From Terrabacter sp. MAHUQ-38 (GTDB taxonomy: Bacteria > Actinomycetota > Actinomycetes > Actinomycetales > Dermatophilaceae): 64,000 bases of DNA. The stretch is from NCBI RefSeq assembly GCF_014518425.1, contig NZ_JACVCU010000003.1, positions 558,001 through 622,000 on the forward strand. Direction: 5' to 3'. The translations under genes and the position numbers were made by a program. A model generated the notes under the pieces. That model ran no database searches and had not been told where the DNA came from. It worked only from the letters and a program-made list of their open reading frames with translations. Every line of letters begins with the position of its first letter. The first letter of the stretch is position 1. Positions 1-64,000 of the stretch are shown here, in pieces.

Positions 1-1370
1 AGGCAACCCATCGCCTCGATCGCCCGCGGCACGTCGGCGACCTCGACGGCGCGGATCCCGGCGGGCACCGCGGAGTCGGAGAGGCTGCCCGCGGGCACGA
101 GCGCGTGGCGGAAGCCGAGCCGTGCGGCCTCGGCGAGGCGACGGTCGAGGCCCGTGACGCGGCGCACCTCGCCGGCGAGGCCGACCTCACCGAACGCGAC
201 GACGTCGGTGGCGAGCGGCTGGTCGACGACGGAGGACGCGAGGGCGCAGACGATGGCCAGGTCGGCGGCCGGCTCGGTGATGCGGACGCCGCCCACGGTG
301 GCCGCGAAGATGTCGCGGGAGCCGACGGGCGCGCCGGCGCGCTTGTCGAGAACGGCGATGATCATGGCGAGGCGCGACGAGTCGAGACCGCTCGAGGTGC
401 GCCTGGGCGAGGGCAGCGTCGACGGCGCGACGAGCGCCTGGACCTCTGCGACGAGCGGACGGCGCCCCTCGAGGGTCACGGTGACGCACGTGCCCGGGAC
501 GGCGTGGTCGCGGCTCGAGAGGAACAGACCGCTCGGGTCGGGCAGACCGGTGATGCCGACGTCGGACAGGTCGAAGCAGCCGACCTCGTCGGTGGGGCCG
601 AACCGGTTCTTCACGGCGCGCACGAGGCGCAGCCGCGAGTGGCGGTCGCCCTCGAACTGGATGACGACGTCGACGAGGTGCTCGAGCACGCGAGGACCGG
701 CGATCGAGCCGTCCTTGGTGACGTGACCGACGAGGAGCACCGCGACGCCACGGGCCTTGGCGGCCTGGATGAGGCTGGCGGCGACCTCGCGCACCTGCGA
801 TACGTTGCCGGCCTGGCCCTCGACCTCGGCGCTGGCGATGGTCTGGACGGAGTCGACGACGAGCAGGGCCGGCGAGCGTGCGTCGACGTGGCCGAGGACC
901 GTCGCGAGGTCGGTCTCGGCCGCGAGGTAGAGCGAGTCGGCCATGGCCTCGATGCGCTCGGCGCGGGTGCGCACCTGCGCGGCAGACTCCTCGCCGCTGA
1001 TGTAGAGGACCTCGGCGCCGGACCGCGCCGTGCGCGCGGCCACGTCGAGCAGGAGCGTGGACTTGCCGACCCCGGGCTCGCCGGCCACGAGCACGACCCC
1101 TCCGGGCACGAGGCCACCGCCGAGCACGCGGTCGAACTCCGCGACGCCGGTCGGCCGTGCCGCAGCGCGGGTCACGTCCACGTCCGCGATGCGCTGCGCC
1201 GGGGTGGCCACCGAGGCGGCGGCCGTGCGGGCGGGCGTTGCCGCTCCCGTCTCGGCCACCGTGCCCCACGCCTGGCACTCGCCGCAGCGGCCGACCCACT
1301 TGACGGTGGTCCAGCCGCACTCGCCGCACCGAAAGGCGGGGGTGCGGCGCGTCGTCGTCCTCGAAGCCAT
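1..1370 (-). CDS. radA: DNA repair protein RadA (Sms), 3' end outside window
   Basis: RadA is a RecA-like ATPase that helps process branched recombination intermediates. The N-terminus has a four-cysteine zinc finger (CGECGW then CGECQ, about residues 15-33). Next come Walker A GEPGVGKST near residue 95, the RadA hallmark KNRFG near residue 250, and a Lon-like C-terminal domain. About 456 codons are present, so only the last few residues should lie beyond the left edge. The start is the ATG at 1370, which places the zinc finger at the expected position. It diverges from a small membrane gene at 1443. The motif set leaves little doubt about the family. Confidence 0.95.
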   Translation of the reverse strand, partial: MASRTTTRRTPAFRCGECGWTTVKWVGRCGECQAWGTVAETGAATPARTAAASVATPAQRIADVDVTRAAARPTGVAEFDRVLGGGLVPGGVVLVAGEPGVGKSTLLLDVAARTARSGAEVLYISGEESAAQVRTRAERIEAMADSLYLAAETDLATVLGHVDARSPALLVVDSVQTIASAEVEGQAGNVSQVREVAASLIQAAKARGVAVLLVGHVTKDGSIAGPRVLEHLVDVVIQFEGDRHSRLRLVRAVKNRFGPTDEVGCFDLSDVGITGLPDPSGLFLSSRDHAVPGTCVTVTLEGRRPLVAEVQALVAPSTLPSPRRTSSGLDSSRLAMIIAVLDKRAGAPVGSRDIFAATVGGVRITEPAADLAIVCALASSVVDQPLATDVVAFGEVGLAGEVRRVTGLDRRLAEAARLGFRHALVPAGSLSDSAVPAGIRAVEVADVPRAIEAMGC

Positions 1371-1442
1371 GGGCACGACCGTAGGGCCCGGGTGCGACAG
1401 CGCCGCGCAGGCCGTCCGTGAAGGCGTGAGAAAATGTGGCCC

Positions 1443-1658
1443 ATGGAATCGGTCCTGCCCTACGTGCTCGCACTCGTCCCGACGATCGGGGTGGGCACGC
1501 TCTTCTACTTCGTCATCAAGAGCATCTTCGAGGGTGACCGCCGTGAGCGCCTGGCACAGGCCCGGTGGGAGGCGGAGCACGACGAGCGCGAGCGCCACGG
1601 GAGGACAGGCTCCCCCACGGCCGGGACGACCCCGCAAAGCCCGTCGGCCGACGCCTGA
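1443..1658 (+). CDS. Small single-span membrane protein, unknown function
   Basis: A 71-residue protein. It opens with one hydrophobic segment (about residues 5-27, ending FYFVIKSIF). A charged Arg/Glu-rich stretch follows (about 30-55), then a Ser/Thr/Pro tail. The pattern suggests an N-out anchor with a short cytosolic helix. I do not recognise a named family. An in-frame ATG at 1434 is an alternative start; the AAAAT run just before 1443 could be a -10 for a leaderless transcript. It sits between divergent radA and lsr2, which gives no functional clue. Coding potential is supported by the clean topology and actinobacterial codon use. Confidence 0.6.
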   Translation: MESVLPYVLALVPTIGVGTLFYFVIKSIFEGDRRERLAQARWEAEHDERERHGRTGSPTAGTTPQSPSADA

Positions 1659-1689
1659 ACAAATTGCGGAAACGGCCTCGCCGACCGCT

Positions 1690-1867
1690 CGCCCGGACAA
1701 TTCCATGCCACTCTCACGAGTGTGACGAAGGTCAATTGTCGTCACGAATCCGCGTCATTCCATTGATGGAAATGCATTCCCGAGCGGCTGCATGTAAATT
1801 GATCTCGCCCGCGAGCTCCGTATTCGCGGATAACCCCTCCAAAACCGACAACTGCAGATGGAGAAAC
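1690..1867 (+). promoter_or_regulatory. AT-enriched upstream region of lsr2 with palindromes
   Basis: This stretch is clearly richer in A/T than its surroundings. It contains a 14-bp inverted repeat, TTCCAT-TG-ATGGAA, at 1758-1771, with a second palindrome, AATGCATT, at 1771-1778. Lsr2 binds AT-rich DNA, so autoregulation from here is a reasonable inference. No clear -35/-10 pair was assigned. Confidence 0.5.
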
Positions 1868-2197
1868 ATGGCTCAGCGTGTCGAAGTGGTGCTGATCGAC
1901 GACGTCGACGGTGGAAAGGCTGCCGAGACGGTGACCTTCGCCCTCGACGGCGTCTCGTACGAGATCGACCTGTCCGACAAGAACGCCCGCAAGCTGCGCG
2001 ACGACCTCGCGACGTGGACCGGGCACGCACGTCGTGCAGGTTCGGCCAGGACCGGCTCGCGTCGCCGGGCCGCCTCCGCCCCCAAGCGTGCCGACCTCGG
2101 TGCCGTCCGTGAGTGGGCGCGCGCCAACGGCCACAACGTCTCCGACCGGGGCCGCATCTCGGCCGACGTCCAGGCTGCCTACGACAAGGCGCACTGA
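1868..2197 (+). CDS. lsr2: Lsr2, H-NS-like nucleoid-associated xenogeneic silencer
   Basis: Lsr2 coats AT-rich, often foreign DNA and represses it. The product has 109 residues, the usual length. The N-terminal half (MAQRVEVVLIDDVDGG to about residue 60) is the beta-rich dimerisation domain. A basic linker follows. The C-terminal DNA-binding domain carries the core REWARANGHNVSDRGRI, including the RGR minor-groove motif near residues 97-99. The ATG at 1868 follows GGAG at suitable spacing. A strong symmetric terminator lies 13 bp downstream. Its AT-rich upstream region is a plausible binding site for its own product. Confidence 0.96.
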   Translation: MAQRVEVVLIDDVDGGKAAETVTFALDGVSYEIDLSDKNARKLRDDLATWTGHARRAGSARTGSRRRAASAPKRADLGAVREWARANGHNVSDRGRISADVQAAYDKAH

Positions 2198-2210
2198 CCA
2201 CACGGTCACC

Positions 2211-2250
2211 GACCGAGGGCCCGGCACCGCGTGGTGCCGGGCCCTCGGTC
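2211..2250. terminator. Perfect 18-bp inverted repeat between convergent genes
   Basis: Arms at 2211-2228 and 2233-2250 are exactly complementary around a 4-nt loop (GCGT). The hairpin lies between the convergent ends of lsr2 and the LigD polymerase gene and can serve both strands. Confidence 0.85.
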
Positions 2251-2285
2251 GTCGCGAGGTGCCCGCCGTCGCGGAGGTCGGAGCC

Positions 2286-3173
2286 TCAGCCGGTGATCTG
2301 GGCCGCGAGGTCGCCGCCTCGGGCGACCCGGTCGAGCACCTCGTCGGCCGTCAACTGGACGAGCTCTCCGCCCTCGGCACCCGACTCGATCTCGTCCCAC
2401 GACCGGGGTGCGGCGACCGTCGGGGCCTGCCGCCCCCGCAGCGAGTACGGGCAGACCGTCGTCTTCGCGGCGACGTTCTGGCTCCAGTCGAGGAAGATCT
2501 TGCCGGGCCGCAGCTCCTTGGCCATCTTCCAGACGATGAGGTCGGGGTGCTGCTTCGTGAGCTCCTGCGCGAGCTGCTGCACGGTGTCGCGGATCTCGTC
2601 GCTCGTGTGGGTCCCTGGCAGGACGGCATACAGCTGGAGGCCCTTGCTGCCGCTCGTCACGGGGACGGTGTCGAGTCCGATGCGCCCCAGGCGTTCCCGC
2701 ACGATGAGCGCGACGCGGGCGCACTCGGTGAGCCCCGTGCCCGGTCCGGGGTCGAGGTCGATGACGAGCCGGTCGGGACCCAGCGCCTCCGCATCGCGCC
2801 CCTCACCCGTGTAGCGCCACTGGTGGACGTGCAGCTCGAGGGAGTTGAGGTTGGCGAAGTAGGTGAGCCCGGCGAGGTCGTCGATGAGCGGGAAGACCGG
2901 GTCGCGGCCGGCGCGTCGGATCCAGGACGGGGTGCCCGCAGGGATGTTCTTCTCGAAGAACTGCATGTCACCGACCCCGTGCGGGAAGCGGATTCGCGTG
3001 ACGGCCCGGTCGCGCAGGTGCGGCAGGATCACGGGTGCGATGCGGGCGTAGTAGTCGATGACCTGCGCCTTCGTCGTGCCGGTGGCGGGGTACATGACCT
3101 TCTCGAGGCTCGACAGCTTCATCCGGCGGCCGTCGACCTCGACCGTGACCTTCGGCGCCTCGAAGGGCATCAC
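2286..3173 (-). CDS. ligD: LigD-type NHEJ polymerase (primase-polymerase) domain protein
   Basis: A stand-alone copy of the LigD polymerase domain, an archaeo-eukaryotic-primase fold enzyme that fills in ends during non-homologous end joining. It has 295 residues. The metal motif VIDLDPG carries the two catalytic aspartates, and the nucleotide-binding motif reads TSGSKGLQLYA. In family members I know, this motif normally has His where this protein has Gln (SGxKGLH), which is worth noting. The gene starts GTG (3173) or the next ATG (3170); the ligase stop gives a TGATG junction, so the two are translationally coupled. No phosphoesterase domain is present. The Ku partner is divergent just beyond the ligase. 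Confidence 0.92.
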   Translation of the reverse strand: MMPFEAPKVTVEVDGRRMKLSSLEKVMYPATGTTKAQVIDYYARIAPVILPHLRDRAVTRIRFPHGVGDMQFFEKNIPAGTPSWIRRAGRDPVFPLIDDLAGLTYFANLNSLELHVHQWRYTGEGRDAEALGPDRLVIDLDPGPGTGLTECARVALIVRERLGRIGLDTVPVTSGSKGLQLYAVLPGTHTSDEIRDTVQQLAQELTKQHPDLIVWKMAKELRPGKIFLDWSQNVAAKTTVCPYSLRGRQAPTVAAPRSWDEIESGAEGGELVQLTADEVLDRVARGGDLAAQITG

Positions 3174-4117
3174 TCACCGTCCCCGTGGTCGTCGACGTCA
3201 CCGGGTGTGAGGTCGCTGCGCAGGCCCTTGTATGCCGGCTGCCGCAGTCTGCCCTGTCCGCTGAGCCCCAGCGACTGGACATCGGCGACGAGCACCGGGT
3301 GCACCCACGTGGCGCCATTGGCATCTTCGGCCGGAACGTCTGCGGCGAAAGGGGATTCGGCCGAGATCAAGGCCTCGAGGTCACGCATGAGCGCCTGTCC
3401 GGTCTTGCCGGCGAGCCCCGACCCGACGCGTCCGAGGTAGCGCAGGCCGCCTGGTCCGGGCACGCCGACGAGCACGGAGCCCAGTCGCCGTGAGACCGTG
3501 CCGGTTGCCTCCGGGCGCCACCCGCCGATGACGACCGAGATGGTGCCGCGGTGCGGCGACTTGAGCCAGTGGGGCGAACGCAGGCCCGGGACGTAGGGCG
3601 AGTCGACGCGCTTGGACACGATCCCCTCGAGGCCCTGCTCCCTCGTGGCGGCGTGCAGCGAGGCGCCGTCCGTGAACGTCGGAGGGGTCTGCCAGCGGCG
3701 CCCTCCCAGCTCCAGCCGCTCCAGCGTCGAGCGCCGGTCGGTCCACGAGCGCGAGCAGAGGTCGACGCCGTAGAGGCGGAGCAGGTCGAAGGTCATGAGC
3801 GTCACGGGTGCCTGCTCGGCGAGCAGGCCCGCCCGTCTGGGGTCGGTGACGTGGAACCGCTCCGCCATCGCGGCGAAGGACGGCACGCCGTCTCGGAGCG
3901 ACACGATCTCGCCGTCCACGAGCATGTCGGCGTACTCGTCGGCCAGCCCGCGCAGCTCGGGAAAGGCGACGGTGACGTCGCGCTCGGTGCGCGAGAAGAG
4001 CCGCATCGCGCCGTCGCAGACGTCGGCCAGGACGCGCATCCCGTCCCATTTCACCTCGTGCTGCCAGCGGTCGCCGACAGGAATGGTCGACGTTGGCGTC
4101 GCGAGCATGGGGCGCAT
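3170..4117 (-). CDS. ATP-dependent DNA ligase (LigD ligase domain / LigC type)
   Basis: It seals nicks with ATP and is the final step of NHEJ here. The adenylation motif HEVKWDGMRVL near residue 22 supplies the catalytic lysine (KxDG). Further adenylation-domain motifs include VDGEIVSL and EGIVSKR, and an OB-fold C-terminal half begins around GTISVVIGG. Length is 315 residues, the usual size of a stand-alone ligase domain. The ATG at 4117 (MRPMLA) is chosen because it begins just before the conserved fold; the reading frame continues open upstream without homology. Only 18 bp separate this start from the divergent ku start, so one or both messages may lack a leader. Confidence 0.93.
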   Translation of the reverse strand: MRPMLATPTSTIPVGDRWQHEVKWDGMRVLADVCDGAMRLFSRTERDVTVAFPELRGLADEYADMLVDGEIVSLRDGVPSFAAMAERFHVTDPRRAGLLAEQAPVTLMTFDLLRLYGVDLCSRSWTDRRSTLERLELGGRRWQTPPTFTDGASLHAATREQGLEGIVSKRVDSPYVPGLRSPHWLKSPHRGTISVVIGGWRPEATGTVSRRLGSVLVGVPGPGGLRYLGRVGSGLAGKTGQALMRDLEALISAESPFAADVPAEDANGATWVHPVLVADVQSLGLSGQGRLRQPAYKGLRSDLTPGDVDDHGDGE

Positions 4118-4135
4118 GGGTGCATTCTTGTTCTC

Positions 4136-5089
4136 ATGCGAGCCATCTGGAAAGGCGCCGTGTCGTTCGGCCTCGTCAATGTGCCGGTCCGACTGTTTTC
4201 GGCCACGGAGAACCACGACGTTCAGTTCCGGCAGGTCCACGAGAAGGACGGTGGCCGTATCAAGTACCAGCGCGTCTGCTCGATCGACGGCGAGGAGGTG
4301 CCCTACTCCGACATCGCCAAGGGCTACGAGGCCGCCGACGGGCAGATGGTCGTGCTGACCGACGAGGACCTGAAGAGCCTGCCCTCGCGGTCGTCGAAGG
4401 AGATCTCGATCGAGAAGTTCGTGCCGTCCGAGCAGATCGACCCCCTGCTCTTCGACAAGAGCTACTACCTCGAGCCCGACAAGACCGGCCTGAAGCCCTA
4501 CGTGCTCCTGCGCGACGCCCTCGAGAAGGCCGACCGGATGGCTCTCGTCACGGTGTCGGTGCGCACGCGCATGACCCTCGCGGTGTTGCGGGTGCGGGAG
4601 GGCGTCATCGTGCTCCAGACGCTGCTCTGGGCTGACGAGGTGCGCAGGCCCGAGTTCGAGTCGCTGTCCGAGGACACCCACGCCACGTCGAAGGAGCTGG
4701 CGATGGCGGCCTCGCTCGTCGACTCGCTGTCCGGTGACTACGAGCCCGAAGAGTTCGAGGACGACTACTCCGAGGCGGTCACGCAGCTCGTCGCGACGAA
4801 GATCGAGGGCGGCGACATCACGGAGACGCCCGAGGCCAAGGGCGAGGAGACCGAGGTCGTCGACCTGCTCGCGGCCCTGCAGCGCAGCGTCGACAAGGCC
4901 AAGGCCGCCAAGACGGGCGGCTCGTCCGACTCCGGCGAGTCCAGTGACTCGGGAGCCGCCGCGTCCTCGGCCGAGAAGTCGACATCGAAGACCGCGGCGA
5001 AGAAGACGACGACCAAGAAGGCCGCCGCGAAGAAGACGACCGCCAAGAAGTCGACGACGAAGAAGGCGTCCGCGAAGAAGGCAAGCTGA
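4136..5089 (+). CDS. ku: Ku, NHEJ DNA end-binding protein
   Basis: Bacterial Ku forms a homodimeric ring on broken DNA ends and recruits the ligase and polymerase encoded next door. The canonical start MRAIWKGAVSFGLVNVPV fixes the ATG at 4136. The Ku core runs to about residue 255. A C-terminal tail from about residue 265 is built of Ser/Asp then Lys/Ala/Thr repeats (AAKKTTTKKAAAKK type). Such lysine tails in actinobacterial Ku bind DNA and modulate threading. Length is 317 residues. The divergent layout with the ligase and polymerase genes forms a complete two-component NHEJ locus lacking only a phosphoesterase domain. Confidence 0.97.
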   Translation: MRAIWKGAVSFGLVNVPVRLFSATENHDVQFRQVHEKDGGRIKYQRVCSIDGEEVPYSDIAKGYEAADGQMVVLTDEDLKSLPSRSSKEISIEKFVPSEQIDPLLFDKSYYLEPDKTGLKPYVLLRDALEKADRMALVTVSVRTRMTLAVLRVREGVIVLQTLLWADEVRRPEFESLSEDTHATSKELAMAASLVDSLSGDYEPEEFEDDYSEAVTQLVATKIEGGDITETPEAKGEETEVVDLLAALQRSVDKAKAAKTGGSSDSGESSDSGAAASSAEKSTSKTAAKKTTTKKAAAKKTTAKKSTTKKASAKKAS

Positions 5090-5201
5090 CCGAGTCGGGC
5101 CCAAGCTTGGGGCAGGCGTCGCGCGCACACCGCGGGCGACCTGCGTCACCTCACACGGCATACGGCCTCGGGAGGGGCCCGCGTCGCGCGAGGATGAGCA
5201 G

Positions 5202-6428
5202 GTGCGGACGGCGACGATCGACGACCTCATCCAGCGACTCTCGATGCTGCCCGACAGCCCACGGGTCGTCGTCAGCGGCAACCATGCGGTCCCCTGGGAG
5301 GCGGTGCGGGCCCTCGACGCGGCCCAGCCCACCTACGTCCTGCACGCCCTCAACGCCCCCGCGGGCCTGCCCGAACGCTCCGGGGTGACCGTCGAGACGT
5401 GCTTCGTGGGGCCGGGCATGCGCCACCACTCCGGGCTGCGGTACGTGCCGTCGCGGCTCTCGCTCGTGCCGCTCCTCTACGCCGGGGCACTGCCGCCGGA
5501 TGCCGTCGTGCTCCACTGCGCGCCGCCCCGTGACGGCCTGCTCAGCCTGGGCCTCGAGGTGAACGTCCTGCCGGCGGCGCTCGAGGCGTGCCGGTCCCGT
5601 GGCGGGCTCGTCGTGGCGGTCGTCAACCCGCGGATGCCCTACACGTTCGGCGACGCGCAGGTGCCGCTCGAGCGCGTCGACCTCGTCGTGGAGGTCGAGC
5701 AGGCCCTCGCGTCGCCGCGGGTGGCCTCGACCGACGCCGACAGCCGCGCCATCGGAGAGCGCGTGGCCGCGATGATCGGCGACGGCGCGACGCTCCAGCT
5801 CGGCATCGGGGCCGTGCCGGACGCGACCCTCGCGGCCCTCACGGCGCGCCGCGGGCTCCGGCTGTGGACCGAGATGTTCTCCGACGGCGTGCTGGCTCTG
5901 GACACGGCGGGCGCGCTCGACCCGGACCACCCACTCGTCACGTCCTTCTGCTTCGGCTCCCCCGCCCTGCACGCATGGCTCGACGGCAACCCGCGGGTGC
6001 GGATGATGCGGACCGAGCGGACCAACGACCCGGCCCTCATCGCACAGCAGCGGTTGATGACGTCGGTCAACACGGCCCTGGAGGTCGACCTCTTCGGGCA
6101 GGCAAACGCCTCACGCATCAATGCCCGCATCCATTCCGGCTTCGGCGGCCAGACCGACTTCATCGTCGGCGCGCTGCACTCGCCGGGCGGGCAGTCGTTC
6201 ATCGCCCTGCGCTCGTGGCACCCCCGGGCCGACGTGTCGACGATCGTGCCACTCCTCGACGAGCCGGCGACGAGCTTCCAGCAGAGCGCGGTCGTCACCG
6301 AGCACGGCATCGCGCCGCTGTGGGGTCGCACCGAGAAGGAACAGTGCCGCGACCTCATCGAGGAGTGCGCGCACCCCAGCGCGCGTGACGACCTCTGGGA
6401 GGAGGCAGCGGCCCTCGGCCTCGCCTGA
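5202..6428 (+). CDS. Acetyl-CoA hydrolase/transferase family CoA-transferase
   Basis: A class I CoA-transferase of 408 residues, in the group that includes 4-hydroxybutyrate and acetate CoA-transferases. The signature WTEMFSDG near residue 225 contains the predicted catalytic glutamate that forms the acyl-CoA anhydride. LQLGIGAVPDA precedes it, and the C-terminal CoA-binding half includes IHSGFGGQTDFI. The start is GTG at 5202, preceded by GAGGA seven bases upstream. It stands alone between ku and a strong terminator. Substrate cannot be assigned from sequence; acetate or a short hydroxy-acid is the family expectation. Confidence 0.88.
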   Translation: MRTATIDDLIQRLSMLPDSPRVVVSGNHAVPWEAVRALDAAQPTYVLHALNAPAGLPERSGVTVETCFVGPGMRHHSGLRYVPSRLSLVPLLYAGALPPDAVVLHCAPPRDGLLSLGLEVNVLPAALEACRSRGGLVVAVVNPRMPYTFGDAQVPLERVDLVVEVEQALASPRVASTDADSRAIGERVAAMIGDGATLQLGIGAVPDATLAALTARRGLRLWTEMFSDGVLALDTAGALDPDHPLVTSFCFGSPALHAWLDGNPRVRMMRTERTNDPALIAQQRLMTSVNTALEVDLFGQANASRINARIHSGFGGQTDFIVGALHSPGGQSFIALRSWHPRADVSTIVPLLDEPATSFQQSAVVTEHGIAPLWGRTEKEQCRDLIEECAHPSARDDLWEEAAALGLA

Positions 6429-6508
6429 CCGGGCACGTATGCCGTCCGGCTCCCGCCGCGGCCGGCCCGCCGTCAGTGCGACGCCCGTTCGCCCGCAACA
6501 CACCGGGC

Positions 6509-6551
6509 AACCCCCGACGCACCGGCTTCCGATCGCGGTGCGTCGGGGGTT
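6509..6551. terminator. Strong intrinsic terminator after the CoA-transferase gene
   Basis: Perfect 16-bp arms (6509-6524 and 6536-6551) with an 11-nt loop. The + strand arm ends in GGGGGTT followed by TCTT. It sits between convergent genes and may stop transcription from both sides. Confidence 0.85.
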
Positions 6552-6582
6552 CTTCGGTGTGTCGCGGGTCTCCTGGGGCGGG

Positions 6583-7380
6583 TCAGATGCGGCTGGCGCC
6601 CCGGGTCGGCACGAGGGCCAGCCGGGCGAAGGCGAGCGCCTCGACGAGGTCGAGCTCGCGCTGGTCCCGACCGGACTTGCGGGTCGAGACCTCGACGACG
6701 ACGTCGCCGCTCCATCCGCTGTCGGCCAGGTGCTCGAGGACCTCGGCGCACGGCTGGGTGCCGCGCCCCGGCACGAGGTGCTCGTCGAGGAACGAGCCGA
6801 GGCCGTCGGCGAGATGCAGGTGCGCGAGCCGTGGCCCCAGCGCCTGCGCCATGGCGAGCGCGTCGGAGCCTGCGGTCGCCGTGTGCGACAGGTCGAGCGT
6901 CACGTTGTCGTAGGGCTGGTCGACCGGGTCCCAGTGGGGCGAGTACGCCATGACGTCTCGGCGAGCCGTCCGCCACGGGTACATGTTCTCGACGGCGAGC
7001 CGGAGCCCCGACTCGTGCTCACGGTGCGCCACGCCGTCGGCGAACTCGGCGGCATACTCCCGCTGCCAGCGGAACGGCGGGTGCAGCACGACGGTGCCCG
7101 CACCCACTTCGAGGGCGAGGTCGAGGGAGCGGTCGATCTTGCCCCACGGGTCGGTGCCCAGGACTCGCTGGGTGAGCAGCAGCGTGGGGGCGTGGACCGA
7201 GGCGATCGGCAGCTCGTGCAGCTCGGACAGCGCCCGCAACGCACCGGGCTCCTGCGTGACCGGGTCGGTCCACACCATGACCTCGATCGCGTCGTAGCCG
7301 AGCCGCGCAGCGGTGGCGAAGGCGGTCGCTGCGTTGCCCGGGTAGAGCGAGGAGGTCGAGAGGCCGACCCGGATCGTCAT
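6583..7380 (-). CDS. Sugar phosphate isomerase/epimerase-like TIM-barrel protein
   Basis: A 265-residue protein of the xylose-isomerase-like (AP endonuclease 2) TIM-barrel superfamily. Typical strands include IRVGLSTSSLYP at the N-terminus, YDAIEVMVW, ASVHAPTLLL, VVLHPPF, LAVENMYP, VTLDLSHTA and RLAHLHLADG, ending with a V-x-V-E-V-S strand. Glu, Asp and His residues in these strands match the metal-binding positions of the superfamily. The ATG at 7380 begins immediately before the first strand. It lies 72 bp downstream of ppx and may be cotranscribed with it. The substrate is unknown. Confidence 0.85.
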   Translation of the reverse strand: MTIRVGLSTSSLYPGNAATAFATAARLGYDAIEVMVWTDPVTQEPGALRALSELHELPIASVHAPTLLLTQRVLGTDPWGKIDRSLDLALEVGAGTVVLHPPFRWQREYAAEFADGVAHREHESGLRLAVENMYPWRTARRDVMAYSPHWDPVDQPYDNVTLDLSHTATAGSDALAMAQALGPRLAHLHLADGLGSFLDEHLVPGRGTQPCAEVLEHLADSGWSGDVVVEVSTRKSGRDQRELDLVEALAFARLALVPTRGASRI

Positions 7381-7452
7381 GCGGCCATTCTGCGGCACGG
7401 CCCACCGACGGGCTCAGTGGCGCCCGGGGAGTGGCCCTGCCCCTGGGCTCGG

Positions 7453-8382
7453 TCAGGTCATCAGGTGGTCGAGACGCCGCAGGATGAGGCCCTCGCGCAG
7501 CGCCCACGGGCAGATCTCGATCTGCTCGACCTGGAGCAGGTCGAGGGCCGCCTCCGCGACGAGCGCGCCGGCATACAGCTGGTGGGCGCGGCCGACGGAC
7601 ACGCCGGGTAGCCCTGCTCGCGCGGCGGAGTCGAGGCGGGCGAGTCGCGCCACGATGCCGCGAAGGTCGCCACGCGTGAGCGAACGGCGCACGAACGGCC
7701 CGTCGTCGCGCGGAGCCGCCCCGGCGATCCGCGCGAGGGAGCGCATCGTCTTCGACGTGCCGACCGCACGGTCGGGCACGCCTGACCTCAGCAGCGGGCG
7801 CACCTGCTCGGCGAGCGTCGCGCGCACATAGGAGCGCACCTCGCGTGCCGCGGCCTCGGTGGGCGGGTCCTCGGGCAGGCGCTCGCGGGTCAGGCGCCCG
7901 GCACCGAGCGGCAGGCTGAGCGCGACGTCCGGCTCCTCGTCGAGGCCCGCGGCGAGCTCGAGCGACCCACCGCCGATGTCGACGACGAGCAGCCGGCCGC
8001 TCGACCACCCGAACCAGCGGCGCACCGCGAGGAAGGTCATGCGGGCCTCGTCACGACCACTCAGCGCCTCGAGCTCGATGCCCGTCTCGTCGCGGACCCG
8101 GCCGATGACCTCCTCGCCGTTGGGCGACTCGCGCAAGGCGGAGGTCGCGAAGGCGAAGAGGTCGCTGACGCCCTGGTCCTCGGCCACCACGAGGCATTCA
8201 CGCAGGAACGCGATGAGCCGGTCAGCCGTCTCGTGGCCCACCCGGCCGTCGGTGCCGAGGCTCTCGGAGAGACGCAGCTCGGTCTTGTGCGAGAAGGCCG
8301 GCAGTGGCTGCGCGCCGGGGTGCGCGTCGACGACGAGGAGGTGGACCGTGTTCGACCCGATGTCGATGACGCCCAGACGCAT
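7453..8382 (-). CDS. Ppx/GppA family exopolyphosphatase / pppGpp phosphatase
   Basis: It hydrolyses inorganic polyphosphate and/or pppGpp. The actin-like ATPase fold is recognisable from the N-terminal phosphate loop [13 protein letters not shown], the central FATSALRES, and the second phosphate loop [11 protein letters not shown] near residue 135. At 309 residues it is the short actinobacterial form, lacking the extra C-terminal domains of E. coli Ppx. The start is ATG at 8382. The sequence cannot decide between the two activities. Confidence 0.92.
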
Positions 8383-8438
8383 GCGCCCAACCCTAGTGGC
8401 GGTCGTCGGGACGCCCGGGCGGTGTTTCGCCGCGCCCG

Positions 8439-8454
8439 CCGAACGCCGCGTTCG
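8439..8454. repeat. 16-bp intergenic palindromic sequence, also found at 32636
   Basis: CCGAACGCCGCGTTCG occurs here and again, identically, at 32636-32651. Inside it CGAACGC-C-GCGTTCG is a perfect palindrome. This copy lies in the 83-bp gap between the ABC permease stop and the ppx start; the other lies after the ribosomal-protection gene. Both positions suit a terminator. Confidence 0.55.
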
Positions 8455-8465
8455 TGTGCCGGTCG

Positions 8466-9200
8466 TCAGGCGGAGCGGCGGCTCAGCGTCAGTGAGGCGA
8501 GTGCGAGGGCGACGGCGATGAAGCCCGCGACGATGCCGAGGTCGGTGAGCACCGCGGTGACGGGGTCGGCGTTGCGGGCGATCTCCTTCATGGCGTCGAC
8601 GGCGTAGGACAGGGGCAGCACGTCCGAGAGCCACTCGAGGACGGTCGGCAGCTGGTCGCGCGGCGTGAGCAGTCCACAGAGCAGGAACTGCGGCAGCACG
8701 AATGCCGGCATGAACTGGACCGCCTGGAACTCGGTGCGCGCGAATCCGCTTGCGAGCAGGCCGAGCGCGGTGCCGAGTACGGCGTCGAACACCGCGACGA
8801 CGATGAGGAGCCAGAGCGGACCGGCGACGTCGAGGTCGCAGATCCAGACCGCGAATCCCGTTGCCACGAGCGCCTGTGCGACGGCGAGCGCACCGAAGGC
8901 GACGGCATACCCGAGCATGAAGTCACCCTTGCCCATGGGCGTCGTCAGGAGCCGCTCGAGCGTGCCCGACTGGCGCTCACGAAGGGTCGCGACGGAGGTG
9001 ACGATGAACATGACGATCATCGGGAACACGCCGAGCAGGGCGGGCCCGATCGCGTCGAAGACCGGTGTGCCGTCATAGATCCAGGCGAGCAGGCCGAGCA
9101 GCACGCACGGCACGATGATGATGAGGCCGATGGTGCGGTGGTCGGTGCGCACCTGGCGCAGGACGCGGCCCGACGTCGCGGCGGTGAGTCCGGCGTTCAC
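8466..9200 (-). CDS. ABC-2 type transporter permease
   Basis: An integral membrane export permease of 244 residues with about six transmembrane spans, starting with [15 protein letters not shown]. The segment [19 protein letters not shown] is the ABC-2 family signature between spans 2 and 3. It pairs with the ATPase just upstream. The GTG start at 9200 overlaps the ATPase stop by four bases (GTGA), with GGAG upstream. Together with the TetR gene the order is regulator-ATPase-permease on one strand, typical of drug or lipid exporters. The substrate is not deducible. Confidence 0.9.
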
Positions 9201-9949
9201 GAGGCACTCCTCTCCCGGGTCTCGGCGTCGATGAGGGCGAGGAAGGCGGCATCGGCATCGGGCGCGCCTGTGCGGGTGAGCAGCTCGTCGGGGGTGACGT
9301 CGGCCAGCACCTCGCCCTCGCGGAGCAGGACGAGGCGGTCGCACCGGGTCGCCTCGTCCATGACGTGGCTCGAGACGAGGAGCGAGTGCCCGCGCTCGGC
9401 GAGGTGACGGAAGAGGTTCCAGAGGTCGCGACGCAGGACGGGGTCGAGGCCGACGGTCGGCTCGTCGAGGACGAGGAGCGTCGGGCGGCCGACGAGGGCG
9501 GCCGCTAGCGAGACACGCGACTCCTGGCCACCCGAGAGGTCCTGGACGAGCTGGTCGGCGTGCGAGGTGAGGTCGACCTCGGCGAGGGTACGGTCGACGG
9601 CGTCGCGCAGCTCGGTGCCGCGCAGCCCGACGGCGCGGCCGAAGTAGGCGACGTTGTCGCGGACGCTGAGGTCGGCGTAGACGCTGGGGCTCTGCGTGAC
9701 GTAGCCGACCTCGTCGCGCAGGACGGGCGAGCCGGCCGGGTGGCCGAGCACCGTGACGGTGCCCGACTCGATGATCTGGACCCCGACGATGCACCGGATC
9801 AGGGTCGACTTGCCCGAGCCCGACGGCCCGAGCAGCCCGACGACCTGCCCGGAGGGGACCTCGAGGTCGAGACCGGGGATGACGCGGCGCTTCCCGCGCA
9901 CGACCCGCAGGCCGCTGATGGCGACCGCCGGCCCACTGCTATTCATCAT
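9197..9949 (-). CDS. ABC transporter ATP-binding protein
   Basis: The cytoplasmic ATPase of the exporter, 250 residues. Walker A is GPSGSGKST (about residues 41-49). The Q-loop lies in YVTQSPSVY, the signature motif is LSGGQESR, Walker B is LLVLDEPT, and the switch histidine is in VSSHVMDEA. The C-terminal tail after the nucleotide-binding domain resembles DrrA/NatA-type exporters. Two consecutive ATGs (9949, 9946) lie inside a 16-bp palindrome, so the translation start and a likely operator coincide. It follows the TetR gene by 10 bp. Confidence 0.93.
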   Translation of the reverse strand: MMNSSGPAVAISGLRVVRGKRRVIPGLDLEVPSGQVVGLLGPSGSGKSTLIRCIVGVQIIESGTVTVLGHPAGSPVLRDEVGYVTQSPSVYADLSVRDNVAYFGRAVGLRGTELRDAVDRTLAEVDLTSHADQLVQDLSGGQESRVSLAAALVGRPTLLVLDEPTVGLDPVLRRDLWNLFRHLAERGHSLLVSSHVMDEATRCDRLVLLREGEVLADVTPDELLTRTGAPDADAAFLALIDAETRERSAS

Positions 9950-9957
9950 GTGATGAA
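9942..9957. promoter_or_regulatory. 16-bp palindrome covering the ABC ATPase start codon
   Basis: TTCATCA-TG-TGATGAA is a perfect inverted repeat (7-bp arms). It lies in the TetR-ATPase junction and spans the ATPase ATG. Likely roles are a TetR operator for an internal promoter or an RNA hairpin that masks the start codon. Confidence 0.5.
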
Positions 9958-9959
9958 AT

Positions 9960-10574
9960 CTACTCCGGTGGAGGCTGCGTGTCCACGAGATGGCGCTGGA
10001 GCACCGGCCCGATGCGTTCGACGAGCTGCTCTCGCGTGGCCTCGGCCAGCGCCGGCACGCGGATGACGTAGCGCGCGACGACGAGGCCGATCATCTGCGA
10101 GGCCGCGAGCGCCCCGCGCAGCTGTGGGTCGGACGCCCCGGTGCTCGCAGCGATGCGACCGAAGACCTCGCGCCCGAGGAACTCGCGCAGCATCCGCGCC
10201 GCCTCCTCGCTCGTCATGCTCGACCGCACGAGGGCCACGAGCGCATCGCGACGCTCCGGCGGCTCCCACACACCGAGGAAGGTCTCGACGATGCGCCAGC
10301 CGAGCCGGTCGACATCGCCCGCGGTGATGCGCTCGACGAGCTCCGACGGGTTGACCGGGACGTCGAGGGTCTCGGCGAAGAGCGCCGCCTTGCCCTCGAA
10401 GTAGTGGTGCACCAACGCGGGGTCGACCCCTGCCTCGCGGGCGATCCCACGCAGGCTTGTCTTGTCGTAACCCTTGGCGGCAAAGGACTTTCGCGCCGCA
10501 TGCACGATCGCGGCCCGAGTGTCCTCGCGGCCGGGCCGTCTCCCCCGTGCCCTCGTCGCGTCGCGCGCAGCCAT
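9960..10574 (-). CDS. TetR/AcrR family transcriptional regulator
   Basis: A 204-residue one-component repressor. The N-terminal helix-turn-helix runs from about residue 20 to 65: AAIVHAARKSFAAKGYDKTS, then LRGIAREAGVDPALVHHYF, ending in the usual HYFEGKAALF. The C-terminal ligand domain resembles the TetR_C group seen in actinobacterial drug-exporter regulators. The ATG at 10574 is followed by an Arg-rich leader that is common in this group. It is the first gene of the export operon and probably represses it. A CGGCATAC octamer lies just upstream of its start. Confidence 0.92.
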   Translation of the reverse strand: MAARDATRARGRRPGREDTRAAIVHAARKSFAAKGYDKTSLRGIAREAGVDPALVHHYFEGKAALFAETLDVPVNPSELVERITAGDVDRLGWRIVETFLGVWEPPERRDALVALVRSSMTSEEAARMLREFLGREVFGRIAASTGASDPQLRGALAASQMIGLVVARYVIRVPALAEATREQLVERIGPVLQRHLVDTQPPPE

Positions 10575-10712
10575 GGGGACACCGTATGCCGCCGGACCTG
10601 TCCCCGGCCCCATCCGCAGATCGTTGACGGGCCGATCGCGCCGTCCGACAATCGAGATGTCCGGTCCGCCAAGGATCGACGGACCCGCAATTGAAAGAGG
10701 GTCGATCGCACC

Positions 10713-11072
10713 ATGAAGCGATGGTCGAATCCCCAGGATGTCGTGCCTCTCATCGCCGGCGTCTACGCAGCGTTGTCGCCCATGTGGACGACAACCACCA
10801 ACCGGGCCACCACGACGATGGTCGTCCTCGGCGTCATCACGGCGCTCGTGGCGATCGCCGAGCTCGTGCGGCCCGACATGATCCCGCTCGAGGGCCTGAT
10901 GGTCCTCATCGGTGTGGCGTTCATCGTCGCGCCGTGGGTCATGGGGTTCGCCGACACCCGCCCGATGGCGTGGACGGCATGGATCATCGGCGCCGTGAGC
11001 CTCGTGGTCGGCGCCGCCGACCTCCAGGTCACCCGGATGCATCACCGCGACGACACGGCCACCACGCACTGA
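10713..11072 (+). CDS. SPW-repeat family membrane protein
   Basis: A 119-residue protein with four predicted membrane spans arranged as two similar halves. It opens MKRWSNPQDVVPLIAGVYAAL, the usual beginning of SPW-repeat proteins. The repeat motif appears as SPMW in the first half and APWVMGF in the second. A purine-rich GAAAGAGGG precedes the ATG. The family is common in actinobacteria, with no established biochemical role. It stands alone, divergent from the TetR gene. Confidence 0.85.
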   Translation: MKRWSNPQDVVPLIAGVYAALSPMWTTTTNRATTTMVVLGVITALVAIAELVRPDMIPLEGLMVLIGVAFIVAPWVMGFADTRPMAWTAWIIGAVSLVVGAADLQVTRMHHRDDTATTH

Positions 11073-11125
11073 GATCGCGTGCGGGAGCCCGGACCGCTCG
11101 CGTTGAGCGGCCCGGGCTCACCAGC

Positions 11126-11281
11126 TCAACCAGCGGGGTCGGCAGGGTCGGCGGGGCCGTCTGTGACGCCCTCCAACACGCGGGCCGCGTCGTCGGCCCG
11201 CGCCCAGCGGGCCCACTCGAGGGGGCGCGTCCCGTGCACCTCGTCACGGGCCTCGGGGTCCGCGCCGTGGAGCAGGGCCCG
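11126..11281 (-). pseudogene. Ankyrin-repeat protein fragment
   Basis: Read on the minus strand, this piece encodes LLHGADPEARDEVHGTRPL followed by EWARWARADDAARVLEGV, an ankyrin-type repeat with the usual GADP turn. Upstream codons show no matching repeats and run into the start region of the next gene, so the N-terminal part has been lost. It occupies most of the 325-bp gap between 11072 and 11398, where I see no other gene. Alternatively it is a very short functional protein, which I consider less likely. Confidence 0.5.
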
Positions 11282-11397
11282 AGGCTGGTGCCGGCATACC
11301 CGGGACCGCTCGCCGGGATCCTCTGGGCCCCCGGCACACCATCCACGAGTTGGGCGCCGTTGACGACACGGAAACCTCGGCGGCATAAGGTGAACCG

Positions 11398-12225
11398 GTG
11401 GCTGAAGCACCTCTCGACCTTCCTCGCGTCTGGGTCGAGTTCACCGACCCCGCCGACGCGAACCAGCGCTACCGCTGCGACCTGACCTGGCTGACGAGCA
11501 GCTGGACGTGCATATTCGGGAGCGGGTGCCAGGGCATCTACGAGGGCAGGCCCGACGACGGTTGCTGCACCCTCGGCGCGCACTTCACGGAGAAGGACGA
11601 CTGGAAGCGCGTCTCGAGGGCCGTCACGGAGCTCGGCGAGGACGAGTGGCAGTACCACTCCGTCGGCACCGCCACCGGCTCCAAGGACGACTGGACCGAG
11701 AAGGAGGACGGCGCACGCAAGACGAAGGTCGTCGACGGTGCCTGCATCTTCCTCAACCGCCCGGGCTTCCCCGCGGGCGCCGGCTGCGCGCTGCACCAGC
11801 ACGCCATCCTCACCGGGGTCGAACCCCACACCCTGAAGCCCGACGTCTGCTGGCAGCTTCCCATCCGCCGCACGTTCCGCACGGTCGAGCTGCCCGACGA
11901 CACGAGCTACCTCGAGGTGACGATCACGGAGTACGACCGTCGCGGCTGGGGTCCGGGTGGCCACGACCTCGACTGGTACTGCTCGGGCAACTCCGAGGCG
12001 CACGTGGGCCGTGAGCCCGTCTACCGCTCCAACGCGCCCGAGCTGACCGAGCTGATGGGGCCCCTGGCGTACGCCGAGCTGGCCATCCGTGCCGAGGCGC
12101 ACCTGGCACAGGTCAAGGCCGTCCGCGCCCGGGGGGTCCGCAAGCTGCTGCCGCTGCTCGTCCATCCCGCCACCCTCGAGGCGCAGGCCGCCGCCGCGCC
12201 CCCGGCCACCCGGAAGCGGGCCTGA
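11398..12225 (+). CDS. Conserved cysteine-rich protein, possible metal-binding
   Basis: A 275-residue protein with many cysteines. They cluster as [25 protein letters not shown] in the first 65 residues and as [20 protein letters not shown] in the middle, with a further WYCSGN near residue 200. The spacing resembles YkgJ-like zinc/iron-chelating proteins, but I cannot confirm the family. No signal peptide or membrane segment is seen. The GTG at 11398 has AAGG upstream. Its stop overlaps the next ATG (TGATG), so it is cotranslated with the methyltransferase. A protein or metal-centre modification role for the pair is speculation. Confidence 0.7.
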
Positions 12226-12914
12226 TGAGCCAGGTCATCCCGTCGCCGAACATCTGGGAGACGCCCGACGTCTACGAGGTCGAGAACCGCGGCGTCGACC
12301 GCGCGCACGTCATCGAGGACGCGATGCGCTCGGTGCTCGACTGGTCTGGGCTCGACGTCGTCGACATCGGCTGCGGCACCGGCTACCACCTGCCGTACTT
12401 GGCGCAGAACGCCCGGTCGGTGCTCGGCGTCGAGCCGCACCCGCCGCTGGCTTCCCTTGCCGCACAACGCGTCTCGGGTATGCCGTCCGTCTCCGTCCGA
12501 GAGGAGGGTGCGGCCGCGATCGGGGTGCCTGACGCCGCGTTCGACATGGCCCACGCCCGGTGGGCGTACTTCTTCGGGCCGGGCAGCGAGCCGGGTCTGG
12601 CCGAGCTCGACCGGGTCATGCGCCCGGGTGGGGTGGCGTTCGTCATCGACAACGACGCGACGCGCTCGACGTTCGGCACGTGGTTCCGGCGGGCCCTGCC
12701 GAGCTATGACCCCCGCGCCGTGGAGCGCTTCTGGGAACGGCAGGGCTGGCAGCGCGAGCGCCTCGACATCCGTTGGGACTTCGACTCGCGCGAGGACTTC
12801 GAGGCCGTCGTCGGCATCGAGTTCGCGCCCGACCACGCCGACCTCATCCTCGCCGAGCACCCCGACGCCACGGGCGTCGACTACGCCGTCAACCTCTGGT
12901 ACCGCCGCTACTGA
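12225..12914 (+). CDS. Class I SAM-dependent methyltransferase
   Basis: A 229-residue Rossmann-fold methyltransferase. Motif I is VVDIGCGTGYH (about residues 45-55), followed by the acidic SAM-ribose residue in GVEPHP and by the methyltransferase-11-like post-motifs FDMAHARWAYFF and LAELDRVMRPGGVAFVID. The C-terminal part (WDFDSREDFEAVVGIEF) resembles ubiquinone/small-molecule methyltransferases. It overlaps the upstream cysteine-rich gene by one base, indicating a two-gene operon. The substrate is unknown. Confidence 0.88.
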   Translation: MSQVIPSPNIWETPDVYEVENRGVDRAHVIEDAMRSVLDWSGLDVVDIGCGTGYHLPYLAQNARSVLGVEPHPPLASLAAQRVSGMPSVSVREEGAAAIGVPDAAFDMAHARWAYFFGPGSEPGLAELDRVMRPGGVAFVIDNDATRSTFGTWFRRALPSYDPRAVERFWERQGWQRERLDIRWDFDSREDFEAVVGIEFAPDHADLILAEHPDATGVDYAVNLWYRRY

Positions 12915-13079
12915 GGCCCGTCGAGAGGCCACCTCCGGCGGCCCCACACCACGGGGCCAGTCCTTGCCCCGATGGTCATTTCGACCCATGCCGCCGGCCG
13001 CGGGATGGGCATCACGGCCGACGCGGCGCCCCCGCCCGCCTTCCTAGCGTGGAGCCCACCAACGACCAGGAGGGACACC

Positions 13080-14207
13080 ATGGACATCAGCGAGACCATC
13101 GAGACGGTCATCATCGGCGCGGGGCAGGCCGGTCTGGCCACGGCACGCGAGCTCGTGAGCCGTGGCCATGCGTGCGTCGTGCTCGAGCGCAACGAGGCCG
13201 TCGGCGACGGCTGGCGCCAGCAGTACGACTCGCTGCGCCTCTACTCGCCGGCCCGCCACGACAGCCTTCCGGGCCTGCCGTTCCCCGGCGACCCGAAGTC
13301 GTTCCCCGGCAAGGAGGAGGTGGCGGCCTATCTGGGGTCGTATGCCGCCCACTTCCGGCTGCCGGTGCGGCTCGGTGTCCGGGTGCAGCGACTCGCGGCG
13401 GCGCCGGCCGGCGACGGGTTCGTCATCGAGACCGACCGCGGACTCATCGCGTGCCGCAACGTCGTCGTCGCGACCGGCACGTTCGGTCGGGCGCCGAGGG
13501 TGCCGGACCTCGCTGCGGACCTCGACCCGTCGATCCTCCAGCTGCACTCGAGCGAGTACCGGCGGCCGAGCCAGCTGCGCGACGGCTCGGTGCTCGTCGT
13601 GGGAGCCTCGCACTCCGGCTGCGACATCGCGTACGAGCTGGCCCAGACGCGGCCGACGATCCTCGCGGGCCGCGACTGCGGGCAGATCCCTGTGCGATGG
13701 GACTCGCCGGCGATCCACGTCGTCTTCCCGTTCCTGCTCTTCGCCTGGCGCCACGTGATGACCCGGAGGACGCCGGTGGGTCGCGGGATGATGGAGGAGA
13801 TCCGTCACCACGGCGGCCCGATGCTTCGGGTCAAGCGCGAGGACCTCGCGGCACGCGGGGTCGAGCGCCACACCCAGCGCGTCGTCGGAGTCACGGACGG
13901 GCTCCCGAGGCTCGACGACGGCACGGTCGTCGACGCCGCCAACGTCATCTGGGCGACCGGCTTCACCCAGCGCTTCGACTGGATCGACCTGCCGGTCGTC
14001 GGTGACGACGGCTGGCCGCGCGAGTACCGCGGGGTCTCTCAGGACGTGCCGGGGCTCTTCTTCTGCGGCCTCGCGTTCCAGTACGCGTTCGCCTCGATGG
14101 TGCTGCCCGGCGTCGGTCGCGACGCGGCGTACGTCGCCGAGCACGTGGTCCGGCGGTCGGCGAAGCAGCGCACCCGTTCCGACTCGACGGCGCCGGCTCC
14201 CGCCTGA
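13080..14207 (+). CDS. Flavin-containing monooxygenase / NAD(P)-binding oxidoreductase
   Basis: A 375-residue FAD- and NAD(P)-dependent oxidoreductase of the CzcO/TrkA-like flavoprotein group. The FAD fingerprint is TVIIGAGQAGLATARELVSR at residues 10-29; the second dinucleotide motif is VLVVGASHSGCDIAYEL. The ATG-type motif VVVATGTFGR and IWATGFTQRFDW also match. A strong AGGAGGG precedes the ATG at 13080. The convergent gene downstream encodes a large LuxR regulator. This pairing recurs in actinobacteria in my memory, suggesting the regulator controls it. Substrate unknown. Confidence 0.9.
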   Translation: MDISETIETVIIGAGQAGLATARELVSRGHACVVLERNEAVGDGWRQQYDSLRLYSPARHDSLPGLPFPGDPKSFPGKEEVAAYLGSYAAHFRLPVRLGVRVQRLAAAPAGDGFVIETDRGLIACRNVVVATGTFGRAPRVPDLAADLDPSILQLHSSEYRRPSQLRDGSVLVVGASHSGCDIAYELAQTRPTILAGRDCGQIPVRWDSPAIHVVFPFLLFAWRHVMTRRTPVGRGMMEEIRHHGGPMLRVKREDLAARGVERHTQRVVGVTDGLPRLDDGTVVDAANVIWATGFTQRFDWIDLPVVGDDGWPREYRGVSQDVPGLFFCGLAFQYAFASMVLPGVGRDAAYVAEHVVRRSAKQRTRSDSTAPAPA

Positions 14208-14221
14208 CCCGTCTGCGCAGC

Positions 14222-15850
14222 TCAGGCGAGGTCGTGCTCGAACGCGAATGCGGCTGCGGCAGTGCGGCTTCCGACGTCGAGCTTCGTGAAGATGTTGCTG
14301 AGGTGGCGGGCCACGGTGCGCTCACTGAGGACCAGTTCCTCGGCGATCCGGGCGTTGCTGCAACCGGCCGCGACGAGGCGCAGCACCTCCACCTCGCGCT
14401 CGCTCAGCCCACCCGGGCGTGACTTGGGGCGAGTCAGCGCATCGACGGCGTCGACGTCCGGGCCGGCCCCCACGGTGACGAAGGCCTGGCGGGCGGCGTC
14501 GAGAGCCAGCCGGGCCGACTCCGTGTCGCCGAGCGCAAGCAGCGCGCGGCCCGTCGTCGCCTGCACCAGCGCCGTCTCGTAGGGCATCTCGAGGCGCACC
14601 CACGCCTGCTGCGCCTTGCGCAGGTAGGGCAGGGCTCCGGCCGGGTCGCCCGACGCCAGCTCGATCCGGCCCCAGGCCGAGGCGGCCATGGCCGACAGCA
14701 CATCGGAGCCGAACGAGCGGGCGATCTCGTCGAGCTCGGTCGCGCACTCCCGCGCGGCGTCCGTGTCGTGAACGGCGAGCAGGACATCCACTGCTGCGGG
14801 GAGGACACGGCTGCGGGCCACCGCAGTTCCGGTCTCGGCGAGAACTCGACGCACCGCCGCCAGGGCGGCTCCCGCGGAGCCGCGCGCCAGCGAGAGCAGC
14901 GCGGAACCGGGCTGGGGGTCGTAGCCGTGCTCGGCGCTCATCCGGTATGCGGCGTCTGCGCCCCGAGCGTCGCCGCGCAACCGCAGCAGGTCCCCCTGCT
15001 CGCAGGCCGCTTGGCCGATGGCGGGTGACCCGCCCCCCAGCCGGTACCGCTCGATCGCGGCCGCCAGCTCGTCGAGCGCCTCTGCCCAGGCGCCGCGGGC
15101 GCGCATGACCTGCGCGCGGTGCAGGGCGCACTGTCCGGTGAAGGTCACGAGCCCGGGCTGGTCGACGCACCAGCGGTGCAGCTGCTGGGTCCACTCGGCG
15201 ACACGCCGGTAGTCCGAGACCTCCTGGCAGCCCTCGATGGCGGTGCAGTAGACGTTGCCGAGCAGGACCGGTGGGATGGTGCGGTTCGTCGCCTCGAGCA
15301 TCGAGTCGTCGAGCAACGAGAGCCCGTCCGGCACGCGTCCGCCGTAGATGGCCATGCGGCCCTGGGCGCAGAGGCCCACGGCCACGAGTCCGCGGTCACC
15401 GTGTCGGCGTCCCGTCTCGGTGACCTCCTGCGCACAGGCCATCCCCTCGGCGAAGCGGCCCTGTCCGAGGTGCGTGAACATCCGCGAGAAGGTGAGGTAG
15501 CCGGACTCGAGACTCCCGGCGGGAAGGTCGGCCGCGAGGCGTTCGCCCCGTGCGAGCCACGCGGACGCCGTCGAGTGGTCGCTCGTCTGACGCAGCACCA
15601 TGGAGAGGTGGAACGCGCAACGGGCCGCAGCGGCGGCGTCACCGGCGTCGCTGTGCGCGTCGAACGCGCGCCGGTAGCGATCGACGGCGTCGTCGAGCCG
15701 GGAGAGCAGCTGGGCGGCCGCGCCCGCCGCCTCGAGGTCGTCGGGGGTCAGGCCGTCCGGGTCGACGGCGGACCAGCGCTCGAAGGCGGCGGCCCACTCG
15801 CCGCGCTCGAACTCGGCCCTGGCGCGTAGCAGCTCGTCGACGACGCCCAT
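14222..15850 (-). CDS. LuxR-family regulator with TPR-like helical sensor region
   Basis: A 542-residue regulator. About 470 residues of alpha-helical, TPR-like repeats (for example [37 protein letters not shown]) precede a C-terminal LuxR helix-turn-helix: [20 protein letters not shown], then [21 protein letters not shown]. There is no P-loop, so it is not a full LAL-type ATPase; it is the shorter tetratricopeptide-LuxR type. It converges on the monooxygenase gene with only a 14-bp gap, so read-through antisense interference is possible. The start is ATG at 15850. Confidence 0.9.
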
Positions 15851-15916
15851 GGCTCACCCTCCTCCAGTCGAAGGGTACGCGCGCATGCGTACGCGTGAGC
15901 CGTCAATCGCGACCGG

Positions 15917-16801
15917 TCAGTCGACGAGGTCGAGGGCGATGTCGACGATGGGCGAGCTGTGCGTCAGGCCACCGACGGACACGAAGTCGACGCCGGTCCT
16001 CGCGTAGTCGGCGACGACCTCGAGCGTCAGCCCCCCCGTCGCCTCGATCTCGACGGGCTCGCCTGCGGCGCGGAGCAGCTCGACCGTCTCGCGCAGCACG
16101 TCGAGCGACATGTTGTCGCACATGATGAAGCGCGCACCGGCGTCGTACGCCTCCCGGGCCTCGGCCGGTGTCGTCACCTCGACCTGCACGTCGACGTCGG
16201 GGAAACGCTCGCGCACCAAGGCGTAGGCCGCGGCGACCGACCCGGCGGCGAGCTTGTGGTTGTCCTTGATCATGGCCACGTCGTACAGGCCCATGCGCTT
16301 GTTCGTGCCGCCGCCGCAGCGCACGGCGTACTTCTCGAGCCAGCGCAGGCCGGGCGTGGTCTTGCGGGTGTCGAGGACCATCGTCGACGTACCCTCCAGC
16401 GCGTCGGCCCAGCGTCTCGTGTGCGTCGCGACGCCGGACAGGCGGCTCATGACGTTGAGGATGGTCCGCTCGGCGACGAGGATCACCTGGGTCGGCCCCT
16501 GCAGCCGAGCGATGACGTCGCCGCGTTCCAGGCGCGCGCCGTCGTCGCTGACGACCTCGACCGAGGGCACCTCGCACCGGATCCGCTCGGCCACCGCGTC
16601 GAGCACGAGCCCGATGACGGGCACGCCCGCGACGACGCCGGGACCCCGCGCGACGATCTCGGCCGTACGCATCTGGCCGGCCGGGATCGTCGCCAGGGTC
16701 GTCACGTCGACGCCGTCGGGACCGAGATCCTCGCGCAGTGCCACGTCGACGAGGTCACGCGCCCACTCGAGCGGGAAACCGCTCAGCCCGTCATTCGTCA
16801 C
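15917..16801 (-). CDS. nadC: Nicotinate-nucleotide pyrophosphorylase (carboxylating)
   Basis: It converts quinolinate and PRPP to nicotinate mononucleotide, the third step of de novo NAD synthesis. The 294-residue product shows the QPRTase core: ERTILNVMSRLSGVATHTRR, then TRKTTPGLRWLEKYAVRCGG, the phosphate/PRPP loop region MIKDNH, and VEIEATGGL..VDFVSVGGLTHS near the C-terminus. The GTG start at 16801 overlaps the nadB stop (GTGA). It is the last gene of the DUF2520-panC-panD-nadB-nadC operon. Confidence 0.97.
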   Translation of the reverse strand: MTNDGLSGFPLEWARDLVDVALREDLGPDGVDVTTLATIPAGQMRTAEIVARGPGVVAGVPVIGLVLDAVAERIRCEVPSVEVVSDDGARLERGDVIARLQGPTQVILVAERTILNVMSRLSGVATHTRRWADALEGTSTMVLDTRKTTPGLRWLEKYAVRCGGGTNKRMGLYDVAMIKDNHKLAAGSVAAAYALVRERFPDVDVQVEVTTPAEAREAYDAGARFIMCDNMSLDVLRETVELLRAAGEPVEIEATGGLTLEVVADYARTGVDFVSVGGLTHSSPIVDIALDLVD

Positions 16802-18573
16802 CGGCGGCCATCCATTCGTGAGTCATCATGTGCCACAGCCTTTTCGGCCGCGGTGTGGTCGAGATCCAGCCCGTCCAGGTTGGACCGCGGCACGGGGACG
16901 AGCTCCACCGCCAGCGCACCCTCGACGGAGCGACGCAGGTGGATGTGGTGCAGGAACCGCTCGTCGTCGCGGTTCGGGAAGTCCTCGCGGACGTGACCGC
17001 CGCGGGTCTCCTCCCGCAGCGTCGCGGCGTACGTCAGCGCCTGCCCGAGGTGGAGCAGGTTCGTGGTCTCCCAGCTCTTGGGCCCGCCCATGCGCTCGGG
17101 GTCGGCCGTCGCCGCGCGTTCGGCGACGGCAGCCAGCGTCGCCTGCGTGGCGGCGAGCGACTCCGCCGAACGCACGGTGCCCGCGCCCGCCGTCATGGCC
17201 CGCTGCACGTCGAGCCGGCGCTTGCCGCGGACGAGCTCGGGGCGGCCGCCGGTCTCCGCCGGGGTCGTCTCGGGCAGCTCGCCGGCACCGAGCCGCGTGG
17301 TGAGGTCGTCGGCGATCCGGCGGGCGAACACGAGCCCTTCGAGGAGTGAGTTGCTCGCCAGGCGGTTGGCGCCGTGGACGCCGGTGCACGACGTCTCGCC
17401 GCACGCGTACAGGCCCTCGAGCGAGGAGCGGCCCTGGAGGTCGGTGCGGATGCCGCCGCTCGCGTAGTGCTGCGCGGGAGCCACGGGCAGCAGCTGCGTC
17501 GCCGGGTCGAAGCCGAGCTCGCGACAGCGCTGGACGATCGACGGGAACCGCTGTTCGAGGAACTCCGCACCGAGGTGGCGGCAGTCGAGGTAGACGTGGT
17601 CGGCGCCGGTCTCGCGCATGCGGCGGATGATCGCGCGTGACACGACGTCGCGGGGAGCAAGGTCGGCGAGCGGGTGCTGGCCCTGCATGAAACGCTCGCC
17701 GGCCTCGTCGACGAGGAACGCGCCCTCGCCGCGCACCGCCTCGGAGATGAGCGGCTGCTGACCGCGCGAGCCCTCGCCGAGCCACAGCACGGTGGGGTGG
17801 AACTGGACGAACTCGAGGTCGGCGAGGACCGCACCGGCACGGAGCGCGGCCGCCATGCCGTCGCCGGTCGCCACGGACGGGTTCGTCGTCGAGGCGTAGA
17901 TCTGGCCGAGGCCCCCGGTCGCGAGCACGACGGCGCGGGCGTGCGCGGCACCGACACCGTCGACCTGGCCCTCACCGATGACGTGGAGCGTCACGCCGCA
18001 GACGCGCTGGCTCGCATCGGTGAGCAGGTCGACGACGAGGGCGTGCTCGATGACCTCGATGCCCGGGTCGTCGCGCACGCGGTCGAGGGCAGCGATGAGG
18101 GCCCGGCTGATCTCCCGGCCGGTCGCGTCGCCGCCGGCGTGGAGGATGCGGTCGCGATGGTGGCCGCCCTCACGGGTCAGCGACAGGCCCCCGCTGTCCC
18201 CGCGGTCGAACTCCGCGCCCAACGCGATGAGGTCCCAAACGGCATCCGTGCCCTCGCGCACGAGGGTCTCGACCGCGTCGACGTCGCAGAGCCCGACGCC
18301 CGCGACGAGCGTGTCGTGGATGTGCTCGGCCGGGCTGTCCTCCGGGGACATGACGGCCGCGATCCCGCCCTGCGCCCAGGCCGTCGATCCCTCGTCGAGC
18401 ACCGTCTTCGTGACGAGCAGGACCCGGGCCACGCGGCGCCGCAGCCGCAGGGCCGTCGTGAGGCCGGCGATGCCCGACCCGACGACGATGACGTCGGCCG
18501 TCGTGGTCCAGCCGGGCGCGGGTGCGCGCAGCCGCCGCGGGACGGTCACGTCCTGGAGCCCACGTGGCGGCAT
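16798..18573 (-). CDS. nadB: L-aspartate oxidase
   Basis: An FAD enzyme that oxidises aspartate to iminoaspartate, the first step of NAD synthesis. The 591-residue protein has the FAD motif DVIVVGSGIAGLTTALRLRR (about 28-47). Family signatures STAWAQGGIAAV, the active-site regions EGGHHRDRILHAGGDATG and FVQFHPTVLW, and the late GLYACGETSCTGVHGANRLA all follow. The ATG at 18573 lies inside a CGGCATAC octamer. quinolinate synthase (nadA) is not in this window, so it must be elsewhere or replaced. The gene lies 12 bp after panD. Confidence 0.97.
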   Translation of the reverse strand: MPPRGLQDVTVPRRLRAPAPGWTTTADVIVVGSGIAGLTTALRLRRRVARVLLVTKTVLDEGSTAWAQGGIAAVMSPEDSPAEHIHDTLVAGVGLCDVDAVETLVREGTDAVWDLIALGAEFDRGDSGGLSLTREGGHHRDRILHAGGDATGREISRALIAALDRVRDDPGIEVIEHALVVDLLTDASQRVCGVTLHVIGEGQVDGVGAAHARAVVLATGGLGQIYASTTNPSVATGDGMAAALRAGAVLADLEFVQFHPTVLWLGEGSRGQQPLISEAVRGEGAFLVDEAGERFMQGQHPLADLAPRDVVSRAIIRRMRETGADHVYLDCRHLGAEFLEQRFPSIVQRCRELGFDPATQLLPVAPAQHYASGGIRTDLQGRSSLEGLYACGETSCTGVHGANRLASNSLLEGLVFARRIADDLTTRLGAGELPETTPAETGGRPELVRGKRRLDVQRAMTAGAGTVRSAESLAATQATLAAVAERAATADPERMGGPKSWETTNLLHLGQALTYAATLREETRGGHVREDFPNRDDERFLHHIHLRRSVEGALAVELVPVPRSNLDGLDLDHTAAEKAVAHDDSRMDGRR

Positions 18574-18585
18574 ACGGCTGGCCTC

Positions 18586-19020
18586 TCAGTCCTGGTACTC
18601 GTGATGACGCTCGGTGACGGCCGAGGTCAGCAGACCGAAGCCGTCCGGGACGTCCCCTGCATCGTGCCCGACCTCGACCACCCGGTTGTGGTCGTCGACG
18701 AAGACGACCTGGGGCTCGAAGGTGCGTGCCTCAGCATCGTCCATCGCGGCGTACGCGATGATGATGACCGTGTCACCGGGCGAGATGAGGCGGGCGGCCG
18801 CGCCGTTGATGCAGACGATCCCCGTGCCGCGCTCCCCCTCGATGGCGTAGGTCGTCAGCCGGTTGCCGTTGTCGACGTCGACGACGTCGACCTGCTGGCC
18901 GGGCCACAGGTCCGCGGCATCGAGCAGGTCACGGTCGATCGTCAGCGAGCCCACGTAGTGCAGGTCGGCCTGCGTCACGGTGGCGCGGTGGATCTTGGAG
19001 TGGAGCATGAAACGCTGCAC
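18586..19020 (-). CDS. panD: Aspartate 1-decarboxylase
   Basis: A pyruvoyl enzyme that makes beta-alanine from aspartate for pantothenate. The self-cleavage site Gly-Ser lies in [10 protein letters not shown] (residues about 24-31), and the conserved N-terminus [17 protein letters not shown] is intact. Later [20 protein letters not shown] matches. The GTG at 19020 is preferred: GAGGAAG lies upstream, and the resulting VQRFMLHSK aligns with the usual family start. ATG at 19008 is an alternative. The 144 residues slightly exceed the typical 126-140 because of an acidic/His tail. It competes with nadB for aspartate within the same operon. Confidence 0.96.
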
Positions 19021-19090
19021 GATCAGGTCTTCCTCGGGAGGTCGGTTCGTGTGGTGGAGGTCGGTGAAGGTCCTTGTGCGAGAAGAGGTC

Positions 19091-20002
19091 TCACGGGTGG
19101 GAGAAGATCTCGAGGGCGCCGCCGCCCGGCCCGACGAGCACCGGCAGGTTGTCGATGAGGCGAGTCGTGCCCACGCGTCCGGCCACAGCGAGCAGCGCCC
19201 CGCCCCGGTACCACTCCGGCACGTCCTCGAGCGTGTCCGGGTGGACGAGGACGAGGTAGTCGATGAGGGCGAGGGGCTCGCGCACGAGGACGGCGCGGGC
19301 GGCGCGGCGCACCGCCGAGGGGCCCTCGCTCGCTGCCGCCGCGCCGGCACGCAGCGCGGCCGACAGGCAGAGCGCGGTCTCGCGGTCGGACGGCGTGAGG
19401 TAGGTGTTGCGGCTCGACATCGCGAGTCCGTCGGGCTCGCGCACCGTCGGCACCGACACGACCCGCACCGGGAAGTCGAGGTCGCGGCACATGCGGCGGA
19501 TGAGGAGCAGCTGCTGGGCGTCCTTCTGCCCGAAGTAGGCCGCGCTGCACCGCGACAGGAGCATGAGCTTGGCGACGACCGTGAGCATCCCGTCGAAGTG
19601 GCCGGGGCGGGCCTGCCCCTCGAGGACGTCGCCGAGCGGCCCGGCGGAGATGCGAACGCCCGGGTCGCCTTCGGGGTAGACGACGTCGGGCGTGGGCGCG
19701 AAGACGAGGTCGACACCCGCAGCCGTGCAGATCTCGAGGTCGGCGTCGAACGTGCGCGGGTAGCGCGAGAGGTCTTCCTTGGGCCCGAACTGGAGCGGGT
19801 TGAGGAAGATCGTGACGACGACGTGCTGGTGGGTCTTGCGGGCCTGGTGGATGAGCGTCGCATGCCCCTCGTGGAGGGCACCCATCGTCATGACGACCGC
19901 GACGTCCTCGTCCTGCAGCGCGGCCCGGGCCTCGCGCAGCTCCTCGCGCGTGCGAGCCACCACGGGTCTCGCGGTCGCGGTGCCGCTGGGATGGTCGGTC
20001 AC
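19091..20002 (-). CDS. panC: Pantothenate synthetase (pantoate--beta-alanine ligase)
   Basis: It condenses pantoate with beta-alanine using ATP. The 303-residue sequence contains [15 protein letters not shown] (HxGH nucleotide motif), [39 protein letters not shown], and the second nucleotide motif [13 protein letters not shown] (KMSKS-equivalent). The GTG at 20002 overlaps the stop of the upstream DUF2520 gene. It is followed after 70 bp by panD. Confidence 0.97.
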
Positions 20003-20907
20003 GTTTCGTCCTCCTCGTGCGCGAGCAGCTCGAGCAGCGGGTCTGCGACCGAGGCGCGGAGGCGTCCGCTCAGCAGGGCCCGCTGTGCCGTCGCGCGAGC
20101 CAGCGCGAGGTAGGTCGGGAGGATGTCCGGGGCGACCTTGCGCAGCATCGCGACGTGCCCGGCCACGGTACCGGCATCGCCGCGCGCCACCGGCCCGGTG
20201 AGGGCTGCGTCACCCCGCTGCAGGGTGTTCGCGACCGCGGCCGACAGGAGCGGCTCGAGCACTCGCGCCGGGTCCTCGACGCCGGCCTCGCCGAGCAGCT
20301 GCATCGACTGGGCGACGAGCGTGACGAGGTGGTTCGACCCGTGCGCGAGGGCCGCGTGGTAGGCGACGCGGTCCTCCTCGGCGATCCACACGGGGTCGCC
20401 GCCCATCTCGATGACGAGCGCCTCCCCGACCGGGCGGGCGAGGTCGGAGGTGGTGACCCCGAAGCAGCAGTCGGCGAGCCGCTCGAGGTCGAGCGCCGTG
20501 CCCGTGAACGTCATGGCAGGGTGCACCGCGAGCGGCACGATGTCGCTGTCGGCGGCCGCCTCGAAGACCGAGATGCCGTGGGCCCCGGACGTGTGCAGGA
20601 CGAGCTGGCCCGGCGTGAACGTGCGGGTGGCGCTCAGCCCCGCCACGAGGTCCTGGAGGGCGTCGTCGGGCACGGCGAGCACGACGAGGTGGGCACCCGC
20701 GACGACCTCGGGCACCGGCTTGACGGGCACTCCGGGCAGCAGGGTCGCGGCGCGTTCGAGGCTCGCCTCGCTCACGGCGGAGACGCCACTGACGGCGTGG
20801 CCGGCGCGGATGAGGGCGGCCCCGAGGACGGCTCCGACGCGTCCGGCGCCCACGACGCCCACGTCGAAGCGCGCGGGACGCTCGTGCGGGGTGCTCACCC
20901 ACGGCAC
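19999..20907 (-). CDS. Rossmann-like and DUF2520 domain protein
   Basis: A 302-residue predicted NAD(P)-binding protein. The N-terminal Rossmann motif DVGVVGAGRVGAVLGAALIR lies at about 15-34. Next come LVVLAVPDDAL, LHTSGAHG and PLAVHPAMTFTG, which are hallmarks of the DUF2520 group. The C-terminal half is helical, as in 6-phosphogluconate-dehydrogenase-like proteins. It heads the pantothenate/NAD operon and overlaps panC. Its fold and position make it a candidate ketopantoate reductase substitute, but that is inference. Starts at 20907 or 20898 (both GTG) are possible. Confidence 0.88.
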   Translation of the reverse strand: MPWVSTPHERPARFDVGVVGAGRVGAVLGAALIRAGHAVSGVSAVSEASLERAATLLPGVPVKPVPEVVAGAHLVVLAVPDDALQDLVAGLSATRTFTPGQLVLHTSGAHGISVFEAAADSDIVPLAVHPAMTFTGTALDLERLADCCFGVTTSDLARPVGEALVIEMGGDPVWIAEEDRVAYHAALAHGSNHLVTLVAQSMQLLGEAGVEDPARVLEPLLSAAVANTLQRGDAALTGPVARGDAGTVAGHVAMLRKVAPDILPTYLALARATAQRALLSGRLRASVADPLLELLAHEEDET

Positions 20908-20924
20908 GCTATCGCCTACAGTCC

Positions 20925-21989
20925 GTGGGCGTGGATCCCGTTCCCTGGCGTGACGCGTGGCACGAGGCGCTGTATGCCGTCGACCGCGGCTTCTACGTGG
21001 TGCGCGGTGGCCCGGCGGCGCACTTCACGACGGCCGCCCACGGCCCCACCGGGGCGGCGCTCGCCCGGGCGCTGCTCGCGTTGCCCGACCACCCGGTCCG
21101 GGTCGTCGTGGACCTCGGCGCCGGCCGCGGCGAGCTCGCCACCCATCTCGTGGCCGCCCTCGAGTGGTCAGTTCCGCACGCGCCTGACCGTACGGAACCG
21201 ACCACTCGACCGGCAGGTGACCTCGAGTGGTCACTTCCGCACGCGCCCGGCCGTACGGAACCGACCACTCGAGTGGTGGCGGTCGACGTCGTCGACCGGC
21301 CGGAGGGGCTCGACGACCGTGTCGAGTGGCTCCGCTCCCCCGGTGGCGCCGCCCTGCCGGACGCGTTGCACCACCTGGACGACGCCCTCGTGATCGCCCA
21401 CGAGTGGCTCGACGTCGTGCCGTGCACCGTCGCGGAGGTGGGCCCCGACGGAGTCCTGCGTGAGGTCCTCGTCGACGCGTCGACCGGCGAGGAGCTGCTC
21501 GGGCCACGCCTGTCCGGCGCGGACCTGCGCTGGGTCGAGCAGCACTGGCCCACGAGCCAGCCGGGCGACCGCGTCGAGGTCGGGCTGGACCGCGACCGCG
21601 CCTGGGCCGACCTCGTCGCTCGCGTCGGTTCGGGCACGCTCGTCGCCGTGGACTACGGCCACACGGCACCGGGCCGGCCGACCCGGGGGACGCTCACGGC
21701 ATACGCCGGCGGTGGGCTCACCGTGCCCGTGCCCGACGGATCGTGTGACATCACCGCGCACGTCGCGATGGACACGCTCGACGCGGACGTGGTGCAGACC
21801 CAGCGCGATGCCCTCAGGGCGCTCGGCCTGAGCGGCGCCACGCCCTCGCACGAGCTCGCGACGTCCCAGCCGCTCGCCTACGTCGCGGGTCTCGAGCGCG
21901 CGAGCGCCGAGGCGCGGCTCCTCGACCCGGACGGATTCGGGGGCTTCTGGTGGGCTGTGAAGAGCATTCAGCGAGCAGTCGTACCCTGA
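20925..21989 (+). CDS. MidA/NDUFAF7-like SAM-dependent methyltransferase
   Basis: A 354-residue class I methyltransferase. Motif I is VVVDLGAGRGELATHL (about 61-76) and the acidic strand is VVAVDVVDRP. The late motifs ALVIAHEWLDVVPC and LVAVDYGH mirror the MidA/NDUFAF7 family (E/D-x-LD-x-x-P and DYG). In animals NDUFAF7 methylates the NuoD homologue NDUFS2; a nuoD gene lies 1.1 kb downstream. Between motif I and the next strand an in-frame insertion of two 21-residue repeats (EWSVPHAPDRTEPTTR type) comes from a palindromic repeat element. The start is GTG at 20925 or 20931. Confidence 0.85.
   Translation: MGVDPVPWRDAWHEALYAVDRGFYVVRGGPAAHFTTAAHGPTGAALARALLALPDHPVRVVVDLGAGRGELATHLVAALEWSVPHAPDRTEPTTRPAGDLEWSLPHAPGRTEPTTRVVAVDVVDRPEGLDDRVEWLRSPGGAALPDALHHLDDALVIAHEWLDVVPCTVAEVGPDGVLREVLVDASTGEELLGPRLSGADLRWVEQHWPTSQPGDRVEVGLDRDRAWADLVARVGSGTLVAVDYGHTAPGRPTRGTLTAYAGGGLTVPVPDGSCDITAHVAMDTLDADVVQTQRDALRALGLSGATPSHELATSQPLAYVAGLERASAEARLLDPDGFGGFWWAVKSIQRAVVP
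21161..21271. repeat. Two tandem REP-like palindromic units inside the midA-like gene
   Basis: Two units (21161-21208 and 21224-21271) repeat with a 63-bp period, exactly 21 codons. Each unit is a hairpin: arms CGAGTGGTCAGTTCCG / CGGAACCGACCACTCG in unit 1 (one mismatch) and the same with one further difference in unit 2, around 16-nt loops. The insertion keeps the reading frame. No intact third copy was seen in the window. Confidence 0.85.
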
Positions 21990-21994
21990 CCGTC

Positions 21995-22558
21995 ATGCGT
22001 CGTCTCGCCTCCACGCTGCTCGCCCTCGGACTCGCGACAGGACCCGCCGCCGGGCTCGTCATCGTCGACGGAGGCGTGGCGGCCGCCCACGACGTCCTCG
22101 AGCGGACGAGCCCTGCTGCCGGCACGACCGTCGACCGGATGCCGCAGACGGTGAAGCTCACGTTCTCCGAGGAGCCGCTCGACATCGGCACGCAGGTCGT
22201 CGTCAGCGGGCCGGGGGGACCTGTGTCGTCCGGCGCCCCGAAGATCGACGGTCGCGACGTGACGCAGGCCGTGTCACCGAGCTCGCCCGCCGGCGACTAC
22301 ACCGTGTCGTACCGCGTCACCTCCGACGACGGCCATCCGGTGACCGGCACGTTCGGCTTCCACGCCACCGTCGGCCTCGACGGCTCGACGGCGACCGCCG
22401 GGCCGAGCGTCCACGTCAGCCCGGACTCCGCCGGCGCGGACGAGGCCAAGGGCTCGCCGTTCGTGCCGATCCTGCTCACGATCATCGGCACGGTGGTGCT
22501 TCTCGCGATCGCCGGCTACCTCCTGCTCCGAGGCCGCGAGGCGGACCAGCGGGCCTGA
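21995..22558 (+). CDS. CopC-domain copper-binding protein, membrane-anchored
   Basis: A 187-residue exported protein. A signal peptide (about residues 1-30, ending GGVAAA) is followed directly by His-Asp, leaving the N-terminal histidine that binds Cu(II) in CopC proteins. The beta-barrel domain follows: LERTSPAAGTT, VKLTFSEEPLDIG, GDYTVSYRVTSDDGHPVTGT, then FGFH. A Ser/Ala linker leads to one C-terminal membrane span (about 160-180) and an Arg-rich tail. The ATG at 21995 follows TACCCT by 8 bases, so the message may be leaderless. No CopD gene is adjacent. Confidence 0.9.
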   Translation: MRRLASTLLALGLATGPAAGLVIVDGGVAAAHDVLERTSPAAGTTVDRMPQTVKLTFSEEPLDIGTQVVVSGPGGPVSSGAPKIDGRDVTQAVSPSSPAGDYTVSYRVTSDDGHPVTGTFGFHATVGLDGSTATAGPSVHVSPDSAGADEAKGSPFVPILLTIIGTVVLLAIAGYLLLRGREADQRA

Positions 22559-22597
22559 GCCTTCAGCCGCCGATGAGGCTTCAGCCGTGCACGAGCC

Positions 22598-22993
22598 TCA
22601 GTCAGGCTCGGGCAGCGGCTGGTTGAGGAACCAGCGGTGGCCGAACGGGTCATGGAACACCGCGAGGCGCCCGATCGGCGGGTTGTCCTCCGGTCCCCGG
22701 TCGAGGCTCGAGCCACCCTGCTGCACGCGGCGGCACACGGCGTCGACGTCGGACACGGTGAGGTGCAGCGTGACGGCGTTGCCGCGGGACGGGTCCGGCG
22801 GTGCGACACCGGCCGACTCGAACTCGTCGGACATCATCCAGCTGGCGCCGTCGACGGCGAGCTCGCAGTGCCCGACGCGGCCGTCGTCCATGACGATCGG
22901 CTCCACCGTCACCTCGGCTCCGAGGTGCCGGCGGTACCACTCGATCGCCGCTCGTGAGTCGGCCACGCAGATGTACGGGGTCAGCTCGCTCAT
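22598..22993 (-). CDS. VOC (glyoxalase/bleomycin-resistance) family protein
   Basis: A 131-residue vicinal-oxygen-chelate fold protein, starting [20 protein letters not shown] and containing [34 protein letters not shown] and a C-terminal [12 protein letters not shown]. It is closest in style to the PhnB-like group. GGAGGGA sits at ideal spacing before the ATG at 22993. Metal ligands (His/Glu) are present at family positions, but the substrate is unknown. It is convergent with copC. Confidence 0.9.
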
Positions 22994-23104
22994 CGTCCCT
23001 CCTCCGTCGGACCGGGTGCTCGCCTGCCCACTCTGCCGCACGGACGACCCGGCCGCGCGCTGCCCGGATCGGACCGCCGGCCACCGACACGGCATACTCG
23101 GGGA

Positions 23105-24307
23105 ATGCCCGACCAGCTGACCGAGCCTCCCGCGGCAGCACGTCCCGAGCGCCAGCGTGCCCTGACCGTCGGCGTCGGTGCGGGCGGGCTCGCGACGGCC
23201 GACATGGTGCTGAACATCGGTCCGCAGCACCCAGCCACGCACGGCGTGCTGCGCTTGCGGATCGTCGTCGACGGCGAGCGGATCGTCAGCGCCGAGCCGA
23301 TCGTCGGCTACATGCACCGCGGCGCGGAGAAGCTCTTCGAGGTGCGCGACTACCGGCAGATCCTCGTGCTCGCCAACCGGCACGACTGGCTCAGCGCGTT
23401 CTCCAACGAGCTCGGAGTCGTCCTCGGCGTCGAGCAGATGCTCGGCATGGAGGTGCCGGAGCGTGCCGTCTGGGCGCGGACGGCGCTCGCCGAGCTGAAC
23501 CGGGTGCTCAACCACCTGATGTTCCTCGGGTCCTATCCCCTCGAGCTCGGCGCCATCACGCCCGTCTTCCATGCGTTCCGCGAGCGCGAGGAGCTCCAGG
23601 CCGTCATGGAGGAGGTGTCCGGCGGGCGCATGCACTACATGTTCAACCGGGTCGGCGGCCTCAAGGAGGACCTCCCGGCCGGCTGGATGGGACGCGTCGA
23701 CAAGGCCGTCGCCAACGTGCGCAAGCGTCTTCCCGACCTCGAGCGCCTCATCGTCGGCAACGAGATCCTCGAGGCGCGTACCCGCGGGGTGGGCGTGCTG
23801 CCGCGCGCCACCGTCGAGGCGTACGGCGTTTCGGGTCCCATCGCGCGCGCGAGCGGCCTCGACGTCGACCTGCGTCGTGACGCGCCCTACCTCGCCTACG
23901 GCGAGCTGTTCGGTGACAAGGGTCCCGGGCGCGTCGTGACCCGCACCGCCGGCGACTGCCTGTCGCGCCTCGAGGTGCTGCTGGAGCAGGTGCACGTCTC
24001 CCTCGACCTCGCGGAGGCGTGCCTCGACCGGCTCGTGCAGCTGCCGCAGGGGCCGATCAACGTCAGGCTCCCCAAGGTGCTCAAGGTGCCCGAGGGCGAG
24101 ATCTACAGCGCGACGGAGAACCCCCTGGGCTTCAACGGGTACTACCTCGTCTCGCGCGGCGAGAAGACCCCGTGGCGGCTCAAGCTGCGCTCGGCGTCGT
24201 TCAACAACATCTCGGTGCTCAGCGAGATGCTGCCCGGCCAGCTCATCGCCGACATGGTCGCGATCCTCGGCTCGATGTTCTTCGTGGTCGGGGACGTCGA
24301 CAAGTGA
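23105..24307 (+). CDS. nuoD: NADH-quinone oxidoreductase subunit D-like protein, stand-alone
   Basis: Homologue of the 49-kDa quinone-pocket subunit of complex I. The 400-residue sequence has [20 protein letters not shown], the loop [28 protein letters not shown], and the C-terminal [17 protein letters not shown]. No other nuo gene is near, so it is an orphan copy. A complete nuo operon is presumably elsewhere, or this copy serves a membrane hydrogenase-like complex. The start is ATG at 23105, seven bases after a CATACT-like -10. It overlaps the following lipoprotein gene by four bases. The arginine in MHRGAEK sits in the region that NDUFAF7 methylates in NDUFS2. Confidence 0.93.
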
Positions 24308-24543
24308 GCCGACGTATGCCGTCCGCTCACCTCTCGCGCGAGAGCGTCCTCCGCGCCGTGGCGGTCACCGTCATCACGGCGACGATCACGCTCGCTGCGG
24401 CGTGCTCCGACGAAGACACCGTCGACACGATCCCGCCGCCGTGGCCGACCCGCACGACGACGCCGGACGGCCCACCCCAGCCGCCCTCCGTGGAGACGAC
24501 GACCGCCCCGACGTCGACGATCTCCGTCGCCGCAACTACCTGA
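24304..24543 (+). CDS. Small putative lipoprotein
   Basis: A 79-residue protein (GTG at 24304, overlapping the nuoD stop; ATG at 24316 is an alternative). An Arg-containing N-terminus and a hydrophobic stretch ([16 protein letters not shown]) end at a lipobox-like LAAAC. Beyond the cysteine the sequence is Asp-rich, then a low-complexity Pro/Thr/Ser tail. It probably is a membrane-anchored surface peptide. No family is recognised. Coupling to nuoD suggests joint expression but not a shared function. Confidence 0.6.
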
Positions 24544-24549
24544 GCCGGT

Positions 24550-24969
24550 TCAGTACGACGGAACTCCGACGACCATGTCGTCCAGCTCGACCACGTGGGC
24601 CGTGAGGGCCTCCCCGCATGCGCCTCCGCCGATCCCGATCTCGATGGTCGCGCCGTCGACGCCGATGAGCCTGTCGGCGGCGTTTAGTCCGATGGGTGGT
24701 TCCGGTAGTCCCGGAAGCGGCTGGACCGGCGCCGGCGCGCGCCACTCCAGCACACCGTCCGCGGCGGCGATCACAGAGATCGGGTGCGAGAGCCTGTCGA
24801 TGGTGAGTCGCCAGACCGGCAGCGTCACGGCGCCGTCGTTGGTCTGTACGAGTGCCTCCGACTGCACCGCCTTCGTGACCACGAGCCGGGACTTCGCTGC
24901 CGGGACTTCGCCGCAGCTCCCGGCAGCATCCGAGTCGGCGCCCAGGGCGCGGTCGAGCGCCGCCTGCAC
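24550..24969 (-). CDS. Hypothetical protein, possibly 5'-truncated
   Basis: A 139-residue open frame from GTG 24969. The codons upstream remain open to a stop at about 25027 and read like protein (RWSPALDVIGVQAAL), but contain no start codon. This suggests that an original N-terminus, perhaps a signal peptide, has been lost. The body is rich in Ala/Val/Pro with two cysteines (GSCGEV, GGACGEA), as in small exported actinobacterial proteins. No family recognised. It is convergent with the lipoprotein gene. Confidence 0.45.
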   Translation of the reverse strand: MQAALDRALGADSDAAGSCGEVPAAKSRLVVTKAVQSEALVQTNDGAVTLPVWRLTIDRLSHPISVIAAADGVLEWRAPAPVQPLPGLPEPPIGLNAADRLIGVDGATIEIGIGGGACGEALTAHVVELDDMVVGVPSY

Positions 24970-25046
24970 GCCGATGACGTCGAGGGCCGGGCTCCATCGC
25001 TTCCGGTCATCCTGCCCGTCCCGGTGTCATCGCCGGCACCCCGGCC

Positions 25047-25079
25047 GCGATCTCGAGAGATCGCGCCCCTGTGGGGGCG
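25047..25079 (-). terminator. Tandem hairpins after the fol/DUF3180 operon
   Basis: Two perfect hairpins abut: GCGATCTC-GA-GAGATCGC (25047-25064) and CGCCCC-TGTG-GGGGCG (25064-25079, sharing one base). They lie just past the DUF3180 stop at 25086 and probably end the ftsH-to-DUF3180 transcript. Confidence 0.6.
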
Positions 25080-25085
25080 TGGCGT

Positions 25086-25568
25086 TCAGACCAGGTCGGC
25101 GTCCTTCTCGTCTCCGTCGTCGCGGGGGCGCAGTCGGCACCACGTCTGCACGAGCATGCCGGTGGCCGACAGCAGCAGGGCGACGACGGCGTGCAGCACG
25201 AACGGCCAGATGCGTGCCCGCTGCGAGTCGACGTCGGCGTCGGGCAGCAGGACGAGCACGTTCGCGACGTACCACCCGACGAGCACGGCACCGGTCAGCG
25301 CGCCGGCCTGCCCGAGCACGAGGGTTCGCGCGGCCCGTAGGGGCGTGATCCCGGGGTTGGGTGAGCCGTCGCGCACTTTGCGCACCTGTCGGCCGGCGAC
25401 GAGCAGCCCGCCGCCGAGGAAGAGCATCGCCGCCGCACCGATCCAGCCCGGCTCGGGCACGCCGCTGCCCCCAGACGCGAGCCAGCGCAGCGCGAGCCAC
25501 GCGAGCACGGTCATCGTCATTCCCGCGAGCACGAGGGCCGTGACGCGGATGCCGGCGTGTGGTCTCAC
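25086..25568 (-). CDS. DUF3180 family membrane protein
   Basis: A 160-residue protein with four predicted spans (VTALVLAGMTMTVLAWLALR, IGAAAMLFLGGGLLVAG, AGALTGAVLVGWYVANVLVL, FVLHAVVALLLSATGMLVQ). The NPGITPLRAARTLVLGQAGA loop is typical of DUF3180, a family that usually follows folK in actinobacteria. The GTG at 25568 overlaps the folBK stop (GTGA), which fixes the start. Function is unknown; genomic position suggests a link to folate biosynthesis or simply operon conservation. Confidence 0.88.
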   Translation of the reverse strand: MRPHAGIRVTALVLAGMTMTVLAWLALRWLASGGSGVPEPGWIGAAAMLFLGGGLLVAGRQVRKVRDGSPNPGITPLRAARTLVLGQAGALTGAVLVGWYVANVLVLLPDADVDSQRARIWPFVLHAVVALLLSATGMLVQTWCRLRPRDDGDEKDADLV

Positions 25569-26452
25569 GGGTGCTCCCATCGGGGACCGGGACGCACGCC
25601 CGATCGGTCGAGATCGGCCACAAGGTCGGCCACCGGTCGTATGCCGCCGTCCCCGGCTCCCACGCGCAGCGTGGCCCTCGGGTCGGCATCGGCCCACGGC
25701 ACGAGGACGAACGCCCGCTCGTGGGCGCGGGGGTGTGGGAGCGTCAGCTCGGGGTCGTCACTGACGACCTCGCGCGGACCGCCGGGAGTGCCGTACTGGA
25801 TGAGGTCGAGATCGAGCGTCCTTGCACCCCAATGGACTTCGCGGGTGCGGCCATGCTGGGACTCGATCCGGTGGAGGGCGTCGAGGAGCGCCTCCGGGTC
25901 CGTCGTCGCACGTCCGACGGCGACGGCATTGAGGTAAGGAGGCTGCTCGGGCCCGCCGACGGGGTCGGTCTCGACGATCGACGAGACGGACGCGACGGTC
26001 AGGCCGGGCAGGTCGCGCAGGGCCTGGACTGCAGCGGCGAGGGTCTGCCCGCGGTCGCCGAGGTTGGAGCCGAGCGCGACGACGACGTGGGCCGCGTTGG
26101 TGCGCTCGAGGCGTACCTGCACGTCGGTGAAGGAGTGTCCGACGGGCGCCTCGGGCTTGTGCACGACCACCTCGACCGACTCGACGAGGTCGTGGCGAAG
26201 GACGTCATCGGCGATGACCTCGGCGAGCCGTTCGATGAGGTCGAACGACGGGCCCGTGATGCGGGCGACGACGTCGTCGGCGACTGCGGCGTAGTTGACG
26301 GTGGCGGCGAGGTCGTCGGTGCGTCCGGCGCGCTCGAGGTCGCACAGCATGGTCAGGTCGACGACGAAGGTCTGCCCGTCGCGCTTCTCGAAGTCCAGCA
26401 CGCCGTGGGTGCCGCGGGCCGAGACGCCCTGCAGCACAATGCGGTCGGTCAT
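25565..26452 (-). CDS. folBK: Bifunctional dihydroneopterin aldolase / HPPK (FolB-FolK fusion)
   Basis: Two consecutive folate enzymes in one 295-residue chain. Residues 1 to about 118 are FolB: DRIVLQGVSARGTHGVLDFE, then VNYAAVADDVVARITGPSFD and LIERLAEVIADDVL. From about 125 FolK begins: VVALGSNLGDRGQTLAAAVQ, then VETDPVGGPEQPPYLNAV and the HPPK signature GARTLDLDLIQYG, ending LPHPRAHERAFVLVPW. The ATG at 26452 overlaps the folP stop (ATGA). A fused FolB-FolK protein occurs in some actinobacteria; separate genes are the more common form. Confidence 0.95.
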   Translation of the reverse strand: MTDRIVLQGVSARGTHGVLDFEKRDGQTFVVDLTMLCDLERAGRTDDLAATVNYAAVADDVVARITGPSFDLIERLAEVIADDVLRHDLVESVEVVVHKPEAPVGHSFTDVQVRLERTNAAHVVVALGSNLGDRGQTLAAAVQALRDLPGLTVASVSSIVETDPVGGPEQPPYLNAVAVGRATTDPEALLDALHRIESQHGRTREVHWGARTLDLDLIQYGTPGGPREVVSDDPELTLPHPRAHERAFVLVPWADADPRATLRVGAGDGGIRPVADLVADLDRSGVRPGPRWEHP

Positions 26453-27354
26453 CGGGCGAGGTCCTCCGGTTCGTCGGCGGGGGCGTGGTCGAGGGCAGCC
26501 TGCACGACCGCGAGGACCCGTACCGTCGAGGCTACGTCGTGCACGCGCACGCACCACAGGCCCGCCATCGCCGCCATCACTGACGTCGCCGCGGTCTCCA
26601 CGTCACGCTCAGCCGCCGGGCGTGGTGCGGCACCCTCCTCGCGACCCAACCGGCCGAGGAAGGTCTTGCGGGAGGCGCCCAGCAGGATCGGGTGGCCCAG
26701 GTCGTGCAGCACCGGTAGGGCCGCCATGAGGGCCCAGTTGTGGTCGGCGTTCTTCGCGAAACCGAGGCCCGGATCGAGGACGAGGAGGTCCTCGTCGATC
26801 CCGGCACGGACGAGATCGTCACGACGCGACCCGAGCTCACGGCACACGTCCTCCACGACGTCGTCGTAGGACGCGCGCGACTGCATGTCGGTGCTGTGCC
26901 CGCGCCAGTGCATGGCGATGTAGGGCAGGCGGTTGGCCGCGACCCACGGCACCATGTCGGGGTCGGCGAGGCCCCCGGAGACGTCGTTGACCATCGCGGC
27001 CCCGGCGTCGACGGCCGCGCGCGCGACCTCGACCCGCATCGTGTCGATGGACACGACCGCCCCGTCGCCGACGAGTGCCGTGACGACCGGGACGACGCGG
27101 CGCAGCTCCTCGTCGACCGACGGCCGCTCGGCGCCCGGTCTGGTCGACTCGCCGCCGACGTCGACGATGTCGGCGCCGGCCGCGAGCACCTCACGGCCGT
27201 GGGCGATCGCAGCGTCCTGCTCGAACCACTCACCGCCGTCGGAGAACGAGTCGGGCGTGACGTTGACGACGCCCATGACGAGCGTTCGGTCGCGCACCCG
27301 CAGAAGGGTCGACGCGTCGAGTGCGGTGCGGTCTCGTGGAGCGGGCGCGGTCAT
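26449..27354 (-). CDS. folP: Dihydropteroate synthase
   Basis: It joins p-aminobenzoate to the pterin pyrophosphate and is the target of sulfonamides. The TIM-barrel protein (301 residues) shows VMGVVNVTPDSFSDGG, DVGGESTRPGAE, VSIDTMRVEVARAA, VNDVSGGLADPD, LDPGLGFAKNADHN and LLGASRKTFLGRL, all the pterin- and phosphate-binding loops. The ATG at 27354 is chosen; an in-frame ATG at 27363 is also possible. The gene lies between folE (46-bp gap) and folBK (overlap). Confidence 0.97.
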   Translation of the reverse strand: MTAPAPRDRTALDASTLLRVRDRTLVMGVVNVTPDSFSDGGEWFEQDAAIAHGREVLAAGADIVDVGGESTRPGAERPSVDEELRRVVPVVTALVGDGAVVSIDTMRVEVARAAVDAGAAMVNDVSGGLADPDMVPWVAANRLPYIAMHWRGHSTDMQSRASYDDVVEDVCRELGSRRDDLVRAGIDEDLLVLDPGLGFAKNADHNWALMAALPVLHDLGHPILLGASRKTFLGRLGREEGAAPRPAAERDVETAATSVMAAMAGLWCVRVHDVASTVRVLAVVQAALDHAPADEPEDLAR

Positions 27355-27400
27355 GGGCGCCATTGTGTCGCGGGTCGGGTCGCGGTCGGCTCGCCCGAGG

Positions 27401-27973
27401 TCACTTGTTGCCCTCGAGCATGAGCGCCATGGCCTCTGCTCGAGTGGCCGGGTCGCGCAGCTGCCCACGAACGGCCGACGTGATCGTCGAGGCGCCCGGC
27501 TTGCGGATGCCGCGCATCGACATGCACAGGTGCTCGGCCTGGACGACGACGATGACGCCGCGCACGGACAGGTGCTCGACGAGCGCGTCGGCGATCTGCG
27601 AGGTGAGGCGCTCCTGCACCTGCGGGCGCCGCGCGTACACCTCGACGAGCCGAGCCAGCTTGGACAGGCCGGTCACGCGACCGTGCTTGTCGGGGATGTA
27701 GCCGACGTGCGCGACCCCGTGGAACGGCACCAGGTGGTGCTCGCACGTGCTGTAGAGCTCGATGTCGCGGACGATGACGAGCTCCTCGTGGTCGATCGAG
27801 AAGGTGGTCCGGAGCACGTCCTGGGCGGTCATCTCGAGGCCGGCGAAGATCTCCGTGTAGGAGCGCGCGACCCGGGCGGGCGTGTCCTTGAGCCCCTCGC
27901 GGTCGGGGTCCTCGCCGATGGCGAACAGCAGCTCACGAACGGCCGCCTCCGCGCGCGGCTGGTCGATCGCCAC
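27401..27973 (-). CDS. folE: GTP cyclohydrolase I
   Basis: First step of folate synthesis, converting GTP to dihydroneopterin triphosphate. The 190-residue sequence carries [14 protein letters not shown], the zinc/active-site region [40 protein letters not shown], and [15 protein letters not shown], including the catalytic Cys and His residues. The GTG start at 27973 is three bases after the ftsH stop. Order ftsH-folE-folP-folBK is standard for this phylum. Confidence 0.97.
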
Positions 27974-27976
27974 GGG

Positions 27977-30085
27977 TCAGCTCTTCTCGCCGGGCGTGAC
28001 CGGGCGGTCGTCGGGCACCTCGATGATCTCCTCCGGCGGGTGCTCCTCGGCGAGCGGGTGCGCGCCGACCGAGGCGGCCTCGTCGATCTTCTCCTCGATC
28101 GCCTTGTCGGCAGGCACCGGCGGCGGCAGGTGGCCGTGCGGGCCGCTCGCGCCGTTCTGGCCGGCCGCGATCTCGGCGGGCGTCAGGACGGGCGGTCGGT
28201 CGCCCGGCACGCGTGCCTGCGACGAGAGCCAGGTCGGGCGCGCGGGCGTCTTGGCGACGGGCTTGAAGATCTCGGCCAGCTCGTGCTGGTTGAGCGTCTC
28301 CTTCTCGAGCAGCTCGAGCACGAGGTGGTCGAGGATGTCGCGGTTCTGGTTGATCGCGGCATAGGCCTCGTCGTGCGCGGCCTCGATGAGGTTGCGCACC
28401 TCCTCGTCGACGATGCTCGCGACCTCCTCGGAGTAGTCGCGCTGGTGGCCCATGTCGCGGCCGAGGAAGACCTCGCCGTTGGACTGGCCGAGCTTGATGG
28501 CGCCGATGCGCTCGGACATGCCGAACTCGGTCACCATCTTGCGGGCCATGCCGGTGGCCTTCTCGATGTCGTTGCTCGCCCCGGTGGTCGGCTCGTGGAA
28601 GACGATCTCCTCGGCGACGCGGCCACCGAGGGCGTACGACAGCTGGTCGAGGATCTCGTTGCGGGTCGTGGAGTACTTGTCGTCGACCGGCATCACCATC
28701 GTGTAGCCGAGGGCCCGGCCGCGCGGCAGGATGGTCACCTTCGTCACCGGGTCGGTGTGGTTGAGCGACGCGGCGACCAGGGCGTGGCCACCCTCGTGGT
28801 ACGCGGTGATCTTGCGCTCCTTGGCCGACATGATGCGCGAGCGCTTCTGCGGGCCGGCGACGACGCGGTCGATGGCCTCGTCGAGCGCCTTGTTGTCGAT
28901 GATCTTCTTGTCGGTCCGGGCGGTCAGCAGCGCCGCCTCGTTGAGGACGTTGGCGAGGTCGGCACCGGTGAAACCGGGCGTCCGGCGAGCGACGGCGAGC
29001 AGGTCGACGTCGGTGGCCATCGGCTTGCCCTGGGCGTGCACCTCGAGGATGCGGTGGCGGCCGATCATGTCGGGCGCATCGACGGCGATCTGGCGGTCGA
29101 AACGCCCGGGACGCAGCAGGGCCGGGTCGAGGATGTCGGGACGGTTGGTGGCCGCGATGAGGATGACGTTGGTCTTGACGTCGAAGCCGTCCATCTCGAC
29201 GAGCAGCTGGTTCAGGGTCTGCTCGCGCTCGTCGTGACCGCCGCCGAGGCCGGCGCCGCGGTGCCGGCCGACGGCGTCGATCTCGTCGACGAAGACGATG
29301 GCCGGCGCGTTGGCCTTGGCCTGCTCGAAGAGGTCACGGACGCGGCTGGCGCCGACACCCACGAACATCTCGACGAAGTCCGAGCCGGAGATCGAGTAGA
29401 ACGGCACGCCCGCCTCGCCCGCGACCGCGCGGGCCAGCAGCGTCTTGCCGGTGCCCGGCTGGCCGTAGAGCAGGACGCCCTTGGGGATCTTGGCGCCGAC
29501 GGCGAGGAACTTGGCCGGCTCCTGGAGGAACTCCTTGATCTCCTGGAGCTCCTCGATGGCCTCGTCGCAGCCGGCGACGTCGGAGAAGGTGACCTTCGGG
29601 GTGTCCTTCGTGGCGAGCTTGGCCCGCGACTTGCCGAACTGCATGACGCGGTTGCCGCCGCCCTGCATCTGGCCCATGAGGAACCAGAAGAGCGCGAGGA
29701 TGATGATGATCGGCAGGATCGAGAACAGGAGCGAGCCGAACCAGCTGGGCTCGTCGATCTGGTCGTTGACGCCCTTGGCCGGAGGCTTGTCGTTGAGCGC
29801 CTTCACGACCTCGCCGCCACGCGCGTCGACGTAGAAGGCGTAGACCGACTTGGCGTCCTTCACCGTGCCGTCGGGCGAGGTGTAGGGCGTCTTGAGGGTC
29901 AGCTCCATGCGCTCGTTGTTGAGCAGCTTGGCCGACTCGACGTTGCCGTCGGCGATCTGCTTCATCGCCGCCGAGGTGTCGATCCGCGGGGGGCCGGACT
30001 CGGAGAACATCATGCCGAAGACGAGCGCGCTGATGAGGACCAAGATCCACAGCAGTGGTGTGCGCAGAATCCGCTTAGCGTCCAT
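27977..30085 (-). CDS. ftsH: ATP-dependent zinc metalloprotease FtsH
   Basis: A membrane-bound AAA+ protease for quality control of membrane and soluble proteins. Of 702 residues, spans lie near 10-28 and 118-138, flanking an extracytoplasmic loop. The AAA+ domain has Walker A GQPGTGKT, Walker [11 protein letters not shown] and the second region of homology [20 protein letters not shown]. The zinc site is HEGGH near residue 430, with the third ligand near NDIEKAT. The tail from about 620 is Pro/Glu-rich. An AGGAGG lies about 30 bases upstream of the ATG, with a GC hairpin in between, which is unusual. Confidence 0.97.
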
Positions 30086-30118
30086 GTACGTACGGGGCCC
30101 TACGGCCCCGGTCCTCCT
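30086..30118 (-). promoter_or_regulatory. ftsH leader: hairpin between Shine-Dalgarno and start codon
   Basis: On the minus strand, AGGAGG (30118-30113) is followed by GGGGCC-GTAG-GGCCCC (30109-30094) and GTACGTAC before the ATG. If the hairpin forms, it loops out 16 bases and leaves about 11 between the ribosome site and AUG. No other purine-rich site is closer. Confidence 0.5.
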
Positions 30119-30368
30119 GCTCGTCCGGTGAGTTTGTCCACCGGCACAACGTCCGGCGAACTACCAGTGTTCCGCATGCGCGGCGCCCGTGACCAACCAG
30201 CCTGCGCCCCGTTCCACGCACCGGGCACACCCTCCGTATGCCGTCAGGCGAGCCTGCGCGCCCGATAACCGGTTGCCGGGCTCCCCTGCGACTTGCTGCA
30301 CTGGACCCGTCGGCCACCAGGTCGACACCGCCGTCCCGGCAGACGCCCAGAGGAGAGAGGAGAGCCGG

Positions 30369-30500
30369 ATGCGCCGCAGCTTCATGTCACCCGAGCAGGT
30401 CACCCACACCTACGCACAGGACATGGAGCACGTTGGACACCCCACTCACCTCACCGGTGCGCCCACGCACCACCAACCTCGGGATCCTCGCCCACGTTGA
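30369..30500 (+). CDS. Putative 43-residue leader peptide overlapping the resistance gene
   Basis: An ATG at 30369 follows an excellent purine-rich site (AGGAGAGAGGAGAG, 30351-30364). The frame encodes 43 residues (begins MRRSFMSPEQVTHTYAQDME, His/Pro-rich end) and stops at 30500. This is 68 bases inside the ribosomal-protection gene, in a different frame. The main gene itself has only a weak start. This arrangement suggests control by leader translation, as known for tet(M) of Tn916 through leader-peptide attenuation. A frameshift fusing leader to gene is the competing explanation. Confidence 0.45.
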   Translation: MRRSFMSPEQVTHTYAQDMEHVGHPTHLTGAPTHHQPRDPRPR

Positions 30501-32616
30501 CGCGGGCAAGACGAGCCTGACCGAGCGGCTGCTGCTTCACGCCGGCGTCATCGGCGAGCTCGGCAGCGTCGACGACGGCAGCACGCAGACCGACACCCTC
30601 GCGCTCGAGCGCGCCCGCGGCATCACGATCAAGGCGGCCGTCGTGTCGTTCGAGCTCGCCACCGTGGATCCCGGCCGCCCACTCACCGTCAACCTCGTCG
30701 ACACCCCGGGCCACTCGGACTTCATCGCGGAGGTCGAGCGCTCGCTCGCGGTGCTCGACGGCGCCGTGCTCGTCGTGTCGGCCGTCGAGGGGGTGCAGGC
30801 GCAGACCCGCGTCCTCTTCCGGGCGCTGCGACGCCTGCGCATCCCGACGCTCCTGTTCGTCAACAAGGTGGACCGCGCCGGCGCGTGCACCGAGCAGGTT
30901 CTGCGCCAGGTCGTGGAGCGCCTCGGAGTGACGCCCGTGCTCCTCGCCCACGGCATCGACGAGGGCACACGCTCGGTCACGGTCATGCGGGACGGCCTCG
31001 AGGCCGTCGGCCTCGGTCGCCGTGTCACCGGAACCGGCAACGATGCCGGGACCGACCCGCACTCGGCTGCTCGGGAGCGCGTCGTCGAGGCCCTGAGCCG
31101 GGCCGACGACCGGCTGCTCGAGGACTGGCTCGACCGGCCCGAGCGCGTCGACGAGCGCCGGCTGCGTCGGGTCCTGACGGAGCAGACCCGGCGGGGTCTC
31201 GCGTGCCCGGTCCTGCTCGGCTCCGCGATGACCGGTGCGGGCGTGGAGGACCTCGCCCATGCCCTGCCGGCGCTGCTGCCGACGACGGCGCCTGACCCGG
31301 ACGCGCCGCTGGCCGGGACGGTCTTCGCGGTGCAGCGTGGCCCCGCCGGCGAGAAGGTCTCCCTCGTCAACGTCACCTCCGGATCCCTGGCGGTGCGTGA
31401 CCGGGTGGCCGTCCACGACGGCCGTGCCCTCGAGGTCGCCACGCCCGAGGAGGGCGCGGAAGGCGTGGAAGGCGGGAAACGCGCGGGGACGGCATACGAG
31501 GACACCGCCAGCCGGGACGAGCGGGTCACGGCCCTGGCCGTGCACGCGTACGGCGACGTCAGCCGGGTCGCTCGCGTCCCGGCGGGCCGCATCGCCCGGG
31601 TTGTCGGGCTCGAGCGGGCCCGCATCGGCGACCTGGTCGGCGACGTCCGGCTGGCGCGGCCGCTCGTTCACGAGTTCTCGCCGCCGACGCTCGAGACGGT
31701 CGTCGAGCCGAAGGACCCGAGCGACCGCGCCCGGTTGCAGACGGCCCTCACCCGGCTCGCAGAGCAGGACCCGCTCATCGACCTGCGCCACGACGAGGTC
31801 CGCGGCGAGACGCACGTCTCGCTCTACGGCGAGGTGCAGAAGGAGGTGATCGGCGCGACGCTCGAGGCGGAGCACGGCGTCCCGGCGACGTTCAGCACGA
31901 CGACGGTCATCTGCCGCGAGCGCGTCACCGGCTCGGGCGCGGCGTTCGAGCTCATCGGCGTCGCCCCGAACCCGTTCAACGCCACCGTGGGGCTACGCGT
32001 CGATGCGGCGCCCGCGGGCACCGGGGTGCGGTTCGCGCTCGAGGTGGAGCTCGGCTCGATGCCGCCGGCCTTCTTCACGGCGGTGGAGGACACCGTGCAC
32101 GCGACGCTCGGCCAGGGACTGGACGGGTGGCCGGTCACCGACTGCGTCGTCACCATGACGCACTCGGGCTACTGGCCGCGGCAGAGCCACATGCACCAGA
32201 AGTTCGACAAGACGATGTCGAGCACCGCCGGCGACTTCCGCAACCTCACGCGGCTCGTGCTCATGGAGTCGCTGCGCCTCGCGGGCACGGTCGTCGAGGA
32301 GCCGGTGCACCGGTTCGACCTCGAGGTGCCGAGCGACGTGCTGGGTGCGGCGCTGACGATGCTCGGTCACGTCCGGGCGACGCCGCGCGAGACGGAAGTG
32401 CTCGGGCATGTGACCCGGGTGCGGGGCGAGGTGCCCGCCGAGAGCCTGCACGAGCTGCAGCAGCGGGTGCCGGGCCTGACCAGCGGGCTCGGTGACCTCG
32501 TGTGCACGTTCGACGGCTACCGGCCGGTGTCCGGCCCGCGTCCGTCACGTCCGCGCACCGACCTCGACCCGCTCCACCGGCGCGAGTACCTCCTCCGAAT
32601 CGCCGGCAAGCTCTAG
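30433..32616 (+). CDS. TetM/OtrA-type ribosomal protection GTPase
   Basis: An EF-G-like GTPase that in this family releases tetracyclines from the ribosome. Signatures: G1 ILAHVDAGKTSLTERLLLHA, LGSVDDGSTQTD, G3 VDTPGHSDFIAEVERSLAVL, then VQAQTRVLFRALRRL and G4 VNKVD, G5 LGSAM. The C-terminal EF-G IV/V-like domains include VVTMTHSGYWPRQSHMHQKF, a segment typical of ribosomal protection proteins rather than EF-G. The length is about 727 residues. TTG 30433 is preferred (AGGA/GGAG upstream); GTG 30457 is an alternative. It interrupts the usual ftsH-hpt gene order and has an overlapping leader ORF. Resistance itself cannot be read from sequence. Confidence 0.88.
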   Translation: MDTPLTSPVRPRTTNLGILAHVDAGKTSLTERLLLHAGVIGELGSVDDGSTQTDTLALERARGITIKAAVVSFELATVDPGRPLTVNLVDTPGHSDFIAEVERSLAVLDGAVLVVSAVEGVQAQTRVLFRALRRLRIPTLLFVNKVDRAGACTEQVLRQVVERLGVTPVLLAHGIDEGTRSVTVMRDGLEAVGLGRRVTGTGNDAGTDPHSAARERVVEALSRADDRLLEDWLDRPERVDERRLRRVLTEQTRRGLACPVLLGSAMTGAGVEDLAHALPALLPTTAPDPDAPLAGTVFAVQRGPAGEKVSLVNVTSGSLAVRDRVAVHDGRALEVATPEEGAEGVEGGKRAGTAYEDTASRDERVTALAVHAYGDVSRVARVPAGRIARVVGLERARIGDLVGDVRLARPLVHEFSPPTLETVVEPKDPSDRARLQTALTRLAEQDPLIDLRHDEVRGETHVSLYGEVQKEVIGATLEAEHGVPATFSTTTVICRERVTGSGAAFELIGVAPNPFNATVGLRVDAAPAGTGVRFALEVELGSMPPAFFTAVEDTVHATLGQGLDGWPVTDCVVTMTHSGYWPRQSHMHQKFDKTMSSTAGDFRNLTRLVLMESLRLAGTVVEEPVHRFDLEVPSDVLGAALTMLGHVRATPRETEVLGHVTRVRGEVPAESLHELQQRVPGLTSGLGDLVCTFDGYRPVSGPRPSRPRTDLDPLHRREYLLRIAGKL

Positions 32617-32635
32617 CCACTCCTCTCCCAGTGCA

Positions 32636-32664
32636 CCGAACGCCGCGTTCGAGACCGAACGCGG
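32636..32664. terminator. Hairpin after the ribosomal protection gene, with repeated 16-mer
   Basis: CCGCGTTCG-AGAC-CGAACGCGG (32643-32664) is a perfect 9-bp stem between convergent genes. Its left part belongs to CCGAACGCCGCGTTCG, identical to 8439-8454, so two alternative hairpins are possible. Confidence 0.65.
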
Positions 32665-32676
32665 TGTCCGGGTGGG

Positions 32677-33501
32677 TCAGGAGGTTGCGGCGCGGAGCGC
32701 CTCGAGGACGCGCCGGTCGATGCCCTCCGGGCTGAGCCGTGCTTCGTAGTTGGCGTTGCCGGCCCAGTCCGCGAGGGCCTTGGCCACGTCGTCGTGCACG
32801 TGGCCGGCGGTGGCCAGACGACGGCGCACCTCGTCGGCGAGCGCGCCCTCGAGCGGCTGCACGTCCTCGGGTTTGCCGAAGTACATCTCCCACTCCGCGA
32901 GCAGGCGCGCCAGCTCGGGGACCGGGTCGGGATGCTCGTCGACACGCAGGTCGGCGAGCACGCCGCACGCGTCGTAGCCGGCACCCGGCTCGACGGCATA
33001 CACCGCGGCGCTCTGGCGTCCACGCGAGTCGCCCCCTGCGCCGTCGCCGGCCACGAGGGCTGCCAGCAGGCGCCGCGGGAGCGGCTCGCCGGTCGTGTCG
33101 TGCCAGGCGCGCTCCATCGCCTCGACGACCTCGGGCCCGGTGAGGATGTTGCCCTGGATGGCGTATGCCGTGTCACCGTCGTCGCGCGCGACGCCGCCCG
33201 CCCAGGCGTTGCACTCGGACCCGCTGAAGGTTGCCGCGCCGGCGGCTCCGACGACCCCGAGCTGCCGGGTCTCGCGACCCTCGTCGAGCGCTGTGGCCGC
33301 AGCCACGGCCTCGGCCGCCGCCTCACCCGCGGCCAGCCGGCCGAGCAGCTCCTCGAGGTAGGCGACACGGGCGTACGACTGGGTCGCGACCGCACCCACA
33401 CCCGTTCGCGCAGCCGGGACGACCGCGCCGACGGCGAGGAACTTGCTGGCGACCGCGACGCCGTACGCCTCGCTCTGGCGCGCGACGATCGAAAAGGTCA
33501 T
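32677..33501 (-). CDS. DUF1028 family Ntn-hydrolase-like protein
   Basis: A 274-residue protein. The first 200 residues are DUF1028: MTFSIVARQSEAYGVAVASK, GVGAVATQSYARVAYLEELL, GDTAYAIQGNILTGPEVVEA, then LVAGDGAGGDSRGRQSAAVY. The residue after Met is Thr, which could be an Ntn nucleophile after Met removal. The last 60 residues form a separate helical region found in the longer members. The gene lies between the ribosomal-protection gene and hpt, and both sit within the normally contiguous ftsH-hpt cluster. Biochemical role unknown. Confidence 0.9.
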   Translation of the reverse strand: MTFSIVARQSEAYGVAVASKFLAVGAVVPAARTGVGAVATQSYARVAYLEELLGRLAAGEAAAEAVAAATALDEGRETRQLGVVGAAGAATFSGSECNAWAGGVARDDGDTAYAIQGNILTGPEVVEAMERAWHDTTGEPLPRRLLAALVAGDGAGGDSRGRQSAAVYAVEPGAGYDACGVLADLRVDEHPDPVPELARLLAEWEMYFGKPEDVQPLEGALADEVRRRLATAGHVHDDVAKALADWAGNANYEARLSPEGIDRRVLEALRAATS

Positions 33502-33529
33502 GGGACGGGCCGTGCTCGTCCGGCGATGC

Positions 33530-34081
33530 TCACGCGTAGACGTGCGGCGCGAGGGTGCCGACGCAGCGCAGGTTGCGGTACTTCTCTGCGTAGTCGAGGC
33601 CGTAGCCGACGACGAACTCGTTGGGGATGTCGAAGCCGACGTACTTGACGGGGATGTCGACCTTGACGACGTCGGGCTTGCGCAGCAGCGTGCAGATCTC
33701 GACCGAGGCCGGCCTGCGCGACTCGAGGTTGGACTTGATCCACGACAGCGTCAGGCCCGAGTCGATGATGTCCTCGATGATCAGGACGTGACGGCCGGTG
33801 ATGTCGGTGTCGAGGTCCTTGAGGATGCGCACGACGCCGGAGGACTTCGTGCCCGAGCCGTAGGACGAGACCGCCATCCAGTCCATCGGCGCGGTGCCGG
33901 GCAGGGCGCGCATGAGGTCGGCCATGACGACGACGGCGCCCTTGAGGACCCCGACGAGCAGGAAGTCCTTGTCCTCGTAGTCCTTCCAGATGTCGGCGGC
34001 GAGCTCGGAGAGCCGGGTCTGGATCTGGTCCTCGGTGAGCAGGACCTGCGCCAGGTCGTCTCCCATGTGCTCGTGGTCCAC
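33530..34081 (-). CDS. hpt: Hypoxanthine phosphoribosyltransferase
   Basis: A purine salvage enzyme. The PRPP-binding motif [17 protein letters not shown] is complete. [30 protein letters not shown] and [20 protein letters not shown] mark the base-binding and flexible loops. The GTG at 34081 is preferred because GAGGAG lies six bases upstream, giving 183 residues. A longer frame and ATG 34066 are alternatives. It lies in the conserved tilS-hpt pair. Confidence 0.96.
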
Positions 34082-34215
34082 GAAGGCTCCTCGATGTGGT
34101 GCGTGCGGCGTCGTGCGGGCGGGGTCCATTCAACCGCACCCGTGCGGTCGTCGGACGGTGGAGGGCTGTCGCGGCCCGGGCCGCATGACCCGTCCACGAC
34201 GGTCCGGGCCGTCGG

Positions 34216-35232
34216 TCAGGCGATGACGTCCTCGCGCAGCGGGCTGAAGCGGATCACCCCGCCGACGCGGGCGACGGCGATGCCGCCCGGCACGTGGAGC
34301 GGTCCCTGCCCGTGCCACGACGTGAGCAGCGCGTCGAGCGACTCGACGTGCGCCGCGCTCACGTCGGCCAGCGGCGCCCCGGCCTCGGCCGCGAGCAGTC
34401 GCCAGACACGGGTGCGGATCGCGCGGGGCAGGGCGGCGAGCGCCTCGAGGTCGACGCCGTCGCCGTCGGGACCGGCGGGCAGCTCGGCCCGGGCCTTGAT
34501 GGCCAGGCCCTCGAGGTAGTCGGCGTCCTCCCGGAGCAGGTCGGCGCTGCGCGCGAGCGCCGCCCCGAAGCCGGGCCCGAGGTCGGCCTCGAGCGTCGCG
34601 AGGAGGCGGCGGGCGCGCACCCTGCGGAACGACTCGTCGCTGTTGTGGGGGTCGTCCCAGGGGTCGATGCCGTATGCCGCACAGGCCGCGAGCGTCGTGG
34701 CGCGCGGCAGGGCGAGGAGGGGACGCACGAAGCGGTCGCGGCGTACCGGCATACCGCTGAGAGACCGGGCGCCCGAGCCTCTCGAGAGGCCCAGCAGCAC
34801 CTGCTCCGCCTGGTCGTCGCGGGTGTGACCGATGAACACCATGGTCGCCCCCAGACGGTCGGCCACGCCCTCGATGGCGGCGTAGCGCGCCGAGCGGGCG
34901 TCGGCCTCGAGCCCCGCGCCGGTCGTGCGCACGTCGGCGCGGACCACCTCGACGGGCACCAGCCCCATGTCGCGGCACAGGTCGGCAGCCTGCTCAGCGA
35001 CCTGTGCCGACCGCTCCTGGAGGCCGTGGTCGACGATGACCGCCCCGGCCCGGATGCCGGCACGGGTGGCCTCGAAGGCGAGGGCCGCAGCGAGCGCGAC
35101 GGAGTCGGTGCCGCCCGAGCAGGCGACGAGCACGACGCCCCCCTCGGGCACGTCGGACAGGTGCTGGCGCACTGCGAGGCGCGTGGCCGCGACGGCCGGA
35201 TCGGGACCTGGCATCCCTGAGGAACCTCGCAT
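34216..35232 (-). CDS. tilS: tRNA(Ile)-lysidine synthetase
   Basis: It makes lysidine at the wobble position of tRNA-Ile(CAU), letting it read AUA. The PP-loop ACSGGTDSVALAAAL (about 37-51) and the downstream IGHTRDDQAEQVLLGLSRGS are diagnostic. The substrate-recognition domain follows. Length is 338 residues, the short actinobacterial form. The start is ATG 35232; a second ATG six codons on (35214) is possible. It immediately follows the metalloprotease gene. Confidence 0.95.
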   Translation of the reverse strand: MRGSSGMPGPDPAVAATRLAVRQHLSDVPEGGVVLVACSGGTDSVALAAALAFEATRAGIRAGAVIVDHGLQERSAQVAEQAADLCRDMGLVPVEVVRADVRTTGAGLEADARSARYAAIEGVADRLGATMVFIGHTRDDQAEQVLLGLSRGSGARSLSGMPVRRDRFVRPLLALPRATTLAACAAYGIDPWDDPHNSDESFRRVRARRLLATLEADLGPGFGAALARSADLLREDADYLEGLAIKARAELPAGPDGDGVDLEALAALPRAIRTRVWRLLAAEAGAPLADVSAAHVESLDALLTSWHGQGPLHVPGGIAVARVGGVIRFSPLREDVIA

Positions 35233-35235
35233 GGC

Positions 35236-36339
35236 TCAGCCGTGAACCCGACGCACCCAGGCGTCCGGCTCGAGGATCTCGTTGGCCCGGGGCAGCGTCT
35301 CGGGCGACGTCCACACGGCGTTGAAGCCGTCGCGGCCCACCTGGTCCTGCACGGCCCTGACGAACACCGCACCGTCGCGGTACTGGCGCAGCTTGGCCTC
35401 GAGGCCGAGCAGCTTGCGGAGCAGCCGGTCGACGCCGACCGCGCTGTTGCGGCGCTCGTCGAACTTGCGGCGGATCTCGTCGACGCTCGGGATGATGCGG
35501 GGACCGACCGCGTCCATGACGACGTCGGCGTGGCCCTCGAGGAGCGACATGACCGCGGTCAGCTCCGCGATGCGGGCCCTCTGCTCGGGCGTCGCGAAGA
35601 GCTGCCCCAGGCCCTCGCCCGAACCGATCACGTCTGGCAGGTTGCGGGCCAGCTGCTCGAAGCGGCGCCCGAGGTCCTCCGGCGTCGGCGCGAGGTCGAC
35701 GGCGAGCGCCTGCGTGCGCGAGACCATGTGGTCGCGCAGCCACGGCACCGCCGTGAACTGCACGCGGTGGGTCTCCTCGTGCATGGCGACCCAGCGACGG
35801 AAGTCGGTCGGGTCGACCTCGAGGCGACGCTCGGTGGCGACGATGTTGGGCGCGACGAGGAGCAGCCGGGGCGTGCCTCCTGGCGCCAGGTCGTACTGGC
35901 CGAGGACCTTGCTCGACAAGAACGCCAGCAGGCCGCCCATCTCGGCGCCGGTGACCTTGCCGCCGATCGCCGCGGCCGTGGGGTTGGGCGGCGACTTCTT
36001 CGTCGCGTTGAGCTTGTCGACGACGGGGTCGAGCAGCGCCCGGAACGAGTCGACGTTGGCGTCGATCCAGCCCGGCCGGTCGACGACGAGCGGCGCGGGG
36101 GCGTCCTCGGGGGCGGACAGCTCGCTCGTCTCGGCGACGGGCGCGACGGCGGACGCCGCCGCTTCGCGCAGGTCGGCGACGATGGCCGCCGCCTCCTCGC
36201 TCGAGACCTGCGGGCCGGGGTTGACGATCGCGCGGCCCGTCCGCTTCGCGAACTCGTAGTCGACCTGGGCTGCCGGCGCACCTCCCTCACGGTCGGGACG
36301 ACCTGCGTCCACAGGGGGCGGGAGGGTGGTGTCGGTCAT
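35236..36339 (-). CDS. Zinc-dependent metalloprotease, DUF2342 family
   Basis: A 367-residue protein with the zinc motif HEETH in VAMHEETHRVQFTAVPWLRD near residue 190. MSLLEGHADVVMDAVG, near residue 285, supplies a further Glu/His pair. The flanking NIVATERRLEVDPTDFRRWV and C-terminal VGVDRLLRKLLGLEAKLRQY match the actinobacterial DUF2342 family, always found beside tilS and dacB. No signal peptide is visible. Physiological substrate unknown. The ATG at 36339 fits a moderate GAGGG site. Confidence 0.9.
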   Translation of the reverse strand: MTDTTLPPPVDAGRPDREGGAPAAQVDYEFAKRTGRAIVNPGPQVSSEEAAAIVADLREAAASAVAPVAETSELSAPEDAPAPLVVDRPGWIDANVDSFRALLDPVVDKLNATKKSPPNPTAAAIGGKVTGAEMGGLLAFLSSKVLGQYDLAPGGTPRLLLVAPNIVATERRLEVDPTDFRRWVAMHEETHRVQFTAVPWLRDHMVSRTQALAVDLAPTPEDLGRRFEQLARNLPDVIGSGEGLGQLFATPEQRARIAELTAVMSLLEGHADVVMDAVGPRIIPSVDEIRRKFDERRNSAVGVDRLLRKLLGLEAKLRQYRDGAVFVRAVQDQVGRDGFNAVWTSPETLPRANEILEPDAWVRRVHG

Positions 36340-36461
36340 GCCAGCCCTTTCGGTGCCGTGACGGTGTCGGCGTCGCTCGAGGTGTCTGGGAGGACCGGCC
36401 GGCCACGCGGAGGGGTTGCGACCACCGTCGCGAACGACGCCCCGAACAGCCCACCGGCCCG

Positions 36462-38030
36462 TCAGCGGCACCCGCACGAGGCGAGTGTCGCTACGAAACG
36501 GTCCAACGCCGCACGAGCGTCGTTGGTTCCCACTCCCGCGACCATACCCGCGAAGACGAGGAGTCGGCCGTCGTCGTCGACGACGCTTCCGGCGAGAGCG
36601 TTCGCCCCGGTGAGCGTCCCGGTCTTGGCTCGGGCCCGCCCGGCGGCGTCGTGGTCCTCGCCGGTGAACCGCTTCTCCAAGGTGCCCGTGAGCCCACCGA
36701 TCGGCAGCCCGTCGAGGGCGCGTCGCAGCACCGGGTGGGTGCCGTCGTAGCCGAGCACGAGCACGTCGGCGAGCAGCGAGGCCCGCACCCGGTTCTCCCG
36801 GGAGAGGCCGCTCGCGTCGGAGAGCCGGACCCCGGAGACGTCGAGGCCCAGCGTGGCGACGCTGGCGACGACCCACGCGCCGACCTCGGCGAACTCCGTG
36901 CCCGCCCCCGAGCGGTATGCCGCCTGGCGGGCCAGGATCTCGGTCAGGGCGTTGTCGCTGTCGGTGAGCGCGAGGGCGAGCTGCTCGCGGACGGGCGCGG
37001 ACTCGATGCTGCCGAGGACGGAGCCGGGTCCGCTCGCGGGAACCGTGGACTCCGGCGAGGCCGTCCCGAGCGAGGTGGAGATCGCGGAGGCCTCCGCCGA
37101 CGCCGTCGGCGGCGTTCCCGATGTCGAAGGCCCCGGGAGTGGTGAGCCGGCGACGCCGGGCGCGTCGCCCCGAGGCGCCACCCGCACGTCGATGCCGCGG
37201 GCCTCGAGCTGGCGCGCGAAGAGGTCGCGCACCGCGGCGACAGGGTCGGCGGGTCCGGGCGCGCCGCCCTTCGCCCGCTGGCTCGAGAGCCCGAGCATGG
37301 CGACCGCGCCCGTGATGCCCGAGCTGCGGAACGTCGGGCTCCACGTGGGCGCCGTCGTAGGGCCGTCGGCGTACGTCTCGTCGACGAAGAGACGGACCGA
37401 GTCGACATCCTGGTCCTCGAGGGCGGCTGCGACCTGGTCGGACAGGTCGCGCAGCCCAGCCCGGCCGGCGACGGCGTCGGGATCGCCCGTGCCGGGGTTG
37501 ATGAGCGAGTCCCCACCCGCGACGAGGACGATCTCGTCGGGCCGGTCACCCTGGCGGACGACGGTGCGCAGCGCCTCGTCCGGCGCGAAGGCCTGGCCGA
37601 TGGCGGCCGCGGAGAGCAGCTTCGTCGTCGAGGCCGGGATGCGCAGCTCGTCGCCGCCCTGGTCGAGCAGCACCTGGCCGGTCTGGCCGTCGCGCACGAC
37701 GAGCGCCGCGTCGCGCAGGGCCGCGGCCGCACGGACCCGCGTGAGAGCGGTCTCGACACCGGCCGGCGACGGGGCGGCGGTGTCACCGACCAGAGAGGGC
37801 AACGGCATACCGACGGAGGTCGACAGGCTCGGCTGCGGCACCTCGGGCAACGTCCGCGTCGCGACCGTCTCGGTCGGCGGGGGCGGCGGGAGCGGACGCA
37901 CCGTCAGCGCACCGGGCGCGGCGTCGGCGACATCGAGGACGGCATACCCGAGCAGGACCGCGACGACCGACCACGCGGCCGCCATCGCGTACGAGAACCG
38001 CGGCCGAGGTCTCCACGCCGAGCGCACCAT
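36462..38030 (-). CDS. dacB: D-alanyl-D-alanine carboxypeptidase/endopeptidase (PBP4, S13)
   Basis: A class C penicillin-binding protein that trims peptidoglycan stem peptides. An N-terminal anchor ([20 protein letters not shown]) and a Pro-rich linker precede the catalytic domain. SxxK lies in [13 protein letters not shown], SxN in [12 protein letters not shown] and KTG in [13 protein letters not shown]. Between SxxK and SxN is a low-complexity Ser/Thr/Pro insert (about 290-345). Length is 522 residues. It is divergent from ppa, as in most actinobacteria. Confidence 0.95.
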
Positions 38031-38185
38031 GGCGCGTCACCCCCGTCCGTCGTCTGTCGCTGTTTCGCGCAAGGACTGCCCTTGCTGCCACACTGTCGCG
38101 GACGATTCTGTCAGCCGACGACCGGTGCAGAAGCACCCCAGGGTCCACCTCGGTGGGCACCCGAAGACCTTGCGAAGGGAAAGAC

Positions 38186-38704
38186 GTGGAGTTCGACGTC
38201 ACCATCGAGATCCCGCGCGGACAGCGCAACAAGTACGAGATCGACCACGAGACCGGGCGCATCCGGCTCGACCGCTACCTCTTCACGCCCATGGCCTACC
38301 CGGCCGACTACGGCTACATCGAGGACTCCCTCGGCGAGGACGGCGACCCGCTCGACGCCCTCGTGCTGCTCCCCGAGCCACTCTTCCCGGGTGTCGTCGT
38401 CGAGGCCCGCCCGGTCGGGATCTTCCACATGGTCGACGACGCGGGCGGCGACGACAAGGTGCTCTGCGTGCCGGTCGACCCGCGCACGGCCCACATCAAG
38501 GACATCGACGACGTCAGCGAGTTCACGCTCAAGGAGATCCAGCACTTCTTCGAGCGCTACAAGGACCTCGAGCCGGGCAAGTTCGTCGAGGCCTCCGACT
38601 GGGGCAACCGCGAGGCCGCCGAGAAGATCATCGGCGAGGCGTTCGACCGCGCCAAGGAGCAAGGCGTCTCGACCGCACGCTGGGCGATGCCGCAGGGACA
38701 CTGA
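38186..38704 (+). CDS. ppa: Inorganic pyrophosphatase
   Basis: A family I soluble pyrophosphatase, 172 residues. The N-terminal [19 protein letters not shown], the signature [11 protein letters not shown] with its metal-binding aspartates, and [11 protein letters not shown] are all present. The GTG at 38186 is the start because GAAGGGA lies upstream and [10 protein letters not shown] is the canonical beginning. It pulls biosynthetic reactions forward by removing pyrophosphate. The 155-bp gap to dacB contains a GCAAGG-ACTGC-CCTTGC inverted repeat at 38069-38085. Confidence 0.97.
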
Positions 38705-38726
38705 TCCACAGCCGTATGCCGTGAGC

Positions 38727-38759
38727 CGACCCCCGCGACCCTCTGGGACGCGGGGGTCG
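38727..38759 (+). terminator. Intrinsic terminator after ppa
   Basis: Perfect 11-bp arms CGACCCCCGCG / CGCGGGGGTCG with an 11-nt loop, 22 bases past the ppa stop. Confidence 0.8.
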
Positions 38760-38824
38760 ACGTATCCAGCGCATGTCCTGCGCGGCGCCGGTATGTCGAA
38801 CCGTGGCGGTGGTTCAGGGCTCGG

Positions 38825-40321
38825 TCAGCCGAGGTCCGCGGCCTCGACGCCCGCCACGGTCTCGCGGTCCGGCTCGTCCCGCCGGGTCGCCCCGCGCTCC
38901 GGCCCGCGACGCGGACGCAGCACCAGCGCCGCCACCCCGAGCGCGACGAGCGTGAAGGTCGCCGACGTGAAGAAGGCCGGCTCGACCCCCGGCACGAACT
39001 GGCCCGGCACCGCCTGCGAGGCGTACACGCTGACGATGGCCGCGAGGCCGACCGCGCCGCCCAGCTGCTGCGCGGTCTGGAGCAGCCCCGAGACCGTGCC
39101 GGCCTGGGCCCGCTCGACACCGCTGAGCACGACGACGGTGACCGGCATGAAGACGAGCGCGGCCGAGACCCCGTTGAGCATGAGCGCACCGAGGAGGTGG
39201 GCGGCATACGTGCTCGTCGTCGAGATGCCGCTCAGCCACACGAAGCTCGCGGTGAGGCCCAGCGTGCCGACGAGCATGAGGGGCCGCGGACCCACCTTGG
39301 CGACGAGGCGCGCGCTGACCCGCGAGGTCGCGAAGATCGCGAGGCTGAGCGGGAGGAACGCGGCGCCCGTGGCGACGGGACTGAATCCGAGGACGAGCTG
39401 CAGGTACTGCGTGACGAGGAAGAAGGTCGAGAACTGGGCGCCGACGACGAGCGCCATCAGGACGAGTGCTCCGGCACGTGAGCGGTCCCGGACCAGGGCC
39501 AGCGGCAGGAGCGGCGACGCGACGCGGCTCTCGGTGCGGACGAACGACGCGAGGAGAAGGGCACCGGCGGCGAACGAGGCGAGCGTCAGCGGCGCGGACC
39601 AGCCGCGCTCCGCGGCGCTGATGAAGCCGTGGACGATCGCTACGGACCCGAGAGTCGCGGTGACGGCGCCGACGACGTCGAAGCGACCGCGCACACGCGG
39701 AGTCTCGGCGACGAAACGGCGGGCCAGGACGAGCACGACGGCACCGATGGGCACGTTCACGAAGAGCGTCCAGTGCCAGCTGACGAAGTCGGTGAGGACG
39801 CCGCCGAGAAGCAGGCCGATGGACGCACCGGCCGAGGACACGGCGGTGAAGAGGGCCAGCCCGCGGTTTCGGGCCGCCTCGTTCGGAGCGCTCGTCGTGA
39901 CGAGGGCGAGCACGCCGGGTGCCGCGAGCGCGGCACCGACGCCCTGGAGCGTGCGGGCGGCGACGAGCCAGCCCGGTGTCGTGGCGAGACCTCCGAGCAG
40001 GCTCGCAACGGTGAAGACCCCGAGACCGATCTCGAAGCTGCGGAGCCGTCCCAGGACGTCACCGAGGCGTCCGCCGAGGAGCAGGAGGCCGCCGAAGGCG
40101 AGGGTGTAGGCGTTGAGCACCCACGACAGTCCGGCCGGCGAGAACCCGAGGTCGGTCTGGATGTGCGGGAGCGCGACGTTCACGACGGTGGCGTCGAGCA
40201 CGAGCATGAGCTGGGCCACGAGCACGATGCCGACGCCGATCGCCGCGCGTCGGGCGGCGCGGTCTGGCGTGGGTGCGGCGGTGGGTGCGGCGGTTGGTGG
40301 TGTGGTGGTGCTGGTCGACAT
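38825..40321 (-). CDS. MFS drug efflux transporter, DHA2 (EmrB/QacA) type
   Basis: A 498-residue proton-coupled exporter with about 14 membrane spans. Motif D1 appears as LDATVVNVALPHIQTDLGFS and motif A as LLLLGGRLGDVLGRLR after span 2. Motif C-like GASIGLLLGGVLTDFVSWHW is in span 5. These define the DHA2 drug:H+ antiporter family. The ATG at 40321 has GAGG upstream. A TetR gene lies divergently 315 bp away with a perfect palindrome between, so local repression is likely. A small ORF precedes it by eight bases. Confidence 0.93.
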   Translation of the reverse strand: MSTSTTTPPTAAPTAAPTPDRAARRAAIGVGIVLVAQLMLVLDATVVNVALPHIQTDLGFSPAGLSWVLNAYTLAFGGLLLLGGRLGDVLGRLRSFEIGLGVFTVASLLGGLATTPGWLVAARTLQGVGAALAAPGVLALVTTSAPNEAARNRGLALFTAVSSAGASIGLLLGGVLTDFVSWHWTLFVNVPIGAVVLVLARRFVAETPRVRGRFDVVGAVTATLGSVAIVHGFISAAERGWSAPLTLASFAAGALLLASFVRTESRVASPLLPLALVRDRSRAGALVLMALVVGAQFSTFFLVTQYLQLVLGFSPVATGAAFLPLSLAIFATSRVSARLVAKVGPRPLMLVGTLGLTASFVWLSGISTTSTYAAHLLGALMLNGVSAALVFMPVTVVVLSGVERAQAGTVSGLLQTAQQLGGAVGLAAIVSVYASQAVPGQFVPGVEPAFFTSATFTLVALGVAALVLRPRRGPERGATRRDEPDRETVAGVEAADLG

Positions 40322-40328
40322 CTGGGCC

Positions 40329-40523
40329 TCAGGATTCGTAGGTCTGTGACGGGTGCGGGGACGTCTCGCGGGCCAGCGGGTCGCGGGCCATCGGGGTGAA
40401 GGCCGAGGCGCGGGCGCGGCCGGCGCCCGGGGCGCGGTTGACGAGGGGTGCGCGGTGCGTCGTCGCGAGGTGCGAGCGGTGCAGGCGCAGGGCCTGTCGA
40501 GTGGGCTGGATCGTGGTGTGCAT
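40329..40523 (-). CDS. Small basic ORF upstream of the MFS exporter
   Basis: A 64-codon frame on the minus strand (begins MHTTIQPTRQALRLHRSHLA) with GAGGAG ten bases before its ATG. It ends eight bases before the exporter start, so the stop overlaps the exporter ribosome site. Composition is Arg/His/Pro-rich with no membrane span. It could be a small protein or a translated leader that couples exporter translation. No family recognised. Confidence 0.4.
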   Translation of the reverse strand: MHTTIQPTRQALRLHRSHLATTHRAPLVNRAPGAGRARASAFTPMARDPLARETSPHPSQTYES

Positions 40524-40569
40524 GGCTGCCTGACTCCTCTGTGGCGACGGTCGGCGCTAGGATTAGCGG

Positions 40570-40617
40570 AGAACCACTCCGGTTCTGCCTGACCCACAAT
40601 ACGGAGACAGTCTCCGT
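40570..40617. promoter_or_regulatory. Two inverted repeats in the MFS/TetR divergent region
   Basis: AGAACC-ACTCC-GGTTCT (40570-40586) and the perfect ACGGAGAC-A-GTCTCCGT (40601-40617) lie side by side, the second 19 bases before the TetR start. They are good candidates for TetR operators controlling both directions. Confidence 0.7.
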
Positions 40618-40636
40618 TTCCGCAAGGAGTTTTCTC

Positions 40637-41302
40637 GTGACGCCTGCCGACGCCGGCAAGGCGACGCTCGATCCGTCGCCGGGATCCGTTGCCGCCCAAG
40701 GGAGCTCGGCAGCCACAGACGCCTCGGAAACTCACGAGAAACCGGTCCGGCCGATGCGTGCCGACGCCAGGCGCAACTACGACAAGATCCTCGCCACCGC
40801 CCGCATCGTCTTCACCGAGCGCGGCACCGACAGCTCCCTCGACGAGATCGCCAAGCGCGCGGGCGTCGGTCCGGGCACGCTCTACCGCCACTTTCCCACC
40901 CGCGCGGCGCTCGTCGACGCCCTCATGCAGGACTGGACCGACCGTGTGGCCGCCGACGCCGACGCCGCGATCGCAACGGGGCAGCCTGCCCGCGAGATGC
41001 TGCTGGGCTGGTTCGAGCACTTCATCGACCACATCACCCTGCACCGCGGCGCCGCGAGCAAGATCTGCGCGGCCATGGACGACCCCGCCTCCCCCATGTA
41101 CCGCAAGTGCCGCGTCATGGGCGATGCCAACCGGCGCGTCATCGAGCACCTCGACGCCCGCGGCGAGCTGCGCACCGGTGTCGATCCGGCCAACGTCATG
41201 CGCCTCGTGAGCGGCGTGGCGAGCGTAGCCGACACGAGCCACGCCGAGCTCGACGTGCGGCCGATGCTCGAGGTCGTCGTCGACGGGATCGTCCGCGCCT
41301 GA
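40637..41302 (+). CDS. TetR/AcrR family transcriptional regulator
   Basis: A 221-residue repressor. A disordered leader of about 40 residues precedes the HTH: RRNYDKILATARIVFTERGT, then SLDEIAKRAGVGPGTLYRHF. The C-terminal domain is of the SbtR-like group common in actinobacteria (WFEHFIDHITLHRGAASKI). The GTG at 40637 has AAGGAG at ideal spacing, supporting the long leader. It is divergent from the DHA2 exporter, and palindromes lie between them. Confidence 0.93.
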   Translation: MTPADAGKATLDPSPGSVAAQGSSAATDASETHEKPVRPMRADARRNYDKILATARIVFTERGTDSSLDEIAKRAGVGPGTLYRHFPTRAALVDALMQDWTDRVAADADAAIATGQPAREMLLGWFEHFIDHITLHRGAASKICAAMDDPASPMYRKCRVMGDANRRVIEHLDARGELRTGVDPANVMRLVSGVASVADTSHAELDVRPMLEVVVDGIVRA

Positions 41303-41355
41303 CCCGGTCGAGTGGGCACCTTCCACTGGTCGGGCTTCAGCCGACTTGAAATACA

Positions 41356-41370
41356 TAGATTCTCTATCTA
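41356..41370 (+). promoter_or_regulatory. AT-rich inverted repeat before the MarR gene
   Basis: TAGAT-TCTCT-ATCTA is a perfect 5-bp-arm repeat within an AT-rich stretch, 11 bases before the MarR start. It probably overlaps the promoter and acts as the MarR operator. Confidence 0.55.
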
Positions 41371-41381
41371 AAGTCGAGCGG

Positions 41382-41846
41382 GTGACCGAGACGACGACCC
41401 TGGGCAACGACCTGCTGCGTTCGGCTGCGCGCCTCTCGCGCTGGGCCAGCCGGCACGCCTCGTTCGACGTTCCCTTCGCGCAAGCCCGGCTCCTCGCCCT
41501 GCTCGACGAGCTCGGCCCCTCGCGGGTCAGCGCGCTGGCGGCCGCTGACCACAGCAGCCAGCCGACGACGACGACCCAGCTCCAGCGCCTCGAGGCCTCG
41601 GGCTGGGTGCACCGGGGAGCCGACCCCGACGACGCGCGTGCCTCGCTGGTCTCGCTCAGCGACGAGGGTCGTGCCGCGCTCGAGGACGTGCGTCGCGCGC
41701 GCCTGGCCGTCCTCTCCCCCGCGCTCGACCGGCTCGACGGCCGCGCGCTCGAGCGGGTGCGCATCGCCATCGACGTCATGGACGAGCTCCTCGCCGCGGC
41801 CGCGGCCACGCCCTTAACCCCATCGCACCCCGGAAAGGACGGATGA
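41382..41846 (+). CDS. MarR family transcriptional regulator
   Basis: A winged-helix regulator of 154 residues. The recognition region reads ARLLALLDELGPSRVSALAA, then ADHSSQPTTTTQLQRLEASG, followed by the wing RGADPDDARASLVSLSDEGR. GTG at 41382 is preferred; ATG 41346 would place the operator inside the gene. It overlaps the downstream MFS gene (ATGA), forming a regulator-transporter operon. Confidence 0.92.
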   Translation: MTETTTLGNDLLRSAARLSRWASRHASFDVPFAQARLLALLDELGPSRVSALAAADHSSQPTTTTQLQRLEASGWVHRGADPDDARASLVSLSDEGRAALEDVRRARLAVLSPALDRLDGRALERVRIAIDVMDELLAAAAATPLTPSHPGKDG

Positions 41847-43069
41847 CCACCCTCATGTGGCGCCAACCCAAGACTGTCTGGTCGATCGCCTTCGCCTGCG
41901 TGATCTCGTTCATGGGCATCGGCCTCGTCGACCCCATCCTCAAGCCCATCGCCGACGAGCTCGGCGCCGGCCCGTCACAGGTCTCGCTCCTCTTCACGAG
42001 CTACCTCGCGGTCATGGGCGTCGCGATGCTCGGCACCGGCTGGGTGAGCAGCCGGGTCGGCGCCAAGCGGACCCTGCTGCTCGGCCTGGCGCTCATCATC
42101 GTCGGCTCCGCGTTCGCGGGCAGCCAGGACACCGTCGCCGGAATCGTCGCCTTCCGTGCCCTCTGGGGGCTGGGCAACGCGCTCTTCATCGCCACCGCCC
42201 TCGCGACGATCGTCAATGCCGCGAGCGGCTCGGTGAAGCAGGCGATCATCCTGTACGAAGCCGCACTCGGTGTCGGCATCGCCACCGGTCCCCTGGTCGG
42301 CGGCTGGCTCGGGGGCATCTCGTGGCGCTGGCCCTTCTACGGCGTCGCCGTCCTCATGGCCGTCGCCTTCACCGCCACGGCGACGACGTTGCCGAGGACG
42401 CCACGCGCCGACAGCCCGACCTCGATCAGCGCTCCACTGCGCGCCCTCGGCCACCGCGGCCTGCTCACCGTCGGCGTCACCGCACTGCTCTACAACTTCG
42501 GCTTCTTCACGCTGCTCGCCTTCACCCCGTTCCCGCTCGCGATGGGAGCCCATGACATCGGCTTCATCTTCTTCGGTTGGGGAGTGCTCCTCGCCATCAG
42601 CTCCGTCTTCGTGGCGCCGCTCGTCCAGCGCCGGGTCGGCACCCTGGCCGGCGTCGTCGGAGCGTTGCTCGGCTTCGCCGTGATCCTCGCCGTCATGGCG
42701 GTCGGCACCGAGAACAAGACCGTGCTCGTCGTCGGCGTCATCCTCGCCGGTGCGTTCCTCGGCGTCAACAACACCCTCATCACCGAGACCGTCATGAAGG
42801 TCGCGCCGGTCGAGCGCGGCGTCGCGTCGGCGGCATACAGCTTCGTCCGCTTCAGTGGCGGCGCCGTCGCGCCATGGCTCGCCGGCACCCTCGGTGAGCG
42901 GTCGACCCACCTGCCGTTCTGGGTCGGGTCGGGCGCGGTCGTGCTGGCGGTCGTCGTGCTGCTGACGGCGCGTCGCATCATCGGGTCGCTCGACGCGGCC
43001 CCGGACCACGGCGCTGATCCCGTCGCCTCGAGGGCCGAGGCCGAGGCCCTCACCGTCGGCGACGCCTGA
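41843..43069 (+). CDS. MFS transporter, DHA1-like
   Basis: A 408-residue transporter with 12 predicted spans. SIAFACVISFMGIGLVDPIL is span 1, and GTGWVSSRVGAKRTLLLGLA is motif A after span 2. YEAALGVGIATGPLVGGWLG is motif C in span 5, the antiporter hallmark. ITETVMKVAPVERGVASAAY marks the second half. It follows the MarR gene with a four-base overlap; MarR control of drug efflux is the likely theme. The substrate is unknown. Confidence 0.92.
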   Translation: MTTLMWRQPKTVWSIAFACVISFMGIGLVDPILKPIADELGAGPSQVSLLFTSYLAVMGVAMLGTGWVSSRVGAKRTLLLGLALIIVGSAFAGSQDTVAGIVAFRALWGLGNALFIATALATIVNAASGSVKQAIILYEAALGVGIATGPLVGGWLGGISWRWPFYGVAVLMAVAFTATATTLPRTPRADSPTSISAPLRALGHRGLLTVGVTALLYNFGFFTLLAFTPFPLAMGAHDIGFIFFGWGVLLAISSVFVAPLVQRRVGTLAGVVGALLGFAVILAVMAVGTENKTVLVVGVILAGAFLGVNNTLITETVMKVAPVERGVASAAYSFVRFSGGAVAPWLAGTLGERSTHLPFWVGSGAVVLAVVVLLTARRIIGSLDAAPDHGADPVASRAEAEALTVGDA

Positions 43070-43102
43070 CCCTCACTCCACCGTCCAGACGCCGGGAGCG
43101 GG

Positions 43103-43124
43103 GCGATCGTGCGCCCACGATCGC
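43103..43124. promoter_or_regulatory. Perfect 9-bp inverted repeat before the PIN remnant
   Basis: GCGATCGTG-CGCC-CACGATCGC lies three bases before the GTG of the VapC-like fragment. It could be the operator of the lost toxin gene or a terminator of the MFS gene upstream. Confidence 0.45.
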
Positions 43125-43127
43125 GAG

Positions 43128-43270
43128 GTGAGGCGCTACGTGGTCGACGCCCGCGCTCTGCTGCACCTCGTCGACGAGGGCACGGCCCCCGACGTTGCGC
43201 ACCAGCTCGTCGCGCCCGGCTGGCTCCGCTCGGAGGTCCTCCAGCGTGCCGCTGGCTGGCGGGGGTGGGC
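43128..43270 (+). pseudogene. VapC-like PIN-domain toxin fragment
   Basis: From GTG 43128 the frame reads RRYVVDARALLHLVDEGTAP, then HQLVAPGWLRSEVLQRAAG. This matches the first third of PIN toxins (first catalytic Asp in VVDA; Ala-Pro-x-x-L-x-S-E-V helix). Homology then stops, and the frame runs into the opposing MFS gene. The remaining acidic residues of the active site are missing, so the product cannot be a nuclease. No antitoxin gene is seen. Confidence 0.6.
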
Positions 43271-43333
43271 GACCTCCTGCGCCCCTGACGCCTCACGGCC
43301 CCACCCCGAAGCGGTATGCCGTGTGCCGCGGGG

Positions 43334-44665
43334 TCAGTGGAAGGTGACCGACGAGCCCGCCTGCATCGCGGCATACGCCTCGGGGTCCGCCTCGAGCATC
43401 GCCCGGCGCGCCCGGCGGCGGTAGCGCAGCACCTGCACGATGCCGAGCGCCCAGACCGGGTACTGCACGGCCATCGCGGCCCGGAACGCGTCGACGTCCC
43501 ACGTCGACGGGCCGGCCGGTGCGACCCGGTCGAGCACGACGCCGACGAGCGCCACGGCAGTGAGCGTCGCGACGAAGCCGCCGGTGTTGACGATGCCCGA
43601 CGCGCTGCCGATGCGGGTCGGCGGGTTGAAGGTGCGCGCGACGTCGAAGCCGATCATCGACCCCGGGCCGCCGATCGCGATGAGCACGACGAGGGCGACG
43701 AGCAGCCACAGCGGCGCCCGACCCGGCCACAGCAGCACGACGGTCCACGCGACGATGGCCGCGGCGACGATCCACAGCACCAGCGTGCTGCGCGAGAACG
43801 GGTAGCGCATCGTCAGCGTGCCGATGACCGGGCTCGAGATGACCGTCGTGACGACCATGACCATGAGCATGACGCTGGCCGTGCCAGGCGACAGCCCCTG
43901 GCCGGCGACGAGGAACGGGAAGCCCCAGAGCATCGTGAACATGTTGGCGGCGAACTGGGACGTGAAGTGGGTCCACAGGCCGAGCCGCGTGCCGGGCACG
44001 AGCCACGCCGCCCGCAGGGTGCGGGCGATGGCCCGCAGCCGCAGCTCGTCGCGGTGGTGGTCGGTGTACGGGCTGTCGCGCACGACGAGGACGAGCGCGA
44101 CGCCGGTGAGGATGCCGAGGGACGCGGCGACGGCATACGACGGCGTCCACCCGAAACGGTCGAGTGCGGCGGCGAGCGGCCCAGCGGCGGCGAGCGCACC
44201 GATCTGCCCGAGCACCCCCGTCAGCTGCGTCACCATCGGAGTGCGCCGCGGCGAGAACCACACGGCGACGAGACGCAGCACCGAGATGAACACCATCGCG
44301 TCGCCCATGCCGAGCAGCACCCGGCAGACGAGCGCGGCCGGGAACGAGTGGACGAAGGCGAAGCCGAACTGTGCTGCCGTGACAAGGGTCAGGCCGACGC
44401 CGAGCAGCCGCTTGCTGCCGTAGCGGTCGAGCAGCGCGCCGACGGGCAGCTGCATGGCGGCGTACACGAACAGCTGGACGATCGTGAAGGTCGACAGCTG
44501 CGCGCTGCTGATGCCGAAGCGCTCGGCCGCCTCCAGACCGGCCACACCGAGCGAGGTGCGGTGGAAGACGGCGAGGACGTAGACGCCGATCGCCGCCACC
44601 CAGACCGCCCGGGCGCGACGTCCGTCGAGGGCGAAGCGTTGGCCAGGCTGGGTGGTGCTCGTCAT
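43334..44665 (-). CDS. MFS transporter, ACS/nitrate-sugar-phosphate-like
   Basis: A 443-residue, 12-span transporter. VYVLAVFHRTSLGVAGLEAA begins span 1. QLPVGALLDRYGSKRLLGVG is motif A, and LLGMGDAMVFISVLRLVAVW with SPRRTPMVTQLTGVLGQIGA follows, the pattern of ACS/NNP-like carriers rather than drug antiporters. The second half contains NPPTRIGSASGIVNTGGFVA. It sits beside malic enzyme on the same strand (16-bp gap), so uptake of an organic acid is possible but unproven. Confidence 0.88.
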   Translation of the reverse strand: MTSTTQPGQRFALDGRRARAVWVAAIGVYVLAVFHRTSLGVAGLEAAERFGISSAQLSTFTIVQLFVYAAMQLPVGALLDRYGSKRLLGVGLTLVTAAQFGFAFVHSFPAALVCRVLLGMGDAMVFISVLRLVAVWFSPRRTPMVTQLTGVLGQIGALAAAGPLAAALDRFGWTPSYAVAASLGILTGVALVLVVRDSPYTDHHRDELRLRAIARTLRAAWLVPGTRLGLWTHFTSQFAANMFTMLWGFPFLVAGQGLSPGTASVMLMVMVVTTVISSPVIGTLTMRYPFSRSTLVLWIVAAAIVAWTVVLLWPGRAPLWLLVALVVLIAIGGPGSMIGFDVARTFNPPTRIGSASGIVNTGGFVATLTAVALVGVVLDRVAPAGPSTWDVDAFRAAMAVQYPVWALGIVQVLRYRRRARRAMLEADPEAYAAMQAGSSVTFH

Positions 44666-44681
44666 CCGGTCAGCGGGCTCC

Positions 44682-46121
44682 TCAGTTCGTCCCCGTCGCG
44701 ACGTTCTTCGCCGCCGGCGCCTTGGGCACGCAGTCGACGATCGCCTTCGCGACGGTCTTGCTCATGTCCGGCTGGAAGACGCTCGGGATGATGTAGTTCG
44801 GGTTGAGCTGCTCGTCGGTGACGACGGAAGCGATGGCGTCGGCCGCCTTGATGAGCATCTCGGTCGTGACGTCGGTGGCGCGCGCGTCGAGCAGCCCGCG
44901 GAAGACGCCGGGGAAGGCGAGGACGTTGTTGATCTGGTTCGGGTAGTCGCTGCGGCCCGACGCGACCACGGTCGCGCGCTGCGTCGCCTCGTGGATGTCG
45001 ACCTCGGGGTCGGGGTTGGCGAGCGCGAAGACGATGCGCTTGTCGGCCATCTCGTCGATCCACTCAGGGGCCAGGATGCCCGGCGCGCTCACGCCGATGA
45101 AGACGTCGGCGCCCTGGAGTCCGTCGCGCAGCGAGCCGGTGAGGCCGCGCGGGTTGGTCTTCTCCGCGAGCGAGCGCCACGCCGGTGTCAGCGTCTCGTC
45201 CGCCTTGTTGAGCAGGCCGACACGGTCCGAGACGGTCACGTCGATCGCACCGGCCGCGAGGAGCAGCTGGACGATGGCCGAGCCGGCCGCACCGCCGCCG
45301 GAGACGACGACCTTGGCGTCGGGCAGCTTCTTGTCGATGATGCGCAGCGCGTTCTTGAGGGCGGCGAGCACGACGATGGCGGTGCCGTGCTGGTCGTCGT
45401 GGAAGACCGGGATCGAGAGGCGCTCGCGCAGCTTGGCCTCGATCTCGAAGCAGCGGGGCGCCGCGATGTCCTCGAGGTTGATGCCGCCGAATCCCGGGGC
45501 GATGAGCTCGACGGTGCGCACGATCTCGTCGACGTCGGTCGTGTCGATGCAGATCGGCCACGCGTCGATGTCGGCAAAGCGCTTGAAGAGGGCCGCCTTG
45601 CCCTCCATGACGGGCAGCGCCGCCATCGGGCCGATGTTGCCCAGGCCGAGGACCGCCGTCCCGTCGGTGACGACCGCCACCGAGTTGCCCTTGATGGTGA
45701 GGCGCGGCACGTCCTCGGGGTGCTCGAAGAGGGCCTGGCTGACCCGGCCGACGCCCGGCGTGTAGGCCATCGCGAGGTCCTGGCGGTTGCGGAGGTTGAC
45801 CTTGCTCTCGACGGAGATCTTGCCGCCGAGGTGCAGCAGGAAGACGCGGTCGGAGACCTTGTGCACGCGCACGCCCTCGAGCGTCTCGACGGCCGCGACG
45901 ATCTCGGTCGAGTGCTCAGCGTTGCTCGCGGAGCAGGTGAGGTCGATGACGAGGCGGTCGGGGTGCGAGTCGACGATGTCGAGCGCCGTCGTGATGCCCC
46001 CGCTCTCGGCGACCTTGACCGCGAGGGTGCCGATGACGGCTGGGTCGGTGCCGGTGTGGATCCGCATCGTGATCGAGTAGGAGGCGGTAGTGGCACGGGC
46101 ACGCTGCATCGACTCAGTCAC
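44682..46121 (-). CDS. NAD(P)-dependent malic enzyme with N-terminal ACT domain
   Basis: It decarboxylates malate to pyruvate. Of 479 residues, about 15-95 form an ACT regulatory domain (YSITMRIHTGTDP, EGVRVHKVSDRVFLLHLGGK). The catalytic part has AMAYTPGVGRVSQAL, LTIKGNSVAVVTDGTAVLGL (catalytic Lys), PVFHDDQHGTAIVVLAALKN (metal-binding Asp) and the nucleotide fold VVVSGGGAAGSAI. ACT fusion implies allosteric control, perhaps by an amino acid. Starts at GTG 46121 or ATG 46109 are possible. Confidence 0.94.
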   Translation of the reverse strand: MTESMQRARATTASYSITMRIHTGTDPAVIGTLAVKVAESGGITTALDIVDSHPDRLVIDLTCSASNAEHSTEIVAAVETLEGVRVHKVSDRVFLLHLGGKISVESKVNLRNRQDLAMAYTPGVGRVSQALFEHPEDVPRLTIKGNSVAVVTDGTAVLGLGNIGPMAALPVMEGKAALFKRFADIDAWPICIDTTDVDEIVRTVELIAPGFGGINLEDIAAPRCFEIEAKLRERLSIPVFHDDQHGTAIVVLAALKNALRIIDKKLPDAKVVVSGGGAAGSAIVQLLLAAGAIDVTVSDRVGLLNKADETLTPAWRSLAEKTNPRGLTGSLRDGLQGADVFIGVSAPGILAPEWIDEMADKRIVFALANPDPEVDIHEATQRATVVASGRSDYPNQINNVLAFPGVFRGLLDARATDVTTEMLIKAADAIASVVTDEQLNPNYIIPSVFQPDMSKTVAKAIVDCVPKAPAAKNVATGTN

Positions 46122-46373
46122 CGCGCCATCGTCCCACGATCCGAGAAACCCGCCTGCCATGGTCCGAGGACCGATCAGTAACAACATCCGTCTGCCGTGC
46201 CTCAACCCCGCGCCGGCGGCACGTTCGCGATCACCGAGACACCCCTGCCGGACGCGTAGACTGGGGGTGCACAGGGTTCCGGCGTGGCCTGTTGGGCGGG
46301 GAGGCACGCACCCGTTGTCGCGCACCCCGCGACCAGAGCGTCGCGCACCCGCGACCGGATCCGGAGCAGCCCT

Positions 46374-47612
46374 GTGTCCCCCATCGACTCGTACCGTCAC
46401 CTCTTCGGCCTGACCGGCCGCACGTACATCGTCGTCGCCTTCCTCGCCCGGATGCCGCTGGCGATGAGCCAGCTCGGCGTCCTCCTGCTCGTGTCGGACG
46501 CGACGGGCAGCTTCGGTGCCGGCGGCTTCTGCGCCGGCGCGCTGGCCCTGGCGAACGCCGTCGGCGCACCCTTCTGGGGCGCGCGGGCCGACCGCCTGGG
46601 GCAGCGACGAGTCGTGGCCTTCCAGTCCCTGGCCGGGGCGGCCGGCCTCCTCGGCATCCTCCTCGTCGCCGGGGCCCACCTCCCGTGGGGGGCGGCCGCG
46701 GTCGCGAGCGCCGTCGCCGGGGTGCTGCTGCCGCAGATCGGTCCGCTGGCCCGGGTGCGCTGGCGGCCGATCACGGCCGGCTCGGGCAGCCGTCAGCACC
46801 GGCTCGTCGACGCCGCCTTCTCGTACGAGGGCGCGGCCGACGAGGCGTCCTTCGTGCTCGGGCCGGCGCTCATCGGGCTCGGGGTCTCGGCCGCGAGCCC
46901 CACGGTCGCCCTGGCCCTCGCCGCGACTGGCCTGGCAGTCTTCGGCACGTGGTTCGCGCTGCACGAGACGGCCACCGTCACGCACGCGGCGACCATCCAG
47001 TCATCCGGCGACGTCGGCCGGCTGCTCACGCCGGCGCTCGTCGTGCTCTGCCTCGCGCAGCTGCTGGTCGGCAGCGTCTTCGGCTCCGTGCAGACCGGTA
47101 CGTCGGTCCTCGCGACCACGGCCGGCTCCCCCGGGCTCACCGGCTACTTCCATGCACTGCTGGGGGTGGGCAGCGTCATCGCCGGGCTCGCGGTCGCCGC
47201 GCTACCTGCGTCGATCTCGCTTCCGGCGCGGCTGCGCTGGTTCGCCGCCGGCCTGCTCGTGCTGTCTGCGCCCCTGCTGGTCGTGGGTTCGCTGGCCGCA
47301 CTCGTCCCGGTGCTGCTCGTCCTCGGCTGCACCGTCGCGCCGTACATGATCACGACCTTCACGCTCGCGGAGCGGGTCACCCCGGCGTCGCGCACGGGCG
47401 CCGCGATGACGGTCCTCGCCGCCGCGACCGGCCTCGGCTACGCCGTCGGTGCAGCAGCCGCCGGACGGCTGGCCGACTGGGGCGGCCATACCCCGGCGTA
47501 TGCCGTCACCGTCGGCGCCGGTGTCGCCGCGGTCGTCGTGTCGTGGGGGTGCGGCCGCGTCCTCACCCGGGCGAGCACCGAGCCGTCCGCCGAGCAGGTC
47601 CCGACCCCCTGA
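46374..47612 (+). CDS. MFS transporter
   Basis: A 412-residue membrane protein with 12 spans. It opens SPIDSYRHLFGLTGRTYIVV and has GAPFWGARADRLGQRRVVAF as motif A after span 2. A central loop has FSYEGAADEASFVLGPALIG, a feature of an actinobacterial MFS subgroup with otherwise unknown cargo. The GTG at 46374 has GGAG eight bases upstream. It is divergent from malic enzyme across a 252-bp gap in which I saw no other gene. Confidence 0.88.
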   Translation: MSPIDSYRHLFGLTGRTYIVVAFLARMPLAMSQLGVLLLVSDATGSFGAGGFCAGALALANAVGAPFWGARADRLGQRRVVAFQSLAGAAGLLGILLVAGAHLPWGAAAVASAVAGVLLPQIGPLARVRWRPITAGSGSRQHRLVDAAFSYEGAADEASFVLGPALIGLGVSAASPTVALALAATGLAVFGTWFALHETATVTHAATIQSSGDVGRLLTPALVVLCLAQLLVGSVFGSVQTGTSVLATTAGSPGLTGYFHALLGVGSVIAGLAVAALPASISLPARLRWFAAGLLVLSAPLLVVGSLAALVPVLLVLGCTVAPYMITTFTLAERVTPASRTGAAMTVLAAATGLGYAVGAAAAGRLADWGGHTPAYAVTVGAGVAAVVVSWGCGRVLTRASTEPSAEQVPTP

Positions 47613-47666
47613 CACCACCACACCCGCGCCACGGCGCCCCAACCGCACGTAACCCGGACGCGGGGG

Positions 47667-48194
47667 TCAGTCGACGGGCGACGGAGGCGAGCCGAGTCGG
47701 AGGCGCATCGCAGGCCACGCGGTCGGCGTGAAACCGAGCTCTTCGTAGAGTGCTGCTCCCTCGCCCGTCGCGAAGAGCTCGACGACGGTCGCGTCCGTCT
47801 CGTCGCGGAACCAGTCGAGCACCCCGGGGACGCACGCCCGGGCGAGGCCGCGGCGCCGCGCCTCCGGCTGGGTCGCGACGTTGTTGAGCAGACCCCAGAC
47901 GCCGTTGGGGTTGACGGGCGACGGCGTCTCGAACCGCAGACCACCCATCGCGCCGGCGACCACCCGCCCGTCTGGGCCCTCTGCGACGACGACGCACGCA
48001 CGCGGACCGCCGAGCTCGCGCTCGAACCACTCGACGGCCCCCCGGCGCCACGCCGCGTCGTCGACACCGGCGACACCCATCGACGAGAACATCAGGGCAC
48101 GCAGCTCGACGACGGCCCCGCTGTCGCCGGCCGTCGCACGACGAACTGTCCACTCGCTCAACGCAACCCACCGCCGACCCGTGCGATGACGCAT
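47667..48194 (-). CDS. GNAT family N-acetyltransferase
   Basis: A 175-residue acetyl-CoA-dependent acyltransferase. WTVRRATAGDSGAVVELRAL begins the fold. CVVVAEGPDGRVVAGAMGGL is the central beta pair, and NNVATQPEARRRGLARACV carries the acetyl-CoA pyrophosphate loop (RRRGLA). ELFATGEGAALYEELGF closes it. The ATG at 48194 is used here; TTG 48161, giving LSEWTVRRAT, aligns better with relatives and may be the true start. Substrate unknown. Confidence 0.85.
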   Translation of the reverse strand: MRHRTGRRWVALSEWTVRRATAGDSGAVVELRALMFSSMGVAGVDDAAWRRGAVEWFERELGGPRACVVVAEGPDGRVVAGAMGGLRFETPSPVNPNGVWGLLNNVATQPEARRRGLARACVPGVLDWFRDETDATVVELFATGEGAALYEELGFTPTAWPAMRLRLGSPPSPVD

Positions 48195-48411
48195 GGGAGG
48201 TCGACGACGGCGGACGCCAGGAGCGGCTCGGCACAGGTCACGCGAACCACTGTGCCAGAGCGTGTGCGCGACATGCTGCGAGACGGTGCTTGTCATCCGC
48301 CCGGCGGGACGGTTTGATCCTCCCGACCCTTCAGGCCTCGCCACGGCGCGCGAGCCGACCGGGCGGCTGGAAACTTATGGCACATATTTCGCGAAACCGC
48401 ATACAGCGGGG

Positions 48412-48525
48412 CAGAGCACTACTACTGTCACATCTGTAACACCCCCACGGCTGGCACGCACCCCCCCATCCGCACCAGCCTCGAAGGAGCCCGGCCTGCG
48501 CGCGCAGGCGGGCTCCTTCGTCATT
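48412..48525 (+). ncRNA. Candidate 6C-type small RNA
   Basis: A transcript of about 110 nt is suggested by a promoter-like region (TATGGC, 18-bp gap, CATACA, 48376-48405) and a strong terminator ending at 48520. It contains two C-runs, ACACCCCCACGG near 48438-48452 and GCACCCCCCC near 48460-48470. The second lies in the loop of a GGCTGG/CCAGCC hairpin. Two C-rich hairpins before a terminator define the actinobacterial 6C RNA. No ORF fits. Coordinates are approximate and the family call is from memory of the pattern. Confidence 0.55.
48482..48520 (+). terminator. Long terminator hairpin closing the candidate small RNA
   Basis: CGAAGGAGCCCG (48482-48493) pairs with CGGGCTCCTTCG (48509-48520). 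The inner GCCTGC/GCAGGC-like bases extend the stem. It also faces the end of the frd operon at 48541. Confidence 0.8.
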
Positions 48526-48540
48526 CTCGGGCAACCGTCC

Positions 48541-48909
48541 TCAGCCGCTACGTGCTGCGACCGCCTGCCACAGCACGACGGCCGCTGCCGCCGACCCGAG
48601 CAGGGCCAGTGCGTAGACGCCGACGTTGATGGGCCGCTCGTGAGCCTTGAGCCTCAGGCCGTCGAAGAGCGTGTAGCGGAAGCGCTGCGCCCAGTGCAGC
48701 AGGGAGAGCACGCAGATGCCGAGCAGGACCAACGCGGTCAGTGGGTGGCCGAGCAGGCCCAGCAGACGGTCACGGCCGGGCTCCTCGATCCAGCCCAGGG
48801 GTACCGCGAGCGCAAACAGGAAGACCAGGACCGGCAGGAACAGGGCCGACACCACGCCGCCCGCGCTGAACAGCAGCCACAGAACTGGCTCCATGGTCCG
48901 CCTGGCCAC
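48541..48909 (-). CDS. frdD: Fumarate reductase subunit D
   Basis: One of two small membrane anchors of quinol:fumarate reductase. About 120 residues with three spans (VLWLLFSAGGVVSALFLPVL, LTALVLLGICVLSLLHWAQR, NVGVYALALLGSAAAAVVLW). The histidine in SLLHWAQRFRY and the later LKAHE match the FrdD family. GTG 48909 directly abuts the frdC stop; ATG 48894 is an alternative. It is the last gene of the frd operon. Confidence 0.88.
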   Translation of the reverse strand: MARRTMEPVLWLLFSAGGVVSALFLPVLVFLFALAVPLGWIEEPGRDRLLGLLGHPLTALVLLGICVLSLLHWAQRFRYTLFDGLRLKAHERPINVGVYALALLGSAAAAVVLWQAVAARSG

Positions 48910-49317
48910 CTAACGGGTCACCACCAGCACGACGACCAGCGCGGTGACCGCCACCCAGGCGGCATACGCGCCGCCGGCGATCGCCCTGGGAGGCACCCGC
49001 CGCCCCCGCAGCTTCACGACGGTGGCGGCAGGGGTGAGGTTGAACCACGTGACGGCGTGGAGCACGAGGAAGGCCAGCGTGAGGACGTCGAGCGCCACGA
49101 CCCAGGGGCCGGCCGCCCAGTCGAGGAAGGCGCGGAACTGTGCCTCGCCCTGGGCGAGCGCGCGGACCAGGAGGAGCAGGAAGACCACGGACCACGCCAC
49201 GAAGATGCTGCTGAGCTCGCGCAGCACGAAGAACACGTAGCTGCGACGACGCAGCCACCACAGCCGGCTGATCTCGGGGCGGTAGGGCCGCTGGGTCTGC
49301 TGGGCCGGCTCGCTCAT
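48910..49317 (-). CDS. frdC: Fumarate reductase subunit C
   Basis: The other membrane anchor, 135 residues. [20 protein letters not shown] is the typical FrdC beginning. Three spans follow, with [20 protein letters not shown] containing the conserved histidine near the quinone site. The ATG at 49317 overlaps the frdB stop (ATGA). FrdC/FrdD pairs are heme-free in E. coli, and the same is expected here. Confidence 0.92.
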
Positions 49318-50057
49318 CGAGGCCCCCGCGGGAGGACGAACGACTTCAGGGACTGCAGGGCGGCAGTGAGCTTGTACCGCTGGATGGCTCCGGCCGGGTC
49401 GACACCCTTCGGGCAGGCGCGGGTGCACTCGCCGACGAACGTGCACCCCCAGATGCCCTCGGGGTGGATGAGCAGGTCCATCCGGACGTCGGCGCCCTCG
49501 TCGCGCGAGTCGAGGTTGTAGCGCTGGGCGAGGGCGATGGCGGCCGGACCGACGAATTCCGGGTCCAGCCCGTAGACGGGGCAGGCGGAGTAGCACAGCA
49601 TGCAGTTGATGCACATGCTGAACTGCGAGTAGTCGGCGAGCTGCTCCGGCGTCTGCAGGTACTCGCCCTCCTCGACCGACGTCCCCTCGCCGCGCACGAT
49701 CCACGGGCTCACCTCGGGCAGCTTGCGCATGAAGTCCCCGATGTCGACGACGAGGTCGCGGATGACGGGGAAGTTGGCCAGCGGCTCGACGCGGACCGGT
49801 CCCGGCGCGTAGTCCACGAGGAACGTCGCACACGTCAGCCGAGGCTCGCCGTTGACGGTCATGCCGCAGCTCCCGCAGATGCCCATCCGGCACGACCACC
49901 GGTAGGACAGGCTCCCGTCGAGGTTGTCCTTCACGTGGTTCAGGCCGTCGAGCACCGCCCAGTCCCGGCGCAACGGGACCTCGAACGCCTCGACGGTCGG
50001 CTCGGTCTCGCGGTCCGGGCGGTACCGCGCCACCTCGAGCGTGATCGTGTCAGCCAT
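49314..50057 (-). CDS. frdB: Fumarate reductase iron-sulfur subunit
   Basis: It relays electrons from quinol to the flavin. The [2Fe-2S] ligands lie in [12 protein letters not shown] plus the later Cys of LTCATF. The ferredoxin-like half has [12 protein letters not shown] and [17 protein letters not shown] for the [4Fe-4S] and [3Fe-4S] clusters. Length is 247 residues. The gene follows frdA by three bases and overlaps frdC. Confidence 0.96.
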
Positions 50058-50060
50058 CGC

Positions 50061-51800
50061 TCACCTCCCATAGACCCGTTCTCCGGGCGGCCATCGGGTG
50101 ACGGTCACCGGCAGGTACTCGACCTTGTGCGCGCCTGTCTCGTCACGGTGGACCAGTGAGTGGGCGAGGTAGCTCTCGTCGTCGCGGGCCGGGAAGTCCA
50201 GCCGTTGGTGCGCCCCCCGGGACTCCTCGCGCCTCAGGGCGGCGGCGATGATCGCCTCGGCCACGTCGAGCATGTTCGACAGCTCGAGGGCCGCGAGGAC
50301 CTGGGTGTTGAACGCACGGCTGTGGTCGTCGACGGCCATCGACTCCGACCGCTCCTGCAGCTCTCGCAACCTCGCTGCACCCCCGAGGAGGGACTCCTCG
50401 GTGCGGAAGATCCCGGCGCTGTCCTCCATCGCCTGCTGCATGCCGGTCCGCAGGCCCGCGATCGACTCGCGGCCGTCCGTGCGGTCCCTGAGCCCACTCG
50501 TGAGGCGACGCTCCTCGTCGCGGGCCAGGGCGGCCACGGACGGTCCGGGGTCGGCTGCCCCTGCGGCATACAGGGCGGCTGCGCGGCCGGCACGGGCCCC
50601 GAAGACCAGGCACTCGGGGAGGGAGTTGGAGCCCAGGCGGTTGGCCCCGTTGATGCTGACGCAGGCAACCTCGCCAGCGGCGTACAGGCCGGCCAACGGC
50701 GTCGCTCCGTCGATGTCGGTGTGGACCCCGCCCATCATGTAGTGCACCACCGGGCGCACCGGCACCAGCTCGCGCACCGGGTCCAGGTTCTCGTACTTGA
50801 GGCAGAGCTCGCGCACGAAGGGCAGCTTGTCGTCGATGAGCTTCGCGCCCAGGTGCCGCAGGTCGAGGTGCACGACCGGGCCGTACGGCGTGCCGATGGT
50901 CCGGCCCTTCTCCTCCTCGTGCACGAACGCCTGCGAGAGGCGGTCACGGGGGCCGAGCTCCATGCTGCGCAGCTCCGGCTCGGGGGTCGGCTTCCCGAGG
51001 TCGTAGTCCTGCAGGTAGCGGTAGCCGTCCTTGTTGAGCAGCCAGCCGCCCTCGGCGCGTGCGGCCTCGGTGATGAGGATGCCGGTGAACGGCAGGCCCG
51101 TCGGGTGGTACTGCACGAACTCCATGTCCTTGAGCGGCACCCCGGCACGCCACGCGAGGGCCATGCCGTCACCGGTGTTGATGTTGGCGTTGGTGGTGAA
51201 CGGGAAGACGCGCCCACAGCCGCCGCCCGCGAGGATGACCGCCTTGGCGGTGATCGGGGCGATGCGGCCCGTGGCCAGCTCGAGGGCGACGACACCCTGC
51301 ACCCGGCCGTCGTCGACGAGCAGCTGGGTGACGAACCACTCGTCGTACCGAGCCACCTCGGAGTACTTGAGCGACGTCTGGAACAGCGTGTGCAGCATGT
51401 GGAAGCCGGTCTTGTCGGCCGCGAACCAGGTCCGCTTCTTCTTCATGCCGCCGAACGCGCGCACCGCGATGTGGCCGTCCGGTTGCCGGCTCCACGGGCA
51501 GCCCCAGTGCTCGAGCTGCAGCAGCTCACGCGGCGCCTCCACCACGAAGGCCTCCACGGCGTCCTGGTCGCACAGCCAGTCGCTGCCCGAGACCGTGTCG
51601 TAGGCGTGCTCCTCGAGGCTGTCGTCGCTCGCGAACGCACCTGCGGCGCCGCCTTCGGCAGAGACCGTGTGGCTGCGCATGGGGTAGACCTTGGACACGA
51701 CCGCGACCCGGAGCGAGGGGTCCAGCTCGGCGATCGCAATGGCCGCCCGCAGGCCCGCAGCTCCGCCTCCGATGACGAGGATGTCGTGGTCGGCGCGCAT
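50061..51800 (-). CDS. frdA: Fumarate reductase flavoprotein subunit
   Basis: The catalytic subunit, 579 residues. The FAD motif [20 protein letters not shown] is at 6-25. The covalent-flavin histidine is expected in the [16 protein letters not shown] segment. [20 protein letters not shown], then [17 protein letters not shown] and [19 protein letters not shown], are active-site signatures. With two separate anchor genes (frdC, frdD) the complex is of the E. coli Frd type, used in anaerobic fumarate respiration or as a low-oxygen succinate dehydrogenase. Confidence 0.95.
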
Positions 51801-51815
51801 GTCCGGTCCGCCGCC

Positions 51816-52061
51816 TCACTCGCCGCGGAGCTCTTCGTCGAGCAGGACCTTGCCGCTGTGGTGGGTCACCCGGCGGTGCGTGCTGCCGTCGTGGAAGTCG
51901 TCGCGGTAGTCCAGGCAACCGCACCCGTAGTGGACGTGCTCGACACGCATCCCCTCGTCGTCGTCGTCGTGGTAGCGCGTGCCGTCGACGACGGAGCCGC
52001 ACGGGGCCGTCTCACCGGTGAAGCTCGTTCTCGCCGCCACCGCGCACCGCCCTTCGCGCAT
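51816..52061 (-). CDS. Small Cys/His/Asp-rich protein heading the frd operon
   Basis: An 81-residue protein (ATG 52061 with GGAG five bases upstream; ATG 51950 gives a 44-residue form). The C-terminal part reads MRVEHVHYGCGCLDYRDDFH, then DGSTHRRVTHHSGKVLLDEE. It is dense in metal-ligand residues and looks conserved in composition. It ends 15 bp before frdA, so it is cotranscribed. A role in cluster or flavin maturation, or in redox sensing, is possible, but I know no family for it. Confidence 0.6.
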   Translation of the reverse strand: MREGRCAVAARTSFTGETAPCGSVVDGTRYHDDDDEGMRVEHVHYGCGCLDYRDDFHDGSTHRRVTHHSGKVLLDEELRGE

Positions 52062-52411
52062 CTGTCTCCAGAATGCTCCCGACGTCGCAGGATGGGAAGG
52101 GTTCGTATGCGTCCCCGAAGACACCGTGTGCCGCGCTGGCGCGGACCTGCTGACTGATCCCACCATCCGCCGGTACTCCTGGACCCGGCTCACCCGACAG
52201 CGACAGATCGGGGCGGCGACGACCAACGTGCCTCGGCTGCGCGTTGACGCCCTCGGAGGTTGGTGCTTTGTCTGCTCACATGGAGCCGATCCGGTTCGCC
52301 GCACGCGGTCCCTGTGGGCGACCAGACCGAGATCGAGATCCGCGCCGTTTGCCGCGAATGACCAGGCGGGGTGTGCGGGTGGTTGTCGTCCGAGCGTTGA
52401 CCGATGGGCGG
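52062..52411. other. Intergenic region upstream of the frd operon
   Basis: About 350 bp between the divergently oriented frd leader gene and the acetyltransferase end. It must hold the frd promoter on the minus strand. I find no convincing gene; a short TGACCG-ATGGG-CGGTCA repeat at 52398-52414 overlaps the acetyltransferase stop. Confidence 0.4.
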
Positions 52412-52999
52412 TCAGCCGCGCGGGCTCGGGGCCACCTCGCGCACCATCACGCAGTTGCCCTGGCCTTTGGGCCGGTCGTACGCGAACCCCTCACGCTCGT
52501 ACATCGTGCGGGTGCCGTTGTAGAGGAACGACGAGTTCTTCTTGCGGACCCCGCCGGTGTCCTGCGGGTAGCCCTCGACCAGGCCGCCGCCGGCCTGCGC
52601 GATCAGCTCGACGGCCCCGCGCAGGGCGATCGCCGCCAGACCCTGACCGCGAAGGCCGCGCTCGACCAGGATGCAGGTGACCCTGTAGTCGGGCAGTCGC
52701 TCGGCGGTGGCGAGGTACTCCTTGCGGTGATGGATGCCGGGCAGCTCCTCGGGTGATCCGTACTCCGCCCAGGCGACGGCCCGGTCGCCGTCGTAGACCA
52801 GTGCGGCGTGCGCGAGCCCATCGGCCACCAGACGCTGCTTGAGCGCCCGGTTCCCTTCGGCGCTCTGGCCCTTGTCCGCGCAGTCGGGGTGGAACCACGT
52901 GCACCAGCAGCTGGCGAACATGCCCTTGTTCCGCTCGACGAGAGCGGCGAAGTCGTCGAACGTCTCCGGCGTCAGGGCCTTGATCGAGAAGTTGGACAT
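52412..52999 (-). CDS. GNAT-like acetyltransferase
   Basis: A 195-residue protein with a GNAT core. KALTPETFDDFAALVERNKG begins it, and CWCTWFHPDCADKG is an unusual Cys-rich segment typical of a GNAT subgroup. CILVERGLRGQGLAAIALRG contains the acetyl-CoA loop (RGQGLA), followed by VEGYPQDTGGVRKKNSSFLY and a C-terminal YEREGFAYDRPKGQGNCVM. The ATG at 52999 is chosen since homology begins there. No substrate can be named. Confidence 0.85.
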   Translation of the reverse strand: MSNFSIKALTPETFDDFAALVERNKGMFASCWCTWFHPDCADKGQSAEGNRALKQRLVADGLAHAALVYDGDRAVAWAEYGSPEELPGIHHRKEYLATAERLPDYRVTCILVERGLRGQGLAAIALRGAVELIAQAGGGLVEGYPQDTGGVRKKNSSFLYNGTRTMYEREGFAYDRPKGQGNCVMVREVAPSPRG

Positions 53000-53168
53000 G
53001 CCTGCGAACGTACTCGGGATCGCGGGACGTTCGGCGCCCGATGCGCAGGGTTGGGGCATCTCCGCCACCCAACCGAAGGCGCCGATCAACTCGGCGGCGG
53101 TGAGGATCTGCAGGAACGGCGTCCGCCGACAGCGGCATGGCCGGGCCTACCTTCTCCGCGCGGCATGA

Positions 53169-53408
53169 GCGAGCATCTCGTTTGCCCGTCCGGCACTCAC
53201 CGGCGGAGCAGCGGGCAACGTCGGCCACATCGCGCCCAAGGCGACCACGCACGAGGGCTGGGTCACCGTCCGCCTCGACTCCGACGAGGCCCCTCGCGGC
53301 GCTGCCGCCATGCTCAAAACGTTGGGGCTTTCGTTCGACCACCTGCGCGGCCGCAACCTCGACCTCATCCGCAACCACCGCGAGAACCTCGAGCGGCCGG
53401 CCGCCTGA
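53169..53408 (+). pseudogene. Gene remnant, C-terminal fragment of unknown protein
   Basis: Between a stop at about 53167 and the stop at 53408 one frame has protein-like composition: EGWVTVRLDSDEAPRGAAAM then LKTLGLSFDHLRGRNLDLIR. It has no usable start codon upstream, so it looks like the tail of a lost gene. The family is not recognised. The rest of the 53000-53443 gap shows nothing I can support. Confidence 0.35.
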
Positions 53409-53443
53409 CCCGGGACACCGCGCACGCGTCAGCCCGGTTACGC

Positions 53444-53812
53444 TCAGCCGCCCTCGAAGCGGCGCAGCAGCTCGCGGATCGCGGCCATCTCCTCGGCGAG
53501 CGCGTGCCGTCCTGCACGGGTGATCGTGACCCAGGTGCGCGGCCGCCTCCCGGCGTAGCCCTTCTCGACGTGGACGAGTCCGCTGCCCGCGAGCACCTCG
53601 AGATGCCGGCCGAGGTTGCCGTCGGTGAGGCCGAGGTTCGACTTGAGGTACGTGAAGTCAGCACGCTCCGCCTCGGCGAGCACTACGAGGATGCCGAGTC
53701 GCGCCTTCTGGTGCACGACGTCGTCGAGCCGGCTCGTCGGGTGCGGCTCGTCCCGGCCCGACGCGTTGGTGGCCTGCACCTGATCGCCGGGCGACGCGTC
53801 GGGCGGGGTCAC
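53444..53812 (-). CDS. Winged-helix transcriptional regulator
   Basis: A 122-residue DNA-binding protein. HQKARLGILVVLAEAERADF, then TYLKSNLGLTDGNLGRHLEV, is the helix-turn-helix; VEKGYAGRRPRTWVTITRAG is the wing. This is the HTH_34/ArsR-like type that often partners a membrane protein. The GTG at 53812 overlaps the upstream gene's stop (GTGA). The pair is probably autoregulated through the palindrome at 54600. Confidence 0.9.
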   Translation of the reverse strand: MTPPDASPGDQVQATNASGRDEPHPTSRLDDVVHQKARLGILVVLAEAERADFTYLKSNLGLTDGNLGRHLEVLAGSGLVHVEKGYAGRRPRTWVTITRAGRHALAEEMAAIRELLRRFEGG

Positions 53813-54552
53813 GAGACCTCCGGCTCGTCGACGCGTCGGGTCCCTTCCCCGGCGCGGCGGTCGCGCACCGCGGCTCCGATGAGGACGAGGCCGACGACGG
53901 CCAGGACGACGAGGTCGGCCTGCACCACGACGTGGACGTCGACGGAGTCCGCCAGGCCGGTGACCCGAAGGAGGTCGCCGAGCCGGTTGGTGAAGAAGCC
54001 GAGGTGGGCCAGCGTCACGACGACGCCGAAGACGACGGTCCACACGGCGAGCCTTCGGTCGCGTCGCCGCCCCGCGATGAGGAGCAGCGCGATGCCGATG
54101 AACGCGGTGGGCGCCATGAACCCCACCATGCCGACCATCACACCCAAGGGCGAGAACGGCAGCCCCACGGTCGCCAGGAGGAGGAGCCCGACGCCTCCGG
54201 CGACCCACGCACCGGCGCCCGCTCCCGCGCCGAGGCGCCGGCTGCGGACAGCCAGCCAGAGGCCGACGACGAGCAGGCCTGCGGCGCCCACGAGGCCCCA
54301 GTAGGTGTCGGCGATCTGGCCGAACTGCAGCTCCGCGTCTGTTGCGGCCCTCGACTGGCCGGGACCGAGGTCCGAGGCGATGACGTTCAGCTCGACGTAC
54401 GACACGACGGCGTACCCGAGGGTGAGGACGCCGAGCACGAGCAGCGGCACGGCCAGTCCTTTGGTGTCGCGTCGGGCGGCACGGCGCAGCTGCTCGGTAC
54501 GGGCGAGCACGGCCTTGGCGGCGGCGACGTCGTCGGGCTGGGTGTCGTTCAT
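53809..54552 (-). CDS. Multi-span membrane protein partnered with HTH regulator
   Basis: A 247-residue protein with about six hydrophobic segments. It starts with a soluble helix (about 1-30), then AVPLLVLGVLTLGYAVVSYV and further spans, ending VLAVVGLVLIGAAV plus a charged tail. Similar membrane proteins accompany HTH_34 regulators in actinobacteria. Function is unknown; membrane-stress sensing is a guess. The ATG at 54552 lies 48 bp from the palindrome. Confidence 0.75.
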   Translation of the reverse strand: MNDTQPDDVAAAKAVLARTEQLRRAARRDTKGLAVPLLVLGVLTLGYAVVSYVELNVIASDLGPGQSRAATDAELQFGQIADTYWGLVGAAGLLVVGLWLAVRSRRLGAGAGAGAWVAGGVGLLLLATVGLPFSPLGVMVGMVGFMAPTAFIGIALLLIAGRRRDRRLAVWTVVFGVVVTLAHLGFFTNRLGDLLRVTGLADSVDVHVVVQADLVVLAVVGLVLIGAAVRDRRAGEGTRRVDEPEVS

Positions 54553-54599
54553 GGGCGGCCCTTCTCCTGGTGAGCGCCCCTGTGCGCCCGATACGGCTT

Positions 54600-54616
54600 A
54601 CTCTGTATGACAGAGT
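54600..54616. promoter_or_regulatory. 17-bp palindrome upstream of the membrane/HTH operon
   Basis: ACTCTGT-ATG-ACAGAGT is perfect over 7-bp arms and locally AT-rich. Its distance of 48 bp from the operon start fits a promoter-overlapping operator for the winged-helix regulator. Confidence 0.7.
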
Positions 54617-54990
54617 GATCGCGCGTCAAGAGTTCTCGACGAAGCCAAGCGACTGGCGAGGCGTCAATCGATCAGGGCCAGGTGCGCACGTTGCTATCGC
54701 AGATCGGCGCGAACCCGTCGCTGCGGCTCGGCAGGCACTCGCAAGTTCCAACGAGCGCTCATCGGCTACTTAGAGAATCGAGTCAGGTTCTGGCCTGGCC
54801 GGGCTGGGGCTCAGGTGCCCGGGGTTGTCGCTCTCACATCGGCTGCCCCCCGTCCGCGGTGTGGCTCTCATTTGGTTTGCGCAGCCTCGGGCATCGCCAG
54901 GGCCGGGAGAGGCTCAAGAGAGGAATGCGCGCCTGAAGTAGCGGAGCCCTCCCGCGTCCGACATCCGTCTTGGGCAAGGGAGGAACGCTG
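54617..54990 (+). mobile_element. Non-coding left flank of an IS110-family remnant
   Basis: A 374-bp stretch without a gene, ending with GGGAGGAACGCTG just before the transposase ATG. IS110 elements carry a long non-coding left end that encodes a guide (bridge) RNA in this family. Whether such an RNA survives here cannot be told by eye. The outer boundary of the element is not resolved. Confidence 0.45.
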
Positions 54991-55405
54991 ATGAGCAGTA
55001 CCGCATCCCCAACGGCTGTGGTGATCGGGATGGACCCGCACAAGCGGTCGGTCACGATCGAGGTGATGGGCCGCCGACGAGTCGGTCCTGGACAGAGACC
55101 GGTTCGACACTGACCCGGCCGGCTTCGCCGCGATGCTCGCCTTCGCTGGCCGGTTCGGTGAGCGGGTCTGGGCGATCGAGGGCTGCGCCGGGATCGGGCG
55201 CCACGTCGCGACCCGTCTGATCGCCGAGGGGGAGCGTGTCGTCGATGTTCCGGCGAAGCTGTCCCACCGGGTCCGGCTGTTGACCTCGGGCAATGGCCGC
55301 AAGACCGATCACGCCAACGGGCACTCCATCGCCCTGGTCGGGGTTCGCCGGAGGCTTAGCCCGACTGGTGGTGCTCGGCGGCGAGAGTTCGCCAAGCGAA
55401 GCTAG
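54991..55405 (+). pseudogene. IS110-family transposase, frameshifted and truncated
   Basis: The ATG at 54991 opens VVIGMDPHKRSVTIEVM, the DEDD-type catalytic start of IS110 transposases. After about 27 codons the frame shifts. The next frame continues with RDRFDTDPAGFAAMLAFAGR, then VWAIEGCAGIGRHVATRLIA and LSHRVRLLTSGNGRKTDHAN. Homology ends near 55350, and the C-terminal serine-containing domain is absent. So the gene is dead by both frameshift and truncation. A good ribosome site (GGAGGAA) remains. Confidence 0.85.
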
Positions 55406-55509
55406 ATGGACGTAGATGGTCACCCGGAGGAATTCGCCGCCGAGCGGAGCCCCGCGCCGGGCTGGCGACGTCCTCCCCAATCAGGCAGTGCAAGCGTCTG
55501 ACCAGCAGA

Positions 55510-55537
55510 AACGCCCCCGGCAGAAGCCGGGGGCGTT
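55510..55537 (-). terminator. Terminator downstream of the tRNA-Thr fragment
   Basis: AACGCCCCCGGC-AGAA-GCCGGGGGCGTT is perfect over 12 bp and is followed, reading minus, by a T-rich GTTTCTG. It lies three bases beyond the tRNA 3' CCA and is evidently the native tRNA terminator. Confidence 0.85.
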
Positions 55538-55539
55538 GC

Positions 55540-55584
55540 TGGAGCCGCTTATCGGAATCGAACCGATGACCTATTCACTACGAG
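55540..55584 (-). other. 3' fragment of tRNA-Thr(CGT): probable att site
   Basis: Reading minus, the sequence contains an anticodon loop CTCGTAG, stem strand TGAAT, variable loop AGGTC, a full T-arm (ATCGG-TTCGATT-CCGAT), acceptor strand AAGCGGC, T and CCA. The 5' half of the tRNA is missing: bases beyond 55584 do not pair with TGAAT. The anticodon CGT would mark it as tRNA-Thr. A 45-bp duplicated tRNA 3' end next to foreign genes is the classic footprint of integrase-mediated insertion. Confidence 0.8.
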
Positions 55585-55895
55585 CGCTGCGGATCCAGTT
55601 GGACAGCAATGGAATTGGGCAACCGCATCGTCCACGGACGTCCACAGTCGACCACCCCGCGACCTTGCGCTGGATGGTCAGTTGGATGGGCAGTCGACCA
55701 CGGCTTGCAGATCCGCCACACAAACGCCGGACGACTCCCCGGGTCGCTCAGCGTCGGTTACGTGGGCGCCACCACCACTTCTGCGGCGACGGCGACGCAG
55801 CGCCGATGTTTCCTGGACGGGGTCCGCCGGGCCATGGCCGCAGGCGGCGCCTCGCCTCCGCCGCCGCCGAGCACAGCCTCACGGATGGCGTCGAG

Positions 55896-55998
55896 CTCTC
55901 CAGATGTCTTCGACCTCGAACTGCCCCTCGACCAGGCCGCCGCCGGATACCAGGCCATGGACACCCGGCAGGCCACCAAAGTCCTGCTCCGCCCATGA
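55896..55998 (+). pseudogene. Zinc-type alcohol dehydrogenase, C-terminal fragment
   Basis: The last 34 codons read SSPDVFDLELPLDQAAAGYQ then AMDTRQATKVLLRP, a close match in style to the C-terminus of medium-chain zinc dehydrogenases. Nothing dehydrogenase-like precedes it within the 300 bp back to the tRNA fragment; that stretch shows no supportable gene. Confidence 0.6.
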
Positions 55999-56450
55999 CG
56001 GACCGGACAACGACAGCCATGCCGCACCTGGGCTACGCCCCGGACTGCGAGTACCTGGGCGACCAACCGGACACCGAGCCCCGCCTCGACCAGCCGCGGG
56101 CCCGGCTCACGTCCGGACTTATTGCGACCGTGGTCTTCCTGACCGCCATCGCGCCGCTGGCGACCGACATGTAGGGCCGGCCTTTCCCGCGGTCGCGCGT
56201 GACCTGACCGGAACCGCGACCCAGGTCCAGCTCACCCTGACGACCTTCTTCGTCGGCATGGCCCTCCGTCAGCTGATCGGCGGGCCCGTCTCCGACCAAC
56301 GCGGCCGACGCCGACCGCTGCTCGCCGCGATCGTGGTCATGACCGTGGCGTCGATCGCGTGCGCGGTCAGCCCCACGATGGGGTCATGATGGCCGCACGG
56401 TTCGCGCAGGGCTTCGCTGGCGGCAGCTGCGGGCCCGACCCTACGGCCGC
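55995..56450 (+). pseudogene. Bcr/CflA-type MFS drug transporter, decayed
   Basis: ATG 55995 opens a frame ending SGLIATVVFLTAIAPLATDM and a stop at 56172. A shifted frame continues PAFPAVARDLTGTATQVQLT, then LIGGPVSDQRGRRRPLLAAI and a stop at 56387. A third reads ARFAQGFAGGS. Together these are the first three to four spans of a Bcr/CflA exporter with motif A, broken by at least two frameshifts and then truncated. The remaining 200 bp to 56646 contain nothing I can name. Confidence 0.75.
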
Positions 56451-56646
56451 GGCTGTGCGGCATCCTGACCAAGTGTTGGCACAGCCGCAGCGCACAGGTG
56501 CGTTCGACATACTCGGGCGGTGCTGACTCAGGGTCGATAGGGACCGACTGCTTTGCGCGGGATGCGTCGACCTCCTGAGCGCCTCCCACCCGGTCCCAGC
56601 GCGTCGAGACGGAAGCGGGCTCCAGCCGCGAAGCCTGGCTAAGGAC

Positions 56647-57738
56647 TCAGAGAGGCACGGTGCTTTCCCGGACCACAAGGCTCGGCCGGAGCAAGACCTG
56701 CTCGGGCTTGGCGCCTGTGTCCCTGAGTAGCTCGAGGAGAAGGCGCACGGTGTGTCGTGCGGCCAGATCGAGTGGCTGGGCGAGGCTGGTCAACCCCGGG
56801 GTGACGACGCGTGCGCCGACGCTGTCGTCGAATCCCACGACGCCGACGTCACGGCCGGCGACAAGGCCCCGCTCGCGGCAGGCGTTGAGCGCGCCGATGG
56901 CGACCGTGTCGCTGACACACACGAACGCGGTGGGTGGTGTCTTCCTGTCGAGCAGTCGACCTGCGAGCTGCCTGCCGCTGCCGATGTCGTCGGATCCGCG
57001 GACGGCCAGATCTCGGGTCGAGAAGCCGTGTGCGCCCATGGCACGACGCCAGCCCGACTCGCGGTCGTCACCGATGCCGCTGGGCCTGCCCCAATCCAGG
57101 TAGGCGATGCGCCGGTGACCATGTTCAGCGAGGTGGTCCACGGCCTGCTCCATACCGGCGGCGCCATCGACGTCGACCCACCACGTGTCCGACATGGCGT
57201 TTCCCCAAGGGCGCCCGAACGAGACGAAGGGGACGCCTCGTTCGAGCAGGAAGGTGATGCGAGGGTCGTTGCTCTGGGTGTTCGTGATCACGAAGCTGTC
57301 GACGGTATTCGTGCTGAAGATCTCCTGGATCACCCGGATCTCTTCCTCGTCGGTGGCGGCGGCATGGCAGAAGACGGCGTGGTCCGCCTGCCGCGCCGCC
57401 AGGGAGAGCTCGTAGAGGTAGCTCGCGAGTATCCCGCCGGACTGAGACTCACGATCCGTCGGCAGCAGCCGAAAGCCTACGGCTCGCGGGGACTTGGTCG
57501 AGAGCGAACGCGCAGCCTGGTTCGGTCGATAACCCAGTTCTTCCACGGCTTTGAGAACCCGGCGCACCGTTGCTGGGCTGAGACGCTCCGGGGCGTTCAG
57601 CGCATAGTGAACGGTCTGCTTGGAGACTCCCACCCGGGCCGCCACCATGGCCATGGTGGGCCTTGACGACCCAGCCGTTCGCTCAGCGGCCGGCCTGCGC
57701 CCGCGCGCCTGATTAGCTGGTGAATCGGTAAAACCCAT
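56647..57738 (-). CDS. LacI family transcriptional regulator
   Basis: A 363-residue repressor. The LacI helix-turn-helix is TMAMVAARVGVSKQTVHYAL, then NAPERLSPATVRRVLKAVEE with the hinge GYRPNQAARSL. The periplasmic-binding-like sensor has WWVDVDGAAGMEQAVDHLAE, AYLDWGRP, AFVCVSDTVAIGALNACRER and VGVVGFDDS. ATG 57738 has GGAG nine bases upstream. It is divergent from the sugar operon and presumably represses it. A half-matching operator (TGAATCGGTAAA, 57721-57732) lies over its own first codons. Confidence 0.94.
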   Translation of the reverse strand: MGFTDSPANQARGRRPAAERTAGSSRPTMAMVAARVGVSKQTVHYALNAPERLSPATVRRVLKAVEELGYRPNQAARSLSTKSPRAVGFRLLPTDRESQSGGILASYLYELSLAARQADHAVFCHAAATDEEEIRVIQEIFSTNTVDSFVITNTQSNDPRITFLLERGVPFVSFGRPWGNAMSDTWWVDVDGAAGMEQAVDHLAEHGHRRIAYLDWGRPSGIGDDRESGWRRAMGAHGFSTRDLAVRGSDDIGSGRQLAGRLLDRKTPPTAFVCVSDTVAIGALNACRERGLVAGRDVGVVGFDDSVGARVVTPGLTSLAQPLDLAARHTVRLLLELLRDTGAKPEQVLLRPSLVVRESTVPL

Positions 57739-57966
57739 GGGCTCATTCTCCGGGCCGGTGGGTGTGCCGTCAACAATGCCTGACCGGCTCGCCCGTCGCA
57801 AGGTGGCAAGATCGGATCGGGACCGCCGTCGCGCGTCCTACGTAAGGTGAACGTTGGCGCTACCTCGCGAGCAGCCTGTCCTTGCAGGCCTTTCGGCGAG
57901 AGGGACGTCGCGGTGGGGCGCGACAGGCACGGATCGCCCGCCGCCTTGTCAGCTGCGAACACCCCC

Positions 57967-58013
57967 TTGACTTGCCGTGACCTGCGCCACTACCGTCTTG
58001 CTTTACCGGTAAA
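57967..58013 (+). promoter_or_regulatory. Promoter and LacI operator of the sugar operon
   Basis: TTGACT (57967-57972), an 18-bp spacer and TACCGT (57991-57996) form a credible promoter. TTTACCGGTAAA (58002-58013), a perfect palindrome with the CG-centred LacI-family form, covers the expected transcription start. The remainder of the 57739-58115 gap shows no gene. Confidence 0.75.
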
Positions 58014-58115
58014 CCTCCCCTCGCGTAGCGGTGCCCCCCACTCGACCAAGTGCCCTGACGCGGAAACAACCAAGAGCAGTTCTACGGCGACGTGCCGCCA
58101 GCGGAAGGAACGACG

Positions 58116-59447
58116 ATGTTCAGTCACAGCAACGTGATCACGGGGGTGGCCGCCACGACTGTGGGCCGCCGCAACCTCCTCAAGGCGGGCATGCTCGCCG
58201 GCCTTGGTGTGGCCGCCGGGCCGACGCTTGCGGCCTGCGGCGGAGGCTCCTCCTCGGCTGCACCTGGGTTGACGTGGGCGGGCTGGGACGGGCCGCCGCA
58301 GTCTGATCGGTTCCGTCAGTTCTCCGAGAAGATGACCAAGCAGCTCGGGGTTCAGGTGACCTACCAACAGGTCGTGGGTGACTACCTCTCCAAGCTGATG
58401 TCGCAGCTGTCCGCCGGCGCTGCGCCGGCCGCGTTCTACGTCGGTGACATCTACATGGCCAAGCTCATCGAGACCAAGCAGGTGCTCGACCTCACCAGCT
58501 ACCTGGGCAGCAACGGCGCCGCGGTCAAGCAAGACGACTTCTACGAGGGGCTCTACGAATGGTGCCGCCCCGCCGATGGCGGCCCCGGGCTGTTCGGGCT
58601 GCCGGTGGACTGCAACCCGGCCGTGTTCTGGTTCAACAAGGACCTCCTGGCCCAGGCAGGTGTCAGCACCGACCCGGCTGCCCAGTTCGAAGCGGGCACC
58701 TGGACCCAGGACGCACTGACCGAGATGTTGGACAAGATCCGCGCCACCAAGAAGAAGGGTCTGTTGATCGGTGGCGGCTGGTACGACTGGTTCGGGTGGA
58801 TCTCCACCTTCGGCGGAACGCTCTTCGACGAGTCCGGTAAGGCGGTGTTCGACACCGACCCCAAGGCCCTGGAGGCCTTGTCGTGGTTGCTCGAGCAGCT
58901 CAAGTCAGGGAACATCACCTACACCGGTTCTCTGCCCCAGGGACAGAGCGGTGACGTGCTGTTCTACGCGGGCCAACTGGCCACCATCGCCACCGGCCGC
59001 GTGATTCTGCCGAACGTCAAGAAGCTCAAGTTCGGCTACGACATCGCCCCCTTCCCCTCCCCGTCGGGCAAGGACATCATGCCGGTGCCGGTCAACACGG
59101 CAGCGCTCTCGGTCAACGCCAACGCCAAGAACCAGGCCAAGGCGCTGGAGTTCCTCGGCGCCTACGTGAACGCCGAAGGCCAGAAGTTCCGCCTGGCGGA
59201 CGGTGGCAACGCGGTGCCATCGGTCAAGGGTCTGGACCAGATCGTCACCGAGGGCAACGATCCCGCGCACGGCAAGCTGTTCAACGACGTGGCGGCCAAG
59301 GGCTACGCCGTGCCCAGGGCGATCGCCAGCAAGCCCAAGGTCCTCACCGAGCTCCCAGTGCTGGTGGACAAGATGTTCAAGGCGGGCAACGAGACGCCGG
59401 AGTCCTTCAGCCGCAAGGTGGTCCAGTTGATCAACGGCGCCTCCTGA
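58116..59447 (+). CDS. Sugar ABC transporter substrate-binding lipoprotein
   Basis: A 443-residue extracytoplasmic binding protein (family 1). The leader has a twin-arginine-like motif (GRRNLLKAG), a hydrophobic core, and the lipobox LAAC near residue 44, so it may be exported folded by Tat and then lipidated. The mature part has LFGLPVDCNPAVFWFNKDLL, GGWYDWFGWISTFGGTLFDE and AKNQAKALEFLGAYVNAEGQ, typical of oligosaccharide binders. A GGAAGGA site precedes ATG 58116. No ATPase gene is in the visible operon, so a shared MsiK-like ATPase may serve. Confidence 0.93.
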   Translation: MFSHSNVITGVAATTVGRRNLLKAGMLAGLGVAAGPTLAACGGGSSSAAPGLTWAGWDGPPQSDRFRQFSEKMTKQLGVQVTYQQVVGDYLSKLMSQLSAGAAPAAFYVGDIYMAKLIETKQVLDLTSYLGSNGAAVKQDDFYEGLYEWCRPADGGPGLFGLPVDCNPAVFWFNKDLLAQAGVSTDPAAQFEAGTWTQDALTEMLDKIRATKKKGLLIGGGWYDWFGWISTFGGTLFDESGKAVFDTDPKALEALSWLLEQLKSGNITYTGSLPQGQSGDVLFYAGQLATIATGRVILPNVKKLKFGYDIAPFPSPSGKDIMPVPVNTAALSVNANAKNQAKALEFLGAYVNAEGQKFRLADGGNAVPSVKGLDQIVTEGNDPAHGKLFNDVAAKGYAVPRAIASKPKVLTELPVLVDKMFKAGNETPESFSRKVVQLINGAS

Positions 59448-60406
59448 TGGCCGTGCTGACCACCGGATCCCCGACCCGGGCGCAGGGCGGGTCGGAGATC
59501 CCGGATCTCCACCGAAGTCGGGCGCGCCGGCGCCGGCGACGCGCGGACACAGTCGCGGCCTACCTGTTCCTGACCCCACAGCTGGTTGGTCTGGCGGTGT
59601 TCATGGTCGGCCCCCTGCTGTTCGCTCTGGTGCTCGCCTTCTACCACTGGGACGGGTTCGGCACCCGCTCCTTCGCCGGACTGTCCAACTTCGGGGACGT
59701 GCTGTCCGACCCGCGCATCCGGCACTCGGCGATCAACACCCTCTGGTTCACAGTGCTGCAGGTGCCTGGGCTGCTCCTCACCGGCTTCTTCTTCGCGGTG
59801 CTGATGCAGCGTGCCGGCAAGTTGACCCCGGTGTACCGGCTGGCGTTCTTTGCCCCGGTGGTCACCTCCTCGGTCGCGGTGGCGGCGATCTGGCTGTGGC
59901 TGTTCAACCCCGACATCAGCCCGGTCAACCACGCGCTGAGCGCGATCGGTCTGCCGACGCCCAACTGGCTGCAAGACGCCCGGTTCGTCATCCCTGCATT
60001 TGCGATAGTCGGGATCTGGCAAGGCCTGGGCTACCAGCTGGTGATGTTCATGGCCGGGCTGCAGAGCATCGACCGGTCGTTCGTGGAGGCCGCCGAGCTG
60101 GACGGCTGTTCGGAGTGGCAGAAGCTTCGGCACGTCACCGTCCCGCTGCTGTCCCCGACGATCCTGTTCTTGTCGATCACCGGCATCATCGGCTCGTTCC
60201 AGGTGTTCGACTACATCTACGTCTTCTTCGGCAGCACGGCCCCGGACGCCTCGCGCACCATCGTCTACGAAGTCGTCCAGATCGCCTTCGGCGAGTTCGA
60301 CTTCGGGCAGGCATCGGCTCTCGCCTTCCTCCTGTTCCTGGCCCTCCTAGTGGTCACCGGCTGCCAGCTCGCAGCCCAGAAGAGATGGGTCCACTACACA
60401 GAATGA
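59447..60406 (+). CDS. Sugar ABC transporter permease (MalF-like)
   Basis: A 319-residue inner-membrane permease with six spans after an Arg-rich N-terminus. The EAA loop reads EAAELDGCSEWQKLRHVTVP, where the cytoplasmic ATPase docks. PNWLQDARFVIPAFAIVGIW and the start YLFLTPQLVGLAVFMVGPLL are family-typical. Its ATG shares one base with the binding-protein stop (TGATG). It pairs with the next permease. Confidence 0.94.
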   Translation: MAVLTTGSPTRAQGGSEIPDLHRSRARRRRRRADTVAAYLFLTPQLVGLAVFMVGPLLFALVLAFYHWDGFGTRSFAGLSNFGDVLSDPRIRHSAINTLWFTVLQVPGLLLTGFFFAVLMQRAGKLTPVYRLAFFAPVVTSSVAVAAIWLWLFNPDISPVNHALSAIGLPTPNWLQDARFVIPAFAIVGIWQGLGYQLVMFMAGLQSIDRSFVEAAELDGCSEWQKLRHVTVPLLSPTILFLSITGIIGSFQVFDYIYVFFGSTAPDASRTIVYEVVQIAFGEFDFGQASALAFLLFLALLVVTGCQLAAQKRWVHYTE

Positions 60407-61290
60407 GTACCTTCTCCGACACCAACAGGCGCGCGGTCAAGGCCGCCAAAGCGCCCTCTGGCTCCGGCCGCCCCGCGCATCACAAGCTGCTGCTGCACGC
60501 GATTCTTCTCGTCGGCGCAGTCGCCATGGCGCTGCCGTTCGCCTGGATGCTGTTCTCCTCGTTCAAGCCGCTCGGAGAGATCTTCATCCAGCCGCCCAAG
60601 CTGTTCCCCGAACAGTGGAATCTCGAGGGGTACAGAACCGCCCTGAGCGGCGCCGACTTCGTCCGCGGGTTCTGTAACAGCACCTACATCGCAGTGACGA
60701 TCACGGTCGTCTCCCTGCTCACCTCGGCGATGGCCGCCTATGCGTTCGCGCGGATCGACTTTCGCGGCCGCCGTGGACTCTTCATGGTCTTCCTCGCCAC
60801 CATGATGGTTCCTGGCCAGCTCACGATCATCCCGCTGTACCTCATCATGGGGTGGCTGGGCTGGGTGGACACCCACACCGCGCTCATCGTGCCCCCCGCA
60901 CTCTTCAACGCCTTCGGTGTCTTCCTGCTGCGTCAGTACATCAGGGGCATCCCCCTGGAGCTGGAGGAAGCCGCTCAGCTCGACGGCGCCAGCCGGATCC
61001 GCACGTTCGTGACGATCATCCTGCCGCTGCTGCGCACCCCTCTCACGGCGCTGGGGATCTTCACCTTCCTCGGCCAGTGGAACAACTTCTTCACTCCGCT
61101 GATCTTCCTCAACAGCTCCGACAAGTTCACGCTGCCGTTACTGGTCAACCAGTTCAAAGGTCAGTACACCTCCGACTGGCCTGCGCTGATGGCCGCCACC
61201 ACCTTGTTGGCGGCACCCATTCTCATCCTGTTCGCGGTCGCGCAACGCCAAATCGTCGAGGGCATAGCGCTGTCCGGCTCCAAGTCCTGA
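60403..61290 (+). CDS. Sugar ABC transporter permease (MalG-like)
   Basis: A 295-residue permease with six spans. LPFAWMLFSSFKPLGEIFIQ, AAYAFARIDFRGRRGLFMVF and the EAA loop LEEAAQLDGASRIRTFVTII mark the CUT1-type carbohydrate family. ATG 60403 overlaps the previous stop (ATGA). The following 95 bp lead to the GH65 gene, probably in the same transcript. Confidence 0.94.
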   Translation: MSTFSDTNRRAVKAAKAPSGSGRPAHHKLLLHAILLVGAVAMALPFAWMLFSSFKPLGEIFIQPPKLFPEQWNLEGYRTALSGADFVRGFCNSTYIAVTITVVSLLTSAMAAYAFARIDFRGRRGLFMVFLATMMVPGQLTIIPLYLIMGWLGWVDTHTALIVPPALFNAFGVFLLRQYIRGIPLELEEAAQLDGASRIRTFVTIILPLLRTPLTALGIFTFLGQWNNFFTPLIFLNSSDKFTLPLLVNQFKGQYTSDWPALMAATTLLAAPILILFAVAQRQIVEGIALSGSKS

Positions 61291-61385
61291 GCGGAAGAGC
61301 TTCAGGTGAACCCGGGTAGAGGCCACCAGTCAACGATGCCAGCAATTGAGCCCCACCCCCGATACCCATCCGAGAAGGGCAACGC

Positions 61386-63680
61386 ATGACCTCCCACGGC
61401 GACCCCGCCGCGAAGCAGGATCCCACCCACGACACCGCAACAACATGGTCCGAGCACGCCACCGCTTGGACGCTCAGTACCACCCAGACGAACGACAACT
61501 ATTTGCCGACCTTCCTCGGCAACGGCTACTTCGGTGGCCGGATCCCCGCAGCGGGGATGGGCTACGCGACAGAGCCGATCGAGACTCAGGCGCACCTGGC
61601 CGGGTTCTTCGCCCAACACGGCCCGGTCGAGAGGGACGCGAACATCCCGACCTGGTCCACGCTGGCGTTCTCGGACGAGTCGGGCACCTACGGACGGTTG
61701 CCGACGCCTGGAGGTGAACAAGACGGCCGCGAGAACGGCTCGGTGAGCCACTACCGGCAGTCGCTGGACCTGCGGGCCGGACTGCTGACCACACACGCGA
61801 CGTGGACCTCGCCGGCGGGACACAGCACCGATCTCACCTATCAGGTGCTGGTCCATCGGGCGCGTCACCGGGTGGCCGCGGTGCATCTCACCTTCACCCC
61901 ACACTGGAGCGGGCGCGCGCGCGTCACCGGGATCTTCGACGGCACCAGCGCCGGGCTGACCGAACGGCCGAGCAAGGGTTACGACGGTGAAGCGGCGGAG
62001 TCGTATGAGACGGTGACGACGCTCGGCACGAACATCAGCGCAGCGCTCGCCTCGCGGCTGGAACTGCCCACCGGGGTGGCGGCACAGACCGACCAGTTCG
62101 AGACCGACGAGCTCAGGTCGGTCGGCGTGCAGGCAACCTTCGATGTGACAGCCGGAACCACGTACACGGTCACCAAGTACGTCGGGATAGCCAGCTCCCA
62201 GGACGCCGAGGACCCCTTGTCCGCTGCTCGCGCCGCCGCGGCGGCCGCGGCGGATACCGGGTACGTCGACCTGCTGGCCGAGCACGAGAGGGCATGGGCC
62301 GAGCTCTGGCGCGCTGACATCGAGGTCCTGGGTGATCCGGAGCTGCAGCTGCAGGTCCGCGCGAGCATGTTCTACCTGCTGCAGAGCACCCGTGCCGGGG
62401 TGAACTGGAGCCTGTCCCCCTGCGGCCTGTCCGGTGATGGATACGGCTACAACGGGCACATCTTCTGGGACACGGAGACCTGGATGTATCCAGCGCTGCT
62501 CGCACAGCATCCGGATATCGCGGTGGGCGCGAACACCTATCGGCAGCAGCGTCTGGCGGAGGCACGCAGATATGCGACCCTGACCGGGTTCGCAGGTGCC
62601 AGGTTCCCCTGGGAGAGCTCCCTGCGAGGAGACGAACAGACCCCACCCGGCTGGGAGATGGGCGAGCTCGAGCACCACATCACCGCTGACGTCGCCCTCG
62701 CCCAGTGGCAGTACTACCTCGCCACCGGCGATCGCGGCTGGCTCGCGGAGAAGGCCTGGCCGGTACTGGAGGGGGCCGCCGACTTCTGGGTGAGCTCCGC
62801 TGTCGCCAATGAGGCCGGCGGCTACGACATCAACAAGGTGATGGGTCCGGACGAGTATCACTTCCCTGTCGACAACAGCGCGTACACCAACGTCGCGGCC
62901 GCCGAGACCCTGCGGATCGCCACCCGCGCGGCGAAGGTGGTTGGCGTGGCCGCGGACCCGAACTGGACCCGGGTCGCCGATGGACTGCGGGTGCCGTTCG
63001 ACGAAGATCGGAACATCCATCTGCAGTACGACGGCTACGACGGCGAAACCATCAAGCAGGCCGACGTGGTCATGCTGCAGTATCCCTGGGAACACCCCAT
63101 GCACCCCGAGGTGGCGCGCAACGACATCGACTACTACGCGCCGCGCACGGACCCGGACGGACCGTCCATGACCGACTCCATCCACTCCATCGCCCACGCA
63201 GCGCTGGGTACCCCAGGGTCCGCCTCCTACGACTTCATGCGCCGCAGCGTGGAGCCGTTTCTGCGCGGACCGTTCAACCAGTTCGCCGAGGGACGTCACG
63301 CAGGCGTGTTCACCTTCACGACCGGACACGGGGGATTCCTGCAGATCTTCCTGTACGGCTTCAGCGGCATGCGCTGGCGTGAAGACCGAGTCAGGCTCGA
63401 CCCGATCCTGCCACCTCAGCTGCTCGGCCTCACGCTGCGCCGGATCTTGTGGCAAGGACGCGCGTTCGACGTCGCCATTGGCCCGGAGCGCACGACGGTC
63501 ACGCTGACCGGAGGCCTCCCGATGACAGTCGAGGTCGCGGGCAAGACCTTCCCGCTGCACCAGTGCGAACCGGTCACCGTGCCCACCCGACGGCCTGGCC
63601 AGGGGCCTACTGGCGACCCCACCCGGTGTGTCGAGGCCGCGAGCTCGCCCATCCCGACCACCTCTCCTCAGGTGCCGTGA
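61386..63680 (+). CDS. Glycoside hydrolase family 65 protein, probably a hydrolase
   Basis: A 764-residue enzyme acting on alpha-linked glucosides. An N-terminal beta-sandwich (about 30-300) precedes an (alpha/alpha)6 barrel. NGHIFWDTETWMYPALLAQH and the catalytic-acid motif NKVMGPDEYHFPVDNSAYTN (Glu near 490) define GH65. Phosphorylases of this family carry a Ser-rich phosphate loop before the late His; here the matching segment is PSMTDSIHSIAHAALG, lacking the double serine. That points to hydrolysis, as in trehalases or kojibiose hydrolase. No secretion signal is visible, so it works on imported sugar. Confidence 0.88.
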   Translation: MTSHGDPAAKQDPTHDTATTWSEHATAWTLSTTQTNDNYLPTFLGNGYFGGRIPAAGMGYATEPIETQAHLAGFFAQHGPVERDANIPTWSTLAFSDESGTYGRLPTPGGEQDGRENGSVSHYRQSLDLRAGLLTTHATWTSPAGHSTDLTYQVLVHRARHRVAAVHLTFTPHWSGRARVTGIFDGTSAGLTERPSKGYDGEAAESYETVTTLGTNISAALASRLELPTGVAAQTDQFETDELRSVGVQATFDVTAGTTYTVTKYVGIASSQDAEDPLSAARAAAAAAADTGYVDLLAEHERAWAELWRADIEVLGDPELQLQVRASMFYLLQSTRAGVNWSLSPCGLSGDGYGYNGHIFWDTETWMYPALLAQHPDIAVGANTYRQQRLAEARRYATLTGFAGARFPWESSLRGDEQTPPGWEMGELEHHITADVALAQWQYYLATGDRGWLAEKAWPVLEGAADFWVSSAVANEAGGYDINKVMGPDEYHFPVDNSAYTNVAAAETLRIATRAAKVVGVAADPNWTRVADGLRVPFDEDRNIHLQYDGYDGETIKQADVVMLQYPWEHPMHPEVARNDIDYYAPRTDPDGPSMTDSIHSIAHAALGTPGSASYDFMRRSVEPFLRGPFNQFAEGRHAGVFTFTTGHGGFLQIFLYGFSGMRWREDRVRLDPILPPQLLGLTLRRILWQGRAFDVAIGPERTTVTLTGGLPMTVEVAGKTFPLHQCEPVTVPTRRPGQGPTGDPTRCVEAASSPIPTTSPQVP

Positions 63681-64000
63681 CCGGGAACGCGCCGGCATCT
63701 CCCCAGAGTTCACCGGGAGCTTCCGTGACCACGACTTCGCCGCCCTTCCGGGACGCCTCGAGACCGCTCGAGGAACGCCTCGAGGATCTGCTCGCCCGTA
63801 TGACGCTGCAAGAGAAGATCGGGCAGATGCTGCAGCTGGACGCCCGGGACGACCTGGATTACGTCGTGGCGAACAAGCTGGCTGGGTCGATCTTGCACGC
63901 CTCGCCCGAGCGCATGCTTGCCGCCATCGAGCTGTCGGCAGCCACCAGGCTGGGCATTCCACTGCTGACCGCCGACGATTGCATCCACGGCCACTCGTTC
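63677..64000 (+). CDS. Glycoside hydrolase family 3 protein, N-terminal part
   Basis: GTG 63677 overlaps the GH65 stop (GTGA). After about 25 disordered residues the GH3 N-terminal domain begins: LEERLEDLLARMTLQEKIGQ, then MLQLDARDDLDY, AGSILHASPERMLAAIELSA and LGIPLLTADDCIHGHSF, ending at the window edge. GH3 enzymes are mostly beta-glucosidases or beta-xylosidases; the catalytic Asp lies outside. With GH65 it suggests a substrate with alpha and beta glucosidic bonds, or two separate sugars. Confidence 0.9.
   Translation, partial: MTGNAPASPQSSPGASVTTTSPPFRDASRPLEERLEDLLARMTLQEKIGQMLQLDARDDLDYVVANKLAGSILHASPERMLAAIELSAATRLGIPLLTADDCIHGHSF

Follow-up and report, generated by a model that had tools for sequence, protein, structure and literature searches.

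What keeps a single octamer crowded into most of one bacterial locus and absent from its right end? A sequence-only reading of the window (the whole 64-kb stretch of DNA analysed here) had counted 35 exact copies between 2,624 and 50,571, and the count is correct: 20 copies read CGGCATAC and 15 read GTATGCCG on the + strand, with none after 50,571. Dinucleotide shuffles (n = 100) yield a mean of 0.82 copies and a maximum of 4, and an order-3 Markov model expects 1.68; against this model the octamer is the top-ranked 8-mer of the window, and the top 6-, 7-, 9-, and 10-mers are its parts or extensions. A maximum-order model, using the octamer's own 7-mers, predicts 34 copies only because the sub-words are hardly found elsewhere in the window (GGCATAC occurs 35 times, every time within the octamer). 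Relative to genes predicted with an in-house script, 25 copies are intragenic (7 in + strand genes, 18 in − strand genes), 9 intergenic, and one lies at a gene edge; this is the copy said to overlap the start of nadB (L-aspartate oxidase), whose predicted start codon at 18,573 indeed has its ATG within GTATGCCG. The sites are given below, with the states of relatives (G numbers) taken from alignment and "intact" denoting an octamer unchanged in the named genome.

2624..2631, + strand, octamer CGGCATAC; intact in G088
3230..3237, − strand, octamer; intact in G088
5156..5163, + strand, octamer
6437..6444, − strand, octamer
7050..7057, + strand, octamer; intact in G008, G088, G024
7569..7576, + strand, octamer
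8903..8910, + strand, octamer; intact in G002, G008, G088; CGGCGTAC in G024
10584..10591, − strand, octamer
11292..11299, + strand, octamer
12478..12485, − strand, octamer; intact in G002, G008; CGGCATCC in G024
13340..13347, − strand, octamer; intact in G008
18568..18575, + strand, octamer over the predicted nadB start (gene on − strand); intact in G002, G008, G088
20972..20979, − strand, octamer; intact in G002, G008, G088
21697..21704, + strand, octamer; intact in G002, G008, G088
23090..23097, + strand, octamer; the only site intact in G137
24314..24321, − strand, octamer; intact in G002, G008
25639..25646, − strand, octamer; intact in G002, G008, G088, G029; CGGCATCC in G137, G024, G034
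30236..30243, − strand, octamer; intact in G008
31490..31497, + strand, octamer
32994..33001, + strand, octamer; intact in G002, G008, G088, G024, G029; CGGCGTAG in G137, G034
33163..33170, − strand, octamer; intact in G002, G008, G088
34672..34679, − strand, octamer; intact in G088
34747..34754, + strand, octamer; intact in G008, G088, G029; CGGCATCC in G024, G034
36915..36922, − strand, octamer
37803..37810, + strand, octamer; CGGCATCC in G024, G034
37940..37947, + strand, octamer; intact in G002, G008, G088; CGGCGTAC in G024, G034
38714..38721, − strand, octamer; intact in G008, G088
39202..39209, + strand, octamer; intact in G002, G008, G088, G029
42831..42838, + strand, octamer; intact in G088, G029
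43314..43321, − strand, octamer, first of an inverted pair (55 bp apart)
43369..43376, + strand, octamer, second of the inverted pair; intact in G088
44131..44138, + strand, octamer; intact in G002, G008, G088, G029
47498..47505, − strand, octamer; intact in G002, G008, G024; CGGCGTAG in G137
48960..48967, + strand, octamer
50564..50571, + strand, octamer, the window's last
50572..64000, unstranded, octamer-free stretch of lower G+C; LacI, sugar ABC transporter, and GH65 genes from 56.6 kb

The over-representation noticed in the window extends to the whole genome, which holds 2,024 octamers (1,018 forward, 1,006 reverse; 0.39/kb), far above a reversed-word control (309) and contrary to the genome-wide counts at Markov expectation that would have refuted the observation; over 464 kb of the genome the octamer is the top 8-mer. 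At least 100 octamers/Mb are found in 108 of 186 family genomes (31 of 53 genera), with a highest density of 1,356/Mb (1.36/kb), and in none of 362 sampled genomes from the order's other families. A most over-represented short word, at up to about 1 per kb, is also what the uptake sequences of Neisseriaceae (DUS, read by the minor pilin ComP) and Pasteurellaceae (USS) present, and the best reading of the octamer is a polar self-DNA signal acting like these, which we put at about an even chance.

Within the 464 kb, 167 of 221 octamers are intragenic, at a density of 0.423/kb within genes versus 0.742/kb between them; gaps between convergent genes carry 1.15/kb and those between divergent genes 0.48/kb. 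A terminator function alone is ruled out, since most sites are intragenic and opposite orientation also prevails within single genes. Coding octamers divide 107 versus 60 by orientation, and two reading frames, TAT-GCC and GCA-TAC, account for 138 of the 167, as mutation bias or codon preference might produce as a functionless by-product; the claim that these frames use rare codons stood for TAT, 90 of whose 197 occurrences in the 464 kb fall inside the octamer. Such a by-product is nevertheless very improbable, given the higher density between genes, the yield of synonymous shuffles (16 coding octamers versus 167 real ones), and, in the comparison with relatives that follows, the lack of conservation of TAT codons elsewhere and the disappearance of the octamer from a close relative.

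Among four motif-bearing relatives, orthologous octamers persist, with significance in two: 18 of 27 aligned octamers are intact in G008 (control 0.40, p = 0.005) and 18 of 28 in G088 (control 0.35, p = 0.0015), with no significant conservation in G002 and G029. They are nearly gone in three motif-poor relatives; G137 keeps 1 of 24 and G034 keeps 0 of 22, and the lost octamers of G137 read as many different neighbour words (a second tree, of 15.8 kb, unlike the first, places G137 within the window's genus and G029 beside G000). TAT codons internal to the octamer are kept at 8 of 11 positions in G002, 9 of 12 in G008, and 9 of 11 in G088; those outside it at 0 of 6, 1 of 6, and 1 of 6, respectively. 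At the DNA level the exact word is maintained; at least one close relative has lost it, others have related words in its place, and its sites are held up by selection or drive. The suggestion of a protein-binding site survives to this extent, that an exact word seems to be read and kept at the DNA level. An old spreading repeat, proposed alongside it, finds no support: the copies have eight letters and weak flank preferences in common (with no A+T-rich flanks beside them), and relatives differ mostly by point substitutions, often of codon choice.

The related words form dialects, octamer-poor relatives having either CGGCGTAC/CGCCGTAC or CGGCATCC. Counts per genome reach 4,185 for CGGCGTAC, 3,117 for CGCCGTAC (in G126), and 3,816–4,480 for CGGCATCC (in G034, G024, G071, and G082). 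We observe that four Nocardioides or Pimelobacter loci outside the family are likewise rich in CGGCGTAC/CGCCGTAC, so that part of this dialect's count may be codon context, and that G190 (g2), classed as motif-free, has a mild CGGCATCC excess (54 versus 16.6 in 160 kb; 1,210 genome-wide versus 280 for the control). Switching occurs in place: 4 of 7 aligned G033 sites are CGGCGTAC in G126, and 4 of 22 sites of the window's genome are CGGCATCC in G034. A methyltransferase that recognises the word, with a methylation-linked repair bias creating and keeping it, would have its precedent in cyanobacterial HIP1, an octamer which likewise saturates genomes, vanishes in some lineages, and is replaced by alternates with matching methyltransferases (excerpts of PMC4390886). 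HIP1, however, is a palindrome tied to methyltransferases, whereas CGGCATAC is non-palindromic and varies letter by letter, its dialects being single-letter variants at common positions; a bias towards one word would moreover feed from one neighbour, and the lost sites of G137 show many. We regard a HIP1-like origin as quite unlikely.

The right end (50,572–64,000), where ~5 octamers would be expected at genome-mean density, has lower G+C (0.646–0.706 per 2 kb), carries genes for a LacI regulator, a sugar ABC transporter, and a GH65 enzyme from ~56.6 kb, and is probably acquired DNA. Islands do not hold the octamer at equal density, the outcome named beforehand as fatal to its significance: low-G+C 5-kb bins have 12 sites in 14 bins versus 223 in 86, and on contig 1 three 20-kb bins of G+C <0.68 hold 7 sites while the other 17 hold 179 (a 4.5-fold difference), with an IS110 transposase and an integrase/Prim-Pol element inside site-free gaps. 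The spacing of all sites (CV 1.23) is no more regular than chance, though islands inflate the CV.

The sequence-only reading saw no strand bias, which is right globally but not the whole picture locally. Pooled over the 108 genomes, 101,512 octamers are forward and 101,176 reverse; with GC skew as proxy for replication strand, the split is 94:91 in the window's genome and 91:86, 20:19, 41:39, and 34:33 for the own words of four relatives. The octamer is therefore, as that reading held, unlike KOPS (no polar skew toward the terminus) and globally unlike polar Chi (no leading-strand bias). Like-oriented neighbours, on the other hand, avoid each other within ~1 kb and opposite-oriented ones do not, which hints that site orientation matters. 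Within-gene pairs are mostly opposite (23:10 and 18:5), and close pairs (8–60 bp; nine genomes and two dialects pooled) are reverse–forward in 16 of 23 cases, where one quarter would be 5.75. The avoidance is absent in G033 (13 opposite and 25 same-orientation neighbours), G126, G130, and G125, and for the g63/g67 word.

Avoidance restricted to like-oriented sites within ~1 kb is predicted for a polar end-processing signal, and the main rival to uptake is Chi-like: a helicase–nuclease (AdnAB, AddAB, or other) would read the word one way and switch from degradation to repair, and sites would be needed in both orientations since the two ends of a break are processed in opposite directions. Chi (E. 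coli GCTGGTGG and relatives) is exactly an octamer in length, as is CGGCATAC; our word is exact and non-palindromic, direction seems to matter locally, and it is scarce in the mobile elements and foreign DNA examined. However, the octamer lacks the bias to one replication strand that known Chi sites have, and it is denser than Chi, with dialects that change within genera. It is also present without RecC, the Chi-reading subunit of RecBCD, which has a match in the window's genome but in 0 of the genus's 8 other genomes, which all bear the motif (one is 74% complete), and in 47 of 108 motif-rich versus 36 of 62 motif-poor family genomes. We consider the Chi-like alternative unlikely.

A chromosome-architecture site, also raised from the window alone, or an intracellularly read nucleoid-protein site is not favoured and, to our minds, improbable. 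The words are present in every spaced sample of G126 and of G033, where their counts in 20-kb bins have a variance/mean ratio close to that of a Poisson process (0.84 and 1.05, respectively; but 1.91 in G130 and 2.16 in G178), and conservation at the DNA level would suit such a site. Known architecture motifs such as matS and Noc sites are nevertheless ~10-fold sparser, orientation-specific avoidance and dialect change within a genus are unexpected of them, and densities up to 1,356/Mb combined with dialects fit an uptake or recombination signal better.

In common with DUS and USS, the octamer occurs in genes, is denser between them, and forms some inverted pairs; it has no orientation bias along the chromosome, has dialects among relatives, and is poor in recently acquired DNA (here, low-G+C bins and two mobile elements of the genome). 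DUS, as parts of PMC3630211 describe them, also number thousands per genome as the most abundant word, have single-letter dialects between relatives and two dialects in one genome, form overlapping dyads and inverted pairs, and are missing from some family members. USS run at ~1/kb with no orientation bias, an intergenic preference, and close opposite pairs (portions of PMC1626085), and have one orientation commoner in genes (a section of PMC2346458), as in the 107 versus 60 above. There are also differences: DUS have 10–12 letters rather than 8, and the octamer shows local orientation avoidance; its host is probably an actinobacterium, to judge from the best malic-enzyme matches among the loci listed and from the high G+C, and PilM, a type IVa pilus protein, is matched in just 7 of 186 family genomes and does not track the motif. 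Unlike USS, the octamer has a different sequence, no A+T-rich flanks, and an intragenic orientation-by-position trend that is not significant (p = 0.11 pooled). Haemophilus uptake is independent of site orientation (PMC1939737, in part), so a plain binding receptor does not predict orientation-specific avoidance.

Returning to the uptake reading, we judge it evenly balanced whether CGGCATAC is a self-DNA signal kept dense on both strands by a sequence-specific, direction-sensitive reader. The reader would act in natural transformation: DNA of the local dialect would be preferentially taken up, or have a single strand imported via the Flp (Tad) pilus and ComEA–ComEC, and be recombined, every recombination spreading the word such that sites would accumulate wherever genes tolerate them. 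Altered reader specificity would re-write sites into a new dialect, and reader loss would let them decay. The like-oriented avoidance suggests that the reader proceeds unidirectionally from its site, in which case each kilobase would need no more than a single site in either orientation, and little would be gained from another like-oriented one.

More tentatively, and at somewhat less than an even chance, the self-signal would be family-wide and sensitive to direction, with a single site in each orientation per kb and dialects switching within genera; it would then be the first sequence-specific uptake signal outside Gram-negatives, read in a polar manner not known from DUS or Chi. In the literature excerpts drawn on here, uptake sequences belong to Neisseriaceae and Pasteurellaceae, and no uptake sequence for Actinobacteria was found. 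If true, the octamer would be a third case, independent of these two and in a Gram-positive family; with its dialects in many genera and its losses between close relatives, it would serve as a natural experiment both on the reasons for which self-DNA recognition evolves and on the joint change of a receptor and its thousands of sites. With the dialect pairs (G126/G033; G034 and G024 versus the window's genus; G137), the reader can be sought directly, and orientation-specific spacing is a new handle on the direction of DNA reading.

The window's genome encodes ComEA (SLBB + HHH_3), ComEC, and a Flp/Tad cluster; in Micrococcus luteus, transformation requires comEC and two tad loci (parts of PMC4322843). 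Presence or absence of a single gene can be rejected as the cause, in that ComEC, PilM, T2SSE, and RecC each fail to separate motif-bearing from motif-free genomes. ComEC is matched in 180 of 186 family genomes, both with and without the motif (the six lacking a match, G070, G096, G158, G165, G202, and G205, are motif-bearing and all incomplete or fragmented), and the T2SSE ATPase in 185 of 186, with counts overlapping between motif-bearing and motif-free genera. G137, its sites lost, retains comEA, comEC, and the Tad cluster, and G014, whose T2SSE match is only marginal, possibly has a weak word of its own.

Among the words of the window the octamer CGGCATAC, with its opposite-strand form GTATGCCG, stands out most strongly, and its exact copies lie as follows.

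2,624–50,571, forward strand as read: 35 copies, 20 as CGGCATAC and 15 as GTATGCCG

A sequence-only reading had reported this count and span as far above chance; recounting returned the same figures, and the number of copies expected is only 0.82 (shuffles) or 1.68 (order-3 model). Comparison with expectation beyond the window, which that reading had proposed, extends the excess to the rest of the genome, with 221 octamers versus 13 expected in a 464 kb sample, and 1,018 forward and 1,006 reverse copies in the whole assembly (5.157 Mb, 18 contigs), against 309 of a control word formed by reading the octamer backwards. The word is sharp, since its 24 single-mismatch words are together only mildly raised (358 versus 290 in 400 kb), and its flanks are weak (preceding base A in 47% and G in 33% of copies, following base G in 61%).

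Genes in the 464 kb were predicted with an in-house codon-model script, placing 167 of the 221 sites within genes, 51 between them and three at gene edges, with a genic density (0.423 per kb) lower than the intergenic one (0.742 per kb). The latter varies with the layout of the neighbouring genes, from 1.15 per kb where these converge, through 0.72 where they run in tandem, to 0.48 where they diverge. Two reading frames account for 138 of the genic copies, TAT-GCC (90) and GCA-TAC (48), and 90 of the 197 TAT codons in this sample sit within an octamer. Twenty rounds of synonymous-codon shuffling within genes produced a mean of 16 octamers and a maximum of 23, compared with the 167 real ones; the octamer is maintained at the DNA level.

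We aligned the window with stretches from seven relatives at ~80% identity. Among motif-bearing relatives, octamers are intact at the orthologous place in 18/27 (G008), 18/28 (G088), 13/26 (G002) and 6/16 (G029) cases, against a control conservation of 0.33–0.42; the difference is significant in G008 and G088 only, not in G002 or G029. The motif-poor relatives G137, G034 and G024 retain 1/24, 0/22 and 3/21, respectively. Taking the same codon outside the octamer as control, TAT is retained inside it in 8/11 (G002), 9/12 (G008) and 9/11 (G088) cases, versus 0/6, 1/6 and 1/6 outside, and is mostly replaced by TAC in G137 (6/8) and G034 (7/9). GCA retention is significant in G088 only (5/6 inside versus 12/89 outside). 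G137, whose assembly is 81% complete, is placed with the window's genus in an unrooted tree built from 22.5 kb; because it groups there and G088 has sites in common with that genus, the octamers of G137 would most simply have been lost. In the same genome (L143–L145, L164, L175) the palindrome GACGCGTC is raised (52 places in 100 kb versus 17 under an order-3 model), perhaps as a separate signal or as a word resembling HIP.

Across the family (186 genomes, 53 genera), the octamer reaches at least 100 per Mb in 108 genomes from 31 genera (highest 1,356 per Mb, in G201), stays below 35 per Mb in 62 and is intermediate in 16. The motif-rich genomes together hold 101,512 forward and 101,176 reverse copies. 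Six genera (g6, g21, g26, g52, g54, g69) have species above and below 100 per Mb, with background-level members of g26, g52 and g69 carrying 19 (G126), 37 (G065) and 50 (G150) copies. In the other families of the order (362 genomes of a 396-genome sample) no genome exceeds 180 copies or ~80 per Mb, a magnitude similar to that of control words.

Equal density in islands had been named beforehand as evidence against a special word; 5-kb bins below 68% G+C are instead poor in it (12 sites in 14 bins, versus 223 in the remaining 86). One large site-free gap on contig 1 contains an IS110 transposase, a second holds the integrated element listed below, and in a third (114.8–127.6 kb) no mobile gene was recognised from sequence starts.

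8002–14647 of sampled locus L004: octamer-free integrated element with Prim-Pol, DUF3987, a phage-type integrase and a weak FtsK-like match
56,647–64,000 of the window, lower G+C: carbohydrate-use cluster (LacI regulator, sugar ABC transporter, GH65 enzyme), probably acquired

Unsupervised word counts in genomes poor in CGGCATAC revealed related words, namely CGCCGTAC in G126, CGGCGTAC in G130 and CGGCATCC in G034 and G024, along with the more distant CCGCATCG (G125), CCCCTTCG (genera g63 and g67) and, weaker, CCGGCTCC (G014). Whole-genome counts bear out the first three: CGCCGTAC totals 3,117 in G126; CGGCGTAC reaches 2,111–4,185 per genome in genus g66, 2,366 in G059, 2,618 in G060, 2,216 in G031, 2,529 in G069 and 1,359 in G032; and CGGCATCC reaches 3,949 (G034), 3,816 (G024), 3,838 (G071), 4,480 (G082) and 2,195 (G084), over a background of 260–1,239 in the remaining 52 of 57 genomes searched. 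G084 carries two dialects, having 1,217 copies of CGGCATAC besides. No clear word of their own was found in 40–160 kb samples of g10, g15, g55, g14, g50, g2, G065 or G150, except for a mild CGGCATCC excess in g2. Four of seven alignable CGGCATAC sites of G033 read CGGCGTAC in G126, and sites of the window's own genome read CGGCATCC in 4/22 (G034) and 4/21 (G024) cases, whereas only 3/744 and 3/586 of the other CGGCNNNN words of G034 and G024, respectively, align to CGGCATAC. Because some sites thus hold position while their letters track the dialect, the alignments point to a reader that would have changed specificity.

Several further words stood out. CCCCTTCG, over-represented in both its genera (54 versus 9.7 and 45 versus 6.8; L047–L051, L195–L197, L171, L182), may be either a far dialect or another system; a tandem-like ACGGACCC repeat also occurs in L047–L051. 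CGGCGTAC appears outside the family at 10–17 copies per 14–21 kb in Nocardioides/Pimelobacter loci (L063, L064, L066, L068), where a related word may extend past the family or codon context may be responsible. Short repeated words in G207 (L201–L202), of CGCACCTA/AGTAGGTG and AGCGTTAG types, are probably dispersed repeats.

The absence of strand bias claimed by the sequence-only reading holds relative to GC skew, where we found none, but orientation matters locally, as neighbours within 1 kb are mostly opposed. Consecutive CGGCATAC sites at this range are opposed or alike in a ratio of 60:22 in the window's own genome and 36:7 in G178, which constitute the independent tests because the pooled loci overlap in ancestry. 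With seven CGGCATAC genomes pooled, the ratio is 20:6 at 8–120 bp, 57:15 at 121–500 bp, 78:26 at 501–1,000 bp, 76:55 at 1–2 kb, 66:54 at 2–4 kb and 22:25 beyond. At distances below 1.5 kb, in the group formed by the window's genus with G088 and G029, pairs of like orientation fall to 0.2–0.6 of expectation while opposed pairs stand at 0.7–1.6. Six of seven control words lack the opposed excess, the exception being ATGCCGTC (54:32), which overlaps the motif. Of 23 pairs 8–60 bp apart in nine genomes, 16 are arranged GTATGCCG...CGGCATAC or the CGGCATCC equivalent. Avoidance of like orientation is weak in G034 and G024 (44:24, p=0.02) and was not seen in G033, G126, G130, G125 or for the g63/g67 word.

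This effect of orientation suggests that the reader is polar. A Chi-like recombination signal would likewise account for such polarity. RecBCD is an unlikely reader because eight motif-bearing genomes of the window's genus have no RecC match. None of the genes tested (ComEC, PilM, T2SSE, RecC) tracks the octamer across the family genomes examined. As described in the accessible text of four papers (PMC3630211, PMC1626085, PMC1939737, PMC2346458), uptake sequences resemble the octamer in density and symmetry, in being enriched in the gaps between genes and where two genes converge, in forming inverted pairs, in their scarcity in islands, and in showing both dialects and losses. By this analogy we infer that the octamer watermark may serve DNA uptake. 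The window's own genome carries comEA-comEC and a Flp/Tad cluster, and transformation in the actinobacterium M. luteus requires comEC and two tad loci (PMC4322843, whose accessible text contains neither "uptake sequence" nor "sequence-specific"). In the open-licence literature we found no report of such an uptake signal in Actinobacteria, Intrasporangiaceae, Intrasporangium or Terrabacter, nor of the octamer, in either reading, as a signal in Actinobacteria, and the only paper matched by the letters CGGCATAC concerns Ralstonia typing; being confined to that literature, this negative falls short of proof of absence.

In G126 (L021–L030, L167, L177), the dialect words CGBCGTAC frequently overlap as dyads CGBCGTACGVCG (40 versus 9 expected), resembling the overlapping dialect dyads described for the S. 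muelleri DUS in the accessible text of PMC3630211. The octamer with its commonest flank, GTATGCCGTC, includes ATGCCGTC, the opening eight letters of the 12-letter Neisseria DUS (as given in the accessible text of PMC2346458), an overlap that is probably coincidental because the flanks differ in other genera.
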